Part shown: one piece after another, positions 1 to 64,000 of the stretch | Layout: each line of letters opens with the position of its first letter | Numbering within the stretch: position 1 is the first letter of the stretch | Origin: Corynebacterium glaucum | GTDB lineage: Bacteria; Actinomycetota; Actinomycetes; Mycobacteriales; Mycobacteriaceae | Length of the DNA stretch: 64,000 bases | Assembly (NCBI RefSeq): GCF_030408855.1 | Contig: NZ_CP047358.1 | Location: 434,001 to 498,000 of the forward strand | Direction of reading: 5' to 3' | The notes under the pieces: generated by a model | The model's database searches: none | Told to the model about the DNA's origin: nothing | The model's input: the letters and a program-made list of their open reading frames with translations, nothing else | Made by a program: the position numbers and the translations under genes

Positions 1-2277
1 GAGGCGCTGCCGCACACCTCAGCCGTGATCACCAACCTCGAAGACGAGGCTGTGCTGGTGGAGCGCATGTACGACGCGCTGTCCGGCGAAATGCACCGCC
101 GTCAGGAGCTGCTGCGCAAACGCGGCAACTTCGCCAACATCACCGACTACACCGCCGCGCGCATGGGCGGCGCCACCGATCCCGACGGTGCGCCCCTCGA
201 CCCGCTGCCGGCACTCATGGTCATTGTCGACGAATTCTCCGAACTGCTCTCCCAGCACCCGCACTTCGCCGATTTGTTCGTGGCTATCGGCCGACTCGGA
301 CGCTCGCTTGGAGTGCACTTACTGCTCGCCTCCCAGCGCCTCGAGGAAGGCAAACTGCGTGGGCTGGATTCGCACCTGTCCTACCGCATCGGTTTGAAAA
401 CCTTTTCCGCCGCCGAATCCCGCCAAGTGCTCGGCGTGCCCGATGCCTACGAGCTGCCCGGCGAGCCTGGATCCGGCTATCTCAAAGCGGCGTCGCCCGA
501 GCTGATCCGTTTCCGCGCGGCGTACGTCTCCGGGCCGCTCACCCGCAAGGTCACCGCGCAGCATGACGCGGTTCACCTTCCCGTGCGCGAGTTCGTGAGC
601 TGGGACGACGAGCACGCCTTACTCGCGGAACAGCTTGCCGCCGCCCCGGCAGAAACCATTCAGACGGACCCGTCGACAACTGTGCTCGATGCAGTCGTGG
701 CCCGGACGAAAGCGCTGGCGGCGCACGCAGGCATGCACGCGCACAAGGTCTGGCTCGAGCCGCTGCCGGACACGCTCGCGCTGCACGCGATCCGCCGCGG
801 TGAGCCCGACCTAGGTTTCTTGCACGTACCGGTTGGCCTCGTCGACGAGCCGTACTTGCAGCGCCAAGACACCCTCATCGTGGACCTCACGTCCGCCGGC
901 GGCCACCTCGCGATCGCTGGTGCACCGCAAACCGGCAAATCAGAAGCGCTGCGAACGCTCGTCGCATCGCTTGCCCTCACACACACCACCGACCAAATCG
1001 CGGTCTACGCCATCGACGCCGGGAGTGGCTCGCTTACCGAGCTCGAAGTTCTCCCGCACGTCGCAGGCGTGGCAACCCGCACCGACGAGGAGCGCGTCCG
1101 CCGCATCGTCGACGAGGTCCTCGGGGTCGTCGACGACGTCGCCGTCTCCCAGCACACCCCGCAGCGCCACACGCTTTTGCTTATCGACGGCTGGCACGCG
1201 CTGCTGGCCACCGACTCCAAGCTCGAGGACCTGCGCGATGCGTTGACCCGCATCGCCTCCGAAGGCCCTGCTGCGGGCGTGCATTTGGTGCTGACCACGC
1301 AGCGGTGGAGTGCGGTTCGCGTCGCGGTGCGTGACTTGATTGGCACCCGTATCGAGCTCGCGCTCACCGAGCCGATGGATTCACTCATCGACCGCAAAGC
1401 GCAGCTCGCCCTCCCACAGCGCCCCGGAATCGGCCTCACACCCGAGGCCAAAGTCATGCTGATCGCCCGCACCAGCCTCGAAGACCTCGCCCACATCGCG
1501 CGCGTCACCGCCGAACAACCCCGGGTCCCACAGCTCAAGGTGCTGCCTACCCATGTGCATGTGCGCACGCTTATCGACGGCTTCGCTACCGCCGCACCAA
1601 GCATCCCAATCGGCGTCGGCGGACCACGTCTTGAGCCGCTCTACTGCGTCTCTGGGCATGCCCTCGCTATTGGCTCAACAGGCGCGGGTAAGTCGACGTT
1701 CATTGCCAGTGCGATCACCGCAATCGCGGCGATGCCTCGAGAACACGCGCGCATGGTCATCCTCGACCCTCGGCGCGCCCATCTGGGGCGGGCGCCGGAA
1801 GACATGGTGGCGGCGTACGGGGCGTCGGCAAGCACGATCAGCGACGCGGTGCGTGCGCTGACTGTGACCCTGAACTCGAGGTTGCCTGACGCTGACGTTT
1901 CGCCGCAGCAGCTCGCGGACCGCTCCTGGTGGGAAGGCCCCGAGCTCTACCTGGTGATCGACGACCTGGACCTGGTCGGCGATGCGGTGCTGCGCGACGT
2001 GGTTGAACTGCTGCCGCACGCGCGCGACATCGGTCTTCATGTGGTCTGTGCCCGCAAGTTCGGCGGGGTTTCGCGCGCGTTGTTCGGTGGGTTCCTCGGT
2101 GGGCTCAAGGACCTGCACCCGGACGTGATGATCATGGACGGCAACCGCGACGAAGGCGCGCTCTTTGACGTGCGACCCGGCCCACTTGCGCCAGGGCGAG
2201 CAACGTTAGTACAGGGCGGCGGCGCAATCGGGACGGTGCAGCTCGTTGCGCCGTTTAGTGAGGGGGAGCAACTATGA
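1..2277 (+). CDS. eccC: Type VII secretion ATPase EccC, C-terminal part (5' end outside window)
   Basis: EccC is the FtsK/SpoIIIE-type motor ATPase of type VII (ESX) secretion that recognises WXG100 substrates at the membrane. The reading frame is open from base 1, before the first ATG at 25, so the gene is cut by the window edge. What remains is the end of ATPase domain 1 (Walker B-like MVIVDEFSELL), all of domain 2 (Walker A GAPQTGKSEAL near nt 918-950) and domain 3 (Walker A GSTGAGKST near nt 1672-1698, Walker B LYLVIDDLDL). The domain 2 Walker B segment reads LLLIDGW, without the usual acidic pair, as is common in the degenerate ATPase domains of EccC. It overlaps the next gene by 4 bp (ATGA), and WXG100 genes follow. 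Confidence 0.93.
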   Translation, partial: EALPHTSAVITNLEDEAVLVERMYDALSGEMHRRQELLRKRGNFANITDYTAARMGGATDPDGAPLDPLPALMVIVDEFSELLSQHPHFADLFVAIGRLGRSLGVHLLLASQRLEEGKLRGLDSHLSYRIGLKTFSAAESRQVLGVPDAYELPGEPGSGYLKAASPELIRFRAAYVSGPLTRKVTAQHDAVHLPVREFVSWDDEHALLAEQLAAAPAETIQTDPSTTVLDAVVARTKALAAHAGMHAHKVWLEPLPDTLALHAIRRGEPDLGFLHVPVGLVDEPYLQRQDTLIVDLTSAGGHLAIAGAPQTGKSEALRTLVASLALTHTTDQIAVYAIDAGSGSLTELEVLPHVAGVATRTDEERVRRIVDEVLGVVDDVAVSQHTPQRHTLLLIDGWHALLATDSKLEDLRDALTRIASEGPAAGVHLVLTTQRWSAVRVAVRDLIGTRIELALTEPMDSLIDRKAQLALPQRPGIGLTPEAKVMLIARTSLEDLAHIARVTAEQPRVPQLKVLPTHVHVRTLIDGFATAAPSIPIGVGGPRLEPLYCVSGHALAIGSTGAGKSTFIASAITAIAAMPREHARMVILDPRRAHLGRAPEDMVAAYGASASTISDAVRALTVTLNSRLPDADVSPQQLADRSWWEGPELYLVIDDLDLVGDAVLRDVVELLPHARDIGLHVVCARKFGGVSRALFGGFLGGLKDLHPDVMIMDGNRDEGALFDVRPGPLAPGRATLVQGGGAIGTVQLVAPFSEGEQL

Positions 2278-3290
2278 CGCAGACGCATGCGTATCCAGCG
2301 ACACAGGCGAGCGAGGCCGCGCTGCGCATCACTGTCACTGAGACTTCAACGGTGTTCACTGGGGTCGCGAACTTGCACCGGATGGATGCGCCTTCCGCGC
2401 GCGAGATCGCCAATTATGTGCGCAATGTCTTCGGCCCGGAACCTGCGGGCGCGCACGTGCACGTTGCCGCTTCTCCGGCTCGGCTAGCGGAGCTTGAGGC
2501 GGCGCTGGCGGGGTACGAGATCAGGTTGACTACGGAAGCGCTGCCCGACGACGCCGATACAAATGCCTTCGGCCTCTACGACTCCGGTGATCTTGATGTC
2601 CTCGTCCGCGGGGTAGATGCGGAGAGCGGTCGCCGACCGGAATGGGTGGTGCTCGCGGTGGCTGCCGCGGTGGCGGTCGTATGCGCGGTGGTGATTGGGA
2701 TGACCGCGGCAAACCTGGTCGGCCGCTCGGCGCCCGTTGGTGAACACAACGCTGCTGATCAGAACGACGCTGGCATGACTCCCACCGATAGCGAGGACGC
2801 GCCGGGGTCCGCTGCGGCGGTGACGGAGGCGTCGACAAGCGAACAAGCTGCGGACACTGTGGTGCTGGAGCGAGACGGGGTGCGGGTGGAACTGCCTGCG
2901 GGCTTCGAGCTGGAAGATGTCGACGGGATGTGGCGGGCAACCGGCCCCGACCCGGACTTCCGGCTGTTGATTAGTGTCGACGAGCTGTACAACCTGCCTG
3001 CCGAAACGATGGCGGAGCAGCTGCTTCGCGATGTGGAAGCCGACCCCGAGACCGAGCTTGTGGATACCGACGGGCACTCGCTGACGTACCGGGAGCTGCC
3101 CGCCGACGGATCTGAAGTGCTGTGGAAGACCTGGCCGCACGACAACTATCAGGTGTTCGTCGCGTGCCACACGCGCAGCGCACCGACGACAGTGCAGCAA
3201 GCCACTTGCCGGATGGCGTTTGAATCCGCTGTGTTCGAACCGTCCGATCCCTTCGAACCGGAGGAAGAGGTGGGCGCCATGAGCGGATGA
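2274..3290 (+). CDS. Type VII secretion-associated membrane protein (Rv3446c/TIGR03931-like)
   Basis: 338 aa. It has an N-terminal cytoplasmic domain (about residues 1-120), a single hydrophobic segment (about 124-149), a Thr/Ala/Asp-rich linker, and a C-terminal domain from about residue 198 that begins VVLERDGVRVELPAGF. This architecture matches the type VII secretion-associated family next to ESX loci in Mycobacteriales; the assignment rests on recognition of that layout and on context. The start overlaps the eccC stop (ATGA), so the two are probably translationally coupled. Its role in secretion is not known from sequence. Confidence 0.78.
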   Translation: MTQTHAYPATQASEAALRITVTETSTVFTGVANLHRMDAPSAREIANYVRNVFGPEPAGAHVHVAASPARLAELEAALAGYEIRLTTEALPDDADTNAFGLYDSGDLDVLVRGVDAESGRRPEWVVLAVAAAVAVVCAVVIGMTAANLVGRSAPVGEHNAADQNDAGMTPTDSEDAPGSAAAVTEASTSEQAADTVVLERDGVRVELPAGFELEDVDGMWRATGPDPDFRLLISVDELYNLPAETMAEQLLRDVEADPETELVDTDGHSLTYRELPADGSEVLWKTWPHDNYQVFVACHTRSAPTTVQQATCRMAFESAVFEPSDPFEPEEEVGAMSG

Positions 3291-3398
3291 AAAAGTTTTG
3301 CATCCGGGGGAACCGAACCGCACTTTTGGCAGTCCAATACATGAACAGTTCAACGCAATCCGGCTGTTCTACCTGACACCTTCGAGGGGGAAGCAACC

Positions 3399-3716
3399 AT
3401 GAGCCAATTCGCAACTGAAGCCGAGGTCATGCGTGCCACTGCGGGGCACGTCGACGCGGTCAACGCTGAAGTCAACCAAGAGATCGACCGGATCCAGGAT
3501 GTCGCGCAGTCCGTGCGCGGGTCCTGGGAAGGTCGTGCGCAACGCAGCTTTGACGAGCTGATGGTGCGTTACGACGATGCGCAGCGCCGCCTTACCGAGG
3601 CTCTGACCTCCATCGCCGTGAACATCCGCGACAACGCCAAGCACTACGAGCACACCGACGTGACCACCACCGAGGGCCTCGACCGCATCTCCGCCGGCTC
3701 CGGCCTGGCGCTCTAA
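3399..3716 (+). CDS. WXG100 protein, EsxB/CFP-10-like
   Basis: 105 aa, close to the usual ~100 aa WXG100 length. The W-x-G turn is SWEG at residues 42-45 between two predicted helices, and a YxxxD secretion-type motif (YEHTD) follows near residue 85. Such proteins form a helical hairpin, pair with an EsxA-like partner, and are exported by EccC-driven machinery; the tail motif suggests this member carries the signal. A purine-rich ribosome site (GAGGGGGAAG) precedes the ATG. The partner lies 19 nt downstream. Confidence 0.9.
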   Translation: MSQFATEAEVMRATAGHVDAVNAEVNQEIDRIQDVAQSVRGSWEGRAQRSFDELMVRYDDAQRRLTEALTSIAVNIRDNAKHYEHTDVTTTEGLDRISAGSGLAL

Positions 3717-3735
3717 TACGAAAAGGACAGATATC

Positions 3736-4020
3736 ATGCAGATCAAGTACGACTTCGCGCAGATCTCCGGCACCGCCTCCGACATCCGCGGTTCCGTGGC
3801 GCGCATCAACGGCCAGCTCGATGACCTGAAAAGCTCTATCAAGCCGATGACCGACTCCTGGGAAGGCGAGGCAGCGGCGAGCTACCGCGCACACCAGGCG
3901 AAGTGGGACAACGCCGCCAGCGACCTGAACGCGATCCTCAACCAGATCGCCGACACCGTTGAGGAAGGCAACAATCAAATGATGGCGGTGAACACCGCTG
4001 CCGCCAACAGCTGGGGCTAA
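3736..4020 (+). CDS. WXG100 protein, EsxA/ESAT-6-like
   Basis: 94 aa with the W-x-G turn SWEGEA near residues 41-46 and amphipathic helices on both sides; no cysteines. It is probably the dimer partner of the preceding WXG100 protein and is co-transcribed with it (19 nt gap, AAAGGA upstream of the ATG). It ends in NSWG without a clear YxxxD motif, consistent with the partner supplying the export signal. A G-rich stretch and a terminator follow. Confidence 0.9.
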   Translation: MQIKYDFAQISGTASDIRGSVARINGQLDDLKSSIKPMTDSWEGEAAASYRAHQAKWDNAASDLNAILNQIADTVEEGNNQMMAVNTAAANSWG

Positions 4021-4079
4021 TTTATAGCCTCAGCGCCGCGGGGGCTCGGCCGGTTTGGGGGAACCGGCCGGAGACTTAC

Positions 4080-4121
4080 GGGGGAACTGGGGGACAGGGG
4101 GGCTCGGGGGATCACCGGGGG
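4080..4121 (+). other. Candidate G-quadruplex tract
   Basis: Five runs of five or six G lie at 4080-4084, 4089-4093, 4097-4102, 4106-4110 and 4117-4121. The first four are separated by only 3-4 nt loops. This meets the usual G-quadruplex pattern on the + strand, which is also the sense strand of the upstream esx transcript. No function is shown by sequence alone. Confidence 0.6.
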
Positions 4122-4124
4122 AAG

Positions 4125-4171
4125 CGCACCCGCGCGCCGCTTGCATGTTGCAGGCGCGCGGGTGCGTTTTT
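4125..4171 (+). terminator. Intrinsic terminator after the WXG100 genes
   Basis: A perfect 14-bp GC-rich stem (4125-4138 with 4153-4166), a 14-nt loop and a following T5 run. It would separate type VII secretion transcription from the ribosomal protein operon. Confidence 0.88.
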
Positions 4172-4342
4172 GTGCCAAAGGCGCGGTTTGGATGGGGCAG
4201 CGGTGGTGGCGTAAGGTGAAACACCTGTGTGTCGTGCCAATTTGGCGCGCCTCCCGCCGGGTCTCCACCGGCCGCCGGCGGGTTTAGCGGGCACACCTGC
4301 TTTGGCCGGCAGCCTTCTAGACAGACTTTGAAGGAGTCATGC

Positions 4343-4786
4343 ATGTCTACTTACCACCCGAAGAGCGGTGACATTACCCGTAAGTGGTACGTCATCGACG
4401 CAACCGACGTGGTGCTGGGCAAGCTTGCTTCCACCGTAGCTGACCTGCTGCGTGGCAAGCACAAGCCGCAGTTCGCACCGAACGTTGACACCGGCGATCA
4501 CGTGATCGTGATCAACGCCGACAAGATCCACATCTCGTCCAACAAGCGTGATCGCGAAATGCGCTACCGCCACTCCGGCTACCCGGGTGGTCTGAAGTCC
4601 ATGACCCTGGGTCGTGCACTCGACGAGCGCCCGGATCGCGTGATCGAGGAAGCTATCAAGGGCATGATGCCGCACAACAAGCTTTCCCGTCAGTCCATCA
4701 AGAAGCTGCACGTTTTCGTTGGCGACGAGCACCCGTACGCCGAGCACAACCCGGAGACCTACGAGTTTAAGCAGGTGGCACAGTAA
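4343..4786 (+). CDS. rplM: 50S ribosomal protein L13
   Basis: 147 aa, the normal length for L13, beginning [20 protein letters not shown]. An AAGGAG site at 4331-4336, 6 nt upstream, fixes the start at 4343; an in-frame extension to 4229 has no L13 similarity. L13 binds 23S rRNA early in large-subunit assembly. The stop overlaps the rpsI start by one base (TAATG), the classic rplM-rpsI operon. Confidence 0.97.
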
Positions 4787-5373
4787 TGACCGAGCCGAAC
4801 AACTACGCAGACGACGCTGTGAACGCCGCAAGCGCCGTGGACGCAGCGGACAACTTTGCCGCTGAGGACCTTGACCTCGACGCCGCTACCGCTGCGACCG
4901 AGGAGTTCAACTACACCATCGGCGATGCAATTGCTCCGGAGGTCGACGAGACCGAGGGTGAGTTCGCTGAGCCGGTGCAGCTGCACGAGGGGCCGATCCA
5001 GACCGTTGGGCGCCGTAAGCGCGCCATCGCTCGTGTCACCGTGACCGAGGGCGAGGGCAAGATCACCGTCAACGGCCGCGAGTTCGAGGACTACTTCCCG
5101 AACAAGCTGCACCAGCAGGACATCCTGCAGCCGCTGACCCTGCTCGAGCGTGAGGGCCAGTTCGACATCAAGGCCAACATCTCCGGTGGCGGCCCGACCG
5201 GCCAGTCCGGTGCACTGCGCCTGGCAATTGCCCGTGCGCTGAACATCTACAACCCGGCTGAGCGCCCGACCCTGAAGAAGGCTGGCTTGCTCACCCGTGA
5301 CGCTCGTGCCGTGGAGCGCAAGAAGGCTGGTCTGCACAAGGCCCGTCGCGCACCGCAGTACTCCAAGCGTTAA
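4786..5373 (+). CDS. rpsI: 30S ribosomal protein S9 with long acidic N-terminal extension
   Basis: 195 aa. The S9 core starts around residue 68 ([12 protein letters not shown]) and ends in the basic tail QYSKR that reaches the P site. The first ~65 residues are an Asp/Glu/Ala-rich extension absent from the ~130 aa proteobacterial S9. The extension follows directly on the rplM overlap, so it appears translated. Similar extensions are known in actinobacterial S9; the role of this one is unclear. Confidence 0.96.
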
Positions 5374-5400
5374 TTCGCACTGGCGCGCAACCGCAGAAGG

Positions 5401-5441
5401 CCGCCGCCTCCGACGTTTCTTTGTCGGGGCGGCGGTTTTTT
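5401..5441 (+). terminator. Intrinsic terminator of the rplM-rpsI operon
   Basis: Stem 5401-5414 pairs with 5423-5435 (one bulge), with an 8-nt loop and a T6 run. The next bases start the GTCGTTAAGC variant of the repeated 10-mer. Confidence 0.88.
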
Positions 5442-5442
5442 C

Positions 5443-5463
5443 GTCGTTAAGCGAAAAGCTCTT
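5443..5463 (+). repeat. 21-bp element GTCG[A/T]TAAGCGAAAAGCTCTT, copy 1
   Basis: These 21 bases, directly after the rpsI terminator, match 18083-18103 after the groEL terminator with a single difference (T for A at position 5). They begin with a variant of the 10-mer found throughout the window. AAGAGCTTTTCGCTTA reads on the opposite strand. Confidence 0.7.
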
Positions 5464-5529
5464 TAGGGTGCCGCGGACGGGTGACCACGAGGAAGGTACC
5501 ACCAACGAGAAGGCATAGCTTTCGTGGTG

Positions 5530-5535
5530 CATAAT
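5530..5535 (+). promoter_or_regulatory. -10 element of a leaderless glmM promoter
   Basis: CATAAT ends 7 nt before the glmM ATG, and no ribosome binding site is present, so transcription probably starts at the start codon. A 7-bp inverted repeat (ACCACGA 5484-5490, TCGTGGT 5522-5528) lies just upstream and could be an operator. Confidence 0.6.
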
Positions 5536-5542
5536 CGTTCGC

Positions 5543-6886
5543 ATGACGCGACTTTTTGGAACCGACGGTGTCCGCGGCCTAGCCAACGAGAGACTCACCG
5601 CCCCGCTAGCTATGAAGCTCGGTGCTGCAGCTGCGACTGTGCTCACGCGTGAGCGCAGTTCCGGCTCGCGGCGGCCGACGGCCCTGATCGGCCGCGACCC
5701 GCGCGTGTCCGGTGAGATGCTGGCCGCCGCGATGGCAGCCGGCATGGCATCGAAAGGCGTCGACGTGCTGCGCGTCGGCGTCATCCCTACGCCGGGCTTG
5801 GCGTTTCTGACCGACGATTACGGCGCGGACATCGGGGTCATGATCTCGGCATCGCACAACCCGATGCCGGATAACGGCATCAAGTTCTTCTCCGCAGGCG
5901 GCAAGAAGCTTCCGGATGACGTTGAGGATGAGATCGAAGCGGCGATGGTGGAGCTCTCCGAGACTGGCCCGACGGGTACCGGCATCGGGCGCGTGATTGA
6001 GGAGGCTCCCGACGCGCGCGAGCGCTACCTCGCGCACCTCAAAGAAGCCGTGCAGACTGACCTCGCGGGCATCAAGGTGGTTGTGGACTGTGCGAACGGC
6101 GCCGCCTTCGAGGTCGCCCCGAAGGCGTACGCGGCGGCTGGTGCTGACGTCACCGCGATCTTCAACACCCCGGACGCCTACAACATCAACGACGGCTCTG
6201 GCTCCACGCACATCGAGCAGATTCAGGCCGCAGTGGTTGAACACGGCGCGGACATTGGACTCGCGCACGACGGCGATGCTGACCGCTGCCTTGCAGTAGA
6301 TGCGAAGGGCAACGTGGTCGACGGTGACCAGATCATGGCGATCCTGGCGACCGGCATGCAGGAGCGCAACTCGCTGCAGGACAACACCCTGGTGGCCACG
6401 GTGATGAGCAACCTGGGTCTGAAGATCGCGATGCGCGAGCACGGCATCGAGCTGAAAGAGACGGCAGTGGGAGACCGCTACGTCCTCGAGGAGCTCGGCC
6501 GCGGCGAATACTCGCTGGGCGGCGAGCAGTCCGGCCACCTCGTCGTGCCGGCGTACGCCACCACCGGTGACGGCACGCTCACCGGCCTGCTGCTCATGGC
6601 GCGCATGGCCGAGACCGGCAAGAGCCTGGAAGAACTCGCCAGCGTCATGCAGGTCCTTCCGCAGGTGCTGATCAACGTGCCGGTGTCGGACAAGGCCAAG
6701 ATCATGGACTCCCCGAAGGTGCAGGAAGCGATTCAGATCGCTGAGGCTGAGCTGGGGGATTCCGGCCGCGTGCTGCTGCGCCCCTCCGGCACGGAGGAGC
6801 TCTTCCGCGTCATGGTGGAAGCTGCGGACGAGGAGCAGGCCCGCAAGGTCGCCGGCCAGCTCGCGGCCGTGGTTGCCGCGGTGTAA
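5543..6886 (+). CDS. glmM: Phosphoglucosamine mutase
   Basis: 447 aa, full length. It interconverts glucosamine-6-phosphate and glucosamine-1-phosphate for UDP-GlcNAc and peptidoglycan synthesis. The phosphoserine loop is ISASHNP with the active Ser near residue 104; the Mg-binding loop DGDADR and the C-terminal phosphate-binding RPSGTEE are present. The start has a -10 hexamer 7 nt upstream and no ribosome site, so it is likely leaderless. Position after rplM-rpsI is conserved in Corynebacterium. Confidence 0.97.
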
Positions 6887-6907
6887 GTTCTCCAGCGGGA
6901 GAAAACT

Positions 6908-6932
6908 CGCCCGTCGGGGGAACCGGCGGGCG
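6908..6932 (+). terminator. Possible weak terminator hairpin after glmM
   Basis: CGCCCGTCGG and CCGGCGGGCG form a 10-bp stem with one mismatch and a short purine loop. No T run follows, so termination here is uncertain. A second inverted repeat, GAGTCT/AGACTC, lies at about 6940-6962 ahead of the next gene. Confidence 0.4.
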
Positions 6933-7016
6933 TTGGGGGGAGTCTGAATAGGGGTAAGACTCATTCAGATTCGGGTCGCGCTAGCTGTGCGATCCGCACG
7001 TTCTTGGGGGTAGGAC

Positions 7017-7331
7017 ATGGATCCAATTGTTGGGCCCGACCTCGACATATCCGCGATGCGCGCGCACTTCACCGCCGCAATCTCGGCGCACGAGGAGGGC
7101 CGCAGCAACTTGCAGCGCAACCAGGTTCCGCTGAGCACCGCTGATTTCGGGGAAGGGTTTGCATCGCACGGCCGGGAGGTCATCGAGTCGCTCGAATCGT
7201 TGCGCCGCACCACACACCAATTCTTGCTCGCCAGGGAGCAAAGCTGGGGGAGCATTCTTTCGCTTATCGACGACATCGAGGAACGCGACACCACAGCTTC
7301 CGACGAACTTCGCGGGGTGACGGGGCGATGA
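7017..7331 (+). CDS. Small helical protein of unknown function, first gene of a three-gene unit
   Basis: 104 aa, no cysteine, no signal peptide. It is predicted mostly helical (residues 11-40 and 55-100 amphipathic) and, in size and shape, recalls EspC/WXG100-type secretion partners, but no WxG turn is visible, so this is only a suggestion. Its stop overlaps the start of the next gene (ATGA). It contains one copy of the repeated 10-mer at 7262-7271. Confidence 0.65.
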   Translation: MDPIVGPDLDISAMRAHFTAAISAHEEGRSNLQRNQVPLSTADFGEGFASHGREVIESLESLRRTTHQFLLAREQSWGSILSLIDDIEERDTTASDELRGVTGR

Positions 7332-9070
7332 GCACCATGCATGGCGACGGTTCGGCCGCGACAAAAGAACTGCAGAAGTGCATCGCTGCGGTGGATGCTG
7401 CTCCGGGGGTTTCCGCTGAGGTGCGATCGCGCGTTCGTACGCGCGTCGATGAGGTGCTGGCGCAACTTGGCCGCTCGGCTGGCAGGGATTTGGACGCACT
7501 CGTCGCTGCCTCACACACCCTTGGCACGAAAGGCTGTGGGCTTGGGCCTGCAAGCGCTGCTACCGCCGCGAGCACCTTGGTTCCCGGCGCTAGCGAGGGC
7601 TGGGCTGAGGCGGTAGGCGTGTTGGCGAAGGAGCGCAGCGATGAGGAGCGCCAGTGCGAGTTTTTCCGCAGTGTCGACCAACTTGGCCGCGACATCCGCG
7701 ACTGCTGCTGCGCGGTAGAGACCGTGCAAAACACCACTGACAGCGGCGTTTCACTCGTCCTTGCGGTGCCTCGCAAGATGGTGCAAGCAGCCACCATGAC
7801 GAGGATGCAGGCGCTCATCCCTGATTCGGTTGAGCTGCTTCTGACCGGACTTGGTTGCGCCCTGCAAATGGTTCGCGACGGCAACCGCACCATCGAGGAA
7901 TGCCTGACCAGACTGACCACCCAAATCGGCCAAGTGGCGGAAGCCCGCCCTGCCGAGCCCGCGGACTACCGCACGCCTGAACCCGCGAAGTCAGCGCAAT
8001 GCGATCCGCCGGCAGGGACCGCCCCGGCTGCGCAGCCAGCGCCAGCCCCGGCTCCACCGGCTCCACCGGCTTCACCGGTTTCATCGTCGGCGCCGGAACA
8101 GCCGGGTGTGACAGCGCCCGAGACAAAGCCCGCCGCGGCGACGGTTGCCGACGCCCCGAGTCCGGCACCGGCTGCAACTCCGGCCCCGGCACCGGCCTCT
8201 GTGGCCACCACTCCTGCGCAGGTTGTACCGGCTCAACCCCTTCCGCAGACCGCGCCACCGGCGCAGACTGAACCATTCAGCCGACTGTGCCGGTGCGTGC
8301 CGGCAGACTGTTCTCCGGTTCCGCAACCTTCCACCACGCCTCAGCAGAGCTTCCAACCTCCGACACTGCAAGAAGCACCGGCAACCCCGGTGAACCCGGT
8401 GACCCCGGCTGCCCAGCCGACGCTGCCGGCTTCCACTGCGGTGGTGGACGCTCCGGTTCAGCCCAGTGCCCAAGCATCTGAGCGGGTGACCGTCGAGTTC
8501 GATTTTGACATCGATGGCACGGTGAACGTCTCGCTGAACGACATTCCGTGCGAGACCGCCGCCGCGTTCACACCTCCAGCTCCGGAGCACGATCAGGTCA
8601 ACCGGATGCTCGGCACCTTCGCGGAGATGGGCGCGGCGGCCGTCCTCGGCGGTTTGGAGTGCTTCAGCACTGCCCTGCAGGAGGCCGTTGAGTGTCCCGG
8701 CGTTGACTGCGGTGCGCACGCTCCGGAACCTGCGCACCCGCCGGAACCTGCGCCCGCAACGGTTCCTGCGCCCCCGCCGGTAGCGGAACCCGTGGCTGCA
8801 CCCGAGGAACCGGCTCCGGCTCCCGCACCGGAGCCCACGCCAGACAACGGCGTAATCCCTCCGCCGCCCGAGCTTGCCCAGGTGGAGGAGCCGGCGCCTC
8901 CGCCAAAGAAGCAGTTGCCAGTTGACCCGCCAACCGTTGCTCAGGCCGCGCCTGATTCTTCGGCACCGGCCGCGGAGCAACCCGCAATCCCCGATACCAA
9001 CCCTTCGACCGACAACCCGACCCCGCCCGAGCAAGCCCCGTGGGCTGTGAAAAAGACAGGTGACTGGTAA
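7328..9070 (+). CDS. Large Pro/Ala- and Cys-rich protein of unknown function
   Basis: 580 aa. A helical N-terminal region (about 1-215) is followed by long Pro/Ala-rich segments flanking a short folded-looking stretch around residues 380-450 (VTVEFDFDIDGTVNVSLND). I count 16 cysteines, including DCCCAV, LCRCVPADC and VECPGVDCG, which is high for this group. There is no signal peptide or membrane segment. Coupling to a small helical gene upstream and a small basic gene downstream resembles type VII substrate operons, but that is inference. The Pro/Ala tracts are encoded by near-repeated CCGGCTCCACCGGC-type units. Confidence 0.7.
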   Translation: MSTMHGDGSAATKELQKCIAAVDAAPGVSAEVRSRVRTRVDEVLAQLGRSAGRDLDALVAASHTLGTKGCGLGPASAATAASTLVPGASEGWAEAVGVLAKERSDEERQCEFFRSVDQLGRDIRDCCCAVETVQNTTDSGVSLVLAVPRKMVQAATMTRMQALIPDSVELLLTGLGCALQMVRDGNRTIEECLTRLTTQIGQVAEARPAEPADYRTPEPAKSAQCDPPAGTAPAAQPAPAPAPPAPPASPVSSSAPEQPGVTAPETKPAAATVADAPSPAPAATPAPAPASVATTPAQVVPAQPLPQTAPPAQTEPFSRLCRCVPADCSPVPQPSTTPQQSFQPPTLQEAPATPVNPVTPAAQPTLPASTAVVDAPVQPSAQASERVTVEFDFDIDGTVNVSLNDIPCETAAAFTPPAPEHDQVNRMLGTFAEMGAAAVLGGLECFSTALQEAVECPGVDCGAHAPEPAHPPEPAPATVPAPPPVAEPVAAPEEPAPAPAPEPTPDNGVIPPPPELAQVEEPAPPPKKQLPVDPPTVAQAAPDSSAPAAEQPAIPDTNPSTDNPTPPEQAPWAVKKTGDW

Positions 9071-9333
9071 TGGACTTCATCGAGTTCGCCGAGATGTACC
9101 AGCGGCGCACCGCCAAGCGGATGCAAGATTTCGAGGCCGTGCTCAAAGATGCGCAGCGGAAGATGGAATTTACCGCTCAACAGCAGGCTGCTGCGCGGGA
9201 ACTCTATCCGCGCCGCGAGCCCCAGCCAATCGCCCGCGGGGACTACTCCATTCCCCGCAAGCGTGTGAAATCAAACGGGCAAGTCCGTTCGGTGCTGCGT
9301 CGTGAGGGGCCGGGCGCCTCCGTCGATAAGTAA
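9070..9333 (+). CDS. Small basic protein of unknown function
   Basis: 87 aa, charged, with a long N-terminal helix (about 1-50) and a basic tail. The ATG shares one base with the upstream stop (TAATG), so it is coupled to the Pro/Ala-rich gene. No recognised family. The last codons contain a one-mismatch copy of the repeated 10-mer (9322-9331). Confidence 0.65.
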   Translation: MDFIEFAEMYQRRTAKRMQDFEAVLKDAQRKMEFTAQQQAAARELYPRREPQPIARGDYSIPRKRVKSNGQVRSVLRREGPGASVDK

Positions 9334-9352
9334 AGCCCTGAGAGCGAACCGC

Positions 9353-10216
9353 TTAGAAAAGCGAGAACGCGGTGTTGTTGCGGGCGAGGCCAGCGGCTTT
9401 CGCCAGATTGTCGCCGACCAGCGACTGCACGTTCTTGCCCGCTGCCTCGGGGTCGGAGAATGCGGCGTACTTTTTCTCCTCCGCAAGCTGGTGCAGCAGG
9501 TAGCCGGTGAGCAGCGCGCGGGTCGTGGCCTGGTTCTTCTTGTCCGAGGAACCCAGACCCGTCAGGCGCCAGCCGAGTCCGTCTTCGGAGAAGCCTTTCT
9601 GCTCGCCCTTCTTCACTGCGCGGTAGACCACCTCGCCGGCCCAGTTGTAGGCCAGCTTCGCCGGGTTGCCGGGGTTGAACAAGGAATCAGAGTCTTCGCC
9701 CGGGCCGACCACCATCGCCGGAAGCACGATGTGGCGCGCGGCCTCGACTGCAGAAGGTGCGACATTCGCCGGGTAGAGCGCGGCGACGGCCTTGGCCTTC
9801 GGGTTGTCCACCGCCGCGAGTACCGCAGCGCCGCCGCCCATGCCGTGGCCGGCCACACCCAACTTCTTCGGGGAGACGGTGATGTTGCCGTTACCGATGC
9901 GTACACCGGCGAGAATTTGCATCGATGTCTCGAGGTCTGCGGCGAAGCCCCGGTGGTCCGGGGTGAGACCCGTCTCCGTGTTCGGGGCGGCAACAACAAA
10001 TCCCCAGCTGGCCAGGTGGCGCAGGGTCTCCTCGTACGCACCAATTTCACGACGCCAGTCGTGGCCAAATGCCACACCAGGAAGATCTCGACCCTCAGCC
10101 GGTGCGTACACCTTGCCCGGCAGACCGGTGTAGCCGAGGTCGCCCTCCATCACCCGGTGGGGGCCACGCTTGGACAGCTCAGAAAGTTGTTTCAATTTCG
10201 CAGACACGCGCACCAC
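9353..10216 (-). CDS. Alpha/beta-hydrolase fold protein lacking the nucleophile serine
   Basis: 287 aa with a GTG start (two further GTG codons follow closely). The fold is seen from AFGHDWRREIGAY (oxyanion-type loop, about 49-61), WGFVVAAPNT, and the nucleophile-elbow segment AGHGMGGGA (122-130). In dienelactone-hydrolase and chlorophyllase-like relatives the elbow is GHSMGG; here residue 125 is Gly (GGC codon), so the protein may be non-catalytic or use another residue. No signal peptide. It is convergent with the preceding gene. Confidence 0.75.
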   Translation of the reverse strand: MVRVSAKLKQLSELSKRGPHRVMEGDLGYTGLPGKVYAPAEGRDLPGVAFGHDWRREIGAYEETLRHLASWGFVVAAPNTETGLTPDHRGFAADLETSMQILAGVRIGNGNITVSPKKLGVAGHGMGGGAAVLAAVDNPKAKAVAALYPANVAPSAVEAARHIVLPAMVVGPGEDSDSLFNPGNPAKLAYNWAGEVVYRAVKKGEQKGFSEDGLGWRLTGLGSSDKKNQATTRALLTGYLLHQLAEEKKYAAFSDPEAAGKNVQSLVGDNLAKAAGLARNNTAFSLF

Positions 10217-10279
10217 TCTACTTGAATCTTTCTCCCAGGCTGGTGATGTGAAACGGTTTCGGCGAGGCCATGGTCTAGT

Positions 10280-10948
10280 GTGACTGGGGTGCTAGGCGCC
10301 CTCTCGCTCGCGTTCATCGACTCGATCAACCTGCTGCTCATTGCGGTGATCGTGGCCGTCGGCATTCTCGCGCCGCGTGCCGGCGGCCGCTTTGGCAAGA
10401 TCACCGGTCTGCTCATCGCGGGCGACTGGCTCGGCGTCGCCGGCTTGGCGCTCATCATGCTGCTGATCTTTGACAGCCTCGGCGAAGCGGTCCAGCGCAT
10501 TGTCAACGGCCCGATCTTTGGCATCGTCCTCATCGCCACCGGCGTTCTCACGGGGCTGCTCGCGCTGCGCGGCGGTGATAACTCTGCGCTGGTCAACCGT
10601 ATTCTCGCACCGCTGCGCAGCCCGAACCCGCTCACTGTGCTCACCGGGTTCATCCTCGGCCTCGTGCAATCTGCGACCTCCGCGCCGTTCTACGGCGGGT
10701 TAATGCTGCTTTCAGCCGCGGGTGTCGATCCGGCGACGCGCTACGCCACCATTCCGCTTTACGCCACCGTCGCGCTGTCCTTGCCCACTCTCACTGCGCT
10801 GCTGGTCGCATGGGTACGCGCCAAGCCCGAGTCCGCAGCGGGTCGCGCGTTCGACTGGGCCCGCGCAAACCCGCAGGCCGTGTCGCTCGCGGCCACGTGG
10901 GCGGTGTCCTTCCTGCTCATCGTGCTCGGTGTGGTGCACCTGCTCTAG
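10280..10948 (+). CDS. Integral membrane protein, GAP/LysE-like exporter type
   Basis: 222 aa, GTG start, about six hydrophobic segments (near residues 5-28, 40-63, 75-95, 115-135, 145-170, 200-222). The repeat-like segments LAFIDSINLLLIAVIVAVG and TGFILGLVQSATSAPFYGGL resemble the two-fold repeat of small GAP/LysE-type permeases. The substrate is unknown. It lies just before alr on the same strand. Confidence 0.7.
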   Translation: MTGVLGALSLAFIDSINLLLIAVIVAVGILAPRAGGRFGKITGLLIAGDWLGVAGLALIMLLIFDSLGEAVQRIVNGPIFGIVLIATGVLTGLLALRGGDNSALVNRILAPLRSPNPLTVLTGFILGLVQSATSAPFYGGLMLLSAAGVDPATRYATIPLYATVALSLPTLTALLVAWVRAKPESAAGRAFDWARANPQAVSLAATWAVSFLLIVLGVVHLL

Positions 10949-10973
10949 CGCGCGCATGGCACACTTAACGCGT

Positions 10974-12071
10974 ATGAGCCCGCTCGTTGCACGCATCGAT
11001 CTCAGCGCCATCGCCCACAACACCGCCCTTCTGAAGAAGCAGGCCGGCGCGGCGCGGCTCGTTTGCGTGGTCAAAGCCGATGCATACAACCACGGCATCG
11101 GGCGGTGCGTGCCAGTCATGGAGGCTAACGGCGCCGATGCGTTCGGCGTCGCCACCCTCGCCGAGGCCCGCGCGGTCCAGGCACTCACCAGCAAACCGGT
11201 CATCGCATGGTTGTGGTCACCGCAGGAAGCAATCCCGGAGGGCATCGAGCTCGCCGTCGCCACAAAAGAGCACTTAGCTTCGCTTATCGACGCCCCGTTC
11301 AATGCCACGGCGTACCTCAAAGTGGACACTGGTATGCACCGCGCCGGATTCACCGAGTCAGAGTGGGATGACGTCTTCGCCCAAGCTGCCGCCGCGGAAC
11401 GCGATGGGCACGTGCGTGTCGCTGGCCTGATGAGCCACCTTGCGGACGCCGACAACCTGGACGGCGACTACACCTCTTTACAGGCAGCGCGCTTCCGCGA
11501 CGCCATCGCGCGCGCCCGCGCCGCCGGGTTAAACCCTGTGTGCAACCACCTTGCGAATTCCCCGGCGACGTGGACTCGGCCCGACCTCGTGTTCGAGCAG
11601 GTCCGCCCCGGTGTGAGTCTGTACGGCATGGAACCGATCCCGGGGGAGGACCGCGGGTTGCGCCCGGCGATGACGTGGGCAGCGACCATCCTCGCGGTGA
11701 AACCGCTCGCCGCGGGAGAACCGGTAAGTTACGGACTCACCTGGCGCGCGCCGAGCGATGGATACACGGCCCTGGTACCCGCCGGTTACGCCGACGGCAT
11801 CGCCCGCTCGTGGCAAGGCGCGATGCAGGTGACCATCGGCGGGCACCGCTACCCAGTGGTGGGGCGGGTGTGCATGGATCAAATTATCGTGTGGTTGGGC
11901 GAGAACGAGCACAGCGTGCGCGCCGGCTACGAGGCTGTCCTCTTCGGTGAAGGGGGAATGTCCGCCGCCGAGTTCGCCGATGCCGTCGGCACCATCAACT
12001 ACGAAATCATCTGCGCGCCGAAGGGCCGCACCCGCCGCGAGTACCTCGAACCCGAACAGGAGCGACCGTGA
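10974..12071 (+). CDS. alr: Alanine racemase
   Basis: 365 aa PLP enzyme making D-alanine for peptidoglycan. The PLP lysine motif is VVKADAYNHG near residue 36, and the C-terminal catalytic Tyr region is LTWRAPSDGYTALVPAGYADG. The ATG at 10974 gives the expected N-terminus (MSPLVARIDLSAI); longer in-frame starts run into the upstream membrane protein gene. It overlaps tsaE by 4 bp. Contains the repeated 10-mer at 11282-11291 (codons for LID). Confidence 0.95.
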   Translation: MSPLVARIDLSAIAHNTALLKKQAGAARLVCVVKADAYNHGIGRCVPVMEANGADAFGVATLAEARAVQALTSKPVIAWLWSPQEAIPEGIELAVATKEHLASLIDAPFNATAYLKVDTGMHRAGFTESEWDDVFAQAAAAERDGHVRVAGLMSHLADADNLDGDYTSLQAARFRDAIARARAAGLNPVCNHLANSPATWTRPDLVFEQVRPGVSLYGMEPIPGEDRGLRPAMTWAATILAVKPLAAGEPVSYGLTWRAPSDGYTALVPAGYADGIARSWQGAMQVTIGGHRYPVVGRVCMDQIIVWLGENEHSVRAGYEAVLFGEGGMSAAEFADAVGTINYEIICAPKGRTRREYLEPEQERP

Positions 12072-12610
12072 AACCCCAGTTCCCACACAGCGGTAGCCGC
12101 ATCTGCACCACCGCGGCCGACACCCGCGAGCTCGGCCGCGAGCTGGGCGCAACGCTTGAAGCAGGAGACGTAGTCATTCTCGATGGCCCATTGGGCGCGG
12201 GAAAAACCACCTTCACTCAAGGCGTCGCGGAAGGGCTTGAAGTGAAGGGCCGGGTCACAAGCCCCACGTTTGTCATCGCACGAGAACACCGCTCCACCTG
12301 CGGCGGCCCGAACCTCATTCACATCGACGCCTACCGCCTGCTTGGAGAGGGTTCGTCTGGTGACGCCCTCGGCGAACTCGATGCCCTCGACCTCGACACG
12401 GATCTTGACTCAGCAGTGGTCGTCGCCGAGTGGGGCGGCGGTCTAATTGAGCAAATCGCGGAGCGCTACCTCCTCGTCCAATTCGACCGTGACGCGCTGC
12501 TTGACACTTCGCCCGACACCGAGCCCGACACCGAGCCCGACGCGGAAGCCCGCGTGATTACCTGGCGAACCGCCGACACCACCCACAGCTCCACCGGTGA
12601 CGGGTTGTAG
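12068..12610 (+). CDS. tsaE: tRNA t6A biosynthesis ATPase TsaE
   Basis: 180 aa, GTG start overlapping the alr stop. The P-loop GPLGAGKTTF is near residues 40-49 and TSPTFVI follows. TsaE works with TsaB and TsaD in forming threonylcarbamoyl-adenosine at tRNA position 37; both partners are encoded just downstream. The C-terminus carries a 12-bp in-frame tandem repeat (12512-12541) encoding (PDTE)n, outside the conserved core. Its TAG stop is also the start of a likely -10 element for the next gene. Confidence 0.94.
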   Translation: MKPQFPHSGSRICTTAADTRELGRELGATLEAGDVVILDGPLGAGKTTFTQGVAEGLEVKGRVTSPTFVIAREHRSTCGGPNLIHIDAYRLLGEGSSGDALGELDALDLDTDLDSAVVVAEWGGGLIEQIAERYLLVQFDRDALLDTSPDTEPDTEPDAEARVITWRTADTTHSSTGDGL

Positions 12611-12613
12611 GCT
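12608..12613 (+). promoter_or_regulatory. -10 element built on the tsaE stop codon
   Basis: TAGGCT, whose TAG is the tsaE stop, ends 7 nt before the ATG at 12621, with no ribosome site between. The next gene is therefore probably transcribed leaderless from here. Confidence 0.5.
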
Positions 12614-12620
12614 GGCACCC

Positions 12621-13121
12621 ATGCTGAAGCTTTCGAATTCCCAGCGCAATTGGGTCATTCTCGCCATCGTGCTGTGGCTGGTGTTGCTTGCTGGTCTCAT
12701 CTTCATCCCGAAGGAACGCCCGGTGCAGGCGCAAGGCCCGGTAGTTGCACCGACAAACTCCCTGTCCACCACCCTCGCGAACACGCCGCAGACCGGCGGC
12801 GCAGTGTCTGGGCAGATCCTCGACCCGTCGGTGATCTACGACGCCAACACCTACGGCGGCTTCACCACGCTGTGCCCGAACGAGCCGCAGGAAATCAAGG
12901 ATCTCAAGCTCGAGCAGCTGGAGCTTGACGGCGTTGACCTCGACGGCGCCTACGGCTACGTGGTGTTGATCCCGTACGAGGAGGGCACCGACCTGATGCT
13001 CGACCAGGTGGCCCTGAACGATGTCGATGTCTGCCTGCAGCCGCTGAACGCGACGCTGCCGCTGAACTCCCCGATCCTGGCTTCCTACGGCGACGACAAG
13101 TGGCACGTCGCCTTCCAGTAG
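12621..13121 (+). CDS. Membrane-anchored protein of unknown function
   Basis: 166 aa with one N-terminal transmembrane helix (about residues 9-30) and an extracytoplasmic domain with two cysteines (TLCPNE and DVCLQP) that could form a disulfide. A longer in-frame start at 12597 would overlap tsaE; ATG 12621 fits a leaderless promoter 7 nt upstream. It sits between tsaE and tsaB, and I see no link to t6A synthesis. No recognised family. Confidence 0.75.
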   Translation: MLKLSNSQRNWVILAIVLWLVLLAGLIFIPKERPVQAQGPVVAPTNSLSTTLANTPQTGGAVSGQILDPSVIYDANTYGGFTTLCPNEPQEIKDLKLEQLELDGVDLDGAYGYVVLIPYEEGTDLMLDQVALNDVDVCLQPLNATLPLNSPILASYGDDKWHVAFQ

Positions 13122-13124
13122 ACC

Positions 13125-13811
13125 ATGCTCGTCCTCGCGATTGACACGGCCACCGCGCAGCTTGTCGTCGGTCTCGTCGAGACTGGTACCGGCACCGACA
13201 CCGACACCGACACCGGCACCGCTACCGTCCTCGCCGAGTCCGTAGAGACCACGCGCGCGCACAACGAACGTCTCGTGCCCACCGTCGACGCGGTCCTCGC
13301 TGAGGCTGGCAGGACCCACGGCGACCTCGACGCTATCGTCGTCGGGTGCGGCCCCGGCCCGTTCACGGGGTTGCGCGTGGGCATGGCCTCAGCCTCGGCG
13401 TTCGGTCAGGCGCTTGGCATCCCGGTCCACGGGGTGGTCACCCACGATGCGAGCAGCACGCTTATCGACGCCCCCTCCACGCTCATCGCCACCGACGCTC
13501 GCCGCCGGGAGGTGTACTGGGCCCATTACGTCAACGGCGAGCGCGTCGCGGGTCCCGAGGTCTGCGCCCCGAGCGCGATTCCGGTCGACGAAGTCGACGT
13601 GCTCAGCGTGCCCGAACACCTCGCGGACCAGCTCACCGTGTGCGCGCGCGAAGTCACCTACGTCGCCCCGCGCCCGGAGGGGTTGGTTCGCGCTGCCGAC
13701 CTCAACTCGGCGTCCGCGCCGCTGGTGCCGCACTACCTGCGCCGCCCTGACGCTGTGGAGCCAGCGCCGAAACCGAAGTCCCCGGCCCTTCCGGACGTCC
13801 ATGAAATTTAG
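13125..13811 (+). CDS. tsaB: tRNA t6A biosynthesis scaffold TsaB
   Basis: 228 aa, ASKHA fold. It begins MLVLAIDTATAQLVVGLVE and has the family signature GCGPGPFTGLRVGM near residues 73-86. TsaB dimerises with TsaD. A (Thr-Gly/Thr-Asp)n insertion near residues 20-35 comes from a 6-bp repeat (13182-13227) in what is normally a short loop between the first strands. It overlaps rimI by 11 bp. Confidence 0.94.
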   Translation: MLVLAIDTATAQLVVGLVETGTGTDTDTDTGTATVLAESVETTRAHNERLVPTVDAVLAEAGRTHGDLDAIVVGCGPGPFTGLRVGMASASAFGQALGIPVHGVVTHDASSTLIDAPSTLIATDARRREVYWAHYVNGERVAGPEVCAPSAIPVDEVDVLSVPEHLADQLTVCAREVTYVAPRPEGLVRAADLNSASAPLVPHYLRRPDAVEPAPKPKSPALPDVHEI

Positions 13812-14328
13812 GGAGCTTTCGCTTCACGACGCCACGCGCGCCGCAGAAATCGAAGCGGAATTGTTCGCGGGAGACCACCCTTGGTCGCGCGACGTCTACC
13901 TCGCGGAGATCGCCCAGCCGTACACTTTCTACGTCGGCGCCTTCAACGACGGCGGCAACGGTAACGGCAACGGCGACGGCGACAGCGACGGCGGGGAGCT
14001 GCTGATCGGCTTCGCCGGGCTCGCCATGCTCGGCCCGCGCGATGATCCGGAGTTCGAGGTGCACACGATAGGTGTCGACCGCGCCTACCAGGGCCGCGGC
14101 ATCGGCCGTGCACTCATGGACCAGCTTGTCCACACCGCCGACCTACTCGACGGGCCGATGTTTCTCGAAGTGCGCACAGACAACGCACCTGCAATCGCGC
14201 TGTACAAAAGCTACGGTTTTTACGTGCTGGCCACGCGAAAGCAGTACTATCAGCCCTCCGGTGCGGACGCCTACTCCATGATGCGGCCCCGCAAATCGGA
14301 GCAGGGCGTGGAAAGGAGCAACACATGA
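13801..14328 (+). CDS. rimI: Ribosomal protein-alanine N-acetyltransferase (GNAT)
   Basis: 175 aa. Acetyl-CoA loop [10 protein letters not shown] near residues 98-107 and the downstream ALYKSYGF motif mark a RimI-type GNAT. The ATG at 13801 lies inside the end of tsaB and starts [11 protein letters not shown]. Residues about 50-65 are a Gly/Asn/Asp repeat from 13948-13995, an insertion in a loop of the fold. Its stop overlaps the tsaD ATG (ATGA). The tsaB-rimI-tsaD order is typical of actinobacteria. Confidence 0.92.
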
Positions 14329-15368
14329 TTGTGCTCGGCATTGAATCCTCGTGCGACGAGACCGGGGTCGGCATCGTGCAACTGCACGATGACGGGCAGA
14401 TGGAGATTCTCGCCGACGTGGTCGCCTCCTCCATGGAGCAGCACGCGCGCTTCGGCGGCGTGGTTCCGGAGATCGCGTCGCGTGCACACCTTGAGGCGAT
14501 GCCGCAGGTCATGGAGGCTGCGCTCAAGGACGCCGGAATTGAAAAACCGGATGCTGTTGCCGCGACGGTGGGGCCGGGTCTTGCCGGCGCGCTGCTTGTC
14601 GGTGCCTCGGCGGCGAAGGCGTACGCGGCCGCGTGGGGTGTGCCGTTTTACGGCGTGAACCACCTTGGCGGCCACGTTGCGGTGGCCAACCTCGACGGGG
14701 AGGCGGAACTCCCGCACTCCATCGCTCTCTTGGTCTCCGGCGGGCACACGCAGCTGTTGGAGGTTGACGCGGTGGGTAAACCCATGCGCGAGTTGGGGTC
14801 CACGCTCGACGATGCCGCCGGTGAAGCCTACGACAAAGTGTCGCGGCTATTAGGCCTGGGATATCCGGGCGGCCCGATCGTCGATAAGCTTGCTGCTTCT
14901 GGTGAGGCTTCGATTGCTTTTCCGCGAGCCCTGACCCGGGCCGAAGACCTGCGCGGCGAGCACCGCTACGATTTTTCTTTCTCTGGGTTGAAGACAGCGG
15001 TGGCGCGCCACGTTGAGGCCGCTGAGCGCGAGGGGCGGGTGATCTCGATTGAGGACACGTGCGCGTCGTTCCAAGAAGCGGTGTGCGATGTGCTCACGAT
15101 GAAAGCCGTGATGGCCTGCGAAGACACGGGCGCGCGCACCTTGTTGCTCGGCGGTGGTGTGGCGGCGAATGCACGGCTCCGGGAGCTGGCGGGCGAGCGG
15201 TGCGCGGCGAAGGGGATCGAGCTGCGAGTGCCGCGGTTCGGTCTGTGCACGGATAACGGGGTGATGGTCGCGGCGCTGGGCGCCCAGCTGATTCACGAGG
15301 GGGCGCAGCCGTCTGGACTCGGAGTGGGGACCGACACTTCGCTCGAGATCGAAGTGCCGTTGGTGTAG
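14325..15368 (+). CDS. tsaD: tRNA N6-adenosine threonylcarbamoyltransferase TsaD
   Basis: 347 aa, full length. It transfers threonylcarbamoyl to A37 of ANN-decoding tRNAs. Signatures include [13 protein letters not shown] at the N-terminus, the metal-binding [16 protein letters not shown] and [11 protein letters not shown]. Last gene of the tsaE-tsaB-rimI-tsaD group. It carries the repeated 10-mer at 14880-14889. Confidence 0.97.
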
Positions 15369-15466
15369 CTGCCTTCACCCGGCGTGTTCAGGCGTTTCGC
15401 ACTAGTGTTGTCAATTGCTTGGATAAGCGATGAAGCGCTTGACGCGACATGAAAGGACCTCACAGA

Positions 15467-15916
15467 ATGGACGCTCGCAACGATCGCGAACGCTTCGGGT
15501 TCATGGTGAACCCGGATCTGACCTACCGCCGCCTGATCTTCGACCTCGACCATGCCAACCAGTTTCTTGGCCCTGTCGTCCGGGAGAACGTGCGCGTTGC
15601 GTTCGTCGGCCAAGACGACATCTTCGAGGCGCTGTTTAGCCCGCAGGCGCGCGAGAACCGCGCGCAACCGAACCCGGTTGCGTCGATGGCACGCAACACC
15701 GCTGCGACTGAAAACCCGAACTTCCTCCAAGACCCGGGTAGCGCGATTTCCGGCCCGGTGATCTTCCTGGGTCGAGATGGCCACAGCATCGACGACGAAA
15801 TTGTGGAGCAGGTCAAGCAGGCCATCCGCGCAGTGCGCAACCACCGCGAGGACAACGAGGAGGAATTCCGCCTCTGGGAGAACGCGGTGCTGAATATGGG
15901 CACGCCGCAGGAGTAG
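15467..15916 (+). CDS. Conserved protein of unknown function upstream of groES
   Basis: 149 aa, soluble, acidic, no signal peptide. It starts MDARNDRERFGFMVNPDLTYRRL. I prefer ATG 15467 because a GAAAGGA site lies about 10 nt upstream; an in-frame ATG at 15449 is possible. It ends in a charged helix (about 115-140). The family is not recognised. The CIRCE-controlled groES promoter lies immediately downstream. Confidence 0.75.
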   Translation: MDARNDRERFGFMVNPDLTYRRLIFDLDHANQFLGPVVRENVRVAFVGQDDIFEALFSPQARENRAQPNPVASMARNTAATENPNFLQDPGSAISGPVIFLGRDGHSIDDEIVEQVKQAIRAVRNHREDNEEEFRLWENAVLNMGTPQE

Positions 15917-15945
15917 TTTGGCGCAGTAGCACGCGTTGTTGTCGG

Positions 15946-15972
15946 TTAGCACTCGCGTAGGTAGAGTGCTAA
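15946..15972 (+). promoter_or_regulatory. CIRCE operator (HrcA site) of groES-groEL
   Basis: TTAGCACTC, 9 nt, GAGTGCTAA: a perfect match to the CIRCE consensus, about 108 nt before groES. HrcA binding here represses chaperonin expression until heat shock. Confidence 0.95.
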
Positions 15973-16080
15973 ACGGGTTGTCTCGAGCACAGTTGTTCAC
16001 CCGCGACGACGGCTGCGCGACATGGGATACCGCAACACATTCCAACGCTCATAGAAGACACGAAAGGTCAGATACCGATC

Positions 16081-16380
16081 ATGGCTAACGTCAACATCCG
16101 CCCGCTCGACGACAAGGTGCTCGTGCAGATCGCCGAAGCTGAAACCACCACTGCTTCCGGCCTGGTCATCCCGGACTCCGCTGCGGAGAAGCCGCAGGAG
16201 GCCGTGGTTATCGCTGTCGGCCCGGGCCGCCACGACGAGGACGGCGAGCGCATCCCGATGGACGTCAAGGAAGGCGACACTGTCATCTTCGCGAAGTACG
16301 GCGGCACCGAGCTGAAGTACAACGGCGAGGAGTACCTTCTGCTGTCTGCTCGCGATCTGCTGGCAGTCATCGAGAAGTAG
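16081..16380 (+). CDS. groES: Co-chaperonin GroES
   Basis: 99 aa, beginning [16 protein letters not shown] with the mobile loop around residues 17-35 ([16 protein letters not shown]). It caps the GroEL cavity. A CIRCE operator lies upstream and groEL1 follows after 34 nt, so the pair forms a heat-shock operon. Confidence 0.97.
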
Positions 16381-16393
16381 TACCGAGAAGTAG

Positions 16394-18025
<1,632 letters not shown>

Positions 18026-18047
18026 TTTCGCTGCAATACCGACGCGC

Positions 18048-18081
18048 AAGGCCCCGCCCCAGGATCCTGGGGCGGGGCCTT
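18048..18081. terminator. Bidirectional terminator: perfect 34-bp palindrome
   Basis: A 14-bp GC-rich arm at 18048-18061 pairs with 18068-18081 around GGATCC, itself a palindrome, so all 34 bases are self-complementary. It lies between the convergent groEL and whcB genes and can serve both. There is no long T run on either side. Confidence 0.75.
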
Positions 18082-18082
18082 C

Positions 18083-18103
18083 GTCGATAAGCGAAAAGCT
18101 CTT
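18083..18103 (+). repeat. 21-bp element GTCG[A/T]TAAGCGAAAAGCTCTT, copy 2
   Basis: One mismatch to the copy at 5443-5463, and likewise directly after a terminator. The first ten bases are an exact copy of the window-wide 10-mer. Its last bases reach the whcB stop codon. Confidence 0.7.
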
Positions 18104-18413
18104 ACTTGGCGGAGGCTGCAGCAACCTTGAGGCCGCCGCGAGCGCCGCGGAGGATGGCGTGGCGCTCGGACTCGCTCATGCCGCCCCAGATGCCGTAGGG
18201 CTCGGCGACCCGCAGCGCGTGCTCGCGGCACTGGGTGAGCACCGGGCACTGGTAGCAGATCGCCTTCGCACGGTTCTCGCGCTGCGTACGCGCGCGGCCA
18301 CGCTCACCGTCTGGGTGGTAGAACACCTCGGACGCTTCGCCGCGGCAAGAGCCGTGCAGCTGCCAATCCCAAAAGTCAGCGTTCGGTCCAGGAAGCAGGT
18401 GCGGCAGGGACAT
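18102..18413 (-). CDS. whcB: WhiB-family Fe-S regulator (WhcB/WhiB3-like)
   Basis: 103 aa. Four cysteines at 23, 53, 56 and 62 (C-x29-C-x2-C-x5-C) can hold a [4Fe-4S] cluster. The GIWGG turn (74-78) and a basic C-terminus complete the WhiB fold. WhiB proteins control genes by binding the main sigma factor and respond to redox or NO. ATG 18413 (MSLPHLLPG) is chosen over longer frames, with a GAAGGAG site about 11 nt upstream. The name rests on synteny with sigD in Corynebacterium, where this gene is whcB. Confidence 0.85.
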   Translation of the reverse strand: MSLPHLLPGPNADFWDWQLHGSCRGEASEVFYHPDGERGRARTQRENRAKAICYQCPVLTQCREHALRVAEPYGIWGGMSESERHAILRGARGGLKVAAASAK

Positions 18414-18646
18414 TTTCAGTGGTGCTCCTTCGGTATGCCTCGACGTGGATGTATCCGTGCGGTGTCTCATGGATGCCTCGACGTCGCGTTTTTCAAGCTG
18501 TGGCCGGTGCCGAATAAGCAGTCTTGCGTGCAATGGTGAACTGCGGGTGACCTCTCGGTAACGCGAATCTTTATCATTTCGTAATCCTGTTGATAAAGTG
18601 GCTCTAACCTGGGTTTTTGCTAAAGGTTACGTGGAGGTGAACTTCT

Positions 18647-18742
18647 ATGAAAGAAAACATGGCCAGCGGAACTAGTCGCGTTGTGCCACCATTTCACGAT
18701 TCAGACGTGGGTTCCGCTTGTGCGGAATTGGCCTCAGCGTAG
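18647..18742 (+). CDS. 31-codon leader ORF upstream of sigD
   Basis: Starts MKENMASGTSRVVPPF and ends ELASA before TAG. The site GGAGGTGA at 18633-18640 is 6 nt from the ATG and is a near-perfect Shine-Dalgarno, better than that of sigD itself. The peptide has one Cys and no membrane segment. It lies between the likely promoter and sigD in the same direction. It could be a regulatory leader peptide or a real small protein; the sequence does not decide. Confidence 0.5.
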   Translation: MKENMASGTSRVVPPFHDSDVGSACAELASA

Positions 18743-18751
18743 TATGACCAA

Positions 18752-18801
18752 TGCGTTGAGGTGCGTGAACTGCGTTGAACTGTGTTGAATTGCGTTGAGG
18801 T
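18752..18801 (+). repeat. Tandem decamer repeat in the sigD leader
   Basis: Five consecutive units related to TGCGTTGAAN (TGCGTTGAGG, TGCGTGAAC, TGCGTTGAAC, TGTGTTGAAT, TGCGTTGAGG), ending about 24 nt before the sigD GTG. One unit is shortened by a base. Such repeats could be operator half-sites or an RNA feature. Confidence 0.6.
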
Positions 18802-18824
18802 GACTGGGGGGCGGAAGGAAAACC

Positions 18825-19400
18825 GTGGCTGAACAGGGCAATGACGACGAGCTGAAGGAGCTTGTCCCGCTTGCTGCAGGCGGAGACCAGCGAGCGCTGC
18901 GCGACGTGCTGCGCATCATCTACCCCCAGGTCGTCCGTTACACGCGGGCGCGCATTGGTGGAGGGCGGATGCCGACGGCCGAGGATGTCGCGCAGGAAAT
19001 TTGCCTTGCAGTTGCCACCTCGATTCACAAGTACGAGGACCTGGGCCGACCGTTCATGGCATTCGTGTACGGCATCGCGTTTAACAAGGTTGCTGACGCG
19101 CACCGCGCGTTGTTTCGCGACAAGCTCACGCCCACCGAAGACGTCCCGGACTCGGTGGCAGCCGGAGGTACGCCAGAAGATTTCGCCTTAGAAGTCGATG
19201 GAAGTAATGAAATCCGAGCGTTGCTCGATCTACTGGGTGACAAGGCGCGCGACATCATCGTTCTACGAGTGTTCGTGGGCCTCTCCGCGGAAGAAACAGC
19301 CGAGGCTGTGGGCTCAACGCCCGGGGCAGTGAGGGTTGCACAACACCGCGCGATTACAAAGTTGCGCAAAGCGCTTGAAGAACAGGATAGAGACTCATGA
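18825..19400 (+). CDS. sigD: ECF sigma factor SigD
   Basis: 191 aa with sigma region 2 (YPQVVRYTRARIGGG...AEDVAQEICLAV, about 29-66) and region 4 (IIVLRVFVGLSAEETAEAVGSTPGAVRVAQHRAI, about 144-178). GTG start behind GGAAGGA. SigD in Corynebacterium and mycobacteria directs envelope and mycolate-related genes and is held by RsdA, which is encoded next with a 4-bp overlap. Confidence 0.94.
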   Translation: MAEQGNDDELKELVPLAAGGDQRALRDVLRIIYPQVVRYTRARIGGGRMPTAEDVAQEICLAVATSIHKYEDLGRPFMAFVYGIAFNKVADAHRALFRDKLTPTEDVPDSVAAGGTPEDFALEVDGSNEIRALLDLLGDKARDIIVLRVFVGLSAEETAEAVGSTPGAVRVAQHRAITKLRKALEEQDRDS

Positions 19401-20376
19401 CACGTCGCGAAGAGCACCACAGCGAGGACGCCCAGTCAGCGCCCGTCGCCGCGACCGATGCATTCCTTGACGCGCTTGCGCGCGGCGAGAACCCCTCGAA
19501 CAGTAGCGACCCGCTTGCCGCACTGCTCCTGGAACTGAAGACCGAAATTGATCGTCCGATTGCCGCCGATCACGTGTTCACGCCGGGTCGTGCGGGCGAC
19601 TCGATCCAGCCGGCGTCGTTGGATGCCGCGCGTCAGCGCCGCGAGCAGCGCGGTCTGCGTCCCGGAAGAAAGAAGACGCGGAAGCACGGTATGAGCCCGT
19701 GGGCCGCAGGCCTTGTGGGCGCTGCCGCCGCGTCTGCGGTGCTGGCTGGAACGGGTGCGGCGCTGTACAACGCCACCCCAGATTCTGCGTTGTGGGGGCC
19801 GGCGAGCACCGTCTTCGGTGAGCGCGCCGCCGCAGTTGAGCTGGCCAGCACGCTGCAGCAGCTCGAAGTGGCGAAACAAGAAGGCGACGAGGACCACGCG
19901 AACGAGTTGCTGCGCCAGGCACGCGAACTGGTGGAAACCATGAAGGCACCGGCCCAGGCATCCCGCGAAAACTCGGAGGGACGCGAGGGCGCATCCACCA
20001 CCACCGCCGAGCCGGCGCCGAAGACCACCACCGTTACGGTCACCGTGACCTCCGCACCGGAGACCCCGGAGCAAGGGCAGTCACAAGAACCGACGCAACA
20101 GCCAACCGCAACACACCCGACCACCACTGCGCCGGCGGCCCCAGCGCCGGCGCAAGGCAACCAGGGTAACCAGGGCAACCAGGGCAATCAGGGCAATCAG
20201 CAAGTGAACCCGCCTGTCGCGCCGGCACCGCCAGTGCAGCAGCAGCCAGTTGCGCCGCAGCAGCCCTCGTCGCCGATCGCAACCAGCCAGGCAAGCGCGC
20301 CGACAGTGCAGTCACCAGTTGATTCGGGCGAAACCGACGGCGGAAACGGCGCGCCGGGCGCGACCGACGCGGGCAA

Positions 20377-20380
<4 letters not shown>
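19397..20380 (+). CDS. rsdA: Anti-sigma-D factor RsdA
   Basis: 327 aa. The N-terminal sigma-binding domain (about 15-60, containing DAFLDALARGE) is followed by one membrane helix (about 100-122) and a long extracytoplasmic Thr/Pro/Gln-rich tail. The tail contains a tandem NQG repeat near residues 253-268 (DNA about 20157-20202). Release of SigD is expected to need proteolysis or degradation of RsdA. Its TAG stop overlaps the stop of the convergent DUF5319 gene in a shared CTAG. Confidence 0.9.
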
Positions 20381-22393
<2,013 letters not shown>

Positions 22394-22397
22394 CACG

Positions 22398-23561
22398 ATG
22401 CGAGATTACGTAGAGATTGGCATCGGTCGCGAGGCTCGCAGGGCTTATTCGCTTGGCGACGTCGCGTTGGTCCCGGCTCGCCGCACCCGCTCATCCAAGG
22501 ACGTGGACCTGGCGTGGCATTTCGATGCGTACAGCCTTGAGTCGCCGATTCTTTCCCACCCGACGGATGCGTTGGCGAGCCCGGAGTTTGTCATCGAGAT
22601 GGGCAAGCAAGGCGGGGTTGGTGTCATCGACGCGGAGGGGTTGTGGGGCCGCCACGCGTCGTTCGAGGAGGCGGTGCGCGAGGTCGTAAACGCGAATTCG
22701 TCGTTGCGGCAAGCGTTCGACCCGCGTGAGCTGGACGAGATGCTGAACACGATGCACCAGGCAACCGCGACGCTGCAGCGGCTGCATTCAGCTGAACTCG
22801 ACCGGGATCTGCTGGCAGAGCGCATTGCGCAGGTGCGTGATTCGGGGGTGACCGTGGCGGTGCGGGTGAGCCCGCAGAACGCGCGCGAGCTCGCCCCGGT
22901 GGTCATCGCCGCCGGCGCGGAGATCCTGTTCATCCAGGGCACCTTGATTTCCGCCGAGCACGTGCAGCAGGGTGGCGAACCGCTCAATTTAAAGGAGTTC
23001 GTCGGCTCGCTTGACGTGCCTGTGGTGGCTGGTGGCGTATTCGATTACTCCACCGCGACGCACCTCATGCGCTCCGGTGTGGCTGGCATCATTGTCGGAT
23101 CCGGCGACACCCACCACTCGCAGGCGGTGCGTGTGCCGTTGGCGACTGCGATCGCCGACGTGGCTGCCGCGCGCCGCGACTACCTGGATGAGACCGAGGG
23201 GCGATACGTGCACCTCATCGCAGACGCGGACATCAACAACGCAAACGGCATCGCAGTGGCGCTGGCGTGCGGTGCCGATGCCGTGATGGCTGGCCGGGCG
23301 TTCTCGTACGCGACTGAAGCCGCGGCGGGCGGGCTCTATTGGGAAGCCCAGGCGGCGCACCCGCGCAACCCGCGTGGCAGAGTACAAGACGCGGCGCACG
23401 GGCCGAGGCAACCGCTTGAGGTGGTCATGCACGGGCCGTCGACCGACCCGAACGGCTCGCTCAACCTGATCGGCGGTCTGCGCCGCGTGATGGCAAAGTG
23501 CGGCTACACCGCGGTGAAGGACTTCCACAAGGTGCCGCTCACCGTGCGCCCGACGCTCTAG
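22398..23561 (+). CDS. guaB3: GuaB3-family IMP dehydrogenase-related protein
   Basis: 387 aa TIM-barrel relative of GuaB without CBS domains. It starts MRDYVEIGIGREARRAYSLGDVALVPARRTRS, typical of the actinobacterial GuaB3 group. The longer upstream frame overlaps guaB and is rejected. Family members are annotated as IMP dehydrogenase or GMP reductase-like; the exact reaction is not certain from sequence. Confidence 0.93.
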   Translation: MRDYVEIGIGREARRAYSLGDVALVPARRTRSSKDVDLAWHFDAYSLESPILSHPTDALASPEFVIEMGKQGGVGVIDAEGLWGRHASFEEAVREVVNANSSLRQAFDPRELDEMLNTMHQATATLQRLHSAELDRDLLAERIAQVRDSGVTVAVRVSPQNARELAPVVIAAGAEILFIQGTLISAEHVQQGGEPLNLKEFVGSLDVPVVAGGVFDYSTATHLMRSGVAGIIVGSGDTHHSQAVRVPLATAIADVAAARRDYLDETEGRYVHLIADADINNANGIAVALACGADAVMAGRAFSYATEAAAGGLYWEAQAAHPRNPRGRVQDAAHGPRQPLEVVMHGPSTDPNGSLNLIGGLRRVMAKCGYTAVKDFHKVPLTVRPTL

Positions 23562-23611
23562 TTTTGGGCTAGTTTTTGTGGACAGGTCGCGCAGACTGGT
23601 TGGGCGTTTAT

Positions 23612-23617
23612 TACGAT
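23612..23617 (+). promoter_or_regulatory. -10 element of the PAS protein gene
   Basis: TACGAT ends 7 nt before the ATG at 23625, with no ribosome site. Confidence 0.5.
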
Positions 23618-23624
23618 CGCCCTC

Positions 23625-24953
23625 ATGTCGAATCGAGTCACAGTTATGCGCGGCGCGCTGGACGATGCACCTTCCCACGAAGTCGGTGTCAACGACATCT
23701 TCTTTTCCGTCACCGATGCCAAGGGTGTGATCACCCACGTCAATGACGTATTCATGCACTACGCCCAGTACTCGGCGGATGAGCTGATTGGTCAGCCTCA
23801 CAACCTGATCCGGAACCAGGAGATGCCTGCGGGTGCGTTCAAGCTGATGTGGGACACCATCAAGGCGGGTCGCCCGTTCGCGGCGTACGTGCGCAACCAG
23901 GCCAAGAACGGTTCCGCCTACGACGTGTTCGCCACTGTCACTCCGCTCGCGGACGGCAGCTTCCTCTCCGTGCGTACCCGCCCAATGACGCCGCTCTTCA
24001 ACGCTGCGGGCGACGTGTACCAGGAGGCGAACGAGGTCGAGCACACCGATGAGGCCCAGGCCCTTAGCCGCCGCGAGCGCGCGGAGCGCGGCGTGGGCAA
24101 GCTCGCCGAGCTCATCCCGGACTACGACGCATTCATCCGCGACGCGCTGCCCGCCGAAGTGATCGCTCTCGAGGAAGCTGGTTTCCGCTTGCCGGACGGC
24201 GAGGGAGAAACGTACGAAGCCGCGGTCGCGCTCTACCGCGAGCTCGACGAGTTCATGGCCGCGCTCACCGCCATCAACGACGCGGTCGAGGGTCTGCGCA
24301 CGGCTAACGCCACCCTCATCGAGGAAAGCGCAGTGACCGATACCGTGCGCGCGGAGATGGAGAAGATCGACGCCGACGAGACCACTCGCACGCTGCTGCT
24401 TGCGCCGCTGCAGGTCTGGTCGACGATGCGCGGCGTGCTTGACCAGAACGCACAGCAGCTCGCGGCAACTGCGGACGAGCTCTACGTGAAGACCTCGAAC
24501 GCACGTATGGCGATCGCGCTCGCGCGCCTGCACACGGCGCAGACCGCGGAGTTCGCTGCCGAAACCGTCACCACTGCCGCCGACGGTGATGCCGCCGGAA
24601 CCAACGCCGCATCGATGCGCTTGCTTGTCGACGCCCTCGAGACCGACGTCCGCAGCATGAACGACGCAGTTTTCGCGCACTCTTCGCTGCACGGACGCGT
24701 GGAGATGAAGGTGAACTCCATCGCGGAGCTGACCAAGCTGCCGCTCGACATGTTGGATAGCTGGAACGAAGCCACCGCAGCCTCCGACATGAGCACCCAG
24801 GTCGCGCCTTTGGCCGCGAAAATCGATGAGGCGGTGCGGGCTGCCGAGGCGTCGGTGGAGCAGCTGCAGCGGGCCGTCGATAAGCTTGCGAAAGCTCCTT
24901 CTGCCGAGGGTGTGCACGCGGCGCTGACGCGGCTCAACGCTGCTGTCGCTTAA
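23625..24953 (+). CDS. Aer-like PAS domain protein with helical C-terminus
   Basis: 442 aa. Residues about 20-125 form a PAS domain closest in feel to the Aer family: [51 protein letters not shown] and [14 protein letters not shown]. The remaining ~310 residues are long Ala/Glu/Leu-rich helices without a transmembrane segment, HAMP or the conserved MCP signalling tip. Aer-type PAS domains bind FAD and sense redox or oxygen, but no chemotaxis genes are seen here. It lies between guaB3 and guaA. Function unknown. Confidence 0.8.
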
Positions 24954-24994
24954 CGCGCTGGCCCCGACGCGGGAGGCGTCGATAAGCTATCGGC

Positions 24995-25000
24995 TACTAT
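24995..25000 (+). promoter_or_regulatory. -10 element of guaA
   Basis: TACTAT ends 8 nt before the guaA GTG with no ribosome site: a leaderless promoter. A copy of the repeated 10-mer (24978-24987) lies 7 bp upstream, in the -10/-35 spacer. Confidence 0.55.
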
Positions 25001-25008
25001 CTGTAGCC

Positions 25009-26562
25009 GTGAAACCTGTACTTGTCCTGGATTTCGGTGCCCAATACGCGCAGCTCATCGCGCGGCGTGTGCGTGAAGCGAACGTCTACTCGGAGGTTGT
25101 GCCGTCGACGATTACGGCGGACGAGCTCAAAGCGAAGGATCCGGCGGCGCTGGTGCTTTCCGGCGGGCCGTCGAGCGTGTACGAGGATGGTGCGCCGCAG
25201 CTTGACCCGGCAATTTTCGATCTCGGCCTGCCGATCTTCGGGATTTGCTACGGCTTCCAGGCCATGACGCGCGCGCTTGGCGGCACGGTTGAAAAGACCG
25301 GTGCGCGAGAGTACGGCAGGACACAGTTGCTTGTCGACGGAGGTGTGCTCCACGCCGGCCTCCCCGAGACCCACCCGGTGTGGATGTCGCACGGCGACTC
25401 CGTGACTGCCGCGCCGGAGGGCTTCGCCGTGACCGCGTCGACGCCCGGAGCGCCGGTGGCGGCGTTTGAGGACGCGTCGCGGCGCTTTGCCGGCGTGCAG
25501 TACCACCCCGAGGTGATGCACTCGCCACACGGACAGCAGGTGCTGACGCGGTTCCTGACCGAGATCGCGGGGCTGGAGCAGAACTGGACTGCGTCGAATA
25601 TCGCGGAGCAGCTGATCGGTGACGTGCGCGAGCAGGTCGGCGACGGCCATGCGATCTGCGGTTTGTCCGGCGGCGTGGATTCCGCGGTGGCGGCGGCGCT
25701 GGTGCAGCGCGCGATCGGGGACCGGTTGACGTGCGTGTTTGTTGACCACGGGCTGCTGCGCCAAGGCGAGCGCGAGCAGGTGGAGACCGACTTTGTGGCC
25801 GCGACGGGCGCGAAGTTGGTCACGGTGGATGAGCGCGAGGCGTTCTTGTCCAAGCTTGCCGGCGTGACCGAGCCGGAGGCGAAGCGCAAGGCGATCGGCG
25901 CGGAGTTCATCCGCTCCTTCGAGCGCGCAGTTGCTGGGATCCTCGCGGAATCCGGTGACGCGGGGCAGTCCGTCGACTACCTTGTGCAGGGCACGCTGTA
26001 CCCGGACGTGGTGGAATCCGGGGGCGGCACCGGCACGGCGAACATCAAGAGCCACCACAACGTCGGCGGGCTGCCGGATGATGTGGAGTTCAAGCTGGTC
26101 GAGCCGCTGCGGTTGCTGTTCAAGGACGAGGTGCGTGCCGTTGGCCGTGAGCTGGGGCTTCCCGAGGTGATAGTGAACCGCCAGCCGTTCCCGGGTCCGG
26201 GGCTGGGCATCCGCATCATCGGCGAGGTCACCGAGGAGCGCCTGGAGACGTTGCGCGCCGCCGACGCCATCGCGCGCGAGGAGCTCACCCGCGCCGGATT
26301 GGACGAGCAGATTTGGCAGTGCCCGGTGGTGCTGCTTGCCGACGTCCGCTCCGTCGGCGTCCAGGGCGACGGCCGCACCTACGGTCACCCGGTCGTGCTG
26401 CGGCCGGTGGCGTCTGAAGACGCGATGACCGCGGACTGGGTTCGCGTGCCGTACGAGGTGCTGGAGACGATTTCGACCCGCATCACCAACGAGGTGGCGG
26501 ACGTGAACCGCGTGGTGCTCGACGTGACGTCGAAGCCGCCGGGGACTATCGAATGGGAGTAA
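25009..26562 (+). CDS. guaA: GMP synthase (glutamine-hydrolysing)
   Basis: 517 aa, GTG start. Class I amidotransferase domain with the nucleophile GICYGFQ (Cys near residue 82) and QYHPEV; ATP-pyrophosphatase P-loop [10 protein letters not shown] near residue 219; C-terminal dimerisation domain ending KPPGTIEWE. Converts XMP to GMP. It completes the guaB-guaB3-guaA group. Confidence 0.97.
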
Positions 26563-26567
26563 CCGGG

Positions 26568-26625
26568 CAACCTCGCCCGGCCTGACCTCGTCCGGCCTGA
26601 CCTCGTCCGGCCTGACCTCGCCCGA
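26568..26625 (+). repeat. 15-bp tandem repeat after guaA
   Basis: Unit CCTGACCTCGTCCGG at 26581-26595 and 26596-26610, a third copy with two changes at 26611-26625, and a partial copy before. It lies between guaA and the convergent esrI gene, where a terminator would be expected; the GGCC-rich units may form one. Confidence 0.7.
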
Positions 26626-26662
26626 TGCGCCTCCGCCTCTCCGGCCCGTCTCTTCGGCCCGT

Positions 26663-28096
26663 TTATTCCTCGCGCACCACGACGGAGCCGATGAACTGGC
26701 GGGCATCGATGACGAGTGCTTCGCCCTCGGCGTCTTCGTTGATCCGCTCAATCGGATTCGGGCAATCTGTCGTGCCGATGCCTACGTCGCATTTGACGTA
26801 CACCGGAACATTGTCGGGGAGCACGATGTTCATCGTGCCCACATAGTTCCCGACCTCAAGCACGCTCTCCGTGTCGAGCGGCTCCATACTCGTTAGGTCG
26901 AGGGTTGTTTCGCCAACAATGCGCCGGATCGGGGGCAGCATTTCCAGTTCATCGACCTTAACTTCGATGTCGCCGACACCTTGGGCGTCTTCATCGAAGT
27001 TGTAGTAGCGAACGCTGTCACCCACTGCGATCAGCGTCGCAGTGAACAGCGCCAGGGCGATCGATACCGGAATCCAGAATCGGAACGGTCGGTTTCGACG
27101 CTTGCGCTCCCGCATTTTAGTCTTCTTCTGTTTGCCGGACTGTTGTTGCGGTTCGAGATCCGGCAGGTGCCACAGCTCCGGAACGGTGCCTAGCGGGTCC
27201 CAGGCTGGGGGAGTGGTGCGCCCGGCTGCAGGGTGCGGGTATCCCTCGGGTGGGCTGAGGTGCGACGTGTCCACATTTGGGGAACTGGCAGATGTGTGCG
27301 ACAGTTCAGCTGTTTCTTCCATGGGGAAGGCGTTTGGAGGCCGGGTACTGGACGGCCTGTTGTTGGAGCTGGTTACGGGCGGGGCCGACCCACTGATTGC
27401 GCCGGATCCCGGTCGCCAAATGGTCGAACCGCCTGCAGCGGGTGGCAAGATGGCTGTCATCTGGTCGGGAGCGGGACCCGCGCCGGTTGTCACATCCGCG
27501 ACCGTGGCTGCGCCTGGGCGAGCGGCCGTAATTTGGGATTGCGCTAGGACACCGTACGGCGCTTGCGGCAGCCGCGAGTGTAGGCCCCACCACCCCAGCA
27601 AACCCAAGGTCAAGGTGGTAAACGTGCCGGCGAGACCGTATTCGCCGACTCCGCCGGCGGTCAGGATGAAGAAGAATAGGACAATCGCAAGCGCCCACCC
27701 GGTTTCCTTCTCCTTCTTGCCTACCTCGTCGAGCTGGTCTTTCGGCGTAATCACGGCCTCCCACGGCGTGAGCGTCATGCCGAAGCGCGGCATGTTGATC
27801 CAGCACAGAAAGTACAGCAGCAGGCCACCGCCAAAGACGAAACTCAGCGCGACAAACGCGACACGAACCACTACCGGGTCGATCTGGTAGCGCACCCCAA
27901 TGCCTTCGCAGACACCGGCAAGCACTGCCTTGCCCCCCTGCTTCTCTGGGATGCGGGGCGGGCGGTTTGCCCACATGTCGGAGAACGTGCGCCGGACGGC
28001 GGACGAAGCGCTCTCGACTGCGGATCCAGCGAATCCAGCGGATCCAGCGGAGCCGGTGGAGCCGGTGGAGCCATTCGCGTCATGTGTGGTTTCCAT
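26663..28096 (-). CDS. esrI: EsrI-like PspC/LiaF-type membrane inhibitor of the envelope stress system
   Basis: 477 aa. Gly/Ser-rich start, PspC domain (about 45-110, GVCEGIGVRYQIDPVVVRVAFVAL), further membrane segments (about 145-190), a long linker, a final membrane helix near 345-365 and a C-terminal LiaF-like beta domain (VPVYVKCDVGIGTTDC). It is divergent from a PspC-containing histidine kinase and NarL-type regulator, the arrangement of EsrISR in C. glutamicum, where EsrI inhibits the kinase in unstressed cells. ATG 28096 has GACAAT 6 nt upstream; the longer frame is rejected. Confidence 0.85.
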   Translation of the reverse strand: METTHDANGSTGSTGSAGSAGFAGSAVESASSAVRRTFSDMWANRPPRIPEKQGGKAVLAGVCEGIGVRYQIDPVVVRVAFVALSFVFGGGLLLYFLCWINMPRFGMTLTPWEAVITPKDQLDEVGKKEKETGWALAIVLFFFILTAGGVGEYGLAGTFTTLTLGLLGWWGLHSRLPQAPYGVLAQSQITAARPGAATVADVTTGAGPAPDQMTAILPPAAGGSTIWRPGSGAISGSAPPVTSSNNRPSSTRPPNAFPMEETAELSHTSASSPNVDTSHLSPPEGYPHPAAGRTTPPAWDPLGTVPELWHLPDLEPQQQSGKQKKTKMRERKRRNRPFRFWIPVSIALALFTATLIAVGDSVRYYNFDEDAQGVGDIEVKVDELEMLPPIRRIVGETTLDLTSMEPLDTESVLEVGNYVGTMNIVLPDNVPVYVKCDVGIGTTDCPNPIERINEDAEGEALVIDARQFIGSVVVREE

Positions 28097-28141
28097 GCCC
28101 AAATTGTCGCCCGCCGCGCAGGCGAGGGGTATCAGGATCGC

Positions 28142-28182
28142 CCCTGAAATCTGCCGCGCATGCATCGCAAAAAAGTTCAGGG
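28142..28182. promoter_or_regulatory. Divergent esrI/esrSR control region with inverted repeat
   Basis: CCCTGAA (28142-28148) and TTCAGGG (28176-28182) form an inverted repeat in the 124-bp gap between divergent genes. It is a candidate EsrR operator by position only. Confidence 0.4.
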
Positions 28183-28220
28183 TTGTTCCCGATACCCTAG
28201 GCGCCGCGCACCGTGGGAAC

Positions 28221-29420
28221 ATGAAAGTTATGTCTACATCCGCTCCACCTGTGCCGTATGCCGCTGAGCGGCAGCGCCCGTTCCCCCGTCTGCGTCGCAA
28301 TCGCCCGCTGCGCGTGGTCGCAGGTGTTGCGTCCGGTCTCGCGGGGCACCTCGGGGTGGACGTGCTGTGGGTGCGCATTTTCTTCGTGGTCGCGAGTTTT
28401 GCTGGTGGCTTTGGTCCGCTCGTGTACGTGGCGTTGTGGATGACGACGCCGCTGGAGGAAAAGCGGGATCACGAGGGCGTCGATAAGCAAAATGCCCTGA
28501 ATTATGCGCTGGTGGCCGTGGGCTTTTTCGGGGCCCTGGTCGCGCTGCAGGTGTCGTCTGGGGCAGGCGGGACCATCGTGTTCATGCTCGGCGTGTTGAT
28601 TGTCGGTGCGGTGATCGCGCTGCAGGCGTACGACCGGGCGACGGGTTCGGTGGCGAACTTCGCCGCGCTTGGACTCGGAGTGGTGCTGGTGATGGGCGGA
28701 GTGCTGGCGATCGCGGTCCGTGGGGAGTCCGCCGGAGTGGGCGGCGTGGTGATCTCCGTGCTGGTCACAGTTTTCGGGGTGGCGGTTCTGGTCGTGCCGC
28801 TGATTGCGAAGCTGGCCAGCTCGCTGGTGCAGGAGCGCGAGGCGAAGGCGGTGGCGGACCAGCGCGCGGAGATCGCGTCGCGGCTGCACGATTCGGTGTT
28901 GCAGACGCTCGCGCTGATTCAGAAGCAGGCGCACGATCCGGATGAGGTTGCCAGGCTCGCGCGCGGCCAGGAGCGAGAGCTCAGGGCATGGCTTTTCGAC
29001 GCCTCCGAGCAAACCGCGAAACGCACCACCGCTACCGTCTTCGCCGCTCTGCACAAAGCCGCCGGAGAGGTCGAAGACCTGTTCGGTGTGGTGATTCAGC
29101 CGGTGACCGTGGGTGATGACGTGGCGTTCGACGCGGCAACCGAGCCGGTGGTGCTTGCGGCGCGCGAGGCGATGGTCAACGCGGCGAAGCATGCCGGGGT
29201 GGAGCGCATCGACGTCTACGCCGAGCATCTGGCGGGGGAACTCGCGGTGTTCGTGCGCGATCGCGGTGCGGGTTTTTCGCTGGGCGGCGTGCCGGCGGAC
29301 CGCCACGGCGTGCGCGATTCCATCATCGGGCGGATGGACCGAGCCGGCGGCCGCGCGCGAATCACGTCTGCACCCGGCGAGGGCACGGAGGTGGAGCTCG
29401 CGCTAGCCTTGAGCGCATGA
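28221..29420 (+). CDS. esrS: Envelope stress sensor histidine kinase EsrS
   Basis: 399 aa. N-terminal PspC domain (about 25-85), several membrane helices to about residue 205, then a HisKA_3 segment with the phosphoacceptor His in RLHDSVLQTLAL and a HATPase domain (AAREAMVNAAKHAG, GVRDSIIGRMDRAGG). An alternative ATG lies at 28230. It overlaps the response regulator gene by 4 bp. LiaS-like kinases sense cell-wall damage. Confidence 0.87.
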   Translation: MKVMSTSAPPVPYAAERQRPFPRLRRNRPLRVVAGVASGLAGHLGVDVLWVRIFFVVASFAGGFGPLVYVALWMTTPLEEKRDHEGVDKQNALNYALVAVGFFGALVALQVSSGAGGTIVFMLGVLIVGAVIALQAYDRATGSVANFAALGLGVVLVMGGVLAIAVRGESAGVGGVVISVLVTVFGVAVLVVPLIAKLASSLVQEREAKAVADQRAEIASRLHDSVLQTLALIQKQAHDPDEVARLARGQERELRAWLFDASEQTAKRTTATVFAALHKAAGEVEDLFGVVIQPVTVGDDVAFDAATEPVVLAAREAMVNAAKHAGVERIDVYAEHLAGELAVFVRDRGAGFSLGGVPADRHGVRDSIIGRMDRAGGRARITSAPGEGTEVELALALSA

Positions 29421-30070
29421 CTCGCGTGTTCCTCGTCGACGACCATTCCGTGTTCCGCGCCGGCGTGCGCGCGGAGCTGAGCGCCGCAGAGGGCGTCGAG
29501 ATTGTCGGCGAGGCGGGCACGGTTGCTGAGGCGGCGGCGGGGATCGTGGCGGCGGACCCGGACGTGGTGCTGCTGGACGTGCACATGCCCGACGGCGGCG
29601 GGTTGGCGGTGATTCGCCAGGCGCCGGGGCCGCAGTATCTTGCGTTGAGCGTGTCGGATGCGGCGGAGGACGTTATCGCGCTGATCCGCGCCGGCGCGCG
29701 CGGGTACGTGACCAAGAACATCAATGGTGCCGAGCTCGCGGAGGCGATCGGGCGGGTTGATGGCGGTGACGCGTACTTTTCGCCGCGTCTGGCTGGCTTT
29801 GTGCTCGACGCGTTCGCGTCCGGTGGGGTGGTTGAGGACCCGGAGGGTGAGCCGGTGAAGGTGGACGATCCGGTCGTCGACGCGCTGACCCGCCGTGAGC
29901 TCGAGGTGTTGCGCCTGCTCGCCCGTGGTTACACCTACAAGGAGATCGGCTCACAGCTGTTCATTTCGGTGAAGACGGTGGAGACGCACGCGTCGAATAT
30001 CTTGCGCAAGACGCAGACGTCGAATCGTCACCAGCTCACGCGCTGGGCCGCGGATCGCGATCTGGACTGA
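29417..30070 (+). CDS. esrR: Response regulator EsrR (NarL/LuxR type)
   Basis: 217 aa. Receiver domain with phospho-Asp in VLLDVHMPDGGG (about residue 55) and a LuxR-type helix-turn-helix (LTRRELEVLRLLARGYTYKEIG, SVKTVETHASNILRKT). Coupled to esrS by ATGA. It probably controls esrI and other envelope genes. Confidence 0.88.
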   Translation: MTRVFLVDDHSVFRAGVRAELSAAEGVEIVGEAGTVAEAAAGIVAADPDVVLLDVHMPDGGGLAVIRQAPGPQYLALSVSDAAEDVIALIRAGARGYVTKNINGAELAEAIGRVDGGDAYFSPRLAGFVLDAFASGGVVEDPEGEPVKVDDPVVDALTRRELEVLRLLARGYTYKEIGSQLFISVKTVETHASNILRKTQTSNRHQLTRWAADRDLD

Positions 30071-30085
30071 GTTGACTGGGCCAGG

Positions 30086-30493
30086 CTAGGCGTACGCGAG
30101 CCGCCGCGTGCCGTCGACGTGCGGGTAGAGCACCCAGGCCACGCCGAACCCGCCGATTAGCGTTAGCACCGCGCCCCACGTCGGCCACTGGGCGAGCGGC
30201 GCCAGCATCAGCGCCAGCCACCACAGCATCACCGGCAGGAGCATGCTTATCGACGGCACCTTCGACACGTTTTCCCGCTCCGCAAACGCCGCCATCTGCT
30301 TGCGGTAGGGGTGCGCGAGCGTGACTCCGAGCGTGGCCGCCACGCAAACGAGCGCCACCGCGACTTTGATGCCGATCGGTGCCTGCGAGACCAACGCTGC
30401 GGCCGATCCCGCGACCCCGAGCGAGCCGACCGCGCGCACGACCGGCGGCGTGGGGATCGGCGTGATCCGGTTGCGGATGTCGGCGTAGTACAT
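30086..30493 (-). CDS. Small integral membrane protein of unknown function
   Basis: 135 aa with about four hydrophobic segments. ATG 30493 (MYYADIRNRITP) is preferred because a TAGGCT hexamer lies 8 nt upstream; the longer frame runs over the divergent imuA' gene. The sequence MLWWLALMLAPLAQWPTWG contains one reverse copy of the repeated 10-mer (30245-30254). Confidence 0.72.
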   Translation of the reverse strand: MYYADIRNRITPIPTPPVVRAVGSLGVAGSAAALVSQAPIGIKVAVALVCVAATLGVTLAHPYRKQMAAFAERENVSKVPSISMLLPVMLWWLALMLAPLAQWPTWGAVLTLIGGFGVAWVLYPHVDGTRRLAYA

Positions 30494-30501
30494 GGTCAGT
30501 G

Positions 30502-30507
30502 AGCCTA
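30502..30507 (-). promoter_or_regulatory. -10 element of the small membrane protein gene
   Basis: TAGGCT on the minus strand, 8 nt before the ATG, no ribosome site. Confidence 0.45.
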
Positions 30508-30511
30508 CCAC

Positions 30512-30527
30512 TAGAAAACGTGTTCTA
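30512..30527. promoter_or_regulatory. LexA (SOS) box upstream of imuA'-imuB
   Basis: TAGAAAACGTGTTCTA is a perfect palindrome outside its centre and differs from the actinobacterial LexA consensus (TCGAAnAnnTGTTCGA type) at two symmetrical positions. It lies between two divergent start sites and fits the known DNA-damage induction of imuA'-imuB. Confidence 0.7.
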
Positions 30528-30559
30528 CATTGGCGCTTGTTCGCGTCGGTGTGCGGGGG

Positions 30560-30565
30560 CATAAT
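30560..30565 (+). promoter_or_regulatory. -10 element of imuA'
   Basis: CATAAT ends 7 nt before the GTG at 30573, which supports that start over the longer frame and a leaderless transcript. Confidence 0.55.
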
Positions 30566-30572
30566 TGCGAAC

Positions 30573-31319
30573 GTGAGTGGAACACCTATTCGAACGGCTG
30601 CGGGCAGCACGGCGGTAGCCGCGCCTGCCTCGTTCAGTCACGTCGAGCAAACCGCTGGGCAGCGGGCTGGGCAGATCGCCGAGCTGCGTGCCAAGATGGC
30701 CGCGCTCGGCGGCGAGGTGCCCCAACCTGTCGTCGAGGATGCCGACGTACTCGCCGTCGGCGGGCCACTTGCGCAGCTCTTGCCAGGTGGGGGGTTGCCG
30801 CGCCGGGCGGTCACCCACGTCAGCGACACTGCGGCGTTAGTGGTGGAGCTGATCGAACAGGTCGCCATCGCAGGCGGGTACGTTGGCGTGGTCGGTTGGC
30901 CGGCGCTGTCGTACGCCGGCATCGGTACGGCCAACGCGGACAACCTCGAGCGCGTCATTGCCGTGCCTGAGCCGGGGATCGAGGACATTGCAGTGGCCGG
31001 CGTGCTCGCCGAAGGCCTGGATCTCGTCGTGTGGCGCACCCGTGTCCCGCTGGCGCTGACCCCGGTGCGCGCGCGGCCGCTGCTGGCGCGTCTGCGCAAA
31101 GGCAACGCGGCACTGGTCGCCGTCAACGCCACTGTGCCGTCGCCCGCCATGACGCTTGAGGCGCGTATCACCGACTTCTACGGCATCGGCCGCGGTACCG
31201 GCCGCATCAACGGCATCGCGCTGGCGGTGCGCGCAGAGCGCAAAGGTATGCGCCCCGCCAGCGCCACCATCACCCTCGGTACCGTCCCGCAACGCCCGAA
31301 GTTGACGGTGGTGACGTAG
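30573..31319 (+). CDS. imuA': Mutasome protein ImuA' (RecA-like)
   Basis: 248 aa from the GTG at 30573. RecA-like fold without an intact Walker A (LPGGGLPRRAVTHV in its place), as in mycobacterial ImuA'. It works with ImuB and DnaE2 in damage-induced mutagenesis. The genes lie under a LexA-like box; imuB follows after 4 nt and dnaE2 is 7.6 kb downstream. A longer frame from 30492 would overlap the divergent promoter. Confidence 0.82.
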   Translation: MSGTPIRTAAGSTAVAAPASFSHVEQTAGQRAGQIAELRAKMAALGGEVPQPVVEDADVLAVGGPLAQLLPGGGLPRRAVTHVSDTAALVVELIEQVAIAGGYVGVVGWPALSYAGIGTANADNLERVIAVPEPGIEDIAVAGVLAEGLDLVVWRTRVPLALTPVRARPLLARLRKGNAALVAVNATVPSPAMTLEARITDFYGIGRGTGRINGIALAVRAERKGMRPASATITLGTVPQRPKLTVVT

Positions 31320-31323
31320 GCCC

Positions 31324-33000
31324 ATGCGCGTCGCAGCTGTGTGGTTTCCGGATTGGCCGGTGCAAGCAGCGAAGCTTGAGCTCGGCGACGCCGTCGCGGC
31401 CCCAATTGTCATCGGCAGCCAGCACCGCGTGAAAGTGTGTTCACACGCCGCCCGTCAGCTTGGCATCCGTCGCGGCATGAAACTCCGCAATGCGCAGGCG
31501 ATCGCGCCCGAGCTGACCGTCGTCGACGACAACGCTGACCGCGATGGGCGGATGTTCGCCTCGCTTGCTACTAGCTTCGACGATGTCGCCGCCTCCGTCG
31601 AGGTCTTGCGCCCAGGCCTGGTCATTGTCGATCTCGCCGCCGCAGCAAGGTTCCACGGCAGTGAGGACACAGCGCTTGAAATGCTTGTCGACGCCTCCGC
31701 CAGACGCGGCATCGACGCCTTCGCCGGCGCAGCCGACGAGATCGCTACGGCTGCGCTCGCCGCGCGTACGTCCCGCGTCGTTGCTCCCGGCCAATCCGCG
31801 GCGTTCCTTGCCACGCACCCGCTGACCGCGTTGACTGCCGAGACCGCACTCGGTGCCGACGCGGAGACAGTGAACGTCCTCGGCCAACTCGGTGTCGCCA
31901 CTCTCGGCGATATCGCCGCCATCCCGCCTTCGGCCATGACCACCCGTTTCGGCGCGCATGGCATGCATATCCACCGCATTGCCTCGGCCGCGCCTGATCG
32001 CCGCGTCGCACCGGAACTTCCCACCGCTGATCTCGCGGTGGCGATCACACCGGAGGACCCTATCGAGCGCGTTGACGCCGCTGCGTTTGCCGCCCGCGCG
32101 CTCGCCGCGAGCCTGCATGAGCGGTTGAAAGCCACCGGCCGCAACTGCCTGCGCCTGAAGATCACCGCCGAACTCGACGGCGGTGAGCGGGTTGAACGTG
32201 TCTGGCGCACCCGCGAGGCGCTGACTGAATCCGGCACGGCGGACCGTGTGCGGTGGCAGCTTGACGGCTGGCTCACCTCGGGCGGAGCAGGGGCGATCAC
32301 CTCGCTGGTGCTTGAACCGCTCGAGCTCGCTGAACCTGTCGCTGTGGGGGAGCTGTGGTCGCAGGGCGCGTCCACCGACGGCGCGCGCCGCGTGATTGAG
32401 CGTGTGCAGTCCCAGCTCGGCATCGACGCTGTGGTGCAGCCCCGGCTCGTCGGCGGCCGCGGGGTCGCAGAACGCGTCCGGCTCGTCGCCTTCGGCGAAG
32501 CCCCGCCGTCAACCGCCAGTGCGCTCACACCCGCACGTGCCCGTGCATCAACTGCTTCAACTGCTTCAACTGCTTCAACGCGGCCACATACACGCGCGTC
32601 CGCGTCTGCACCCGTAAAAGCTCGGCCAGAAACCAAGGTACAAGCGCTTGCTTGGCCGGGCGCGATCCCGGGGCCGTTGCCCGCACGGCTCGGGGGTGGC
32701 ATCGATCACCCAGCCTCGAGCATCACGCTTATCGACGCCTCCGCAAACCCCATCACCGTCACCGCCGAGGCCCTCCTGTCATCGGATCCGTACGCACTTG
32801 CTTGGGGCGAGAAGCGCTACCTCGTGACAGGGTGGGCTGGCCCATGGCCAGTAGACGAGGGGTGGTGGGGCTCAGACACCAACCTCAGCAAGGTCGCGCG
32901 ATTGCAGGTGGTTGGCTGCCTCGGTGGCGAGGACGGAGAACCCACTGCGTGGTTGCTCGTGTGGACGCGACGGCGCTGGCGTGTCGAAGCAGTGTATTAG
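31324..33000 (+). CDS. imuB: Y-family polymerase-like protein ImuB
   Basis: 558 aa. It starts MRVAAVWFPDWPVQAAK. The catalytic carboxylates of active Y-family polymerases are missing: the N-terminal metal motif reads WFPDW and the second site reads VIVDLAAAARF. This is the ImuB pattern, in which the protein acts as a scaffold linking DnaE2 to the beta clamp. A 9-bp in-frame repeat near nt 32547-32579 encodes (AST)n in the linker. Contains one exact and one near copy of the repeated 10-mer. Confidence 0.88.
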   Translation: MRVAAVWFPDWPVQAAKLELGDAVAAPIVIGSQHRVKVCSHAARQLGIRRGMKLRNAQAIAPELTVVDDNADRDGRMFASLATSFDDVAASVEVLRPGLVIVDLAAAARFHGSEDTALEMLVDASARRGIDAFAGAADEIATAALAARTSRVVAPGQSAAFLATHPLTALTAETALGADAETVNVLGQLGVATLGDIAAIPPSAMTTRFGAHGMHIHRIASAAPDRRVAPELPTADLAVAITPEDPIERVDAAAFAARALAASLHERLKATGRNCLRLKITAELDGGERVERVWRTREALTESGTADRVRWQLDGWLTSGGAGAITSLVLEPLELAEPVAVGELWSQGASTDGARRVIERVQSQLGIDAVVQPRLVGGRGVAERVRLVAFGEAPPSTASALTPARARASTASTASTASTRPHTRASASAPVKARPETKVQALAWPGAIPGPLPARLGGGIDHPASSITLIDASANPITVTAEALLSSDPYALAWGEKRYLVTGWAGPWPVDEGWWGSDTNLSKVARLQVVGCLGGEDGEPTAWLLVWTRRRWRVEAVY

Positions 33001-33072
33001 GGCAGTGCATCAGGGCGCGCGCGTGTATTCATCCGCGTGTAAACGTGAGCGAGCGCGTAGGCCTAGGCGCGA

Positions 33073-33753
33073 CTAGCTCTGCACGATGTCGATGACCATC
33101 CGCTTCGGATCCTCTAGTACCTCCACCGAATACGGGGCTTCGGAGCGCAAGCCCACGACAATTTGGCTGCGTCCTTCATATGTTCCCCCGTTCACCACGT
33201 CCACGACATTGCTGGTTGGTCCTGCCATCTCGACGGTGACTTCGTCGTCAATGCCAAGCTCTCCCGGGTACACCGTTCCGTCGATATTGATGTTCAGAAA
33301 CGCGCTTCCACTGAGCGGCAAAGCACGACCGGTGGTGGAATGCATCGGTGTCAGGGTGTAATCGACGAACCACCCTGGATCACCCGAGCCGACAAGGTCG
33401 ATAACCACCCGGTCGAAGCCTTCATGGTTACCCACCCGCACGCTTGAGACCGCGAGTAGCGCAGGCTCAGAGGGGCGCTGCGTCTTCGGCGAAGAATCGG
33501 CAGTGCCAAGTGGCTGCAGCACGGTGGTCTGCGAACTCGTGATTGCTGCGAGTTGTGGATCGCCCACCCCGGAGGAATTTCGCTGCGCACCCACCTTGTG
33601 CGCACTGCCGTACCCATTGCCGCTACCGTCGCTCGCGTCGCCGCCGCACGCGGTTGCGGCGAGCGCGGAGACAAGGAGGCCCGCCGCTACAGCACGGCGT
33701 GCCGCTCCTGAGAGCGGCGTGAGAAAAAATGACACGCAGCTCACCGTATCCAC
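33073..33753 (-). CDS. AMIN-like domain lipoprotein
   Basis: 226 aa. Signal peptide ending in a lipobox (LAATAC, Cys near residue 36), then a low-complexity linker and an AMIN-like beta domain (about 95-226: VGNHEGFDRVVIDLVG, SVEVLEDPKRMVIDIVQS). AMIN-type domains bind cell-wall material. The annotated GTG start gives a long n-region; an internal GTG about 7 codons in is equally possible. Confidence 0.8.
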   Translation of the reverse strand: MDTVSCVSFFLTPLSGAARRAVAAGLLVSALAATACGGDASDGSGNGYGSAHKVGAQRNSSGVGDPQLAAITSSQTTVLQPLGTADSSPKTQRPSEPALLAVSSVRVGNHEGFDRVVIDLVGSGDPGWFVDYTLTPMHSTTGRALPLSGSAFLNINIDGTVYPGELGIDDEVTVEMAGPTSNVVDVVNGGTYEGRSQIVVGLRSEAPYSVEVLEDPKRMVIDIVQS

Positions 33754-33850
33754 TGGCAGGGCCGCATCAAAACCGAAAACGGCAAAATGCGAAATGGTTA
33801 CCGAAACGTTAGATATTCCCCGCTCTACGCTGCCATTTCCCTGACTTGGT

Positions 33851-33856
33851 TACAGT
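33851..33856 (+). promoter_or_regulatory. -10 element of the sucrase/ferredoxin-like gene
   Basis: TACAGT ends 7 nt before ATG 33864; no ribosome site. Confidence 0.5.
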
Positions 33857-33863
33857 GTTAGGT

Positions 33864-34778
33864 ATGACTCACCTTGCTCAAACTCTCTGCTCGGACGTGC
33901 AAACTGAACCGCTGCCCGGAACCGCGAAAACTGGGTCGCGCTACGTGCTCTTCGAGTGGCCCGGAGCGTGGAGCAAGGACATTCTCGACGGTGGGACGTT
34001 CAGCCCCGAGCTTTCCGCGCGGCTCAACGAACGCATGTCGCTTTTCGACGCCACTTTGCTGCTGATCCGCCACCCGACGCGGGAAGGCCGAGAGATTGAC
34101 ACCCATCATTGCTATCTCGTCTTCGCGGACGAGGGCATCATCGAAGTCAAGCACATCGACGGGCCTGAGGCGCTGCTGGATTTGGATCTTTCGGGGCCGG
34201 GGCGAAACGACGCGTCGGTACGTACTAAGCCCATGCTGTTGGTGTGCACCCACGCGAAGCGCGACCGTTGCTGCGCGGTGAAAGGCCGACCGTTGGTGCG
34301 CGAGCTCGCGCAGCGCTACCCGGCCCACGTGGGAAACGACGTGGTGTGGGAAACCTCGCACATCAAGGGACACCGGTTCGCGGCGACGACGCTGCTGATG
34401 CCGTGGGCGTTTAGCTACGGGCGGATGAACGTTGATGCGGCGAACGCGCTAATCGATAGCGCGATGGACGGGCGGTACTTCGTGCCCGGCAATCGCGGGC
34501 GCGGCACGCTGTCCGCGCCGGCGCAGGCAGCAGAGATCGCAGTTGCGAAGCAGCTTGTGACCGATGGAGTCGAGGTGCGCATTGACCAGTTGCGGGTGCT
34601 AAACGCGGAGGAGTCAGAGACTGCTGCGCGCGTTCAAGTGGAAGACCTCAATGCCGGCACTGTGTACCAAGTGCAGCTGAAGCAGCGCGCGATCGAGGGA
34701 GTTGTCTCGTCCTGTGGTGACGCGCCGAAGACGGGCGCCGCCTGGTATGTCGAAGCGATCACGCCAACCGATCAGTAG
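33864..34778 (+). CDS. Sucrase/ferredoxin-like family protein
   Basis: 304 aa, thioredoxin-like ferredoxin fold. Motifs: LVCTHAKRDRCCAVKGRPLV (about 130-149) with the cluster cysteines, and SHIKGHRFAATTLLMPWAF (about 170-188). The family has a [2Fe-2S]-type site of unknown physiological role. Start ATG 33864 is supported by a -10 hexamer 7 nt upstream. Confidence 0.82.
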   Translation: MTHLAQTLCSDVQTEPLPGTAKTGSRYVLFEWPGAWSKDILDGGTFSPELSARLNERMSLFDATLLLIRHPTREGREIDTHHCYLVFADEGIIEVKHIDGPEALLDLDLSGPGRNDASVRTKPMLLVCTHAKRDRCCAVKGRPLVRELAQRYPAHVGNDVVWETSHIKGHRFAATTLLMPWAFSYGRMNVDAANALIDSAMDGRYFVPGNRGRGTLSAPAQAAEIAVAKQLVTDGVEVRIDQLRVLNAEESETAARVQVEDLNAGTVYQVQLKQRAIEGVVSSCGDAPKTGAAWYVEAITPTDQ

Positions 34779-34827
34779 CGATTGCGGTAGCGACACAACA
34801 CAAGCGTTGACCGTGACGCTCAACACT

Positions 34828-34866
34828 ACTGGTTACCTGCACTGGTTACCTGAACTGGTTGTCAGA
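34828..34866 (+). repeat. 13-bp tandem repeat
   Basis: ACTGGTTACCTGC, ACTGGTTACCTGA and the diverged ACTGGTTGTCAGA follow one another, ending in the stop region of the HNH gene. The gap lies between convergent genes. Confidence 0.7.
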
Positions 34867-35962
34867 GGCGATCGCTGAACAACAGCTGCATCGCACCAAA
34901 GGGGTGATGCGAGTTGGGTACATGGAAACCGCGAGGCGATACCCACGTTGGGATGCCGCCGACGTTCTCGATCCGGCCGCGCTTCTTTCGCTTCGGGTCA
35001 TCGTCGTTGACTCCGTTGTGGTAGCGGCATAGGGGAGCGAGGTTCGCAAGGTTTGTCTCCCCGCCGTGCTTCCATGCTGTGATGTGGTGGATCTGGCAGC
35101 TGTCCGCCCCGTGGCGACAATCCGGCACCGGACATACCGGCGTTGTCAACCTGGCAAGATCCCGCTGTTTCTGGTTTGCGAACCGTTCCTCCCGGTACAG
35201 GTTCACGGCACCTTCCTGTGGGTGAAACAGTCCCACCTCAAGACCGAGGCCGTATTGTCCAGCCCGTGTCTGCAGGTACTCCGCGCCGGTCATCGTGGTG
35301 CCGTCGGTAAGCCCAAGTAATGTGTCGTCGCCATGACCGCCCAGAATCTTGCAGTGCTCTTCAACAGGTACCACCACGATCGGACGCGGATCTGCGTAAG
35401 GAACTCCAGCACCTGCATGCTCACCGTTGCCTCGCATTAGCGCGAGGAAATTTTCCAACATTTGCGGTGCAGCTGGCTGAGAGGGATCGAGGTCCTGGCT
35501 GACGGCGTGCTCCAAATCTGCGGCGTCGCGTTCGTCGGCAGTGATGCTGACCGTGCGGGTGCCGTTGCGGGACTTCGAAAAGGTCATCTGCCTTTTCGGA
35601 GGCTGCGATTTCTTCGGAATGAGCTTCGACGCGAGACGTTGGAGGGCGGCGTAAGTCAAGCGGGCGTCGAGAAGCGATAGGCGCACCACCATGCGGCGCT
35701 TTGGTGACTCGATGTTTTTGAGGTGTTCCTCAATCATCGCCAGCTGATCGAGCGAGAACTTTCCGGCGCGAGCCTTCTCGCGGGCGATGCGCTGCAACTT
35801 GGTGAATTTGGTGGGGCCGAAGTACGTGCGGTGCAGCTTTTCCCATGCACGGGCTTTCGTCGGCGCAAAGCCAGCTTCGATCGCCGCGTCGCGGTCGAAG
35901 CCATCCAACGTGTCCACGGTCATGCCGCGGATCATGGTCTGAAAGGGTGTCATGCACCGCAC
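34862..35962 (-). CDS. DUF222/13E12-type protein with C-terminal HNH nuclease domain
   Basis: 366 aa. The N-terminal DUF222-like region is helical and basic; the C-terminal HNH segment reads CPVPDCRHGADSCQIHHITAWKHGG followed by NLAPLCRYHN, with the CxxxxC and CxxH-type metal ligands intact. These proteins are often multicopy and repeat-associated in actinobacteria; their role is unsettled. A second ATG lies 3 codons in (35953). No flanking inverted repeats seen. Confidence 0.85.
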   Translation of the reverse strand: MRCMTPFQTMIRGMTVDTLDGFDRDAAIEAGFAPTKARAWEKLHRTYFGPTKFTKLQRIAREKARAGKFSLDQLAMIEEHLKNIESPKRRMVVRLSLLDARLTYAALQRLASKLIPKKSQPPKRQMTFSKSRNGTRTVSITADERDAADLEHAVSQDLDPSQPAAPQMLENFLALMRGNGEHAGAGVPYADPRPIVVVPVEEHCKILGGHGDDTLLGLTDGTTMTGAEYLQTRAGQYGLGLEVGLFHPQEGAVNLYREERFANQKQRDLARLTTPVCPVPDCRHGADSCQIHHITAWKHGGETNLANLAPLCRYHNGVNDDDPKRKKRGRIENVGGIPTWVSPRGFHVPNSHHPFGAMQLLFSDRL

Positions 35963-36086
35963 GCTAGATCATGTCGGCGATAAGCAAAAGTGCAGGTAAT
36001 GAAACTGTGGATAAGTCTGGAGGGGAAGAAAAAGTTGTCCACAGATTGGGCTTTTGGCGTGCGAAGTGGGTGCGGACACCGCGTGA

Positions 36087-36905
36087 CTATGCGTAGTCTG
36101 AAAGGATTTCAGCCACCGTTTCGACGACCTCGTCGACGGCCGCCTGCACCTCGTCTGGCGAATGGGGAAACGCGTGGGAGCGATCTGCGATGCGGTGCAT
36201 CTCGAGGTCATTCCACGAATCACCGAACGTGTAGAGCTCGACATCGCTGCGGTCTATGCCGATATGCGCGAGCAGCTCGGCGATGCCTGTGCCTTTGTTT
36301 CGGCCCGCAGCCATGATGTCGACATAGTCCTGGTTCTGCGCGACCGTGACGTTGCCGAACTGCTCCGCCCAAGTGACTACCTCCGCCCGGAGGGCGTCGT
36401 CGTCGGGTACCCAGATTGGAACGACGGCGAACGTGTGCTCGTCGATGTCCGCCTTGGTCATTTCCTTGAAGTGAGCGGTGAACTCGTCGCTGGCGTCGGT
36501 GGTGTTGGTGAACACGCCGTCGACGGGGCCGATTGTGGTCCCGAAGACCGCGACCCCCTCCACATCTGCGAACCTGTCGATCGCGGCCTCAAGGATCGCG
36601 GTATCAATTGGGTAGGCGTAGATGAGCTCCGCTCCGTCGCCGCTCGCGGCAGAACCGCCGTTAGAGAGCACGCGATAGTCAACGGTGAGGGGTGGTTGCG
36701 TGGCATTCGTGGCGGTGTCTGGCGCGGCGGTGTCTGGCATGGCGAAAGCGAGGGCAGACCGGGAGCGGCCGGTGGCGATGAGTGCCATGTGCCCGGCGTC
36801 TCGCCACGCGCGAATCGCCTCGAGGTCGGCCTGGTTGAAGCTGTGCGAGCCGTCCTCGCGCCGGTGGTAAAGAGTGCCGTCGAAGTCCAATGCTGCGATC
36901 TTCAC
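36087..36905 (-). CDS. HAD-superfamily (Cof-type, IIB) phosphatase
   Basis: 272 aa from GTG 36905. Motif I is AALDFDGTLY, motif II ALIATGRS, and motif IV YTFGDSWNDLEM. This is the Cof/YidA type acting on small phosphorylated metabolites; substrate unknown. TAGTCT lies 7 nt upstream of the GTG (leaderless), which decides against the longer frame. Confidence 0.85.
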   Translation of the reverse strand: MKIAALDFDGTLYHRREDGSHSFNQADLEAIRAWRDAGHMALIATGRSRSALAFAMPDTAAPDTATNATQPPLTVDYRVLSNGGSAASGDGAELIYAYPIDTAILEAAIDRFADVEGVAVFGTTIGPVDGVFTNTTDASDEFTAHFKEMTKADIDEHTFAVVPIWVPDDDALRAEVVTWAEQFGNVTVAQNQDYVDIMAAGRNKGTGIAELLAHIGIDRSDVELYTFGDSWNDLEMHRIADRSHAFPHSPDEVQAAVDEVVETVAEILSDYA

Positions 36906-36912
36906 CCACCCC

Positions 36913-36918
36913 AGACTA
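36913..36918 (-). promoter_or_regulatory. -10 element of the HAD phosphatase gene
   Basis: TAGTCT on the minus strand ends 7 nt before the GTG; no ribosome site. Confidence 0.5.
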
Positions 36919-36951
36919 GCGACGGCGGCACGGGGTGGGGGAGAAGCGCGA

Positions 36952-37644
36952 TTAGCGGCGCATGATCCGCTTCGACAGCCAGTTGCCCAGGAATTGGGCG
37001 AGCTGCACGATGACCACGATGACAATCACTGCAGCCCAGGTCACGGCCGGTTCGAATTGGCGGTAGCCGTAGACAATCGCGAAGTCACCGAGACCGCCGC
37101 CGCCGATGTAGCCGGCCATGGCGGACATGTCGATCACTGCGATGAAGATGAACGTGTAGCCGAGAATCAGCGGGCCGAGTGCCTCAGGCAGGATCACTGA
37201 TCGGATGATTCTCCATGGGCCCGCGCCCATGGAGCGCGCCGCCTCGATCACGCCTGGATCAATGGCAACGAGGTTCTGCTCCACGATGCGCGCCACGGTG
37301 AACGTCGCGGAGAAGCACATGACAAACGTCGCCGCTCCGCGTCCGATGGTGGTGCCCACCACCGACAACGTAATCGGATACAGCATCGCGATCATGATGA
37401 TGAACGGGATCGGGCGGAAGAAGTTCACCGCGATGTTGATAATCCAGTAGACGGCGCTGTTTTGCAGGATGCCGCCGGGGCGCGTGGTGTAGAGGAAAAC
37501 GCCCAGGATCAGGCCGAAGAATCCGCCGACGACCATGGTGATGGCCACCATCCACATGGTGTCGCCAATCGCCTCGATGAACGTGGGACGAAGCCGGTCC
37601 CAGTTCGCTTCAGCGAGAATGAACTCATTGATGGTGCTGGTCAT
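36952..37644 (-). CDS. metI: Methionine ABC transporter permease MetI
   Basis: 230 aa with about six membrane helices and the EAA-type loop EAARSMGAGPWRIIRSVILPEALGPLI that docks on MetN. Overlaps metN by 4 bp. It moves methionine through the MetNIQ system. Confidence 0.93.
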   Translation of the reverse strand: MTSTINEFILAEANWDRLRPTFIEAIGDTMWMVAITMVVGGFFGLILGVFLYTTRPGGILQNSAVYWIINIAVNFFRPIPFIIMIAMLYPITLSVVGTTIGRGAATFVMCFSATFTVARIVEQNLVAIDPGVIEAARSMGAGPWRIIRSVILPEALGPLILGYTFIFIAVIDMSAMAGYIGGGGLGDFAIVYGYRQFEPAVTWAAVIVIVVIVQLAQFLGNWLSKRIMRR

Positions 37645-38672
37645 CGGACGATCTCCTGAATGTCGGTCGTTTGCTGCAGCGTGGTCAGGAACTCGGTGAT
37701 TGCCGCGTCGTCGCCATTGAGCCGCACGGTCATTTTGCCGAAGGACTGCTCCTGCAGCGTCGTGATGCCCGCATGCACGGGCTGCACGGTCACGCCGCGT
37801 CGACGCGCCGCCTCTGCCGCTCCGAAGAACCCAGAGTCTTCCTTCAAATCAACGGTGAAGAGGCGACCCGGCGCAGCGTTGAGCAGCTCGCGCGCCTCGA
37901 TCTCGTTCGGCGTGTTGCGCAGACTCGTCGACACAAAGCGCTGTGCGACGTGCGTCTGCGGGTTCGAGAACACGTCGTATACAGAGCCATATTCGACGAC
38001 GCGTCCTGCCTCCATCACCGCAACCTTGTGCGCGATGGAACGGATCACATCCATCTCGTGGGTGATCACCACGATGGTGATGCCGAGCTCCTCGTTCACG
38101 CGGCGCAAAAGTGCCAGCACTTCCTCGGTGGTCTCGGGGTCGAGGGCGGACGTGGCTTCGTCAGCAAGCAAAAGCGATGGATTGGTGGCGAGCGCACGGG
38201 CGATGCCCACCCGCTGCTTCTGGCCACCGGAAAGCTGCTCCGGGTAGTTGTCGCCGCGGTCGGAGAGGCCGACGAAGTCGAGCAGCTCCGCAACGCGCGG
38301 CCCGCGCTCGTCCTTTTTCATCCCGGCGAGTTGCAGCGGGTATTCGATGTTGCCGGCAGCGGTGCGCGACGTCAGCAGGTTGAACTGCTGGAAGATCATG
38401 CCGATGTTGCGGCGGAGGCCGCGGAGATCGCGCTCGCGCATGCCGACGACGTCGGTGCCGTCGATAAGCAATTGCCCTGAAGTCGCCTGGTCGAGACCGT
38501 TAATGAGGCGGACAAGCGTGGACTTGCCGGCACCCGAATATCCGATGACACCGAGGATTTCGCCCGGCTCGACGGTCAGTGTGACACCGTCGACCGCGAC
38601 GACCTCGTGGCCGCCCGTGCGAAATACCTTGCTCACGTCCCGGAATTCGATCCGGGTGCCGGTGGAAGCCAT
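37641..38672 (-). CDS. metN: Methionine ABC transporter ATP-binding protein MetN
   Basis: 343 aa. Walker A GYSGAGKSTLV, signature LSGGQKQRV, Walker B LLLADEATSALD, and a C-terminal NIL domain (about 265-343) that binds methionine and inhibits transport. Directly abuts metQ (1 nt). It contains one copy of the repeated 10-mer at 38460 encoding LID. Confidence 0.95.
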   Translation of the reverse strand: MASTGTRIEFRDVSKVFRTGGHEVVAVDGVTLTVEPGEILGVIGYSGAGKSTLVRLINGLDQATSGQLLIDGTDVVGMRERDLRGLRRNIGMIFQQFNLLTSRTAAGNIEYPLQLAGMKKDERGPRVAELLDFVGLSDRGDNYPEQLSGGQKQRVGIARALATNPSLLLADEATSALDPETTEEVLALLRRVNEELGITIVVITHEMDVIRSIAHKVAVMEAGRVVEYGSVYDVFSNPQTHVAQRFVSTSLRNTPNEIEARELLNAAPGRLFTVDLKEDSGFFGAAEAARRRGVTVQPVHAGITTLQEQSFGKMTVRLNGDDAAITEFLTTLQQTTDIQEIVR

Positions 38673-39566
38673 TTACCTGTACTCCTCCGTCAGGTTGTCC
38701 AGGATCTTGTTCAGATCCTCCTTGCTGCGCTTGACCTGCACCGCGGTGCCGTTCGAGTCTTCTTCGAGGGCCTTGGTGACCTCGTCGGACTGCCAGATCT
38801 CCACGATCTTCTCGTAGGTGGCGTTGTCGACGTCGTCGGCGCGCACGCTGAAGACGTTGATGTACGGCTCCGCGAGCTCCGAGTTCGGGTCATCCGCCGC
38901 GACCGAGGTCTTCGGGTCGATGCCCGCGCGGCCGAGGAAGTTGTTGTTGATAACCGCCGGGCGGCCCTCGTTGTAGGCGGACGTGGTCTGTGCGGCATCC
39001 ACCGGGACGACCGAGACCTTCGACTGCGCTGCGTCGATGTCCGCGGGGGTCGGGGTGAGCTTCGGCGCGTCCGCGTTGAGCGTGACTAGGCCGGCCTGGA
39101 CCAGCACGTTGATCGAGCGGCCCTGGTTGGACGGGTCGTTGGGGATGGCGACCTCTTCGCCCTCGATGCCGTCGAGGGAGGTGTGGTCCTTCCAGTAGAG
39201 GCCGAGCAGGTTGATCTCGCCGGAGCCGACGATGCGCAGGTCCTTGTCCGCGGTTGCGTTGTACTGGGCCTGGTAGTTGATCGTCTGGAACTTCGAGATC
39301 TCGATCTGGTTCTCATCCAGTGCCGGGTTGACCGGCGGGTACTCCGAGAACTTCACGATGTCGAGCTCGATGCCCTCCTCCTTCGCCTTGTCGGCGAACG
39401 CGGTCCACGCCAGCTGGTCGGCGTCGGTGGTGCCGATCTTGACGGTGACCTTCTCGCCGTCGGCGGGTGCCGAAGACGTATCGGAGGAGTCGCTTGAGCA
39501 GCCAGTCAGGCCAGCCGCGGCGATAGCCAGGGCCGCGCCGACGGCGAGAAAGCGGTTGGAACGCAC
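38673..39566 (-). CDS. metQ: Methionine-binding lipoprotein MetQ, copy 1 (proximal to metN)
   Basis: 297 aa. Lipobox GLTGC with the lipid-modified Cys near residue 23, then a NlpA-type binding domain beginning VKIGTTDADQLAWTAF. It abuts metN and is very like the next gene (shared TTDADQ, FSEYPPVN/FSDYPPVN, EEVAIPNDPSNQGR/EEVAIPNDDSNQGR). Likely a recent tandem duplication. Confidence 0.92.
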   Translation of the reverse strand: MRSNRFLAVGAALAIAAAGLTGCSSDSSDTSSAPADGEKVTVKIGTTDADQLAWTAFADKAKEEGIELDIVKFSEYPPVNPALDENQIEISKFQTINYQAQYNATADKDLRIVGSGEINLLGLYWKDHTSLDGIEGEEVAIPNDPSNQGRSINVLVQAGLVTLNADAPKLTPTPADIDAAQSKVSVVPVDAAQTTSAYNEGRPAVINNNFLGRAGIDPKTSVAADDPNSELAEPYINVFSVRADDVDNATYEKIVEIWQSDEVTKALEEDSNGTAVQVKRSKEDLNKILDNLTEEYR

Positions 39567-39575
39567 GTTGGACTC

Positions 39576-40472
39576 CTACTTCTCGTTCTGCTCGAGGCGC
39601 TCGAGGATGTCGTTGAGCTCGTTGGCCGGGCGCTCAACCTTCACAGCGGTGCCGCGGGAGTCCTGCTGGACAGCCTCGGTGACCTTCGGGTCGTGCCACA
39701 GCTCAGCGAGGCGGACGTAGGTCGGGTTGTCAATGTCCTCCGCGCGGGACGCGAAGACATTGATGTACGGCTCGCCCTGTGCGGAACCCGGGTCGTCCTG
39801 GAAGATCGCCTCGGTCGGCTCGATGCCGGCACGGTCCAGCCAGGAGTTGTTGATGATGGCCGGGCGGCCCTCCTTGTACGCGGACGGCGTCTGGGAAGCG
39901 TCCACCGGTACGACGGAGACCTTGGAAGCATCGGTGTCAATGTCGGCCGGGGCCGGGGCGAGCTCGTCGGCGCCGTCCTTCAGGGTGACCAGGCCGGCCT
40001 GGACCAGCACGTTGATGGCGCGGCCCTGGTTGGAGTCGTCGTTCGGGATCGCGACCTCTTCGCCGTCGATGCCGTCGAGGGAGTCGTGGTCCTTCCAGAA
40101 CAGCGCCAGCGGGTAGATCTCGGTGGAGCCGACGACCTTGAGGTCGTTGCCGGAGCTGGCGTTGTACTTCGCCAGGTACAGGATGTGCTGGAACTTGTTC
40201 AGGTCCAGCTCGCCCTGTGCGAGTGCCTCGTTGACCGGCGGGTAGTCGGAGAACTGCACGATGTCGAGGGTGATGCCCTCTTCCGCTGCGAGGTCGGAGA
40301 AGACGGACCAGGCCTGCTGGTCGGCGTCGGTGGTGCCGATGCGCACGGTGACGTTTTCACCGTCTGCGCCGTTGGCGTTGGTGTCGGAGCCGGACTCGTT
40401 GGAGCAGGCGGTCAGGCCGGTTGCGGCGATGGTGACGGCCGCGAGGGCGGCGGTGAAACGGGAAGCGCGCAT
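39576..40472 (-). CDS. metQ: Methionine-binding lipoprotein MetQ, copy 2 (first gene of operon)
   Basis: 298 aa with lipobox GLTAC and the same domain as copy 1. GAAGGAGACG precedes ATG 40472. The promoter region carries a McbR-like box (40528-40543) with a -10 at 40514-40519. It is separated from copy 1 by 9 nt, so metQ-metQ-metN-metI form one operon. Confidence 0.92.
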   Translation of the reverse strand: MRASRFTAALAAVTIAATGLTACSNESGSDTNANGADGENVTVRIGTTDADQQAWSVFSDLAAEEGITLDIVQFSDYPPVNEALAQGELDLNKFQHILYLAKYNASSGNDLKVVGSTEIYPLALFWKDHDSLDGIDGEEVAIPNDDSNQGRAINVLVQAGLVTLKDGADELAPAPADIDTDASKVSVVPVDASQTPSAYKEGRPAIINNSWLDRAGIEPTEAIFQDDPGSAQGEPYINVFASRAEDIDNPTYVRLAELWHDPKVTEAVQQDSRGTAVKVERPANELNDILERLEQNEK

Positions 40473-40513
40473 GGGTGCGTCTCCTTCATCGTAGGGAAAT
40501 CTGACGGTTGCTG

Positions 40514-40543
40514 AATCTATCACTCAGTGAACCGCTTAGTCTA
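40514..40543 (-). promoter_or_regulatory. metQ promoter with McbR-like operator
   Basis: On the minus strand TAGATT (40514-40519) is a plausible -10. The + strand reads TGAAC-CGCTTA-GTCTA at 40528-40543, matching 8 of 10 positions of the McbR consensus TAGAC-N6-GTCTA and covering the -35 region. The spacer CGCTTA is identical to the one upstream of metX. An 11-bp palindrome TCACTCAGTGA overlaps at 40520-40530. Confidence 0.6.
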
Positions 40544-40606
40544 TTCGCGACGGCATAGAATCTGCCCGCACGCCCCAATTCTTTGGCACACACTTTCGAA
40601 CAGTGC

Positions 40607-40612
40607 TAGCGT
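40607..40612 (+). promoter_or_regulatory. -10 element of dnaE2 with overlapping LexA half-site
   Basis: TAGCGT ends 7 nt before ATG 40620. TCGAACA, a perfect half of the actinobacterial LexA box, lies at 40596-40602 but the second half is poor. Confidence 0.45.
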
Positions 40613-40619
40613 TTCGCGC

Positions 40620-43600
40620 ATGAGATTCAACGGGGGCGAGCCGCTGTCGTGGTCCCGGTTGGAGCGGATTCTCTCCGGCCGCCCGGGGCCTGCGCCCGTG
40701 CCCGTCGAGCACACCGGTACCCCCGCCGGGCTGGTCTACGCACCGGGGGATGCGGGTGCCGGATCAAGCGCGTCGCCGCAGCACCCCGCCAGCCCCGCCA
40801 GTGCTCCCGCACGGAGCAGCGCCACGCCGTTCGCCGAGCTGCACGCCGTGTCGTCGTATAGCTTCCTCGGTGGCGCGAGCGAGCCAGAAGCCATGGTCGC
40901 GCGCGCCGCTGAGCTGGGCATGACCGCACTCGCACTCACCGACCGCGACGGTTTCTACGGCGCGGTCAAGTTCGCCGAAGCAGCCGGGGCCGCAGGGCTC
41001 GCCACAGTGTTCGGGGCAGAGCTTTCGCTTGACGACGGCCCGCAGCAACGCATTTTGCCCGTCCTCGCACGCGGTCCGGAGGGCTACAAGCGGCTCTCAC
41101 ACTTGATGGCCGACGCGCACATGGCAACGCGTGAGAAAGACGCCGTCGCCTACCCGCCGCTGGAGCTGATCGCGGAGCGCCTCGGGGACACGTGTGTGGT
41201 GCTCGCCGGGTGGCAGTGGGTGGACGAATTCGAGCACCTGATCGACTGCTTCGGTGAATTGAATATTGTTCGCGAATATGAGGTCGCGATGCTGCCCGAG
41301 GACGTCGACCGGCACGCGGCATTAGACCGCTTCGTCCAGATTCCGGCGATTGTCACCGCCGCCCCCGCCGCCGCGACCCGGAACCAGGCCCGCCTCGCCG
41401 CGGCGAAACGCGCCCTCGCAAGACGCGAAGCGCTCGGCGACGCCCACGCTAACCTTCACCCGATGGGCGCGAACTGGCTGCGCTCGGGCGACCAACTGCG
41501 CACGATGCTGCCCGGGTGCGAGGAGAAGCTCGCCTACAGCGTCGAGCTCGCCCGCGAATGCGCGTTCACGCTCAACCTCGTCGCCCCGGAGTTGCCGACC
41601 TACCCCACGCCGGAAGGCCACGACGAGATGAGCTACCTCCGGGTGCTCACCATGACGAGTGCCCAGGTGAGGTATGCGTCGCGGCCTGAAACGGTGCGTC
41701 GACAAGCAATGGCCCAGATTGACTACGAGCTTGAGGTGATCGAGGAGCTGAATTTTCCCGGCTACTTCCTGATCGTGCACGACCTCGTGGATTTCTGCCG
41801 CGAGCAGGACATTTTGTGCCAGGGTCGCGGCAGTGCGGCGAACTCGGCGGTGTGCTTCGCGCTCGGGATTACCGCGGTGGAGCCGATCTCGGCGGGGCTG
41901 TTGTTCGAGCGTTTCCTGTCGCCGGACCGCGACGGGCCGCCGGACATTGACATTGACATTGAATCGGGCAGGCGCGAAGAAGTGATTCAGTACGTCTACT
42001 CCCGCTACGGGCGCGACAACGCGGCGCAGGTGGCCAATGTGATCACGTATCGGCGCAAGGGCGCGATCCGTGATGCGGCGCGCGCGCTCGGCTACGCGCA
42101 GGGGGCGGCGGATTCGTGGTCGAAGGAGGTCGCCGAGCCGCCCGCGCTTGTCGCCCAGCTTGCTGACGAACTCCGGGGCCAACCCCGGCACCTGGGCATT
42201 CACTCCGGCGGCATGGTGATCTGCGACCGCCCGATCGCCGACGTCGTCCCCGTCGAATGGGCGCGCATGGAAGGCCGCAGCGTCGTGCAGTGGGATAAAG
42301 ACGACTGCGCCTCCGCGGGCTTGGTCAAGTTCGACCTGCTCGGCCTCGGCATGCTCGAAGCGCTGCACCACATGATCGATCTCGTGCGCGACACCACCGG
42401 CCGCACGGTTCGCCTCTGGGAGCTTTCGCTTGAGGACGAGGGCGTTTATTCCATGCTCTGCCGTGCCGATTCCGTCGGCGTGTTCCAGGTTGAGTCGCGT
42501 GCGCAGATGGGCACCTTGCCGAGGCTGAAACCGCGGTGCTTTTTTGACCTGGTGGTGGAGGTGGCGCTGATCCGCCCGGGCCCGATCCAGGGTGGGTCGG
42601 TGCACCCTTACCTGCGCCGGCGCGATGGCGTGGATGCCGTGGAGTACGACCACCCGGTGCTCGAGCGCTCGTTGGGCAAGACGCTCGGCGTGCCGCTGTT
42701 CCAGGAACAGCTCATGCAGATCTGCGTGGACGCGGCCGGGTTCTCGGGCCGGGAGGCGGACGCGGTGCGCCGCGCGATGGGGTCGAAGCGTTCGCCAGCG
42801 AAGATGGCGGCGCTGCGCCAACGGTTCTTCGACGGCTGCTGGGAGACCAACCGCATCGGCGAGGACGTGGCGGAGCGGCTGTGGCAGAAGATCGTCGCGT
42901 TCGCCGCCTACGGGTTTCCGGAGTCGCACTCGCAGTCGTTCGCCTCGCTGGTGTACTTCTCCGCGTGGTTCAAGCGCTACTACCCGGCGCAGTTCTGCGT
43001 GGGGCTCTTGCGCGCGCAGCCGATGGGGTTCTACTCGCCGCAGTCGCTGATCCAGGACGCGCGGCGCCACGGCGTGACCGTGCTGCCGGTGTGCGTTAAC
43101 GAGTCTGGCCGCGAGGCGCGCTGCCTCGACGGCGACGAGCACGGCGGCACGATGCGCGTCGGTCTCAACCTGGTCAAAGGGCTCGGCGAGGCGGCCGCAG
43201 ACCGGATCGAGGAAGCGCAGCCGTTCACCGGCATCCCGGACCTGGCCCGCCGCGCCGATTTGAGCGTCGAGCATGTGGAGGCGCTGGCGCGCGCCGGGGC
43301 GCTGGACTGCTTTGACGTGGACCGTCGACAAGCGATGTGGCAAGCGGGCATTGCTGCGACCGAACGCGAAGGGATGCTGCCTGGACTTTCCGCCATCAGC
43401 GCGCCGAGCTTGCCCGGCATGAACGCCTTCGAACTCATGGCTGCCGACGTCGCCGCCACCGGTGTGACCCCCGGCCTGATGCCTGTGGAGATGCTGCGCG
43501 GCGCGTTCGAGCGTGTCGGCATCGTGCCCGCGAACCGGCTCCTAGATATAGAGGACGGCACCCGCATCCGCTGCGCCGGCGTGATCACGCACCGCCAAGC

Positions 43601-43838
43601 ACCGAGAACCGCCGGTGGCGTGATGTTCATCGGCATGGAGGACGAGACGGGCCTGATCAACGTGGTCATCCCCGTCGGCCTGTGGAGCCGGCAGAAGGTG
43701 CTCGCGCGCACCGCCAAGGCGTTAATCGTCCGCGGCATCATCCAGAACGCGTCGGGCGCGGCGAGCCTGGTCGCGGACCGGCTCGAGCCGCTGGAGATGG
43801 GGGAGTGGCTGTCTCGCGGCTCGCGCGACTTTCGCTAG
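40620..43838 (+). CDS. dnaE2: Error-prone DNA polymerase DnaE2
   Basis: 1072 aa C-family polymerase. N-terminal PHP domain (FAELHAVSSYSFLGGAS, about 65-80), catalytic Asp triad region PDIDIDIESGRR, and the C-terminal OB fold without a DnaE1-like clamp tail. It does damage-induced translesion synthesis with ImuA' and ImuB. Start ATG 40620 has TAGCGT 7 nt upstream (leaderless); the frame from 40527 adds unrelated sequence. Next to metQ as in C. glutamicum. Confidence 0.94.
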   Translation: MRFNGGEPLSWSRLERILSGRPGPAPVPVEHTGTPAGLVYAPGDAGAGSSASPQHPASPASAPARSSATPFAELHAVSSYSFLGGASEPEAMVARAAELGMTALALTDRDGFYGAVKFAEAAGAAGLATVFGAELSLDDGPQQRILPVLARGPEGYKRLSHLMADAHMATREKDAVAYPPLELIAERLGDTCVVLAGWQWVDEFEHLIDCFGELNIVREYEVAMLPEDVDRHAALDRFVQIPAIVTAAPAAATRNQARLAAAKRALARREALGDAHANLHPMGANWLRSGDQLRTMLPGCEEKLAYSVELARECAFTLNLVAPELPTYPTPEGHDEMSYLRVLTMTSAQVRYASRPETVRRQAMAQIDYELEVIEELNFPGYFLIVHDLVDFCREQDILCQGRGSAANSAVCFALGITAVEPISAGLLFERFLSPDRDGPPDIDIDIESGRREEVIQYVYSRYGRDNAAQVANVITYRRKGAIRDAARALGYAQGAADSWSKEVAEPPALVAQLADELRGQPRHLGIHSGGMVICDRPIADVVPVEWARMEGRSVVQWDKDDCASAGLVKFDLLGLGMLEALHHMIDLVRDTTGRTVRLWELSLEDEGVYSMLCRADSVGVFQVESRAQMGTLPRLKPRCFFDLVVEVALIRPGPIQGGSVHPYLRRRDGVDAVEYDHPVLERSLGKTLGVPLFQEQLMQICVDAAGFSGREADAVRRAMGSKRSPAKMAALRQRFFDGCWETNRIGEDVAERLWQKIVAFAAYGFPESHSQSFASLVYFSAWFKRYYPAQFCVGLLRAQPMGFYSPQSLIQDARRHGVTVLPVCVNESGREARCLDGDEHGGTMRVGLNLVKGLGEAAADRIEEAQPFTGIPDLARRADLSVEHVEALARAGALDCFDVDRRQAMWQAGIAATEREGMLPGLSAISAPSLPGMNAFELMAADVAATGVTPGLMPVEMLRGAFERVGIVPANRLLDIEDGTRIRCAGVITHRQAPRTAGGVMFIGMEDETGLINVVIPVGLWSRQKVLARTAKALIVRGIIQNASGAASLVADRLEPLEMGEWLSRGSRDFR

Positions 43839-43841
43839 GTT
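43836..43841 (+). promoter_or_regulatory. -10 element built on the dnaE2 stop codon
   Basis: TAGGTT, starting at the dnaE2 TAG stop, ends 7 nt before ATG 43849; no ribosome site. Confidence 0.45.
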
Positions 43842-43848
43842 GGGGCAC

Positions 43849-44361
43849 ATGCTTATCGACGGCCCTTTGTCAGCGCACGTCCCGGAGCCGCTGCCGACAT
43901 CGGTGGAGTCGATGCACCGGGTCTCGCCGAAGCTGATGGTGCCGCGGCTGGTGGGCAACGTGATCTGGGCTGCGATCCTGCTTGGCGCGCTGTGGTGGGC
44001 GTACCTGCGGTGGGGTCGGTGGCTGCTGATCCCGTTTGTGATCTTGGCCGTCGTGTTTGCATGGAACATGGTGCTTGTCCCGCTGCGCGTGCGAAACCTG
44101 GGTTATCTGGAGACGGAGAACGAGTTGGTTTTGAGCGAAGGCAAGATGTGGCACACCATGACCGTGATTCCGTATGGGCGCATCCAGTTCGTGGACGTGG
44201 AGTCTGGGCCGATCGCGCGTGCACTGGGGTTGAAGCAGCTGGAGGTGCACACCGCATCGACGACGTCGAACTCCACGCTGCCGGGGCTGCCCGCCGCTGA
44301 GGCCGACGCGCTGCGTGATCGCCTGGCCGCGAAGGCGCGGGAGAGGATGAGCGGTCTGTGA
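43849..44361 (+). CDS. PH-domain membrane protein (YdbS-like)
   Basis: 170 aa. Two membrane helices (about 35-75) followed by a bacterial PH domain (NELVLSEGKMWHTMTVIPYGRIQFVDVESGPIARALGL). Pairs with the larger PH protein downstream (overlap of 4 bp). The start codon's G is the first base of a copy of the repeated 10-mer. Confidence 0.85.
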   Translation: MLIDGPLSAHVPEPLPTSVESMHRVSPKLMVPRLVGNVIWAAILLGALWWAYLRWGRWLLIPFVILAVVFAWNMVLVPLRVRNLGYLETENELVLSEGKMWHTMTVIPYGRIQFVDVESGPIARALGLKQLEVHTASTTSNSTLPGLPAAEADALRDRLAAKARERMSGL

Positions 44362-45803
44362 CCCCACCTGCCGAGCCTGCGCAACCTGACCAGCCTGCGC
44401 AAACTGCTCAGTACCGCCGCGTCCACCGGCTCAGCCCCGTGTTGCAGGTGTGGACTACGTTGCTGGCGCTGTTGGCGATTCTGGTCTTCAACTTCGCTGC
44501 GCCCCTGTGGAGGTGGCTGGGTGATGAGAACTACAGCGCCCGTCAGCTGCTGTGGCCGATCGCCGCGGTCGTTGTAGCGCTCGTAGTCGTCGTAGGGGTG
44601 TCGCAGCTGTGGTGGTCGAAGACCGGGTTTCGCGTCGGTGCAGAAGAGATCGAGCATAAACGCGGCGTGCTTCACAACCAGGTCCGAACCGCGCGCTACG
44701 ACCGGATCCAGGCCGTCGACATCGTGGAGCCGCTCGCGCCTCGTCTGTTCGGTCTTGCGGCTGTGCGCATCGAGGTCGCCGGCGGGGTGAACGCGGCGGT
44801 TAATATCGCCTACCTCCCGCGTGAAGAAGCGGAGGAGTTGCGCGGTGAGATCCTCGCGCGCATTGCGACGAAAGGCCCGAACGCGCCGATGGCCGAAGAG
44901 GCGGCCGAGGAGCTCGCGTTGGACGGGCTGGCGTCAGAAGGGTCGGAAGCGCGTGTGTCAGCCTCCGCAGGTGCACCGCGCAAGAACTACCTCGTCCCGC
45001 CGATCCCGATCGGGCGCTCGATGGTTGCGACGGTGTTTCAGTTCTCCACGATTGCCACCGTGGCGGCGTCGTTGGTGCCGCTGCTCACCGACTTGACCCT
45101 CGCGGCCATCGTGCCGATCCTCGTCGGTTTCGTGCCGCTCATCTGGCGCACCATCGATCAATCGTGGCGCTTCAATGCGTCCTTCGACGGGGAGGTGTTC
45201 AAGTTGAGGTATGGGTTGGCCAATAGGCGTCGACAAGCGGTGCCCCATGAACGAATCCATGCGGTACAACTCAAGCAACCGCTGTTGTGGCGACCTTTCG
45301 GGTGGTGGACGGTGTCGATCACCTCGGCCGGCTTCGGCGCGGAGGCGAGCGCGGCGACCGGGACCGCGAAGCTCCTGCCGGTGGGTACCTACGAGGAAGC
45401 CGTCGCCGTCGTGGGGGCCGTCGGGCCGTTGAGCGCTGACGCGTTGACCGACCTGAGCCGCGCCGACTACGCCTCACCGCGGCGCGCGCGCTGGGTCTCG
45501 CCGCTGGACTGGAAGAGCCAAACCGCGACCGTGCGCGACGGAGTCGCCCTGACCTCATTCGGGAGGCTCACCCGCCGCTACCAAATGGTGAAAGCGCCGC
45601 ACATCCAGGAGCTTTCGTACGAACAGGGCCCGCTCGAGCGCAGACTCGGCCTTGCGAGCGTGCGCTTCGACCTCGTGCCCGGGCTGGTGAAAATGACCGC
45701 CCGCGACCTCGACGACGCTGACGCGCGTGCGCTGCTTGAAGCGCTGCGCGCCCGCCGCTTGCCGCCGATGCACCCCTCGGAATCGCCTCATCTACGAGGG
45801 TAG
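44358..45803 (+). CDS. PH-domain membrane protein (YdbT-like)
   Basis: 481 aa with two or more bacterial PH domains (about 85-165, 275-345 and 380-470) between membrane helices at about 30-80 and 205-250. GTG start overlapping the upstream gene (GTGA). YdbS/YdbT pairs are widespread in Gram-positive bacteria; a role in membrane or envelope homeostasis is plausible but unproven here. Confidence 0.85.
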   Translation: MTPPAEPAQPDQPAQTAQYRRVHRLSPVLQVWTTLLALLAILVFNFAAPLWRWLGDENYSARQLLWPIAAVVVALVVVVGVSQLWWSKTGFRVGAEEIEHKRGVLHNQVRTARYDRIQAVDIVEPLAPRLFGLAAVRIEVAGGVNAAVNIAYLPREEAEELRGEILARIATKGPNAPMAEEAAEELALDGLASEGSEARVSASAGAPRKNYLVPPIPIGRSMVATVFQFSTIATVAASLVPLLTDLTLAAIVPILVGFVPLIWRTIDQSWRFNASFDGEVFKLRYGLANRRRQAVPHERIHAVQLKQPLLWRPFGWWTVSITSAGFGAEASAATGTAKLLPVGTYEEAVAVVGAVGPLSADALTDLSRADYASPRRARWVSPLDWKSQTATVRDGVALTSFGRLTRRYQMVKAPHIQELSYEQGPLERRLGLASVRFDLVPGLVKMTARDLDDADARALLEALRARRLPPMHPSESPHLRG

Positions 45804-45807
45804 AAGA

Positions 45808-46767
45808 TCATGACAGCCTCACCGCGAGCTTGCCCACCGTACGACCGGATTGCAGCGCGGCCAACATCTCCGTTACCTGTTCGATGGGCCCTACTTCTGT
45901 GAGGTCCACACGGATACTCTGGTTGGACACGTTATGTAACGACCACGCAAGCGACTTGGCACCTTGGTCGGGGTGAGCAGAGATCCAAAGCCCCACGTTG
46001 AACCCGACCGTGGACTTGTTCTCCAGCCAGTGAGCCACCGAGCTGACTGGTACATCTTCTTGCTGGGATGCGTTTCCAACTCGCACGTGCCGCCCGCCGC
46101 TGCGGAGCGAGCTGAAAGCGGTTCTCGCAGCCTCGCCGCCAACGGGGTCTACGACAATGTCATACGCATTCTCCGGAACTGAACCGAGATCTGAACGGAG
46201 ATACACGTTGTCGTAACCGAGCTCTTTCGCCATCTTTCGCTTGTCCTCGTTCCCCACAACCGCGTCTACCCGGCTAGCTCCGAGAAGTCTTGCGATCTGG
46301 CCGAACTGGGTTCCGAGGCCGCCCATTCCTGCATGCACTAGTACGGACTCGCCCGAGGTGCACTGCGCGACCGTGGTGAGTGCGAGGTGGGCAGTCACTG
46401 TGTTCACTGGAACTACTGATGCCAGCTCCAGATCCATACCGGTAGGTAGCTTTGCAACGTAATCCGCCTGTGTCTTTGCGATCTGCGCCAGTCCGCCCGC
46501 GCCCGGAAGTATCGCGGCCACCTCGTCTCCGGGTGCTAGTCCAGTGACCTCATCACCAATGGCGCGCACTTTTCCAGCAACTTCGAGACCTGGAACAAAG
46601 CCCACATTGGATGGCATGGTTCCTGATGCCCAAAGCGCATCAATGAGGCCCAACCCCGCGATCTCCACGTCGATTGCGACTTCACCGGGACCTGGAACGG
46701 GGTCTGGCAACTCGGTTTTTTGTAAGCCATTACGGCCGGTGTGGTCCACGATCTGGTACGCGAACAT
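45808..46767 (-). CDS. Zinc-less quinone oxidoreductase (MDR family)
   Basis: 319 aa from ATG 46767 (MFAYQIVDHTG) behind GAAGGAG. MDR fold: GroES-like half with GFVPGLEVAGKVRAIG, Rossmann half with VHAGMGGLGTQFGQIARLLGA. The catalytic zinc ligands are not evident, as in quinone oxidoreductases. Divergent from a MarR regulator, which probably controls it. Codon choice is visibly less GC-biased than in neighbours. Confidence 0.87.
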   Translation of the reverse strand: MFAYQIVDHTGRNGLQKTELPDPVPGPGEVAIDVEIAGLGLIDALWASGTMPSNVGFVPGLEVAGKVRAIGDEVTGLAPGDEVAAILPGAGGLAQIAKTQADYVAKLPTGMDLELASVVPVNTVTAHLALTTVAQCTSGESVLVHAGMGGLGTQFGQIARLLGASRVDAVVGNEDKRKMAKELGYDNVYLRSDLGSVPENAYDIVVDPVGGEAARTAFSSLRSGGRHVRVGNASQQEDVPVSSVAHWLENKSTVGFNVGLWISAHPDQGAKSLAWSLHNVSNQSIRVDLTEVGPIEQVTEMLAALQSGRTVGKLAVRLS

Positions 46768-46802
46768 TTCATCACTCCTTCGGTACAACGCCCTGTGATT
46801 AA

Positions 46803-46829
46803 TGACAGAGTTAGTATAAGTGACAGAGT
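46803..46829. promoter_or_regulatory. Direct repeat in the oxidoreductase/MarR promoter region
   Basis: TGACAGAGT at 46803-46811 and 46821-46829, 18 bp apart (start to start), flank a TATACT-like -10 on the minus strand. The arrangement suits a regulator binding one face of the helix, plausibly the MarR protein encoded next door. Confidence 0.45.
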
Positions 46830-46918
46830 ACGTGTATTCATGAGGACTGGGCGTAAGCGGGGCATCGGCCCTGGTTAGAATCGGGTTCGGACGTTAACTA
46901 ACCGATGGGACAACGCAC

Positions 46919-47383
46919 ATGTCAGCTCCAAGCCACAACCCGATTCACGCAGAGATGGCCGGCCGGCTCGGCAATGGTGTGAAGAGGGTTGAGTCTCAGA
47001 TCGAGCGCGTGAAAAGTCGTGCTCTGCGTCCCTTAGATCTGACGCTCCCGCAGTATGTGACCCTCATGATGCTGAAGCTGGAACCGGAACAGACGGCCGC
47101 ACAGCTCTCTCGGACGGTCCTGGTCTCAACCCAGACCATGGCGACGATTCTCAAAAACCTGGAACGAAAAGGGCTTATCGAGCGAAGTCACACTGATCTT
47201 CATGCTCGAGTGTTGCTCAACACGTTGACGAAAGAGGGGGAGGAGCTGGTCCGGAAAGCCGATCAGGTGGTTGCCAAAATTGAGCAGGATTTGAAAGAGG
47301 CGTTCTCGCCGTCTGAGTTTGAGCAGTTCACTGCCTACTTGGAAAGAGCGCAGGAACATCTGGCCAATATTGAGCAGCGATGA
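46919..47383 (+). CDS. MarR-family transcriptional regulator
   Basis: 154 aa winged helix protein. The DNA-binding helix is around AAQLSRTVLVSTQTMATILKNLERKGLIERS (about 60-92). Divergent from the oxidoreductase, the common layout for a ligand-responsive MarR and its target. Less GC-rich codon usage, like its neighbour. Confidence 0.88.
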   Translation: MSAPSHNPIHAEMAGRLGNGVKRVESQIERVKSRALRPLDLTLPQYVTLMMLKLEPEQTAAQLSRTVLVSTQTMATILKNLERKGLIERSHTDLHARVLLNTLTKEGEELVRKADQVVAKIEQDLKEAFSPSEFEQFTAYLERAQEHLANIEQR

Positions 47384-47401
47384 TCATGTCGGATTGTCCG
47401 G

Positions 47402-47866
47402 CTACACCCCGCCTATGAAACCGAGCTGGCGCCACGCCTCAAACACCGCCACCGACGCGGAGTTCGTCAAGTTCATCGAGCGCCGCCCGGGCACCATCGG
47501 GATGCGCAGCCGGTCGGTCACGCGCGGGTGGTGCGCATGCTCGTGCGGAAGGCCGGTCGGCTCGGTGCCGAAGAGCAACGCGTCGCCGTCTTGGTACGCC
47601 ACCTCGTGGTAGTAGCGCGTGGCTTGCGTGGTGAAGGCGAAAACGCGGCTGGTACGAAGCGTCGATAAGCAACTGCTCAAATCCGGGTGAATGGTGACTT
47701 CCGCGAGGTCGTGGTAGTCCAGCCCCGCACGGCGCAGGTGTTTGTCGTCGAAGTTGAAGCCGAGGGGCTCGACGAGGTGCAGCCGCGCGCCCGTGTTCGC
47801 GGCGAGCCGGATCGCGTTGCCGGTGTTGCCGGGAATGACGGGGTTGTCGAAGATTATGTGCAGCAT
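47402..47866 (-). CDS. trmL: tRNA (cytidine(34)-2'-O)-methyltransferase TrmL
   Basis: 154 aa SPOUT methyltransferase from ATG 47866 (MLHIIFDNPVIPGNTGNAIR). Signatures: NTGNAIRLAANTGARLHLVEPLGF at the start, LLFGTEPTGLP in the middle, and IPMVPGRRSMNLTNSASVAVFEAWRQL forming the knot. Methylates position 34 of tRNA-Leu. TAAACT lies 7 nt upstream, favouring this start. Confidence 0.9.
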   Translation of the reverse strand: MLHIIFDNPVIPGNTGNAIRLAANTGARLHLVEPLGFNFDDKHLRRAGLDYHDLAEVTIHPDLSSCLSTLRTSRVFAFTTQATRYYHEVAYQDGDALLFGTEPTGLPHEHAHHPRVTDRLRIPMVPGRRSMNLTNSASVAVFEAWRQLGFIGGV

Positions 47867-47873
47867 GCGGCTA

Positions 47874-47879
47874 AGTTTA
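47874..47879 (-). promoter_or_regulatory. -10 element of trmL
   Basis: TAAACT on the minus strand, 7 nt before the ATG, divergent from and 18 bp apart from the folD -10. Confidence 0.5.
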
Positions 47880-47897
47880 AGGACTCCGCTCCATGGG

Positions 47898-47903
47898 TAA
47901 AAT
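47898..47903 (+). promoter_or_regulatory. -10 element of folD
   Basis: TAAAAT ends 6 nt before GTG 47910; no ribosome site, so the mRNA is probably leaderless. Confidence 0.6.
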
Positions 47904-47909
47904 AGCCGC

Positions 47910-48788
47910 GTGACTGCGATCAAACTGGACGGAAAGCTCTACCGCGAGGAGATTTTCGCGGACCTGAAATCGCGCGTGGCGGCGCTCAAGGAGCAGGGGA
48001 TCACTCCAGGCCTGGCCACGGTGCTGGTCGGCGAGGATCCCGCGAGCCAGAACTACGTACGCATGAAGCACAAGGATTGCGAAGAGCTCGGCATCGCTTC
48101 AATTCAGAAGGAGTTGCCGGCTGACACCACTCAGGAAGAGCTTGAATCGCTTATCGACGAGCTGAATCGGGACGAAAGCGTGACCGGCTACATCGTGCAG
48201 CTGCCGTTGCCGAAGCACCTCAACGAGAACCGCATTCTGGAGCTGATCGACCCGGCGAAGGACGCTGACGGGCTGCACCCGGTCAACCTGGGCAAGCTGG
48301 TGCTGAACGAGCCGGCGCCGCTGCCGTGCACGCCGAATGGCACGATTAAGCTGCTGGAGCGCTTCGGGGTGGATTTGAACGGCGCGATCGTGTGTGTGGT
48401 GGGCCGCGGCGTGACGGTGGGTCGGCCGATCTCGCTGATGCTGACTACGCGGGATGTGAACGCGACCACTGTGCTGTGCCACACCGGCACCAAGGATCTT
48501 GCGGCTGAGACGCGTCGCGCCGATGCCGTGATTGCGGCGGCCGGCAAGCCGCACATGATTACGGCGGACATGATCAAAGAGGGGGCAGCGCTTGTCGACG
48601 TCGGCGTGTCCCGCGTTGACGGCAAAACCGTCGGCGACCTGCACCCCGATGTTTGGGAGAAGGCTGGCTGGGTGTCCCCGAACCCGGGCGGTGTCGGCCC
48701 GATGACGCGCACGTTCTTGGTGCGCAACATTGTGGAAAGTGCTGAGCGCCAGGCGGCGCAGGCGGCGCAGGCCGCGCAGGCGAAGTAG
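47910..48788 (+). CDS. folD: Methylenetetrahydrofolate dehydrogenase/cyclohydrolase
   Basis: 292 aa, GTG start. Motifs [15 protein letters not shown] with the catalytic Lys, [14 protein letters not shown], and the NADP fold [16 protein letters not shown]. Supplies one-carbon units. The C-terminus has a tandem Gln-Ala-Ala repeat (48751-48782). It carries both an exact (48149) and a near (48590) copy of the repeated 10-mer. Confidence 0.96.
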
Positions 48789-48797
48789 GCGGATTTC

Positions 48798-49199
48798 ATG
48801 CCTGCCGTGTCCGAGCCACCCGCTCCCGCGTCTGCGGACGCTTCACGTGAGCCACCCGCGTCTGCAGACGCCGCGCCGTCGGGGCTGAACCTGGACAACC
48901 CGCACGACATTGGCAACCGCCCTTCAGTGTTGCCGGTGTGGGTGCAGTGGGTGATGGTGGCGCTGTTCGCGGTGGGGTTCGTCGCGTCTGGTGTGTTCGC
49001 GGCGACGGAACACTGGCGCCGCGCGACGTTTACCCTCGGAGCGGTGATGGTGTGGGTCGCGGTGTTGCGAATGACGTGCGATTCGAAGCTCATCGGGCTG
49101 ATCGCGGTGCGTTCGAGGCGTTTCGACGCGATATTTTGCACCGGTGTCGGCGCGGTGATGATGTGGCTGGCATGGTCTGTCGACTCGCTCGGCTCGTAA
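48798..49199 (+). CDS. DUF3017 membrane protein
   Basis: 133 aa. A Pro/Ala-rich N-terminus (about 1-45) precedes three membrane helices, with the RMTCDSKLIGLIAVRSRRFDAIF loop between the second and third. DUF3017 proteins sit next to folD in actinobacteria; function unknown. Starts 9 nt after folD, so probably in the same operon. Confidence 0.82.
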   Translation: MPAVSEPPAPASADASREPPASADAAPSGLNLDNPHDIGNRPSVLPVWVQWVMVALFAVGFVASGVFAATEHWRRATFTLGAVMVWVAVLRMTCDSKLIGLIAVRSRRFDAIFCTGVGAVMMWLAWSVDSLGS

Positions 49200-49240
49200 G
49201 TTTAGCTCCCTCTCATTGGGGCCTTACTTAGCTCTTAGAT

Positions 49241-49246
49241 TAGTAT
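49241..49246 (+). promoter_or_regulatory. -10 element of the DUF1266 gene
   Basis: TAGTAT ends 7 nt before GTG 49254; no ribosome site. Confidence 0.5.
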
Positions 49247-49253
49247 CGTCCGG

Positions 49254-50054
49254 GTGCAAACCTACGAACAAGCTTTTACTGATTCCGAAGTCCTGTCACG
49301 GCAGTGGGTGCAGATGCGCAGCGAGAACACCTCTCCCGAGTTCGCCGTCGCCTGCAGCGTCGACGCAATCTACTCGCTCGGTACCGAGCACCCGGTCGAC
49401 GGCCCTGGCGAGCAGTCGAAACCGAAGCGGATCTTCGGGTTCATGTCCAGCCGCTCGAAGTGGTTGAACTTCCTCGAGCAGGCCTACGGCGTCACCTCGC
49501 GCGAGTCTGCGATTGAGGTCGTTCGGGCATTGCTTGAGAACGCCGGCGATCCGGTCTACGACCTCTTTCGCCCCGGCCTGGAACAGCTCGTCGCCGCCCC
49601 TGTTGAGCAGCGTCCCGCCGCGTACCAGCAGCTGCGCGAAACCGCGGCACAGATCAGCACTGAAGCGGGGATCGAGGAGCTGGTGGGAGAGTTCGACGCC
49701 TGGGCACATATCTTGCTCGATCCGAGGTCTGTCGAGGCGTTGCCGTCGCAACTTCCGCGCAACCTCGTCGGCTGGGATACCACTCGTGCGGCCTGGGTAT
49801 TGCGCCTGGCGTACCGCAGCGGTTTGATCAACGACCAAGATCTTGGCCAGCTGCTGCCGAATTGCCTCGCAGTCACCCGCGAGCACTGCGCGAACTGGCG
49901 CGAGCATGCCGAAGGCTTCCTCTACGGTCGTGCCAAGTGGTCGGAAACCATCGACGAGAGCTCCATCGAGTTCCGCGACAAGGCGATCTTCTGTCTCGAG
50001 TCGCAGGAGATGCCGTGGGCGCGCTTCCCGCTGCACCCAAGTGCCCACTCTTAA
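49254..50054 (+). CDS. DUF1266-domain protein
   Basis: 266 aa, soluble. The C-terminal domain reads GWDTTRAAWVLRLAYRSGLINDQD then HCANWREHAEGFLYGRAKW, the DUF1266 pattern. GTG start with a leaderless -10. Function unknown. Confidence 0.78.
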   Translation: MQTYEQAFTDSEVLSRQWVQMRSENTSPEFAVACSVDAIYSLGTEHPVDGPGEQSKPKRIFGFMSSRSKWLNFLEQAYGVTSRESAIEVVRALLENAGDPVYDLFRPGLEQLVAAPVEQRPAAYQQLRETAAQISTEAGIEELVGEFDAWAHILLDPRSVEALPSQLPRNLVGWDTTRAAWVLRLAYRSGLINDQDLGQLLPNCLAVTREHCANWREHAEGFLYGRAKWSETIDESSIEFRDKAIFCLESQEMPWARFPLHPSAHS

Positions 50055-50156
50055 GGCACTTAAGGATTTGCAATCGCGTCGAATTGTTCAATCAATTCAC
50101 CAGAAGTTCACCCATTCCCGACTATCTATTAACCCGGGTAGCGTAGCTTCGCCCGG

Positions 50157-51164
50157 GTGACTTCAGCTGTATCCGCAACCAGCCTGGGCGCGCCCCAGGT
50201 CGCGTTGCACAACGTGCGTCGGGAATTCCCCGACGGCACTGGTCTCCACGAAACCTCCCTGACCATCGGGAAGGGCGAATTCGTCTCCATTCTCGGCCCC
50301 TCCGGCTGCGGCAAATCAACCATGCTGCGCTGTATCGCAGGCCTTGAAACGCCCGACGCGGGCGTCATTGAGTTCGCTGGCAAGGAGGTGTTCGGGCCCA
50401 ACACGAACGTGCCGGTCAACCGTCGCAACCTTTCGATGGTGTTCCAGGATCTGGCGCTCTGGCCGCATATGACGGTGGCAAAGAACGTCGAGTTTCCGCT
50501 GACCACCGGCTCGCAGAAGGTCAGTAAGTCCGAGCGCGAGGAGCGTGTCGCCCGCGCGATGGAGATGGTCGGCATTTCGCAAAAGGCAGAGCAGCGCCCC
50601 AACGAGCTTTCGGGAGGGCAGCAGCAGCGCGTCGCAATCGCCCGTGCGCTCGTCTCGGATCCGGAGCTTTTGCTTATGGACGAGCCGTTGTCCGCGCTCG
50701 ATGCCGCCTTGCGCACTCAGATTCGCAGCGAGCTCACGCGTCTCGCCTACGAGCTCAACCTCACCGTGATTTATGTGACGCACGACCAGGCCGAGGCGCT
50801 CGCCATGTCTGATCGGGTAGCCGTGATGAATGCCGGCGACGTGCGTCAATTCGATGATCCGGTGGAGCTTTACGATCACCCAGCAGACGATTTTGTGGCC
50901 GGGTTCGTCGGTGTTACGAATACACACGAGACGCTGCCCTCGAACCGGCCGGAGAACGTCGAAGTGGCACCGATTGATGGAAAGCGACCGGACACGCTCC
51001 CGGCGAACTCCGTCGTCGGCGAGGTTTTGGAAAGTCAGTACACAGGCGGGCGCTACGACATCCGCTGCAATGTGGACGGCGCTCCGGAACCGTGGCTGGC
51101 GTACACCCGGCACCGCCTCAACCGCGGAGATCGAGTCCTGTTGACCGTCAACGCGCGTTCTTAA
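50157..51164 (+). CDS. Iron-type ABC importer, ATP-binding protein (FbpC/FutC-like)
   Basis: 335 aa, GTG start. Walker A LGPSGCGKST (about 46-55), signature LSGGQQQR, Walker B LLLMDEPLSALDAA, H-loop VTHDQAEAL, and a C-terminal TOBE-like part. First gene of a three-gene operon with a lipoprotein and a fused permease. Substrate is most likely ferric iron or a related anion-type ligand, from family resemblance only. Confidence 0.86.
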   Translation: MTSAVSATSLGAPQVALHNVRREFPDGTGLHETSLTIGKGEFVSILGPSGCGKSTMLRCIAGLETPDAGVIEFAGKEVFGPNTNVPVNRRNLSMVFQDLALWPHMTVAKNVEFPLTTGSQKVSKSEREERVARAMEMVGISQKAEQRPNELSGGQQQRVAIARALVSDPELLLMDEPLSALDAALRTQIRSELTRLAYELNLTVIYVTHDQAEALAMSDRVAVMNAGDVRQFDDPVELYDHPADDFVAGFVGVTNTHETLPSNRPENVEVAPIDGKRPDTLPANSVVGEVLESQYTGGRYDIRCNVDGAPEPWLAYTRHRLNRGDRVLLTVNARS

Positions 51165-51209
51165 CCCCCTATCTCACCCCATTGTTTCCCTACAAGGAGA
51201 TTTCCCGAC

Positions 51210-52283
51210 ATGAAAAAGTTTGCCGCGGCCATCGTTGGCCTCACCGCTGCATTCTCGATGGCTGCCTGCGGCTCCGTCGAATCCAACGACACCGCCACCA
51301 CCGGTGCGAACGACGCCACCACTGCCGCCACGTCCGGCGAGACTGCCGGCAAGTGGGAGGCCCCGGAAGGGTTGTCCGGTTCCATTGACTACTACTCCGC
51401 TAACCCGCAGGGCTTGACCGACGCGCTCGTCGAGGCGTTCCAGGAGCGCACCGGCGTGACCGTCAATGTTTTCGCTGGCACCACCGGCGAGATCACCGCG
51501 AAGATCACCGCTGAGGAGGCGAACCCGCAGGCCGACGTGGTCTACCTCGCGTCCTGGAACGCAGCGGCGAAGCAGGGTGAAAGCGATGCGCTCGAGGCGT
51601 ACGCTCCGGAGAACATCGCAGACGCGAACCCGAAGTGGAACGCTGATGATGAAACCTTCCACGGCCGCGACGGCTCCGCGCTGGCTATCGTTGCCAACAC
51701 CGACGTGGTCTCCGATGTCCCGTCCGACTGGGAGGAGCTCGCCGACGAAAAGTACAAGGACCTGGTGATCATGCCGGATCCTCGCGAGTCCGGTACCGCC
51801 GCTGACCTGCTTGCCGCCATGGTCGCTGAGTGGGGCGAAGACAAGACTTGGGAGCTGTTTGACAAGCTCTTCGACAACGGCATGATCGTCCAGGGCGCAA
51901 ATGGCCCGGCGCTCGACATGGTCACCTCCGGTTCCAAGGGCATTGTCTTCGGCGGCGTCGACTACTCCGCCTACTCCGCGCGCGACAAGGGTGAGCCGCT
52001 GGAGATCGTGATCCCGTCCTCCGGCACCACCGTCACCCCGCGCCCGGTGATGATTATGAAGACCACCGACAACATGGAGGCGGCGAAGGCATTCGTCGAC
52101 TTCATGTTCTCTGAGGAGGCTCAGGAGATTTCCGCGTCGAAGAACATGATCCCGGCGAACAAGAACGTTGAGCCGAAGAACGGCCCGGCTCTGTCCGACA
52201 TCAAGCAGATCTCCGACGATTGGAAGGCCATCTCCTCCGAGTCGAAGAACATCCGTGAGGTCTTCGCGGAGCGCTACCTGTAA
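51210..52283 (+). CDS. Iron-type ABC importer, substrate-binding lipoprotein
   Basis: 357 aa. Signal peptide with lipobox SMAAC (Cys near residue 20), a Thr/Ala/Asp-rich linker and a COG1840-like binding domain (SGSIDYYSANPQGLTDALVEAFQERTG, then PDPRESGTAADLL and YSAYSARDKGEPLEIV). AAGGAG precedes the ATG. This family binds Fe(III), thiamine or phosphonates; iron is the most usual partner. Confidence 0.84.
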   Translation: MKKFAAAIVGLTAAFSMAACGSVESNDTATTGANDATTAATSGETAGKWEAPEGLSGSIDYYSANPQGLTDALVEAFQERTGVTVNVFAGTTGEITAKITAEEANPQADVVYLASWNAAAKQGESDALEAYAPENIADANPKWNADDETFHGRDGSALAIVANTDVVSDVPSDWEELADEKYKDLVIMPDPRESGTAADLLAAMVAEWGEDKTWELFDKLFDNGMIVQGANGPALDMVTSGSKGIVFGGVDYSAYSARDKGEPLEIVIPSSGTTVTPRPVMIMKTTDNMEAAKAFVDFMFSEEAQEISASKNMIPANKNVEPKNGPALSDIKQISDDWKAISSESKNIREVFAERYL

Positions 52284-52304
52284 CCGCAAGCGATCGCTGT
52301 AACT

Positions 52305-53954
52305 ATGAGGACGAAACGGGGAGTCAACGCGGGCATTTACCCGGTGCTGCTGATCCTGCTTATCCTGGTCGCCGCGCCGCTAGCGTCAGTGCTGGTGACC
52401 GCGGTGACGGGATACCGGGGTGATGATCCTGCCCTGGATACGCTGTGGCAGCCGCAGATGGTGCGAGTCATTCTCAACACCGTCTGGCTCTCCGTCCTCG
52501 TCGTATTCTTCTCCACGTTGTTTGCCGCTCCACTCGTGTTCTTCCGCGCGTGGACGCCGATGCGTCGCGCCGGCTGGGTCGAGATCGTGATCATGATCCC
52601 GTTCATGACACCGCCGTTCGCTGCCGCCATGGCTTGGATGGACTTCACGCGAGTGCGCGGCGTTGCGGACATGCTTCTCGGGCCAATGCTTGGCGACACC
52701 GTGCGCTCTGCCATCAACTCCGTCTGGGGCATGGGATTTGTGATGGCCGCCGAGCTGTTTCCATTCCTGTACCTGATCCTGCGGAACAGTCTGGCCTCCA
52801 TCCCAGCGTCGCAGCTTGAAATGGCCCAGGTCGCCGGCGCGAGCCGCTGGCAGCAGTTTTCCCGCGTTATCTTGCCGATGGTGCTCGGGCCTTTCTCGCT
52901 GGGTGCACTGATTGTGTTCATCAAGGCAGCCGGCGAGTTCGGTACACCGGTGACGCTGGGCAACGCGATCGGTTACCCGGTCCTGGTTTCGTCCATCTAC
53001 CAGGATGTGACCATCGACCCGCTGAACTTCAGTAAAGCGGCGGCGTCGTCAAGCGTGCTCTTTTTCTTGGGCGTGATGGCGTGGGCGATGCAGCAGTGGG
53101 CAGGCCGTGGTGGCTTAGCGAGTGGTGGGCGTGTCTCGCGCCCGGTCTCGCTGAACATCTCACAGGGAGGCATGGCACTTGCCTGGCTCTACACGGCCAT
53201 CGTGTTCGTGCTGACGGTGCTGATCCCGTACATCTCCATCATCTTGGCATCGATGACGATCCTGCGCTCCAAGCCGCCGACTCTGAACAACCTCACTTTC
53301 GATTACTTCGGCATCGTCCTATCGATGCCATCGGGGCAGGAAGCGCTCACGCGTTCCATCGCCCTTGGCGCAATTGGCGCCACCACATCGGTGGTGTTGG
53401 CTTTGGCGGTGACGCTGCTGACGATGCGTCGACAAGCATTCTCTGCCCGAATTTCCGACTTCCTTGCTGTGGCTCCCGACACTGTGCCCGGCATCGTGCT
53501 TGCGATCGGCTTTATCCTGCTGTGGAACTCCCCGAGCCTGCCGTGGACCCCGTACGGTAGCCAGCTCATCCTTGTGATGGCGTTCACCGTGCTGTTCATG
53601 CCGATGGCGGTGCAAAACATCAAGACCTCCGCCGCGTCCATGTCGCCAACCTTGCACGAGGCGGCGGCGATTTCTGGCGCGACCAGGGGACAGGCGTTTT
53701 GGCGGGTGACGCTGCCGATGCTCGCGCCGGGCATTTTTGCTGGCTGGCTGCTCGCGTTCTTCGTGGGCATCCGCGAGCTGGTGATGTCCTCGCTGATCCG
53801 CCCGACCAGCATTAATCTGCTTGCGCCGTGGATCATGAACCAATTTGATCAGGGGCACCGCGCTGAGGCGATGGCGATGACCCTGATTGGCGTGGGCACT
53901 TCCACGGCGGTGCTGGTGCTGATCCGTTGGTGGCAGGGGCGTGCGCGGCGCTAG
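52305..53954 (+). CDS. Iron-type ABC importer, fused permease (FbpB/FutB-like)
   Basis: 549 aa with about 12 membrane helices in two permease halves, each with an EAA-type loop (EMAQVAGASRWQQFSRVILPMVLG and EAAAISGATRGQAFWRVTLPMLAPG). Such a fusion is the usual FbpB form. The final TAG shares CTAG with the stop of the convergent metX gene. Confidence 0.86.
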   Translation: MRTKRGVNAGIYPVLLILLILVAAPLASVLVTAVTGYRGDDPALDTLWQPQMVRVILNTVWLSVLVVFFSTLFAAPLVFFRAWTPMRRAGWVEIVIMIPFMTPPFAAAMAWMDFTRVRGVADMLLGPMLGDTVRSAINSVWGMGFVMAAELFPFLYLILRNSLASIPASQLEMAQVAGASRWQQFSRVILPMVLGPFSLGALIVFIKAAGEFGTPVTLGNAIGYPVLVSSIYQDVTIDPLNFSKAAASSSVLFFLGVMAWAMQQWAGRGGLASGGRVSRPVSLNISQGGMALAWLYTAIVFVLTVLIPYISIILASMTILRSKPPTLNNLTFDYFGIVLSMPSGQEALTRSIALGAIGATTSVVLALAVTLLTMRRQAFSARISDFLAVAPDTVPGIVLAIGFILLWNSPSLPWTPYGSQLILVMAFTVLFMPMAVQNIKTSAASMSPTLHEAAAISGATRGQAFWRVTLPMLAPGIFAGWLLAFFVGIRELVMSSLIRPTSINLLAPWIMNQFDQGHRAEAMAMTLIGVGTSTAVLVLIRWWQGRARR

Positions 53955-55105
53955 CAGTCGTTGCGCGGACTATCGGCCTGCTCGGCGGCGTAGTGCTCCG
54001 TCAGCGTGATGAACTGCCGCAGGATGCGGTCCATTTGGCGCGCCTCCACCAGGAACGCGTCGTGGCCGACGGGGGAGGACAGCTTCGACATTGCGAGCAG
54101 GTTGCCGAGGTTTCGCGACAGGTGTTCTTGCTGGTGGTAGGGGTAAAGAATGTCGGTGTCAACGCCGACGACCATGGTCGGCACCGTGATGGAATGCAGC
54201 GCCTTGTTCAACCCGCCGCGATCGCGGCCGACGTCGTGGCGGTTCAGTGCTTCGGTCAGGGCGACGTAACACGAGGCGTCGAAACGCTCTGTGAGCTTTT
54301 TTCCCTGGTGCTCGAGGTAGCTCTGGACCGCGAACCGCTGATCGTCGGCGCGGAACGGGCCGAGCGGGTTCTCGCCGGACTGGGCGGAGGTGCCGAAGCG
54401 CTCGTCGATCTCTAACTCGCCGCGGTACGTCAGATGCGCGATGCGGCGTGCGGCGGCGAGACCGGCATCGGGGGAGCGTCCGGTGCCGTGGTAATCGCCG
54501 CCGTGCCAGTCCGGGTCGCGGGTGATCGAGCTGATCTGGGCGGACTGGATGCCGATCTGCCAGGCGCTCGCCCGCGCGGAAACGGCAAGCACCAGCGCGA
54601 AACCGACCCGCTCCGGGTGCAGCAGCGTCCACTCCAGCGTGCGCGCACCACCCATGGAACCGCCGAGCACCGCGTGCACCCGTGTGATTCCGATCGTCTC
54701 GAGCAGGGCCGCCTCCGCGTTCACTTGGTCGCGGATCGAGATGGCGGGGAAGCGTGAGCCCCACGCGTTGCCGTCGGGGTGGGTGCTCGCGGGGCCGGTC
54801 GAGCCGTAACAGGAACCGAGCGCGTTGGTGCACATCACGCACCACATGTCGGTGTCCAGCGCTTTGCCTGGGCCGATGACTGCGTCCCACCAGTTGGCGG
54901 CGTTCGCGTCGCCGGTCAGGGCGTGCTCGAGAAGCAAGACGTTGTTCTGTCCGTGGGGGTCGCCCTTGAAATCGCCCCAGCGCTGGAACGCGATGGCAGT
55001 CTCAGCAATGTTCGCGCCTGCCTCGGTTCTGAAGTTCCCGATGGCGACGGTGCACAATTCTCCTTCTATCGGGAGCTGGGGCGCGGCCGTGCTGGTGTCA
55101 GACAT
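53951..55105 (-). CDS. metX: Homoserine O-acetyltransferase
   Basis: 384 aa from ATG 55105 (MSDTSTAAPQL). Alpha/beta hydrolase with nucleophile GGSMGG and active Ser in VLGGSMGGARTLEW, plus the conserved HALTGDANAANWWD. Makes O-acetylhomoserine for methionine synthesis. TACAGT lies 7 nt upstream and a McbR-like box lies further up. The C-terminal His is in SSPVGHDAFLVE. Confidence 0.94.
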   Translation of the reverse strand: MSDTSTAAPQLPIEGELCTVAIGNFRTEAGANIAETAIAFQRWGDFKGDPHGQNNVLLLEHALTGDANAANWWDAVIGPGKALDTDMWCVMCTNALGSCYGSTGPASTHPDGNAWGSRFPAISIRDQVNAEAALLETIGITRVHAVLGGSMGGARTLEWTLLHPERVGFALVLAVSARASAWQIGIQSAQISSITRDPDWHGGDYHGTGRSPDAGLAAARRIAHLTYRGELEIDERFGTSAQSGENPLGPFRADDQRFAVQSYLEHQGKKLTERFDASCYVALTEALNRHDVGRDRGGLNKALHSITVPTMVVGVDTDILYPYHQQEHLSRNLGNLLAMSKLSSPVGHDAFLVEARQMDRILRQFITLTEHYAAEQADSPRNDC

Positions 55106-55112
55106 GCGACCA

Positions 55113-55118
55113 ACTGTA
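55113..55118 (-). promoter_or_regulatory. -10 element of metX
   Basis: TACAGT on the minus strand ends 7 nt before the ATG, so the transcript is likely leaderless; the McbR-like box at 55137-55152 then covers about -32 to -47. Confidence 0.55.
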
Positions 55119-55152
55119 GACCGCCCCACCGTGAGGCGGACTAAGCGGTCTA
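55117..55152 (-). promoter_or_regulatory. McbR-like operator region of metX
   Basis: On the + strand CGGAC-TAAGCG-GTCTA (55137-55152) matches 8 of 10 positions of the McbR consensus. TAGACCGC (55117-55124) and GCGGTCTA (55145-55152) also form a wider inverted repeat. The spacer is shared with the metQ box, read on the other strand. Confidence 0.6.
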
Positions 55153-55160
55153 GTTTTTAT

Positions 55161-56081
55161 TCAGCTTCTAGCTAGGCTCGCGAGACCGTCGCGATAAGGG
55201 GTCGGTGCCCAATCGAGGTCGGATTCGAGCGCCCGCGGGCTGTCCCACAGCCACGTCATTTCGCGCAGCCCGCCAACATTCTCGTCGGCGATGCCGGCTA
55301 CGCGCAGCATCCACGGTCGCAGCGTCAGTGGGCGGTGATGTTCGGCGTTGAACGCCTCCGCCGCGAGCGTTGCAAAGTCGCGCTGCGTAATCGGTTCGGC
55401 GGTGGGGGTGAGGACGATCCCGGTTGCGCGCCCCGCGGAAGCGTCCACCAGCGCGCGGGCGTAGTCGTCGATATAAGTGAAAGCGTGCGGCACATCGGCG
55501 TCGATCAGCGCGAGGGGTCGCTTTCCGGCACGCACCCGGTCAATGATCAGCGCGTGGGCCACCATCGATTCGCCGCATCCCGGCCCGTACAGGTCGGAAG
55601 CGACTACCGAAGCGGTAGGCGCGGCAGCAGCGTCTCGTGCGGCAAGCAGTTCAGCACGCACGCCAGGCTTGCCGACGGTCGCGCCCACCCGGCTCTCCGC
55701 CGTCACCGTGTGCACGCCTGGGCCGAAAGCGTAGACAGACTCGGGAAAGGTGACGTGCGCGCCCACTTCCGCGCTCACTTCTGCTGCTGCGTTGAGTACC
55801 GCCCGTTCCAGCGGGATGAGCTGGGAACGCCAGGCGGCTTCCGTGTACGCGGCGTGGGTACAGCAGATGATGCGGTCTGCGCCGCTGGCATCGAGGGCCC
55901 GGTGTAGGTCGGTCGAGGACGAGGCGTCGCCGATGAAGAGGTCCGCTCCTGCGGGTACCTGACGGTCCGATCGGGCCATCACGGTGACGCCTGCTTTCTG
56001 CGCACTCGATGTTTGCGCAATGAGACGTTTCGTGACCGCTCGCCCAACCGCTCCAAAACCGATAACCAATGTTGAACTCAT
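55161..56081 (-). CDS. NAD(P)-binding epimerase/dehydratase-like protein
   Basis: 306 aa from ATG 56081. Rossmann motif VIGFGAVGRAVTKRL at the N-terminus (GxGxxG type), DLYGPGC and a Tyr in HAFTYIDDYARALVDA. Atypical short-chain/extended family; substrate unknown. Divergent from a TetR regulator, which probably controls it. Confidence 0.8.
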   Translation of the reverse strand: MSSTLVIGFGAVGRAVTKRLIAQTSSAQKAGVTVMARSDRQVPAGADLFIGDASSSTDLHRALDASGADRIICCTHAAYTEAAWRSQLIPLERAVLNAAAEVSAEVGAHVTFPESVYAFGPGVHTVTAESRVGATVGKPGVRAELLAARDAAAAPTASVVASDLYGPGCGESMVAHALIIDRVRAGKRPLALIDADVPHAFTYIDDYARALVDASAGRATGIVLTPTAEPITQRDFATLAAEAFNAEHHRPLTLRPWMLRVAGIADENVGGLREMTWLWDSPRALESDLDWAPTPYRDGLASLARS

Positions 56082-56173
56082 GTCCGAGACTCCTGCTCTC
56101 AAAAGTGAATGATGTTCTCGTTGGGAGTGTAAGCCAAGGTGATGGAGGAAACAAGAACAGGGTTCGCGTTTGA

Positions 56174-56179
56174 TAGGGT
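56174..56179 (+). promoter_or_regulatory. -10 element of the TetR gene
   Basis: TAGGGT ends 6 nt before ATG 56186; no ribosome site. The repeated 10-mer occurs at codons 3-6. Confidence 0.5.
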
Positions 56180-56185
56180 GGCGGT

Positions 56186-56878
56186 ATGACCGTCGATAAG
56201 CTGGGCCCGCGAGCCCTGGCGCGGCTGCGAACCGAGGAGCGGATCGAGCAACTTGCCTTTGCCCACCTTGACGAGGGGGGAGTGGAGGCTGTGAACCTGC
56301 GAGCAGTTGCGCGCGACCTTGGGATTAGCCCGTCGGCTTTGTATCGCTACATTCCAGACCGGGAAGGGCTGCTGACCACGCTCATTGCCGCGTCGTACAC
56401 GCAGCTAGCGGAGGCGGTGGAGTCGGAACTGGGCGCGCAAGCGGCGGATACGGCGGCGGCTGATTGTTGCCGGGTTTTGGCGGCGGCGATGCGACGGTGG
56501 GCGCTGGCGTACCCGCAGAGGTGGGCCCTAATCTACGGCAGCCCTGTAGCCAATTTTCATGCACCGGCGGAAGCGACTGGTGCGGCCGGCACTCGAGTGA
56601 TCGCGCTCCTCGGTGAGCTCCTTCAGGATGCGCGGCCGAGCTCGGTGGCGGGGGCGCGCAGCGAAGTGTTTATGGAGGACCTCTACGCGATCGGACAGGA
56701 TGAGACTCCAGGGTTGGAGCTGGATGTGGTGGAGTTGGGCCTTGAGCTGTGGGCGAAACTCATCGGCTTGATTTCTGCCGAGGTGTTTGGGCACTTTGGC
56801 GAGGCCACGCTGCGCGACCCGGAGGAGTTCTTCCTGCGCTCAGTCGACCGTTCGATGCGCGCGCTGTTCGGCAAGTAA
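56186..56878 (+). CDS. TetR-family transcriptional regulator
   Basis: 230 aa. Helix-turn-helix AVNLRAVARDLGISPSALYRYIPDREGLLTTLI near residues 36-68, and a TetR_C-type C-terminal domain with WALIYGSPVANFHAP. Divergent from the dehydrogenase-like gene at 55161-56081. Codons 3-6 (VDKL) carry an exact copy of the repeated 10-mer (56192-56201). Confidence 0.88.
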   Translation: MTVDKLGPRALARLRTEERIEQLAFAHLDEGGVEAVNLRAVARDLGISPSALYRYIPDREGLLTTLIAASYTQLAEAVESELGAQAADTAAADCCRVLAAAMRRWALAYPQRWALIYGSPVANFHAPAEATGAAGTRVIALLGELLQDARPSSVAGARSEVFMEDLYAIGQDETPGLELDVVELGLELWAKLIGLISAEVFGHFGEATLRDPEEFFLRSVDRSMRALFGK

Positions 56879-56984
56879 CTAGCTAGGCGGCGAGTAGCGG
56901 GCGAGGCGGAGATCGTCTACGAGGGGGTGCCGTCGACCGCAGCGAAACCTCGATCGAGGTCCGCTGGGCGCACGCAGATACACA

Positions 56985-57027
56985 GAAAAGCGGTCGGGCC
57001 GGGAAACGTTGTCCCGGTCCGACCGCT
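56985..57027 (-). terminator. Intrinsic terminator of icd
   Basis: For the minus-strand transcript a 16-bp stem (57012-57027 with 56989-57004, one G-U pair) closes a 7-nt loop and is followed by TTTT. Confidence 0.85.
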
Positions 57028-57044
57028 GTCTTGGCGGTGAAGCG

Positions 57045-59231
57045 TTACTTCAGGCCGTCGATAAGCTGGTTGAAGGTCGCGGACGGACGCATCACAGCGT
57101 TGGTCTTGTCCTCGTCCGGCCAGTAGTAGCCGCCGAGGTTAGCCGCGCCGCCCTGCGCGTCAATGAGCTCCTTGTCGATCTGCTCGGCGTTAGCGCGCAG
57201 TTGCTCTGCCACCGGCGCGAACTTCTCTGCCAGCTCGGCGTCCTCGGTCTGCTTCGCCAGCTCCTCAGCCCAGTAGAGGGAGAGCCAGAAGTGGGAGCCG
57301 CGGTCGTCGATCTCGCCGACCTTGCGCGACGGGGACTTGCCCTCGTTGAGCAGGGTCTCGGTCGCACGGTCCAGGGTGTCGCCCAGGACACCAGCGCGCT
57401 CGTTGCCGTTCGAGTTCTTCTCGTGGCGGAAGGACTCGGCCAGCGCAAGATACTCGCCGAGCGAGTCCCAGCGCAGGTGGTTTTCCTCCTGCACCTGCTG
57501 CACGTGCTTCGGTGCGGAACCGCCAGCGCCGGTCTCGAACAAGCCGCCGCCAGCCATCAGCGGGACCACGGAGAGCATCTTCGCGGAGGTACCCAGCTCG
57601 AGGATGGGGAAGAGGTCGGTGTTGTAGTCACGCAGCACGTTGCCGGTCACGGAGATGGTGTCCTCGCCGCGGCGGATGCGCTCGACGGATGCCTTGGTGG
57701 CCTCGACCGGGGACATGATCTCGATGTCTAAGCCCTCAGTGTCGTGGTCGCCCAGGTACTTCTCCACGAGCGTGATCATGTTGCGGTCGTGCGCGCGCTC
57801 CGGATCTAGCCAGAAGATCGCCTTCATGCCGGACAGGCGGGCGCGGTCCACGGCCAGCTTGACCCAGTCCTGGATCGGGGCGTCCTTGGTCTGGCACGCA
57901 CGCCAGATGTCGCCCTTCTCAACGTCGTGCTCGATCAGTACGTCGCCGGCGGAGTTCACGACCTGCACCTTGCCGTCGGCCGGAATCTTGAAGGTCTTGT
58001 CGTGGGAGCCGTACTCCTCGGCCTTCTTCGCCATTAGACCAACGTTCGGCACGGTGCCCATGGTGGTCGGGTCGTAGGCGCCGTTCGCGCGGCAGTCGTC
58101 GATCACTACCTGGTACACACCGGCGTAGGAGGAATCCGGGATGGTGGCCAGGGTGTCCTGCTCCTGGTCGTCCGCGTTCCACATGTGGCCGGAGGTGCGG
58201 ATCATTGCCGGCATCGACGCGTCAATGATCACGTCGGACGGCACGTGCAGGTTCGTGATGCCCTTGTGCGAATTCACCATCGCCAGCGCCGGGCCGTCGT
58301 GAAGCTGCTGCTCGAATGCAGCCTTGATCTCCTCGCCGTTGTCCAGCGAACCAAGGCCGTCCAAGATTGCGCCGAGGCCGTTCTCGCCGTCGAGGCCTGC
58401 CGCCAGCAGCTCCTCGCCGTACTTGTCAAAGACTGGCTTGAAGTACGCGCGCACGACGTGGCCGAAGATGATCGGGTCGGAGACCTTCATCATGGTGGCC
58501 TTCAGGTGGGCGGAGAAGAGCACGCCCTCGTCCTTCGCGCGCTGCACGGCGTCGAGCAGGAACGCATCCAGCGCCTTGGCGGACATGTAGGTGCCGTCGA
58601 CAACCTCGCCCTCGATGACCTGCAGGCCGTCCTTGAGCACTTCCTCGGAACCGTCGGCCTTGACCAGCTTGATCTGCAGCGTGTCGTCGGACGGCATGAT
58701 CACGGACTTCTCGTTGTGGCGGAAGTCGCCTGCGTCCATGGTGGCCACGTTGGTCTTCGAGTCAGACGACCACTCGCCCATGGAGTGCGGGTGCTTCTTG
58801 GTGAAGTTCTTCACGGCCTCCGGCGCGCGGCGGTCCGAGTTGCCTTCGCGCAGCACCGGGTTCACGGCGGAGCCCTTCACCGCGTCGTATTTCTCCTGCG
58901 CATCCTCGTACTCCGGGATGTCGAAGCCGGCGGCCTGCAGCTCCTTAATCGCGTTCTTCAGCTGGACCAGGGACGCGGAGATGTTCGGCAGCTTGATAAT
59001 GTTCGCCTCCGGCGTCTTCGCCAGCTCACCGAGCTGCGCGAGCGCATCGTCCATCCGCTGTTCATCGGTCAGGCGATCCGGGAACTGCGCCAGGATGCGG
59101 CCGGCCAGTGAGATGTCAGCGGTTTCCACGTCGATGCCAGCCTGGGATGCGAATGCCTCCACGATCGGCTTGAGCGAGTAGGTCGCGAGCAGCGGCGCTT
59201 CGTCGGTGCGGGTCCAGATGATCTTAGACAT
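57045..59231 (-). CDS. icd: Monomeric NADP-dependent isocitrate dehydrogenase
   Basis: 728 aa, the length of the monomeric IDH family used by Corynebacterium (dimeric enzymes are ~420 aa). It starts [28 protein letters not shown]. Converts isocitrate to 2-oxoglutarate with NADPH formation. GAGGAGCAC precedes the ATG. The last codons include an exact copy of the repeated 10-mer (57057-57066). Confidence 0.97.
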
Positions 59232-59295
59232 AGTGCTCCTCTAAATACGGTTGCTTTGTGTTCAGCCCCACAGCTTACAGTTTCCTGTTGCCCGG

Positions 59296-59301
59296 TAGGG
59301 T
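59296..59301 (+). promoter_or_regulatory. -10 element of xthA
   Basis: TAGGGT ends 8 nt before ATG 59310; no ribosome site. Confidence 0.45.
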
Positions 59302-59309
59302 CGGAATCC

Positions 59310-60227
59310 ATGAGCCTCACCATCGCATCCGTCAACGTCAACGGCATCCGCGCCGCCACCAAGGTGCGAAGTGAGGTCAACCCAGGCATGCTCGCCTGGC
59401 TCATCGACACCCTCGCTGATGTTGTACTCATGCAGGAGGTCCGCGCCACCGAAGCCGAGGCACGCGCCGCGCTGGCACCGGCATTGGAGCAGGGCTGGCA
59501 CTTGGCGGTCGCGCCTGCTGAAGCGCCGGGAGCAAAGGGCCGCGCGGGCGTCGGCATCCTCTCGCGCACCCCACTTTCCAACATTGCGGTGGGCATCGCA
59601 GGCTTCGAGGATGCAGGTCGCTTCATCAGCGCATCGCTTGACGACGGCACCGTTGTCGCCTCCCTCTACCTTCCTTCAGGCTCTGCCGGTACCGCCAAAC
59701 AGGATGAAAAGTATCGGTTCTTGGACGCCTTCGAGCCACTGCTTGCGAAGTGGGCCGATGAGCATCCGGACATGGTGATCGGCGGCGACTGGAACATCTG
59801 CCACCGCCGCGAGGACCTGAAGAACTGGAAGACCAACCAGAAGAAGTCCGGGTTCTTGCCGCATGAGCGCGCGTTTATGGATGCGGTATTCGGGTGCTTC
59901 CCGGATGAGGAAGCGCAAGACATCGACGCAAAGTCTGTCGCCGGCTGGGCTGGCGCGGTGGATTACGCCTCCCGAAACCCAGCGCGCGTCGCCTGCGACG
60001 ACCCGCAGTGGTTTGATGTCGCGCGTCGTTTGAACCCGACTGACGCGGGTTACACGTGGTGGACTTTCCGCGGGCAGGCGTTCAACAACAACGCGGGCTG
60101 GCGCATCGATGTCCAGGCCGCCACAGCGAACATGCTCGAGCGCGCTGAACGTGCGTGGGTGGACAAAGTGCCAACGGTGGAAGAGCGGTGGTCCGACCAC
60201 GCGCCTCTTCTGGTGGAGTACCGCTAA
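59310..60227 (+). CDS. xthA: Exodeoxyribonuclease III / AP endonuclease
   Basis: 305 aa EEP-fold nuclease. Motifs VNVNGIRAA (start), LMQEVRATEAEA with the metal Glu, GDWNICH, and the C-terminal WSDHAPLLVEY His-Asp pair. Acts in base-excision repair. Divergent from icd. The longer frame from 59256 is rejected. Confidence 0.9.
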   Translation: MSLTIASVNVNGIRAATKVRSEVNPGMLAWLIDTLADVVLMQEVRATEAEARAALAPALEQGWHLAVAPAEAPGAKGRAGVGILSRTPLSNIAVGIAGFEDAGRFISASLDDGTVVASLYLPSGSAGTAKQDEKYRFLDAFEPLLAKWADEHPDMVIGGDWNICHRREDLKNWKTNQKKSGFLPHERAFMDAVFGCFPDEEAQDIDAKSVAGWAGAVDYASRNPARVACDDPQWFDVARRLNPTDAGYTWWTFRGQAFNNNAGWRIDVQAATANMLERAERAWVDKVPTVEERWSDHAPLLVEYR

Positions 60228-60272
60228 ATAGCCACGCTGCTAAAGGCTGATGCGCGCGCGGCGGCGACGCAA

Positions 60273-61070
60273 CTAGTACGCGGCGAAGTTTTGCGTCGCG
60301 TAGCGCTTTCCTTTGGCGGTGTCGGCGACACCGACGCCGATGTGGGTGATGTCCGGGTTGAGCATGTTCGCTCGGTGCCCGGGTGAGTTTGCCCACTGCG
60401 CGACGAGGGCTTCCGCGTCTGCGGTGTTCCAGTTCTGCAGCACGTTCTCCAAGGCGCGTCGCCACCCCTTCGGGTACTGCTGACCGAAGTCGGGATTGTG
60501 GTACATGCGGTCTTGGTTCATTTGGATATCGGACCAATCCTGCGCGACCTTGTTGAGCTCGGGCAACGGCTTGAGTGGCGGGAGGCCGTTTTCAGCGCGG
60601 AAACGGTTCGTCGCGTCGATGATCGCTTCCTGAATGGTCGGCTCCTTGACCGTTGCCGGCGCCGCCGGTGCCGCCGGCGCGGGAGCCGCGGCAGGAGCGG
60701 CGGCGGCAGGTGCACCGGGAATCGGTGCAGCTGCTGAAGCGGGTGCGGGAGCAGGCGCGGCCGGTGGAACAGGAGCCCCAGCGTCAACTAGAGGCAAATT
60801 CGGGGCGGCGTCCGCCGGCGGTGCAGCAGGCGCCGGTGCTGCATCTTGCGCGTTCGGTGCTGCGTTGTTCGGAAGCGGCAGACCCGGCGCCGGTGCCGGT
60901 GCCGATGGATCGAGAGACGGGGGCGCAGCTGTCTCGTGCGCGACTGCACCTTCCGGTTTGGCTGGTTCGGCCGGGGGGACGTGTGTGCCGTGCCCAGTCG
61001 TCAGGGAAGCCAAGATCGCGAGAAGCGTTGCAAGTCCGGAGACGAGTTTGGAAAGCGGGATGGGTGGCAT
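60273..61070 (-). CDS. Secreted CAP/SCP-domain protein
   Basis: 265 aa from ATG 61070 behind GAGGG. Signal-type N-terminus (hydrophobic LVSGLATLLAILASLTTG), a ~120-residue Pro/Ala-rich linker, and a CAP domain from about residue 145 (IIDATNRFRAENGLPPL, WANSPGHRANMLNPDITHIGVG). CAP proteins in actinobacteria are cell-wall associated; role not known here. Divergent from bioB. Confidence 0.86.
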   Translation of the reverse strand: MPPIPLSKLVSGLATLLAILASLTTGHGTHVPPAEPAKPEGAVAHETAAPPSLDPSAPAPAPGLPLPNNAAPNAQDAAPAPAAPPADAAPNLPLVDAGAPVPPAAPAPAPASAAAPIPGAPAAAAPAAAPAPAAPAAPATVKEPTIQEAIIDATNRFRAENGLPPLKPLPELNKVAQDWSDIQMNQDRMYHNPDFGQQYPKGWRRALENVLQNWNTADAEALVAQWANSPGHRANMLNPDITHIGVGVADTAKGKRYATQNFAAY

Positions 61071-61158
61071 GTTCGCCCTCTCAATCAAGGTCACTCACGT
61101 TTAATGCAGGTCCGCTAATGGCTTACGTCCGACGAGAGACCTTAGCGCAAACAGCTTC

Positions 61159-61174
61159 GTTACTGAAATGTAAC
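61159..61174. promoter_or_regulatory. Inverted repeat GTTAC-TGAAAT-GTAAC
   Basis: A perfect 5-bp inverted repeat with a 6-bp spacer between the divergent CAP and bioB genes. It may be an operator for the CAP gene or bioB. Confidence 0.4.
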
Positions 61175-61215
61175 ACAGGAAGTTATTATGCAACTCCAAT
61201 ACTTCGGAATAACGC

Positions 61216-61228
61216 TGAACGTTGTTCA
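61216..61228 (+). promoter_or_regulatory. BioQ-like operator upstream of bioB
   Basis: TGAAC-GTT-GTTCA is a perfect inverted repeat of the form reported for the biotin repressor BioQ in C. glutamicum (TGAAC-N3-GTTAC). It lies about 63 nt before the bioB start. Confidence 0.65.
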
Positions 61229-61290
61229 ATGACTCGGCTACACTCCATTGCAATCGCGCACGCAGCCGCGAAAGAACGGAGTTGATCACC

Positions 61291-62379
61291 ATGACTGCTA
61301 CTACTGCCCACACCGAATCTGGCACCAGCACCGACATTCTCGACATTGCCCGTGAGAAGTGCCTTGAGCGCGGCGAAGGCCTCAATCAGGAAGAGATCCT
61401 GCAGATCCTGCAAATCGAGGACGACCGTCTCCAGGAACTGCTCGACCTCGCCCACCAGGTGCGCATCAAGCACTGCGGTGTGGACGTGTCGCTGGAAGGC
61501 ATTATCTCGTTGAAGACCGGCGGATGCCCGGAGGACTGCAGCTTCTGCTCTCAATCCGGTCTTTTCGAGTCGCCCGTACGCGCCGTCACCCTCGACATTG
61601 CTGAATTGGTCGAGGCTGCGAAGCAGTCGGAAAAGATGGGCGCAAGCGAGTTCTGCATCGTCGCCGCAGTAAAGAGCCCGACGGACGCTCTGCTTGACCA
61701 AGTTGCTGAGGCGATCACCGCCATCAACGACGAGGTTGACATCTCCATCTCCGCGTCGCTCGGCATCCTCACCCGCGAACAGGCCCACAGGCTCGCCCAG
61801 ATGGGTGTCATGCGCTACAACCACAACTTCGAAACGGCGAAGTCGTTCTTCCCCAACGTGGTCACCACCCACACCTGGCAGGAGCGAAAGGACACCCTCG
61901 AGCACGTCCTGGCCGAGGGTATGGAGACCTGCTGTGGCGGCATCATCGGCCTTGGTGAGACGATCGAGCAGCGCGCGGAGTTCGCGGCCCAGCTCGCAGA
62001 GATCGAGCCGCACGAGGTTCCGATGAACTTCCTCGATCCGCGCCCGGGTACACCGTTCGCCGACCGCCCGCTGGTCCCGCAGGGTGAGGCGTTGCGCGCG
62101 GTCGCAGCGTTCCGCCTAGCCATGCCCTCAACCCAGTTGCGTTTTGCGGGTGGAACGGAGCTTGCGCTTGGCGACGACGGTACGGAGGCCGGCCTGCTCG
62201 GCGGCGCGAACGCCATCATCGGGGGCAATTACTTGACGACGTTCGGCCGTCCGATGGAGAAAGACCGCGACGCCGTCGACCGCGTCATGGATTCCAACCT
62301 CAACCTTTCCATCACCCCGGTCGGCCAGAAGCAGAACTCCGGCCACGGTGCGCTGTACGACACGTTGAAGTCCCTCTAA
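61291..62379 (+). CDS. bioB: Biotin synthase
   Basis: 362 aa radical-SAM enzyme from ATG 61291 behind ACGGAG. The cluster motif is CPEDCSFC (CxxxCxxC), and further Cys ligands for the [2Fe-2S] donor follow. Inserts sulfur into dethiobiotin. Stop and next start share one base (TAATG). Confidence 0.96.
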
Positions 62380-62582
62380 TGCGCGTTCCCGATTCAACGG
62401 AGCTCGCTGATGCGGTGCTGAGCGGCGAGATCCAGCTCCCGCTCGACCCGGCCCGTCCCTACGACGCACCGCGCATCTGCCCGCTGTGCGGGCGCCGCAT
62501 GGTGGTGAAAATGAACCCCGTGGCGTGGGAAGCTACCTGCTCCCGCCACGGGATCCTGCGCTCGGAGTGGCTCGAGCGCTAA
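62379..62582 (+). CDS. bsaP: BsaP-like small Fe-S protein (biotin synthase auxiliary)
   Basis: 67 aa with C-x2-C (ICPLCGRR) and a further Cys-x2-His (ATCSRHG), a small metal or Fe-S cluster fold. Its start overlaps the bioB stop. The same pair is found in mycobacteria (Rv1589-Rv1590), where this protein supports sulfur-cluster regeneration of BioB. The name rests on this context. Confidence 0.8.
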   Translation: MRVPDSTELADAVLSGEIQLPLDPARPYDAPRICPLCGRRMVVKMNPVAWEATCSRHGILRSEWLER

Positions 62583-62590
62583 CGTACTCG

Positions 62591-63277
62591 CTACTTCACA
62601 AAGCGCGGGGTGCGGGCAATCGCGGCTATCGCGGTACAAGCGATCACGAGTGCGCCGCTGCCGAGCATGATCCAAACGACGCTTGACGACGGGGTCGCCA
62701 TTCCTTCTGTTTCTGCATAGCCCCAATATGCTTGCGCGTAGGCGAAGCCGAGGAGCAGGCCAGCGACCGCGATACCGACGATCAACGGCACCCACCTGTT
62801 AGCGGCATCCTCCGACACCCCGACTGCGATTCCGACAATCGCGGCCAGGAACAGGAAGGCGAACGTCACCGCCAACGTCGCAAGCATGGTGGAGGCGTCT
62901 TGACCCGCACGTGGCACTTCTAAGATCTCGTCGGGTTGATTATTGGTGACAAGAAAAATGTCGTACGCCCGGTAGTGGGGGTTGCGGTACTGGTTCGCAA
63001 TCGACGAGGCAGAAGTGGCGGCAGCGAGAATGCCCGTGACGGCCAGTGCGACTGTCAACGCCGACTTCACCCAGTGGCTGAAACTCGTTCCCAACTGATT
63101 GAGTGCTGCCCATTTGGAAGCGCCGAAGGCGAACAGAGCCAGGAGTGCGATCCCGCCGCAGATAGTCCACAGCTCTCCGTCTCCCGTGTAGTACCGACCG
63201 AAGGGCATTGCAATGAGCAATAAGACGAACACTGCGAGGTACGAGGTTCGTGCGAATGGATTCAGGAAAAGTTTCAT
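62591..63277 (-). CDS. Four-to-six-helix membrane protein, paralogue of the next gene
   Basis: 228 aa from ATG 63277 (MKLFLNPFARTSY) behind AAGGAG. Five or six hydrophobic helices with a large external loop (ANQYRNPHYRAYDIFLVTNN, about 100-120). Highly similar to the gene at 63309-64000. No known family recognised. Confidence 0.75.
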   Translation of the reverse strand: MKLFLNPFARTSYLAVFVLLLIAMPFGRYYTGDGELWTICGGIALLALFAFGASKWAALNQLGTSFSHWVKSALTVALAVTGILAAATSASSIANQYRNPHYRAYDIFLVTNNQPDEILEVPRAGQDASTMLATLAVTFAFLFLAAIVGIAVGVSEDAANRWVPLIVGIAVAGLLLGFAYAQAYWGYAETEGMATPSSSVVWIMLGSGALVIACTAIAAIARTPRFVK

Positions 63278-63308
63278 CGCTCTTGGTCTCCTTGGGTTGT
63301 CGAGTTGC

Positions 63309-64000
63309 CTACTTGACGAAGCGCTGCGTGCGGGCGAACACGAACCATACGAAGCCCGCGATGATGAGTCCGGAAACCAGCGTTGCGACTGCTGCCGGTG
63401 TCGCCGCGGTGCTTTGGGGATCGGGGAGCCGTACTCCATCTTCCAGACGGAGATAGGTTGCATCGGCAACCAGCTTGTAAGCGGCGGCGTGGCCGACCGA
63501 GGCAATGACCGCTCCCACAATTGGCACCCAAACGCGATGTGCTGCCGCGGCGAGACCGAGCGCAATGCCGGTCATGCAAGCCAGTACGAAGAACAGGAAG
63601 GTTGCGAGAAACGTGAGTGCGATAGTGCGTGCGTCCTGGCCTGCGAAATCGACAAGATATTCATCACCAACGGCATCCACATGATGAACCGTTTCGCGGT
63701 TGGTAATCAGAAACAGGTCATAGGCCTTGTAATACGGGGAGCGATATTGATTGACCACTGATGAAGCGGTGGTGACCAGGGCCGGCACCACCGAAGCCGC
63801 TAGCGCTGTGACAGCTCCGGAATTCATCCAGCGGTTGAAGCTGGTGCCGAGCTGATTCAAAGCGGGCCAATCACTCGCAGCTGCAGCGAACAAGGCTGCG
63901 AGTACGACCCCTCCCAAAACCGTCCAGATGGAGCCGTCGCCGAAAAAGAAACGACTGAACGGAAGGGCGAAACGACCGAACGGAAGGGCGAGGAGTGCGC
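63309..64000 (-). CDS. Membrane protein, paralogue of the previous gene (5' end outside window)
   Basis: The open frame runs to the window edge; its N-terminus is missing. The known 230 codons mirror the neighbour: VNQYRSPYYKAYDLFLITN versus ANQYRNPHYRAYDIFLVTN, NQLGTSF and ending RTQRFVK versus RTPRFVK. A 21-bp tandem duplication lies near 63942-63984 (repeats encoding LPFGRFA and LPFSRFF) that the neighbour lacks. Confidence 0.72.
   Translation of the reverse strand, partial: ALLALPFGRFALPFSRFFFGDGSIWTVLGGVVLAALFAAAASDWPALNQLGTSFNRWMNSGAVTALAASVVPALVTTASSVVNQYRSPYYKAYDLFLITNRETVHHVDAVGDEYLVDFAGQDARTIALTFLATFLFFVLACMTGIALGLAAAAHRVWVPIVGAVIASVGHAAAYKLVADATYLRLEDGVRLPDPQSTAATPAAVATLVSGLIIAGFVWFVFARTQRFVK

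Follow-up and report, generated by a model that had tools for sequence, protein, structure and literature searches.

A bipartite, uptake-signal-like word dispersed over the chromosomes of Corynebacterium

The window, i.e. the whole 64-kb stretch of Corynebacterium glaucum DNA analysed here, carries 45 copies of a bipartite element, CGTCG-NN-AAGC, lying within and between genes (Table 1). The sequence-only reading of the window had singled out a 10-mer, GTCGATAAGC, in 18 exact copies, nine per strand, and nine copies of GTCGACAAGC; both counts, and the coordinates of the 10-mer, were reproduced, against chance expectations of 0.04 (dinucleotide shuffles) or 0.13 (order-3 Markov model) for the former and 0.22 for the latter. 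The whole genome contains 509 copies of the 10-mer (264 forward, 245 reverse) and three of its reversed pattern. However, as the two central bases of the word are free and a C precedes the 10-mer in 103 of 103 copies in a 464-kb genome sample, the true unit is CGTCG-NN-AAGC, of which the 10-mer is the commonest form but only one (509 of 1,554) of a site that also has dialects. The 2.53-Mb genome holds 1,554 copies of the bipartite word (784 and 770 on the two strands, about 1 per 1.6 kb) versus 103 of the reversed pattern. The word is not palindromic, since CGTCGNNAAGC differs from its own reverse complement and the flanks are asymmetric.

Table 1. Copies of CGTCG-NN-AAGC in the 64-kb window; gene positions follow a simple gene model made for this analysis
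Site	Coordinates	Strand	Remark
CGTCGATAAGC	1179..1189	-	
CGTCGATAAGC	1569..1579	-	
CGTCGGCAAGC	1823..1833	+	
CGTCGACAAGC	2830..2840	+	
CGTCGTTAAGC	5442..5452	+	intergenic or partial
CGTCGATAAGC	7262..7272	-	
CGTCGATAAGC	11282..11292	-	
CGTCGATAAGC	13460..13470	-	
CGTCGTGAAGC	13821..13831	-	
CGTCGATAAGC	14879..14889	+	
CGTCGTCAAGC	17050..17060	-	
CGTCGATAAGC	18082..18092	+	intergenic or partial
CGTCGTCAAGC	20792..20802	+	intergenic or partial
CGTCGCCAAGC	22451..22461	-	
CGTCGACAAGC	24623..24633	-	
CGTCGATAAGC	24875..24885	+	
CGTCGATAAGC	24977..24987	+	intergenic or partial; altered in second strain G178
CGTCGACAAGC	25329..25339	-	
CGTCGGCAAGC	26334..26344	-	
CGTCGATAAGC	28478..28488	+	
CGTCGAAAAGC	28991..29001	-	
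CGTCGATAAGC	30245..30255	-	
CGTCGACAAGC	31683..31693	-	
CGTCGATAAGC	32727..32737	-	
CGTCGAAAAGC	34040..34050	-	
CGTCGGTAAGC	35302..35312	+	
CGTCGAGAAGC	35665..35675	+	
CGTCGATAAGC	38459..38469	+	
CGTCGTCAAGC	41027..41037	-	
CGTCGACAAGC	41697..41707	+	
CGTCGACAAGC	43323..43333	+	
CGTCGATAAGC	43851..43861	-	
CGTCGACAAGC	45228..45238	+	
CGTCGATAAGC	47660..47670	+	
CGTCGATAAGC	48149..48159	-	
CGTCGACAAGC	48590..48600	-	
CGTCGTCAAGC	53044..53054	+	
CGTCGACAAGC	53427..53437	+	
CGTCGGCAAGC	55667..55677	-	
CGTCGATAAGC	56191..56201	+	
CGTCGATAAGC	57056..57066	+	
CGTCGTGAAGC	58295..58305	+	
CGTCGTCAAGC	59636..59646	-	
CGTCGCCAAGC	62166..62176	-	
CGTCGTCAAGC	62681..62691	-	

In a 504-kb sample of this genome (of 2,529 kb), perfect copies number 327 versus 13.7 expected, while all 27 one-base variants summed give 383 versus 294, i.e. 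an excess of 313 perfect and 89 one-off copies. A predominance of perfect over singly mismatched copies is described as the mark separating uptake sequences from regulator sites (PMC1626085).

A comparison of two strains revealed 8 SNPs at the nine fixed bases (42.8 expected) and 3 at third codon positions within the word (31.0 expected), the latter being an approximately 10-fold depletion compared with third positions nearby; the two central bases are unconstrained (7 SNPs versus 5.9), and intergenic copies are little depleted (3 SNPs in 232 bases versus 4.0). One reading frame, coding for Leu-x-Asp, holds 175 of the 277 coding copies. CTT encodes Leu in 176 of 231 cases in the motif context and in 1,314 of 12,698 elsewhere, which bears out the preference seen in the sequence-only reading, although the codon called rare there is merely uncommon (11% of Leu codons). 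This preference and the SNP depletion uphold the view that the nucleotide sequence, not the protein, is under selection. The depletion is discontinuous: the ten bases directly upstream of the core show none (48 SNPs versus 39.7 expected), and the segment from -30 to -11 is again conserved. A G-rich tract lies upstream of the core, in a flank common to five genomes. The weaker second block, GC[TC]C, had also been noticed; it accompanies the 10-mer (111 copies) at a frequency of 0.59, against 0.13 at 9,200 random places, and peaks 15-16 nt after the motif start.

The word has no strand polarity. With the replichore border inferred from the GC skew of the sampled stretches, 155 copies lie on the leading and 172 on the lagging strand (504-kb sample), so the earlier statement that the word is not KOPS-like holds. 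Forward and reverse counts are also balanced in genomes with at least 200 copies (largest |z| 2.16), a comparison made by whole-genome strand, polarity by replichore being tested in the own genome only. Spacing is more even than chance: 20 gaps are shorter than 200 bp versus 39.9 simulated (sd 5.7), and none of 1,000 simulations had as few. Intergenic copies are not enriched (46 versus 52 expected from uniform placement). Starts within the first or last codons of a gene proved real in single cases but are not the rule, as positions inside genes are roughly flat. One reading-frame orientation is preferred (193 versus 86), as is described for known uptake sequences (PMC2346458).

Neither an earlier description of the word nor a Corynebacterium counterpart was found in the literature searched, in agreement with the sequence-only reading; among the matches listed for the literal word sequence, the papers were unrelated by title. 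KOPS and Chi are likewise short, chromosome-wide words read by proteins. Both are polar relative to replication, whereas the Corynebacterium word is not, and on this ground both readings were rejected. HIP1, a palindromic octamer, is a very abundant short word in cyanobacterial coding DNA; the likeness proposed earlier extends to abundance, shortness and location within coding DNA, but this comparison is the weaker one, as the site here lacks such symmetry, its flanks are oriented and it comes in dialects. A resemblance of TTATCGAC to the DnaA box TTATCCACA was also considered and set aside, because the copies are evenly spread and the would-be box includes two positions that can be any base.

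The best fit among these comparisons is the proposed analogy with uptake sequences. The flank of the USS of Pasteurellaceae is AT-rich and downstream, whereas the flank shared by five Corynebacterium genomes is G-rich and upstream, and the word itself is unrelated in sequence. Similar, on the other hand, are the density, the relatively even spacing, the organisation into core and flanks, and the division into two clade subtypes (PMC1626085, PMC7811141; for subtypes also PMC3630211): H. influenzae, with a genome of 1.8 Mb, is reported to have 1,471 USS cores (PMC1626085), and uptake sequences are described as lying about 1,000 bp apart on average (PMC7811141). The bias to gene ends described in Pasteurellaceae (PMC2346458) is absent from the Corynebacterium word. 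With the Neisseriaceae DUS, whose reader is the minor pilin ComP (PMC12061091), it shares an abundant sharp form, clade-specific dialects with a common core, and family members without the word, five of the examined Neisseriaceae genomes being described as having no obvious DUS (PMC3630211). It differs in being bipartite with a free 2-nt centre, in its G-rich upstream tract, in occurring in a genus with pilus genes of the Tad type, and in its few inverted pairs (of 304 gaps between neighbours, two separate such a pair by less than 80 bp). Inverted DUS pairs are reported as frequent and associated with terminators (PMC3630211); this is a common, not a defining, feature of DUS, and such pairs are rare for the Corynebacterium word.

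At least 200 copies of CGTCG-NN-AAGC occur in 140 of 201 Corynebacterium genomes. A second dialect, CATCG-NN-AAGC, differing at the second base (A instead of G), is found in 11, one of which is also among the 140, and 41 genomes have neither. No comparable excess of CGTCG-NN-AAGC was seen in 31 other actinobacterial genomes; the 40-genome count, which included other actinobacteria, covered the G dialect only. A scan of contig records gave at least nine from Corynebacterium. In the environmental type strain C. lubricantis DSM 45231, 1,286 copies were counted. At shared positions of the helicase gene the A form occupies 28 of 28 sites in the 11 A genomes, sites that are not independent because several of these genomes are near-identical, and the G form 21 of 23 sites in 14 G genomes; A relics persist at such positions in a G species. 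On the tree the word is absent repeatedly, and whole clades lack it. In the coding of the tree, G120 (intermediate, 101 copies) was counted as G and the partial G084 as A; G066 and G073, from which no helicase was obtained, lie outside it, and alignment A1 omits L067 (internal stop).

Outside one tetAB/chromosome-like stretch, the plasmid DNA of C. striatum carries 2 sites in 116 kb versus 47.2 expected. All seven sites of the C. striatum plasmid pTP10 fall within 5777-13119, the remaining 41 kb having none versus 16.6 expected, and no site occurs in the single plasmids examined from C. tuberculostearicum and from C. aurimucosum, the observed scarcity referring to five plasmids only. A comparison of 25 kb of the window with a phage collection gave no match.

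The own genome encodes ComEC, ComEA and a Tad locus. ComEC is present in 201 of 201 Corynebacterium genomes, and 195 exceed the cut-off of the T2SSE model. Among the remaining six, the Tad ATPase of G021 was found with the own-genome protein as a query, whereas neither the model nor this protein found a match in five: one motif-free genome and four motif-rich drafts (G075, 1,486 copies; G092, 285; G113, 1,752; G119, 778), in which the gene may have been missed because the assemblies are fragmented (53-95% complete). A Tad locus was recognisable in all 21 loci checked, 14 of them from motif-free genomes, although individual small genes escaped matching: TadE at two loci, TadB at one and the helicase at one. 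Weaker T2SSE matches are frequent in motif-free genomes, a tendency that has exceptions both ways and may reflect phylogeny. Being near-universal in the genus, the ComEC and Tad genes fit the distribution of the word but do not explain it, and a determining role for either ComEC or the Tad ATPase, both also found in motif-free genomes, was rejected. In alignments of Flp, TadE and TadF the dialects are not told apart by any column; in ComEA two columns do so, but in HolA, a neighbouring gene used as a control, six do. No residue that would set the dialect was found in the Tad or Com proteins. In another actinobacterium, Micrococcus luteus, transformation is reported to require tad genes (PMC4322843). 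The literature searched yielded no account of natural competence in a Corynebacterium.

Based on these observations, we suggest, with a probability of roughly two in three, that CGTCG-NN-AAGC is a DNA uptake signal, i.e. a self-recognition word for natural transformation. We call it uptake-signal-like rather than a DUS, as preferential uptake or receptor binding is the function that defines the latter. Counting against the suggestion are the ComEC and Tad genes of motif-free genomes, the four motif-rich drafts with no Tad ATPase match, the failure of Flp, TadE, TadF and ComEA to separate the dialects beyond the control, the rarity of inverted pairs, the lack of enrichment between genes or at gene ends, the discontinuous SNP depletion with its weakness in intergenic copies, and the lack of literature on competent corynebacteria. 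Corynebacteria possess an outer mycomembrane; incoming DNA must therefore be drawn through an outer layer of the envelope, a situation shared with Neisseria and Haemophilus. Binding of the core, and perhaps also of the G-rich upstream tract, would fall to a surface protein, for which a minor Tad/Flp pilin or a partner of ComEA is the most plausible candidate; fragments carrying the word would be preferred, handed to ComEA/ComEC and then recombined. As alleles bearing the word would be taken up more often, it would multiply and be maintained by this drive. A shift in the specificity of the reader would convert sites singly at the second base, from G to A or back, yielding dialects and relics, and loss of the reader would let the words decay.

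Other explanations were considered. A chromosome-organising site, evenly spaced and serving a nucleoid-associated protein, a condensin loader or an anchor, HIP1-like in function, seems unlikely. It would agree with the even spacing, the chromosomal rather than plasmid location, the absence of replication polarity and the conserved segment from -30 to -11, and would account for the failure of com and tad genes to predict the word. However, a graded consensus is the norm for such sites, whereas perfect copies dominate here; a basic chromosome function would not usually change dialect jointly or be missing from whole clades, and HIP1, unlike this word, is a palindrome. The G-rich upstream tract and the genome-wide distribution are also what a Chi-like recombination or repair signal, read by a host helicase-nuclease, might show. 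This is quite improbable, because Chi and KOPS follow the direction of replication, whereas the word is balanced both between replichore strands and between forward and reverse counts. The RecB model exceeded its cut-off in none of 15 genomes, weaker relatives being present (best in G149).

Species dialects and the scarcity on the five plasmids examined would suit a self-mark for restriction-modification or another defence, i.e. a protected or methylated word, yet genomes usually avoid restriction sites instead of multiplying them, the 2-nt spacer does not resemble that of type I sites, and conservation extends to the segment 11-30 bp upstream, which makes this very improbable. That the word is a functionless by-product of mutation or codon usage, as the concentration of coding copies in the Leu-x-Asp frame might suggest, is almost certainly wrong in view of the CTT preference, the third-position SNP depletion within the word and an intergenic density about as expected from uniform placement.

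In the literature searched, sequence-tagged uptake of self-DNA is described for two Gram-negative families only (PMC3630211). It is somewhat more likely than not that Corynebacterium has the first uptake-signal system outside them. In this actinobacterial genus with a mycomembrane, a bipartite self-word that forms dialects would then steer transformation through the Tad pilus and split the genus into groups that exchange genes, and it could tell chromosome-derived stretches of plasmids from plasmid-born DNA. If so, a third, independent origin in Actinomycetota, with an architecture and dialects of its own, would mean that sequence-tagged uptake has arisen more than once, perhaps in any lineage whose incoming DNA has an outer membrane layer to pass. 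Many corynebacteria would then be naturally competent, which would ease genetics in harmless species, and the word would be a sequence clue to the Corynebacterium-chromosome origin of plasmid stretches.

In an unsupervised gapped-word scan the known word came out on top in each of two positive controls (60 and 22 copies in 80 kb). Applied to 80 kb from each of seven motif-free genomes, the scan detected no dispersed word that equalled the controls in both abundance and excess, although other words may occur there. In the motif-free G152 the top-scoring word comes from a single local array. Dispersed words that are rarer score similarly in motif-free genomes, e.g. 9 copies versus 0.5 expected in G014. 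In the GC-rich G147, a dispersed 9-mer, GGACGCCGC, has 54 copies versus 12.2 (order 3) or 31.3 (order 5) expected, an excess that perhaps results from codon usage.

The sequence-only reading had counted 18 exact copies of the 10-mer GTCGATAAGC in the window, nine on each strand, and nine of GTCGACAAGC; both counts were borne out, the former with 0.04 copies expected. The complete chromosome, a single contig of 2,529,320 bases, holds 509 copies of GTCGATAAGC versus 3 of the reversed control. In a 464-kb sample, C directly precedes GTCGATAAGC in all 103 copies, and substitutions within the 10-mer are tolerated almost solely at the two central bases. With the centre summed, the resulting bipartite word CGTCGNNAAGC (the G form) is found 306 times versus 12.7 expected, and other first halves stay near expectation (CATCG, 14 vs 8.7; CTTCG, 10 vs 7.6; CCTCG, 9 vs 9.2). 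Chromosome-wide, CGTCGNNAAGC numbers 784 forward and 770 reverse copies (reversed control, 57 and 46), or one per 1.6 kb. A 504-kb sample, comprising the window and 22 further stretches, contains 327 perfect copies versus 13.7 expected, and 383 copies of the 27 one-base variants combined versus 294 expected. The preferred central bases vary among species: AT in C. glaucum and genome G149, TC or TA in G099, GC in G006 and AC in G111. The window is also over-rich in GAGGGCATC/GATGCCCTC (9 copies, 0.75 expected) and AGGGCAT (19 copies, 3.96 expected), some copies of which may belong to the word's downstream flank.

After correction for codon phase, flank composition differs from expectation between -35, the outermost upstream position examined, and +23, with no departure over +24 to +45. 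Downstream of the core there is an A-rich step followed by GC[TC]C, the second block that had been proposed from the sequence, which lies at offset 15 or 16 in 95 of 321 copies (background about 4.2 per offset). C. glaucum and G149 have this block, which G099, G006 and G111 do not clearly show. Upstream of the core, G-rich words are in excess in each of the five genomes, whichever the dialect. In binned sums, two C. glaucum strains show fewer SNPs than expected at -30 to -11 (48 observed, 86.1 expected), at +10 to +14 (8 vs 21.6) and in the GC[TC]C block (2 vs 4.9), with no reduction at -10 to -1 (48 vs 39.7). Because of this pattern and the flank enrichment, the site seems to be built from the core, a G-rich segment set off upstream of it by a gap, and a downstream block specific to the lineage.

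Alignment with the second strain, G178 (279 kb, 97.75% identity outside words), revealed 8 SNPs at the nine fixed bases versus 42.8 predicted from the SNP rate nearby at matching codon phase. Third codon positions carry 3 SNPs in 582 (31.0 expected), first positions 1 (5.9) and second positions 1 (2.0); intergenic word positions, with 3 in 232 versus 4.0 expected, show no clear reduction, and the two central bases have 7 versus 5.9 expected. G178 retains 180 of the 187 aligned sites; 7 are lost and 5 gained, every loss or gain taking one or two substitutions. The commonest reading frame of coding copies is Leu-x-Asp on the opposite strand, and the use of CTT for Leu noticed earlier holds in this frame (176 of 231, versus 1,314 of 12,698 elsewhere).

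The word ignores the direction of replication, as its claimed lack of strand bias had implied: 155 sites are leading and 172 lagging, the replichore border near 1.1 Mb being inferred from GC skew of the sampled stretches. Relative to transcription, 193 copies are opposite and 86 same. Coding sequence holds 277 of the 327 sites; 46 are intergenic, where 52 were expected, and 4 are partial. The placement near gene ends noted earlier holds for single copies, and such ends are not favoured overall. Successive sites more commonly alternate in orientation (177 opposite, 127 same). Sites are spaced more evenly than at random: 20 gaps are shorter than 200 bp, whereas 1,000 simulations averaged 39.9 (sd 5.7) and never fell so low. 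Two stretches of the chromosome, whose genes were recognised by reading translations, are poor in sites; one holds WXG100-like genes and the other ribosomal-protein and elongation-factor genes. Highly expressed genes may exclude the word.

We surveyed 201 Corynebacterium genomes, i.e. our own, one other of the species and 199 drawn evenly from a larger group. At least 200 copies of CGTCGNNAAGC occur in 140 of them, at 3.7 times the reversed control or more (median 16.7 times) and with a greatest strand imbalance of |z| 2.16. G122, G051 and G003 gave the same four word counts as Corynebacterium sp. Marseille-P4321, C. striatum ATCC 6940 and C. glyciniphilum, respectively. Eleven carry at least 300 copies of the A form, CATCGNNAAGC, G143 alone belonging to both sets; the A form is partial in two genomes, the G form has 100-199 copies in eight, and 41 have neither. 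In 31 genomes outside the genus (Rhodococcus, Gordonia, Nocardia, Dietzia, Mycobacterium and others), in which only the G form was counted, it showed no comparable excess, the largest being 332 versus 209 reversed in Rhodococcus sp. IEGM 1409. The origin line of that entry reads Cyanobacteriota, apparently through a name clash.

A 50-row tree (quick method, SH-aLRT support) was built from the helicase adjoining the Tad locus; the C. glaucum protein shares 81% identity with its counterpart in Corynebacterium sp. Marseille-P4321. One 12-row clade (support 100), to which C. glyciniphilum and C. suicordis belong, lacks the word. Another clade, of 15 rows (support 99), takes in all but one of the 12 A-labelled rows, together with C. 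striatum and G011, both of the G form, and two species free of the motif. On this tree the motif-free label has to change 7 times and the A label 5 times; branches with good support impose at least 6 and at least 2 of these changes, respectively. In the helicase gene itself, four alignment columns have sites of both dialects. Sites are of the A form in 28 of 28 cases in A species and of the G form in 21 of 23 in G species, counts that are non-independent as several A genomes are near-identical; the two exceptions are A forms in G011. Motif-free helicases have 2 sites over 20 rows. In one motif-free genome (G015), the helicase beside the Tad locus contains an in-frame stop.

On the C. striatum plasmid pTP10 (50,000 of 51,409 bases read), all 7 sites are clustered: tetA and tetB account for two and an adjoining block for five, of which three lie in mshC and two in hypothetical genes that adjoin genes for dihydroorotate dehydrogenase, undecaprenyl-diphosphate phosphatase and phosphoribosyl-ATP diphosphatase. 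The remaining 41 kb have none (16.6 expected at chromosomal density). A second C. striatum plasmid (50,000 of 55,973 bases) has 2 sites, in aac(3)-XI and the adjoining histidine kinase gene. Since the words on both resistance plasmids are confined to these pieces, this suggests that tetAB with its neighbouring block, and aac(3)-XI with its adjoining gene, derive from Corynebacterium chromosomes. No sites were found on a third C. striatum plasmid (25.5 kb), nor on the single plasmids examined from C. tuberculostearicum and C. aurimucosum, whose chromosomes may or may not bear the word.

Coordinates of the stretches and site clusters discussed in the text
Sequence	Positions	Content
C. glaucum chromosome, window	434001-498000	45 CGTCGNNAAGC sites
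C. glaucum chromosome	240001-260000	WXG100-like genes with large genes next to them, type VII secretion-like; very few words
C. glaucum chromosome	360001-380000	genes read as rpsL, rpsG, fusA and tuf, without the word
C. striatum plasmid pTP10	5777-13119	cluster of word sites
C. striatum, second plasmid	15376-15796	word sites
G152 (motif-free)	1900001-1920000	inverted-repeat word CCGCG..CGCGG, 51 copies in 20 kb; 50 gaps below 150 bp

We suggest, at odds of roughly two to one, that the word is an uptake-signal-like element, because it is maintained at the level of single bases, takes no account of replication, is evenly spaced, shows its dialects at shared positions, is lacking from whole clades and is rare on the plasmids examined. 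This combination is how known uptake sequences appear (PMC3630211, PMC1626085, PMC7811141, PMC2346458). These commonly show frequent inverted pairs and a bias to gene ends, whereas in C. glaucum inverted pairs of the word are rare and gene ends not favoured. The main rival is a site that organises the chromosome. We speak of an uptake-signal-like element because uptake sequences are defined by a function, preferred uptake. Among the literature matches listed, mostly judged without full text and with subscription papers largely outside coverage, nothing described the word or a naturally competent Corynebacterium.

C. glaucum possesses comEA, comEC and a single Tad locus comprising TadZ, A, B and C, a Flp-type pilin (DUF4244) and TadE- and TadF-like small proteins, adjoining the helicase; family matches back TadA, the DUF4244 pilin, ComEA and ComEC, the other Tad-locus names coming from position and resemblance. 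According to one study, transformation of Micrococcus luteus requires tad genes, and its authors expect the same requirement in other actinobacteria (PMC4322843). ComEC was found in all 201 Corynebacterium genomes, Tad loci occur in motif-free genomes too, and a Tad ATPase match is missing in four motif-rich drafts (G075, G092, G113 and G119), owing either to assembly gaps or to real absence. This machinery is therefore permissive at best and not diagnostic of the word. No residue of the Tad and Com proteins follows the dialect beyond the level of a control gene. Three genomes in which the word is plentiful (G001, G112 and G114) gave two weaker-scoring ComEC matches each, and their comEC is possibly split.

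An unsupervised gapped-word scan ranked the known word first in both positive controls. Applied to 80 kb from each of seven motif-free genomes, it found no dispersed word equal to the known one in both abundance and excess. A rarer one occurs in G014 (9 copies vs 0.5 expected). In 92 kb of the GC-rich G147, GGACGCCGC has 54 copies versus 12.2 (order 3) or 31.3 (order 5) expected, and GGACGCC with trailing free bases is over-represented and dispersed there, reflecting either codon usage or another word of a motif-free clade. The inverted repeats in G152 are probably a CRISPR array or a tandem repeat.
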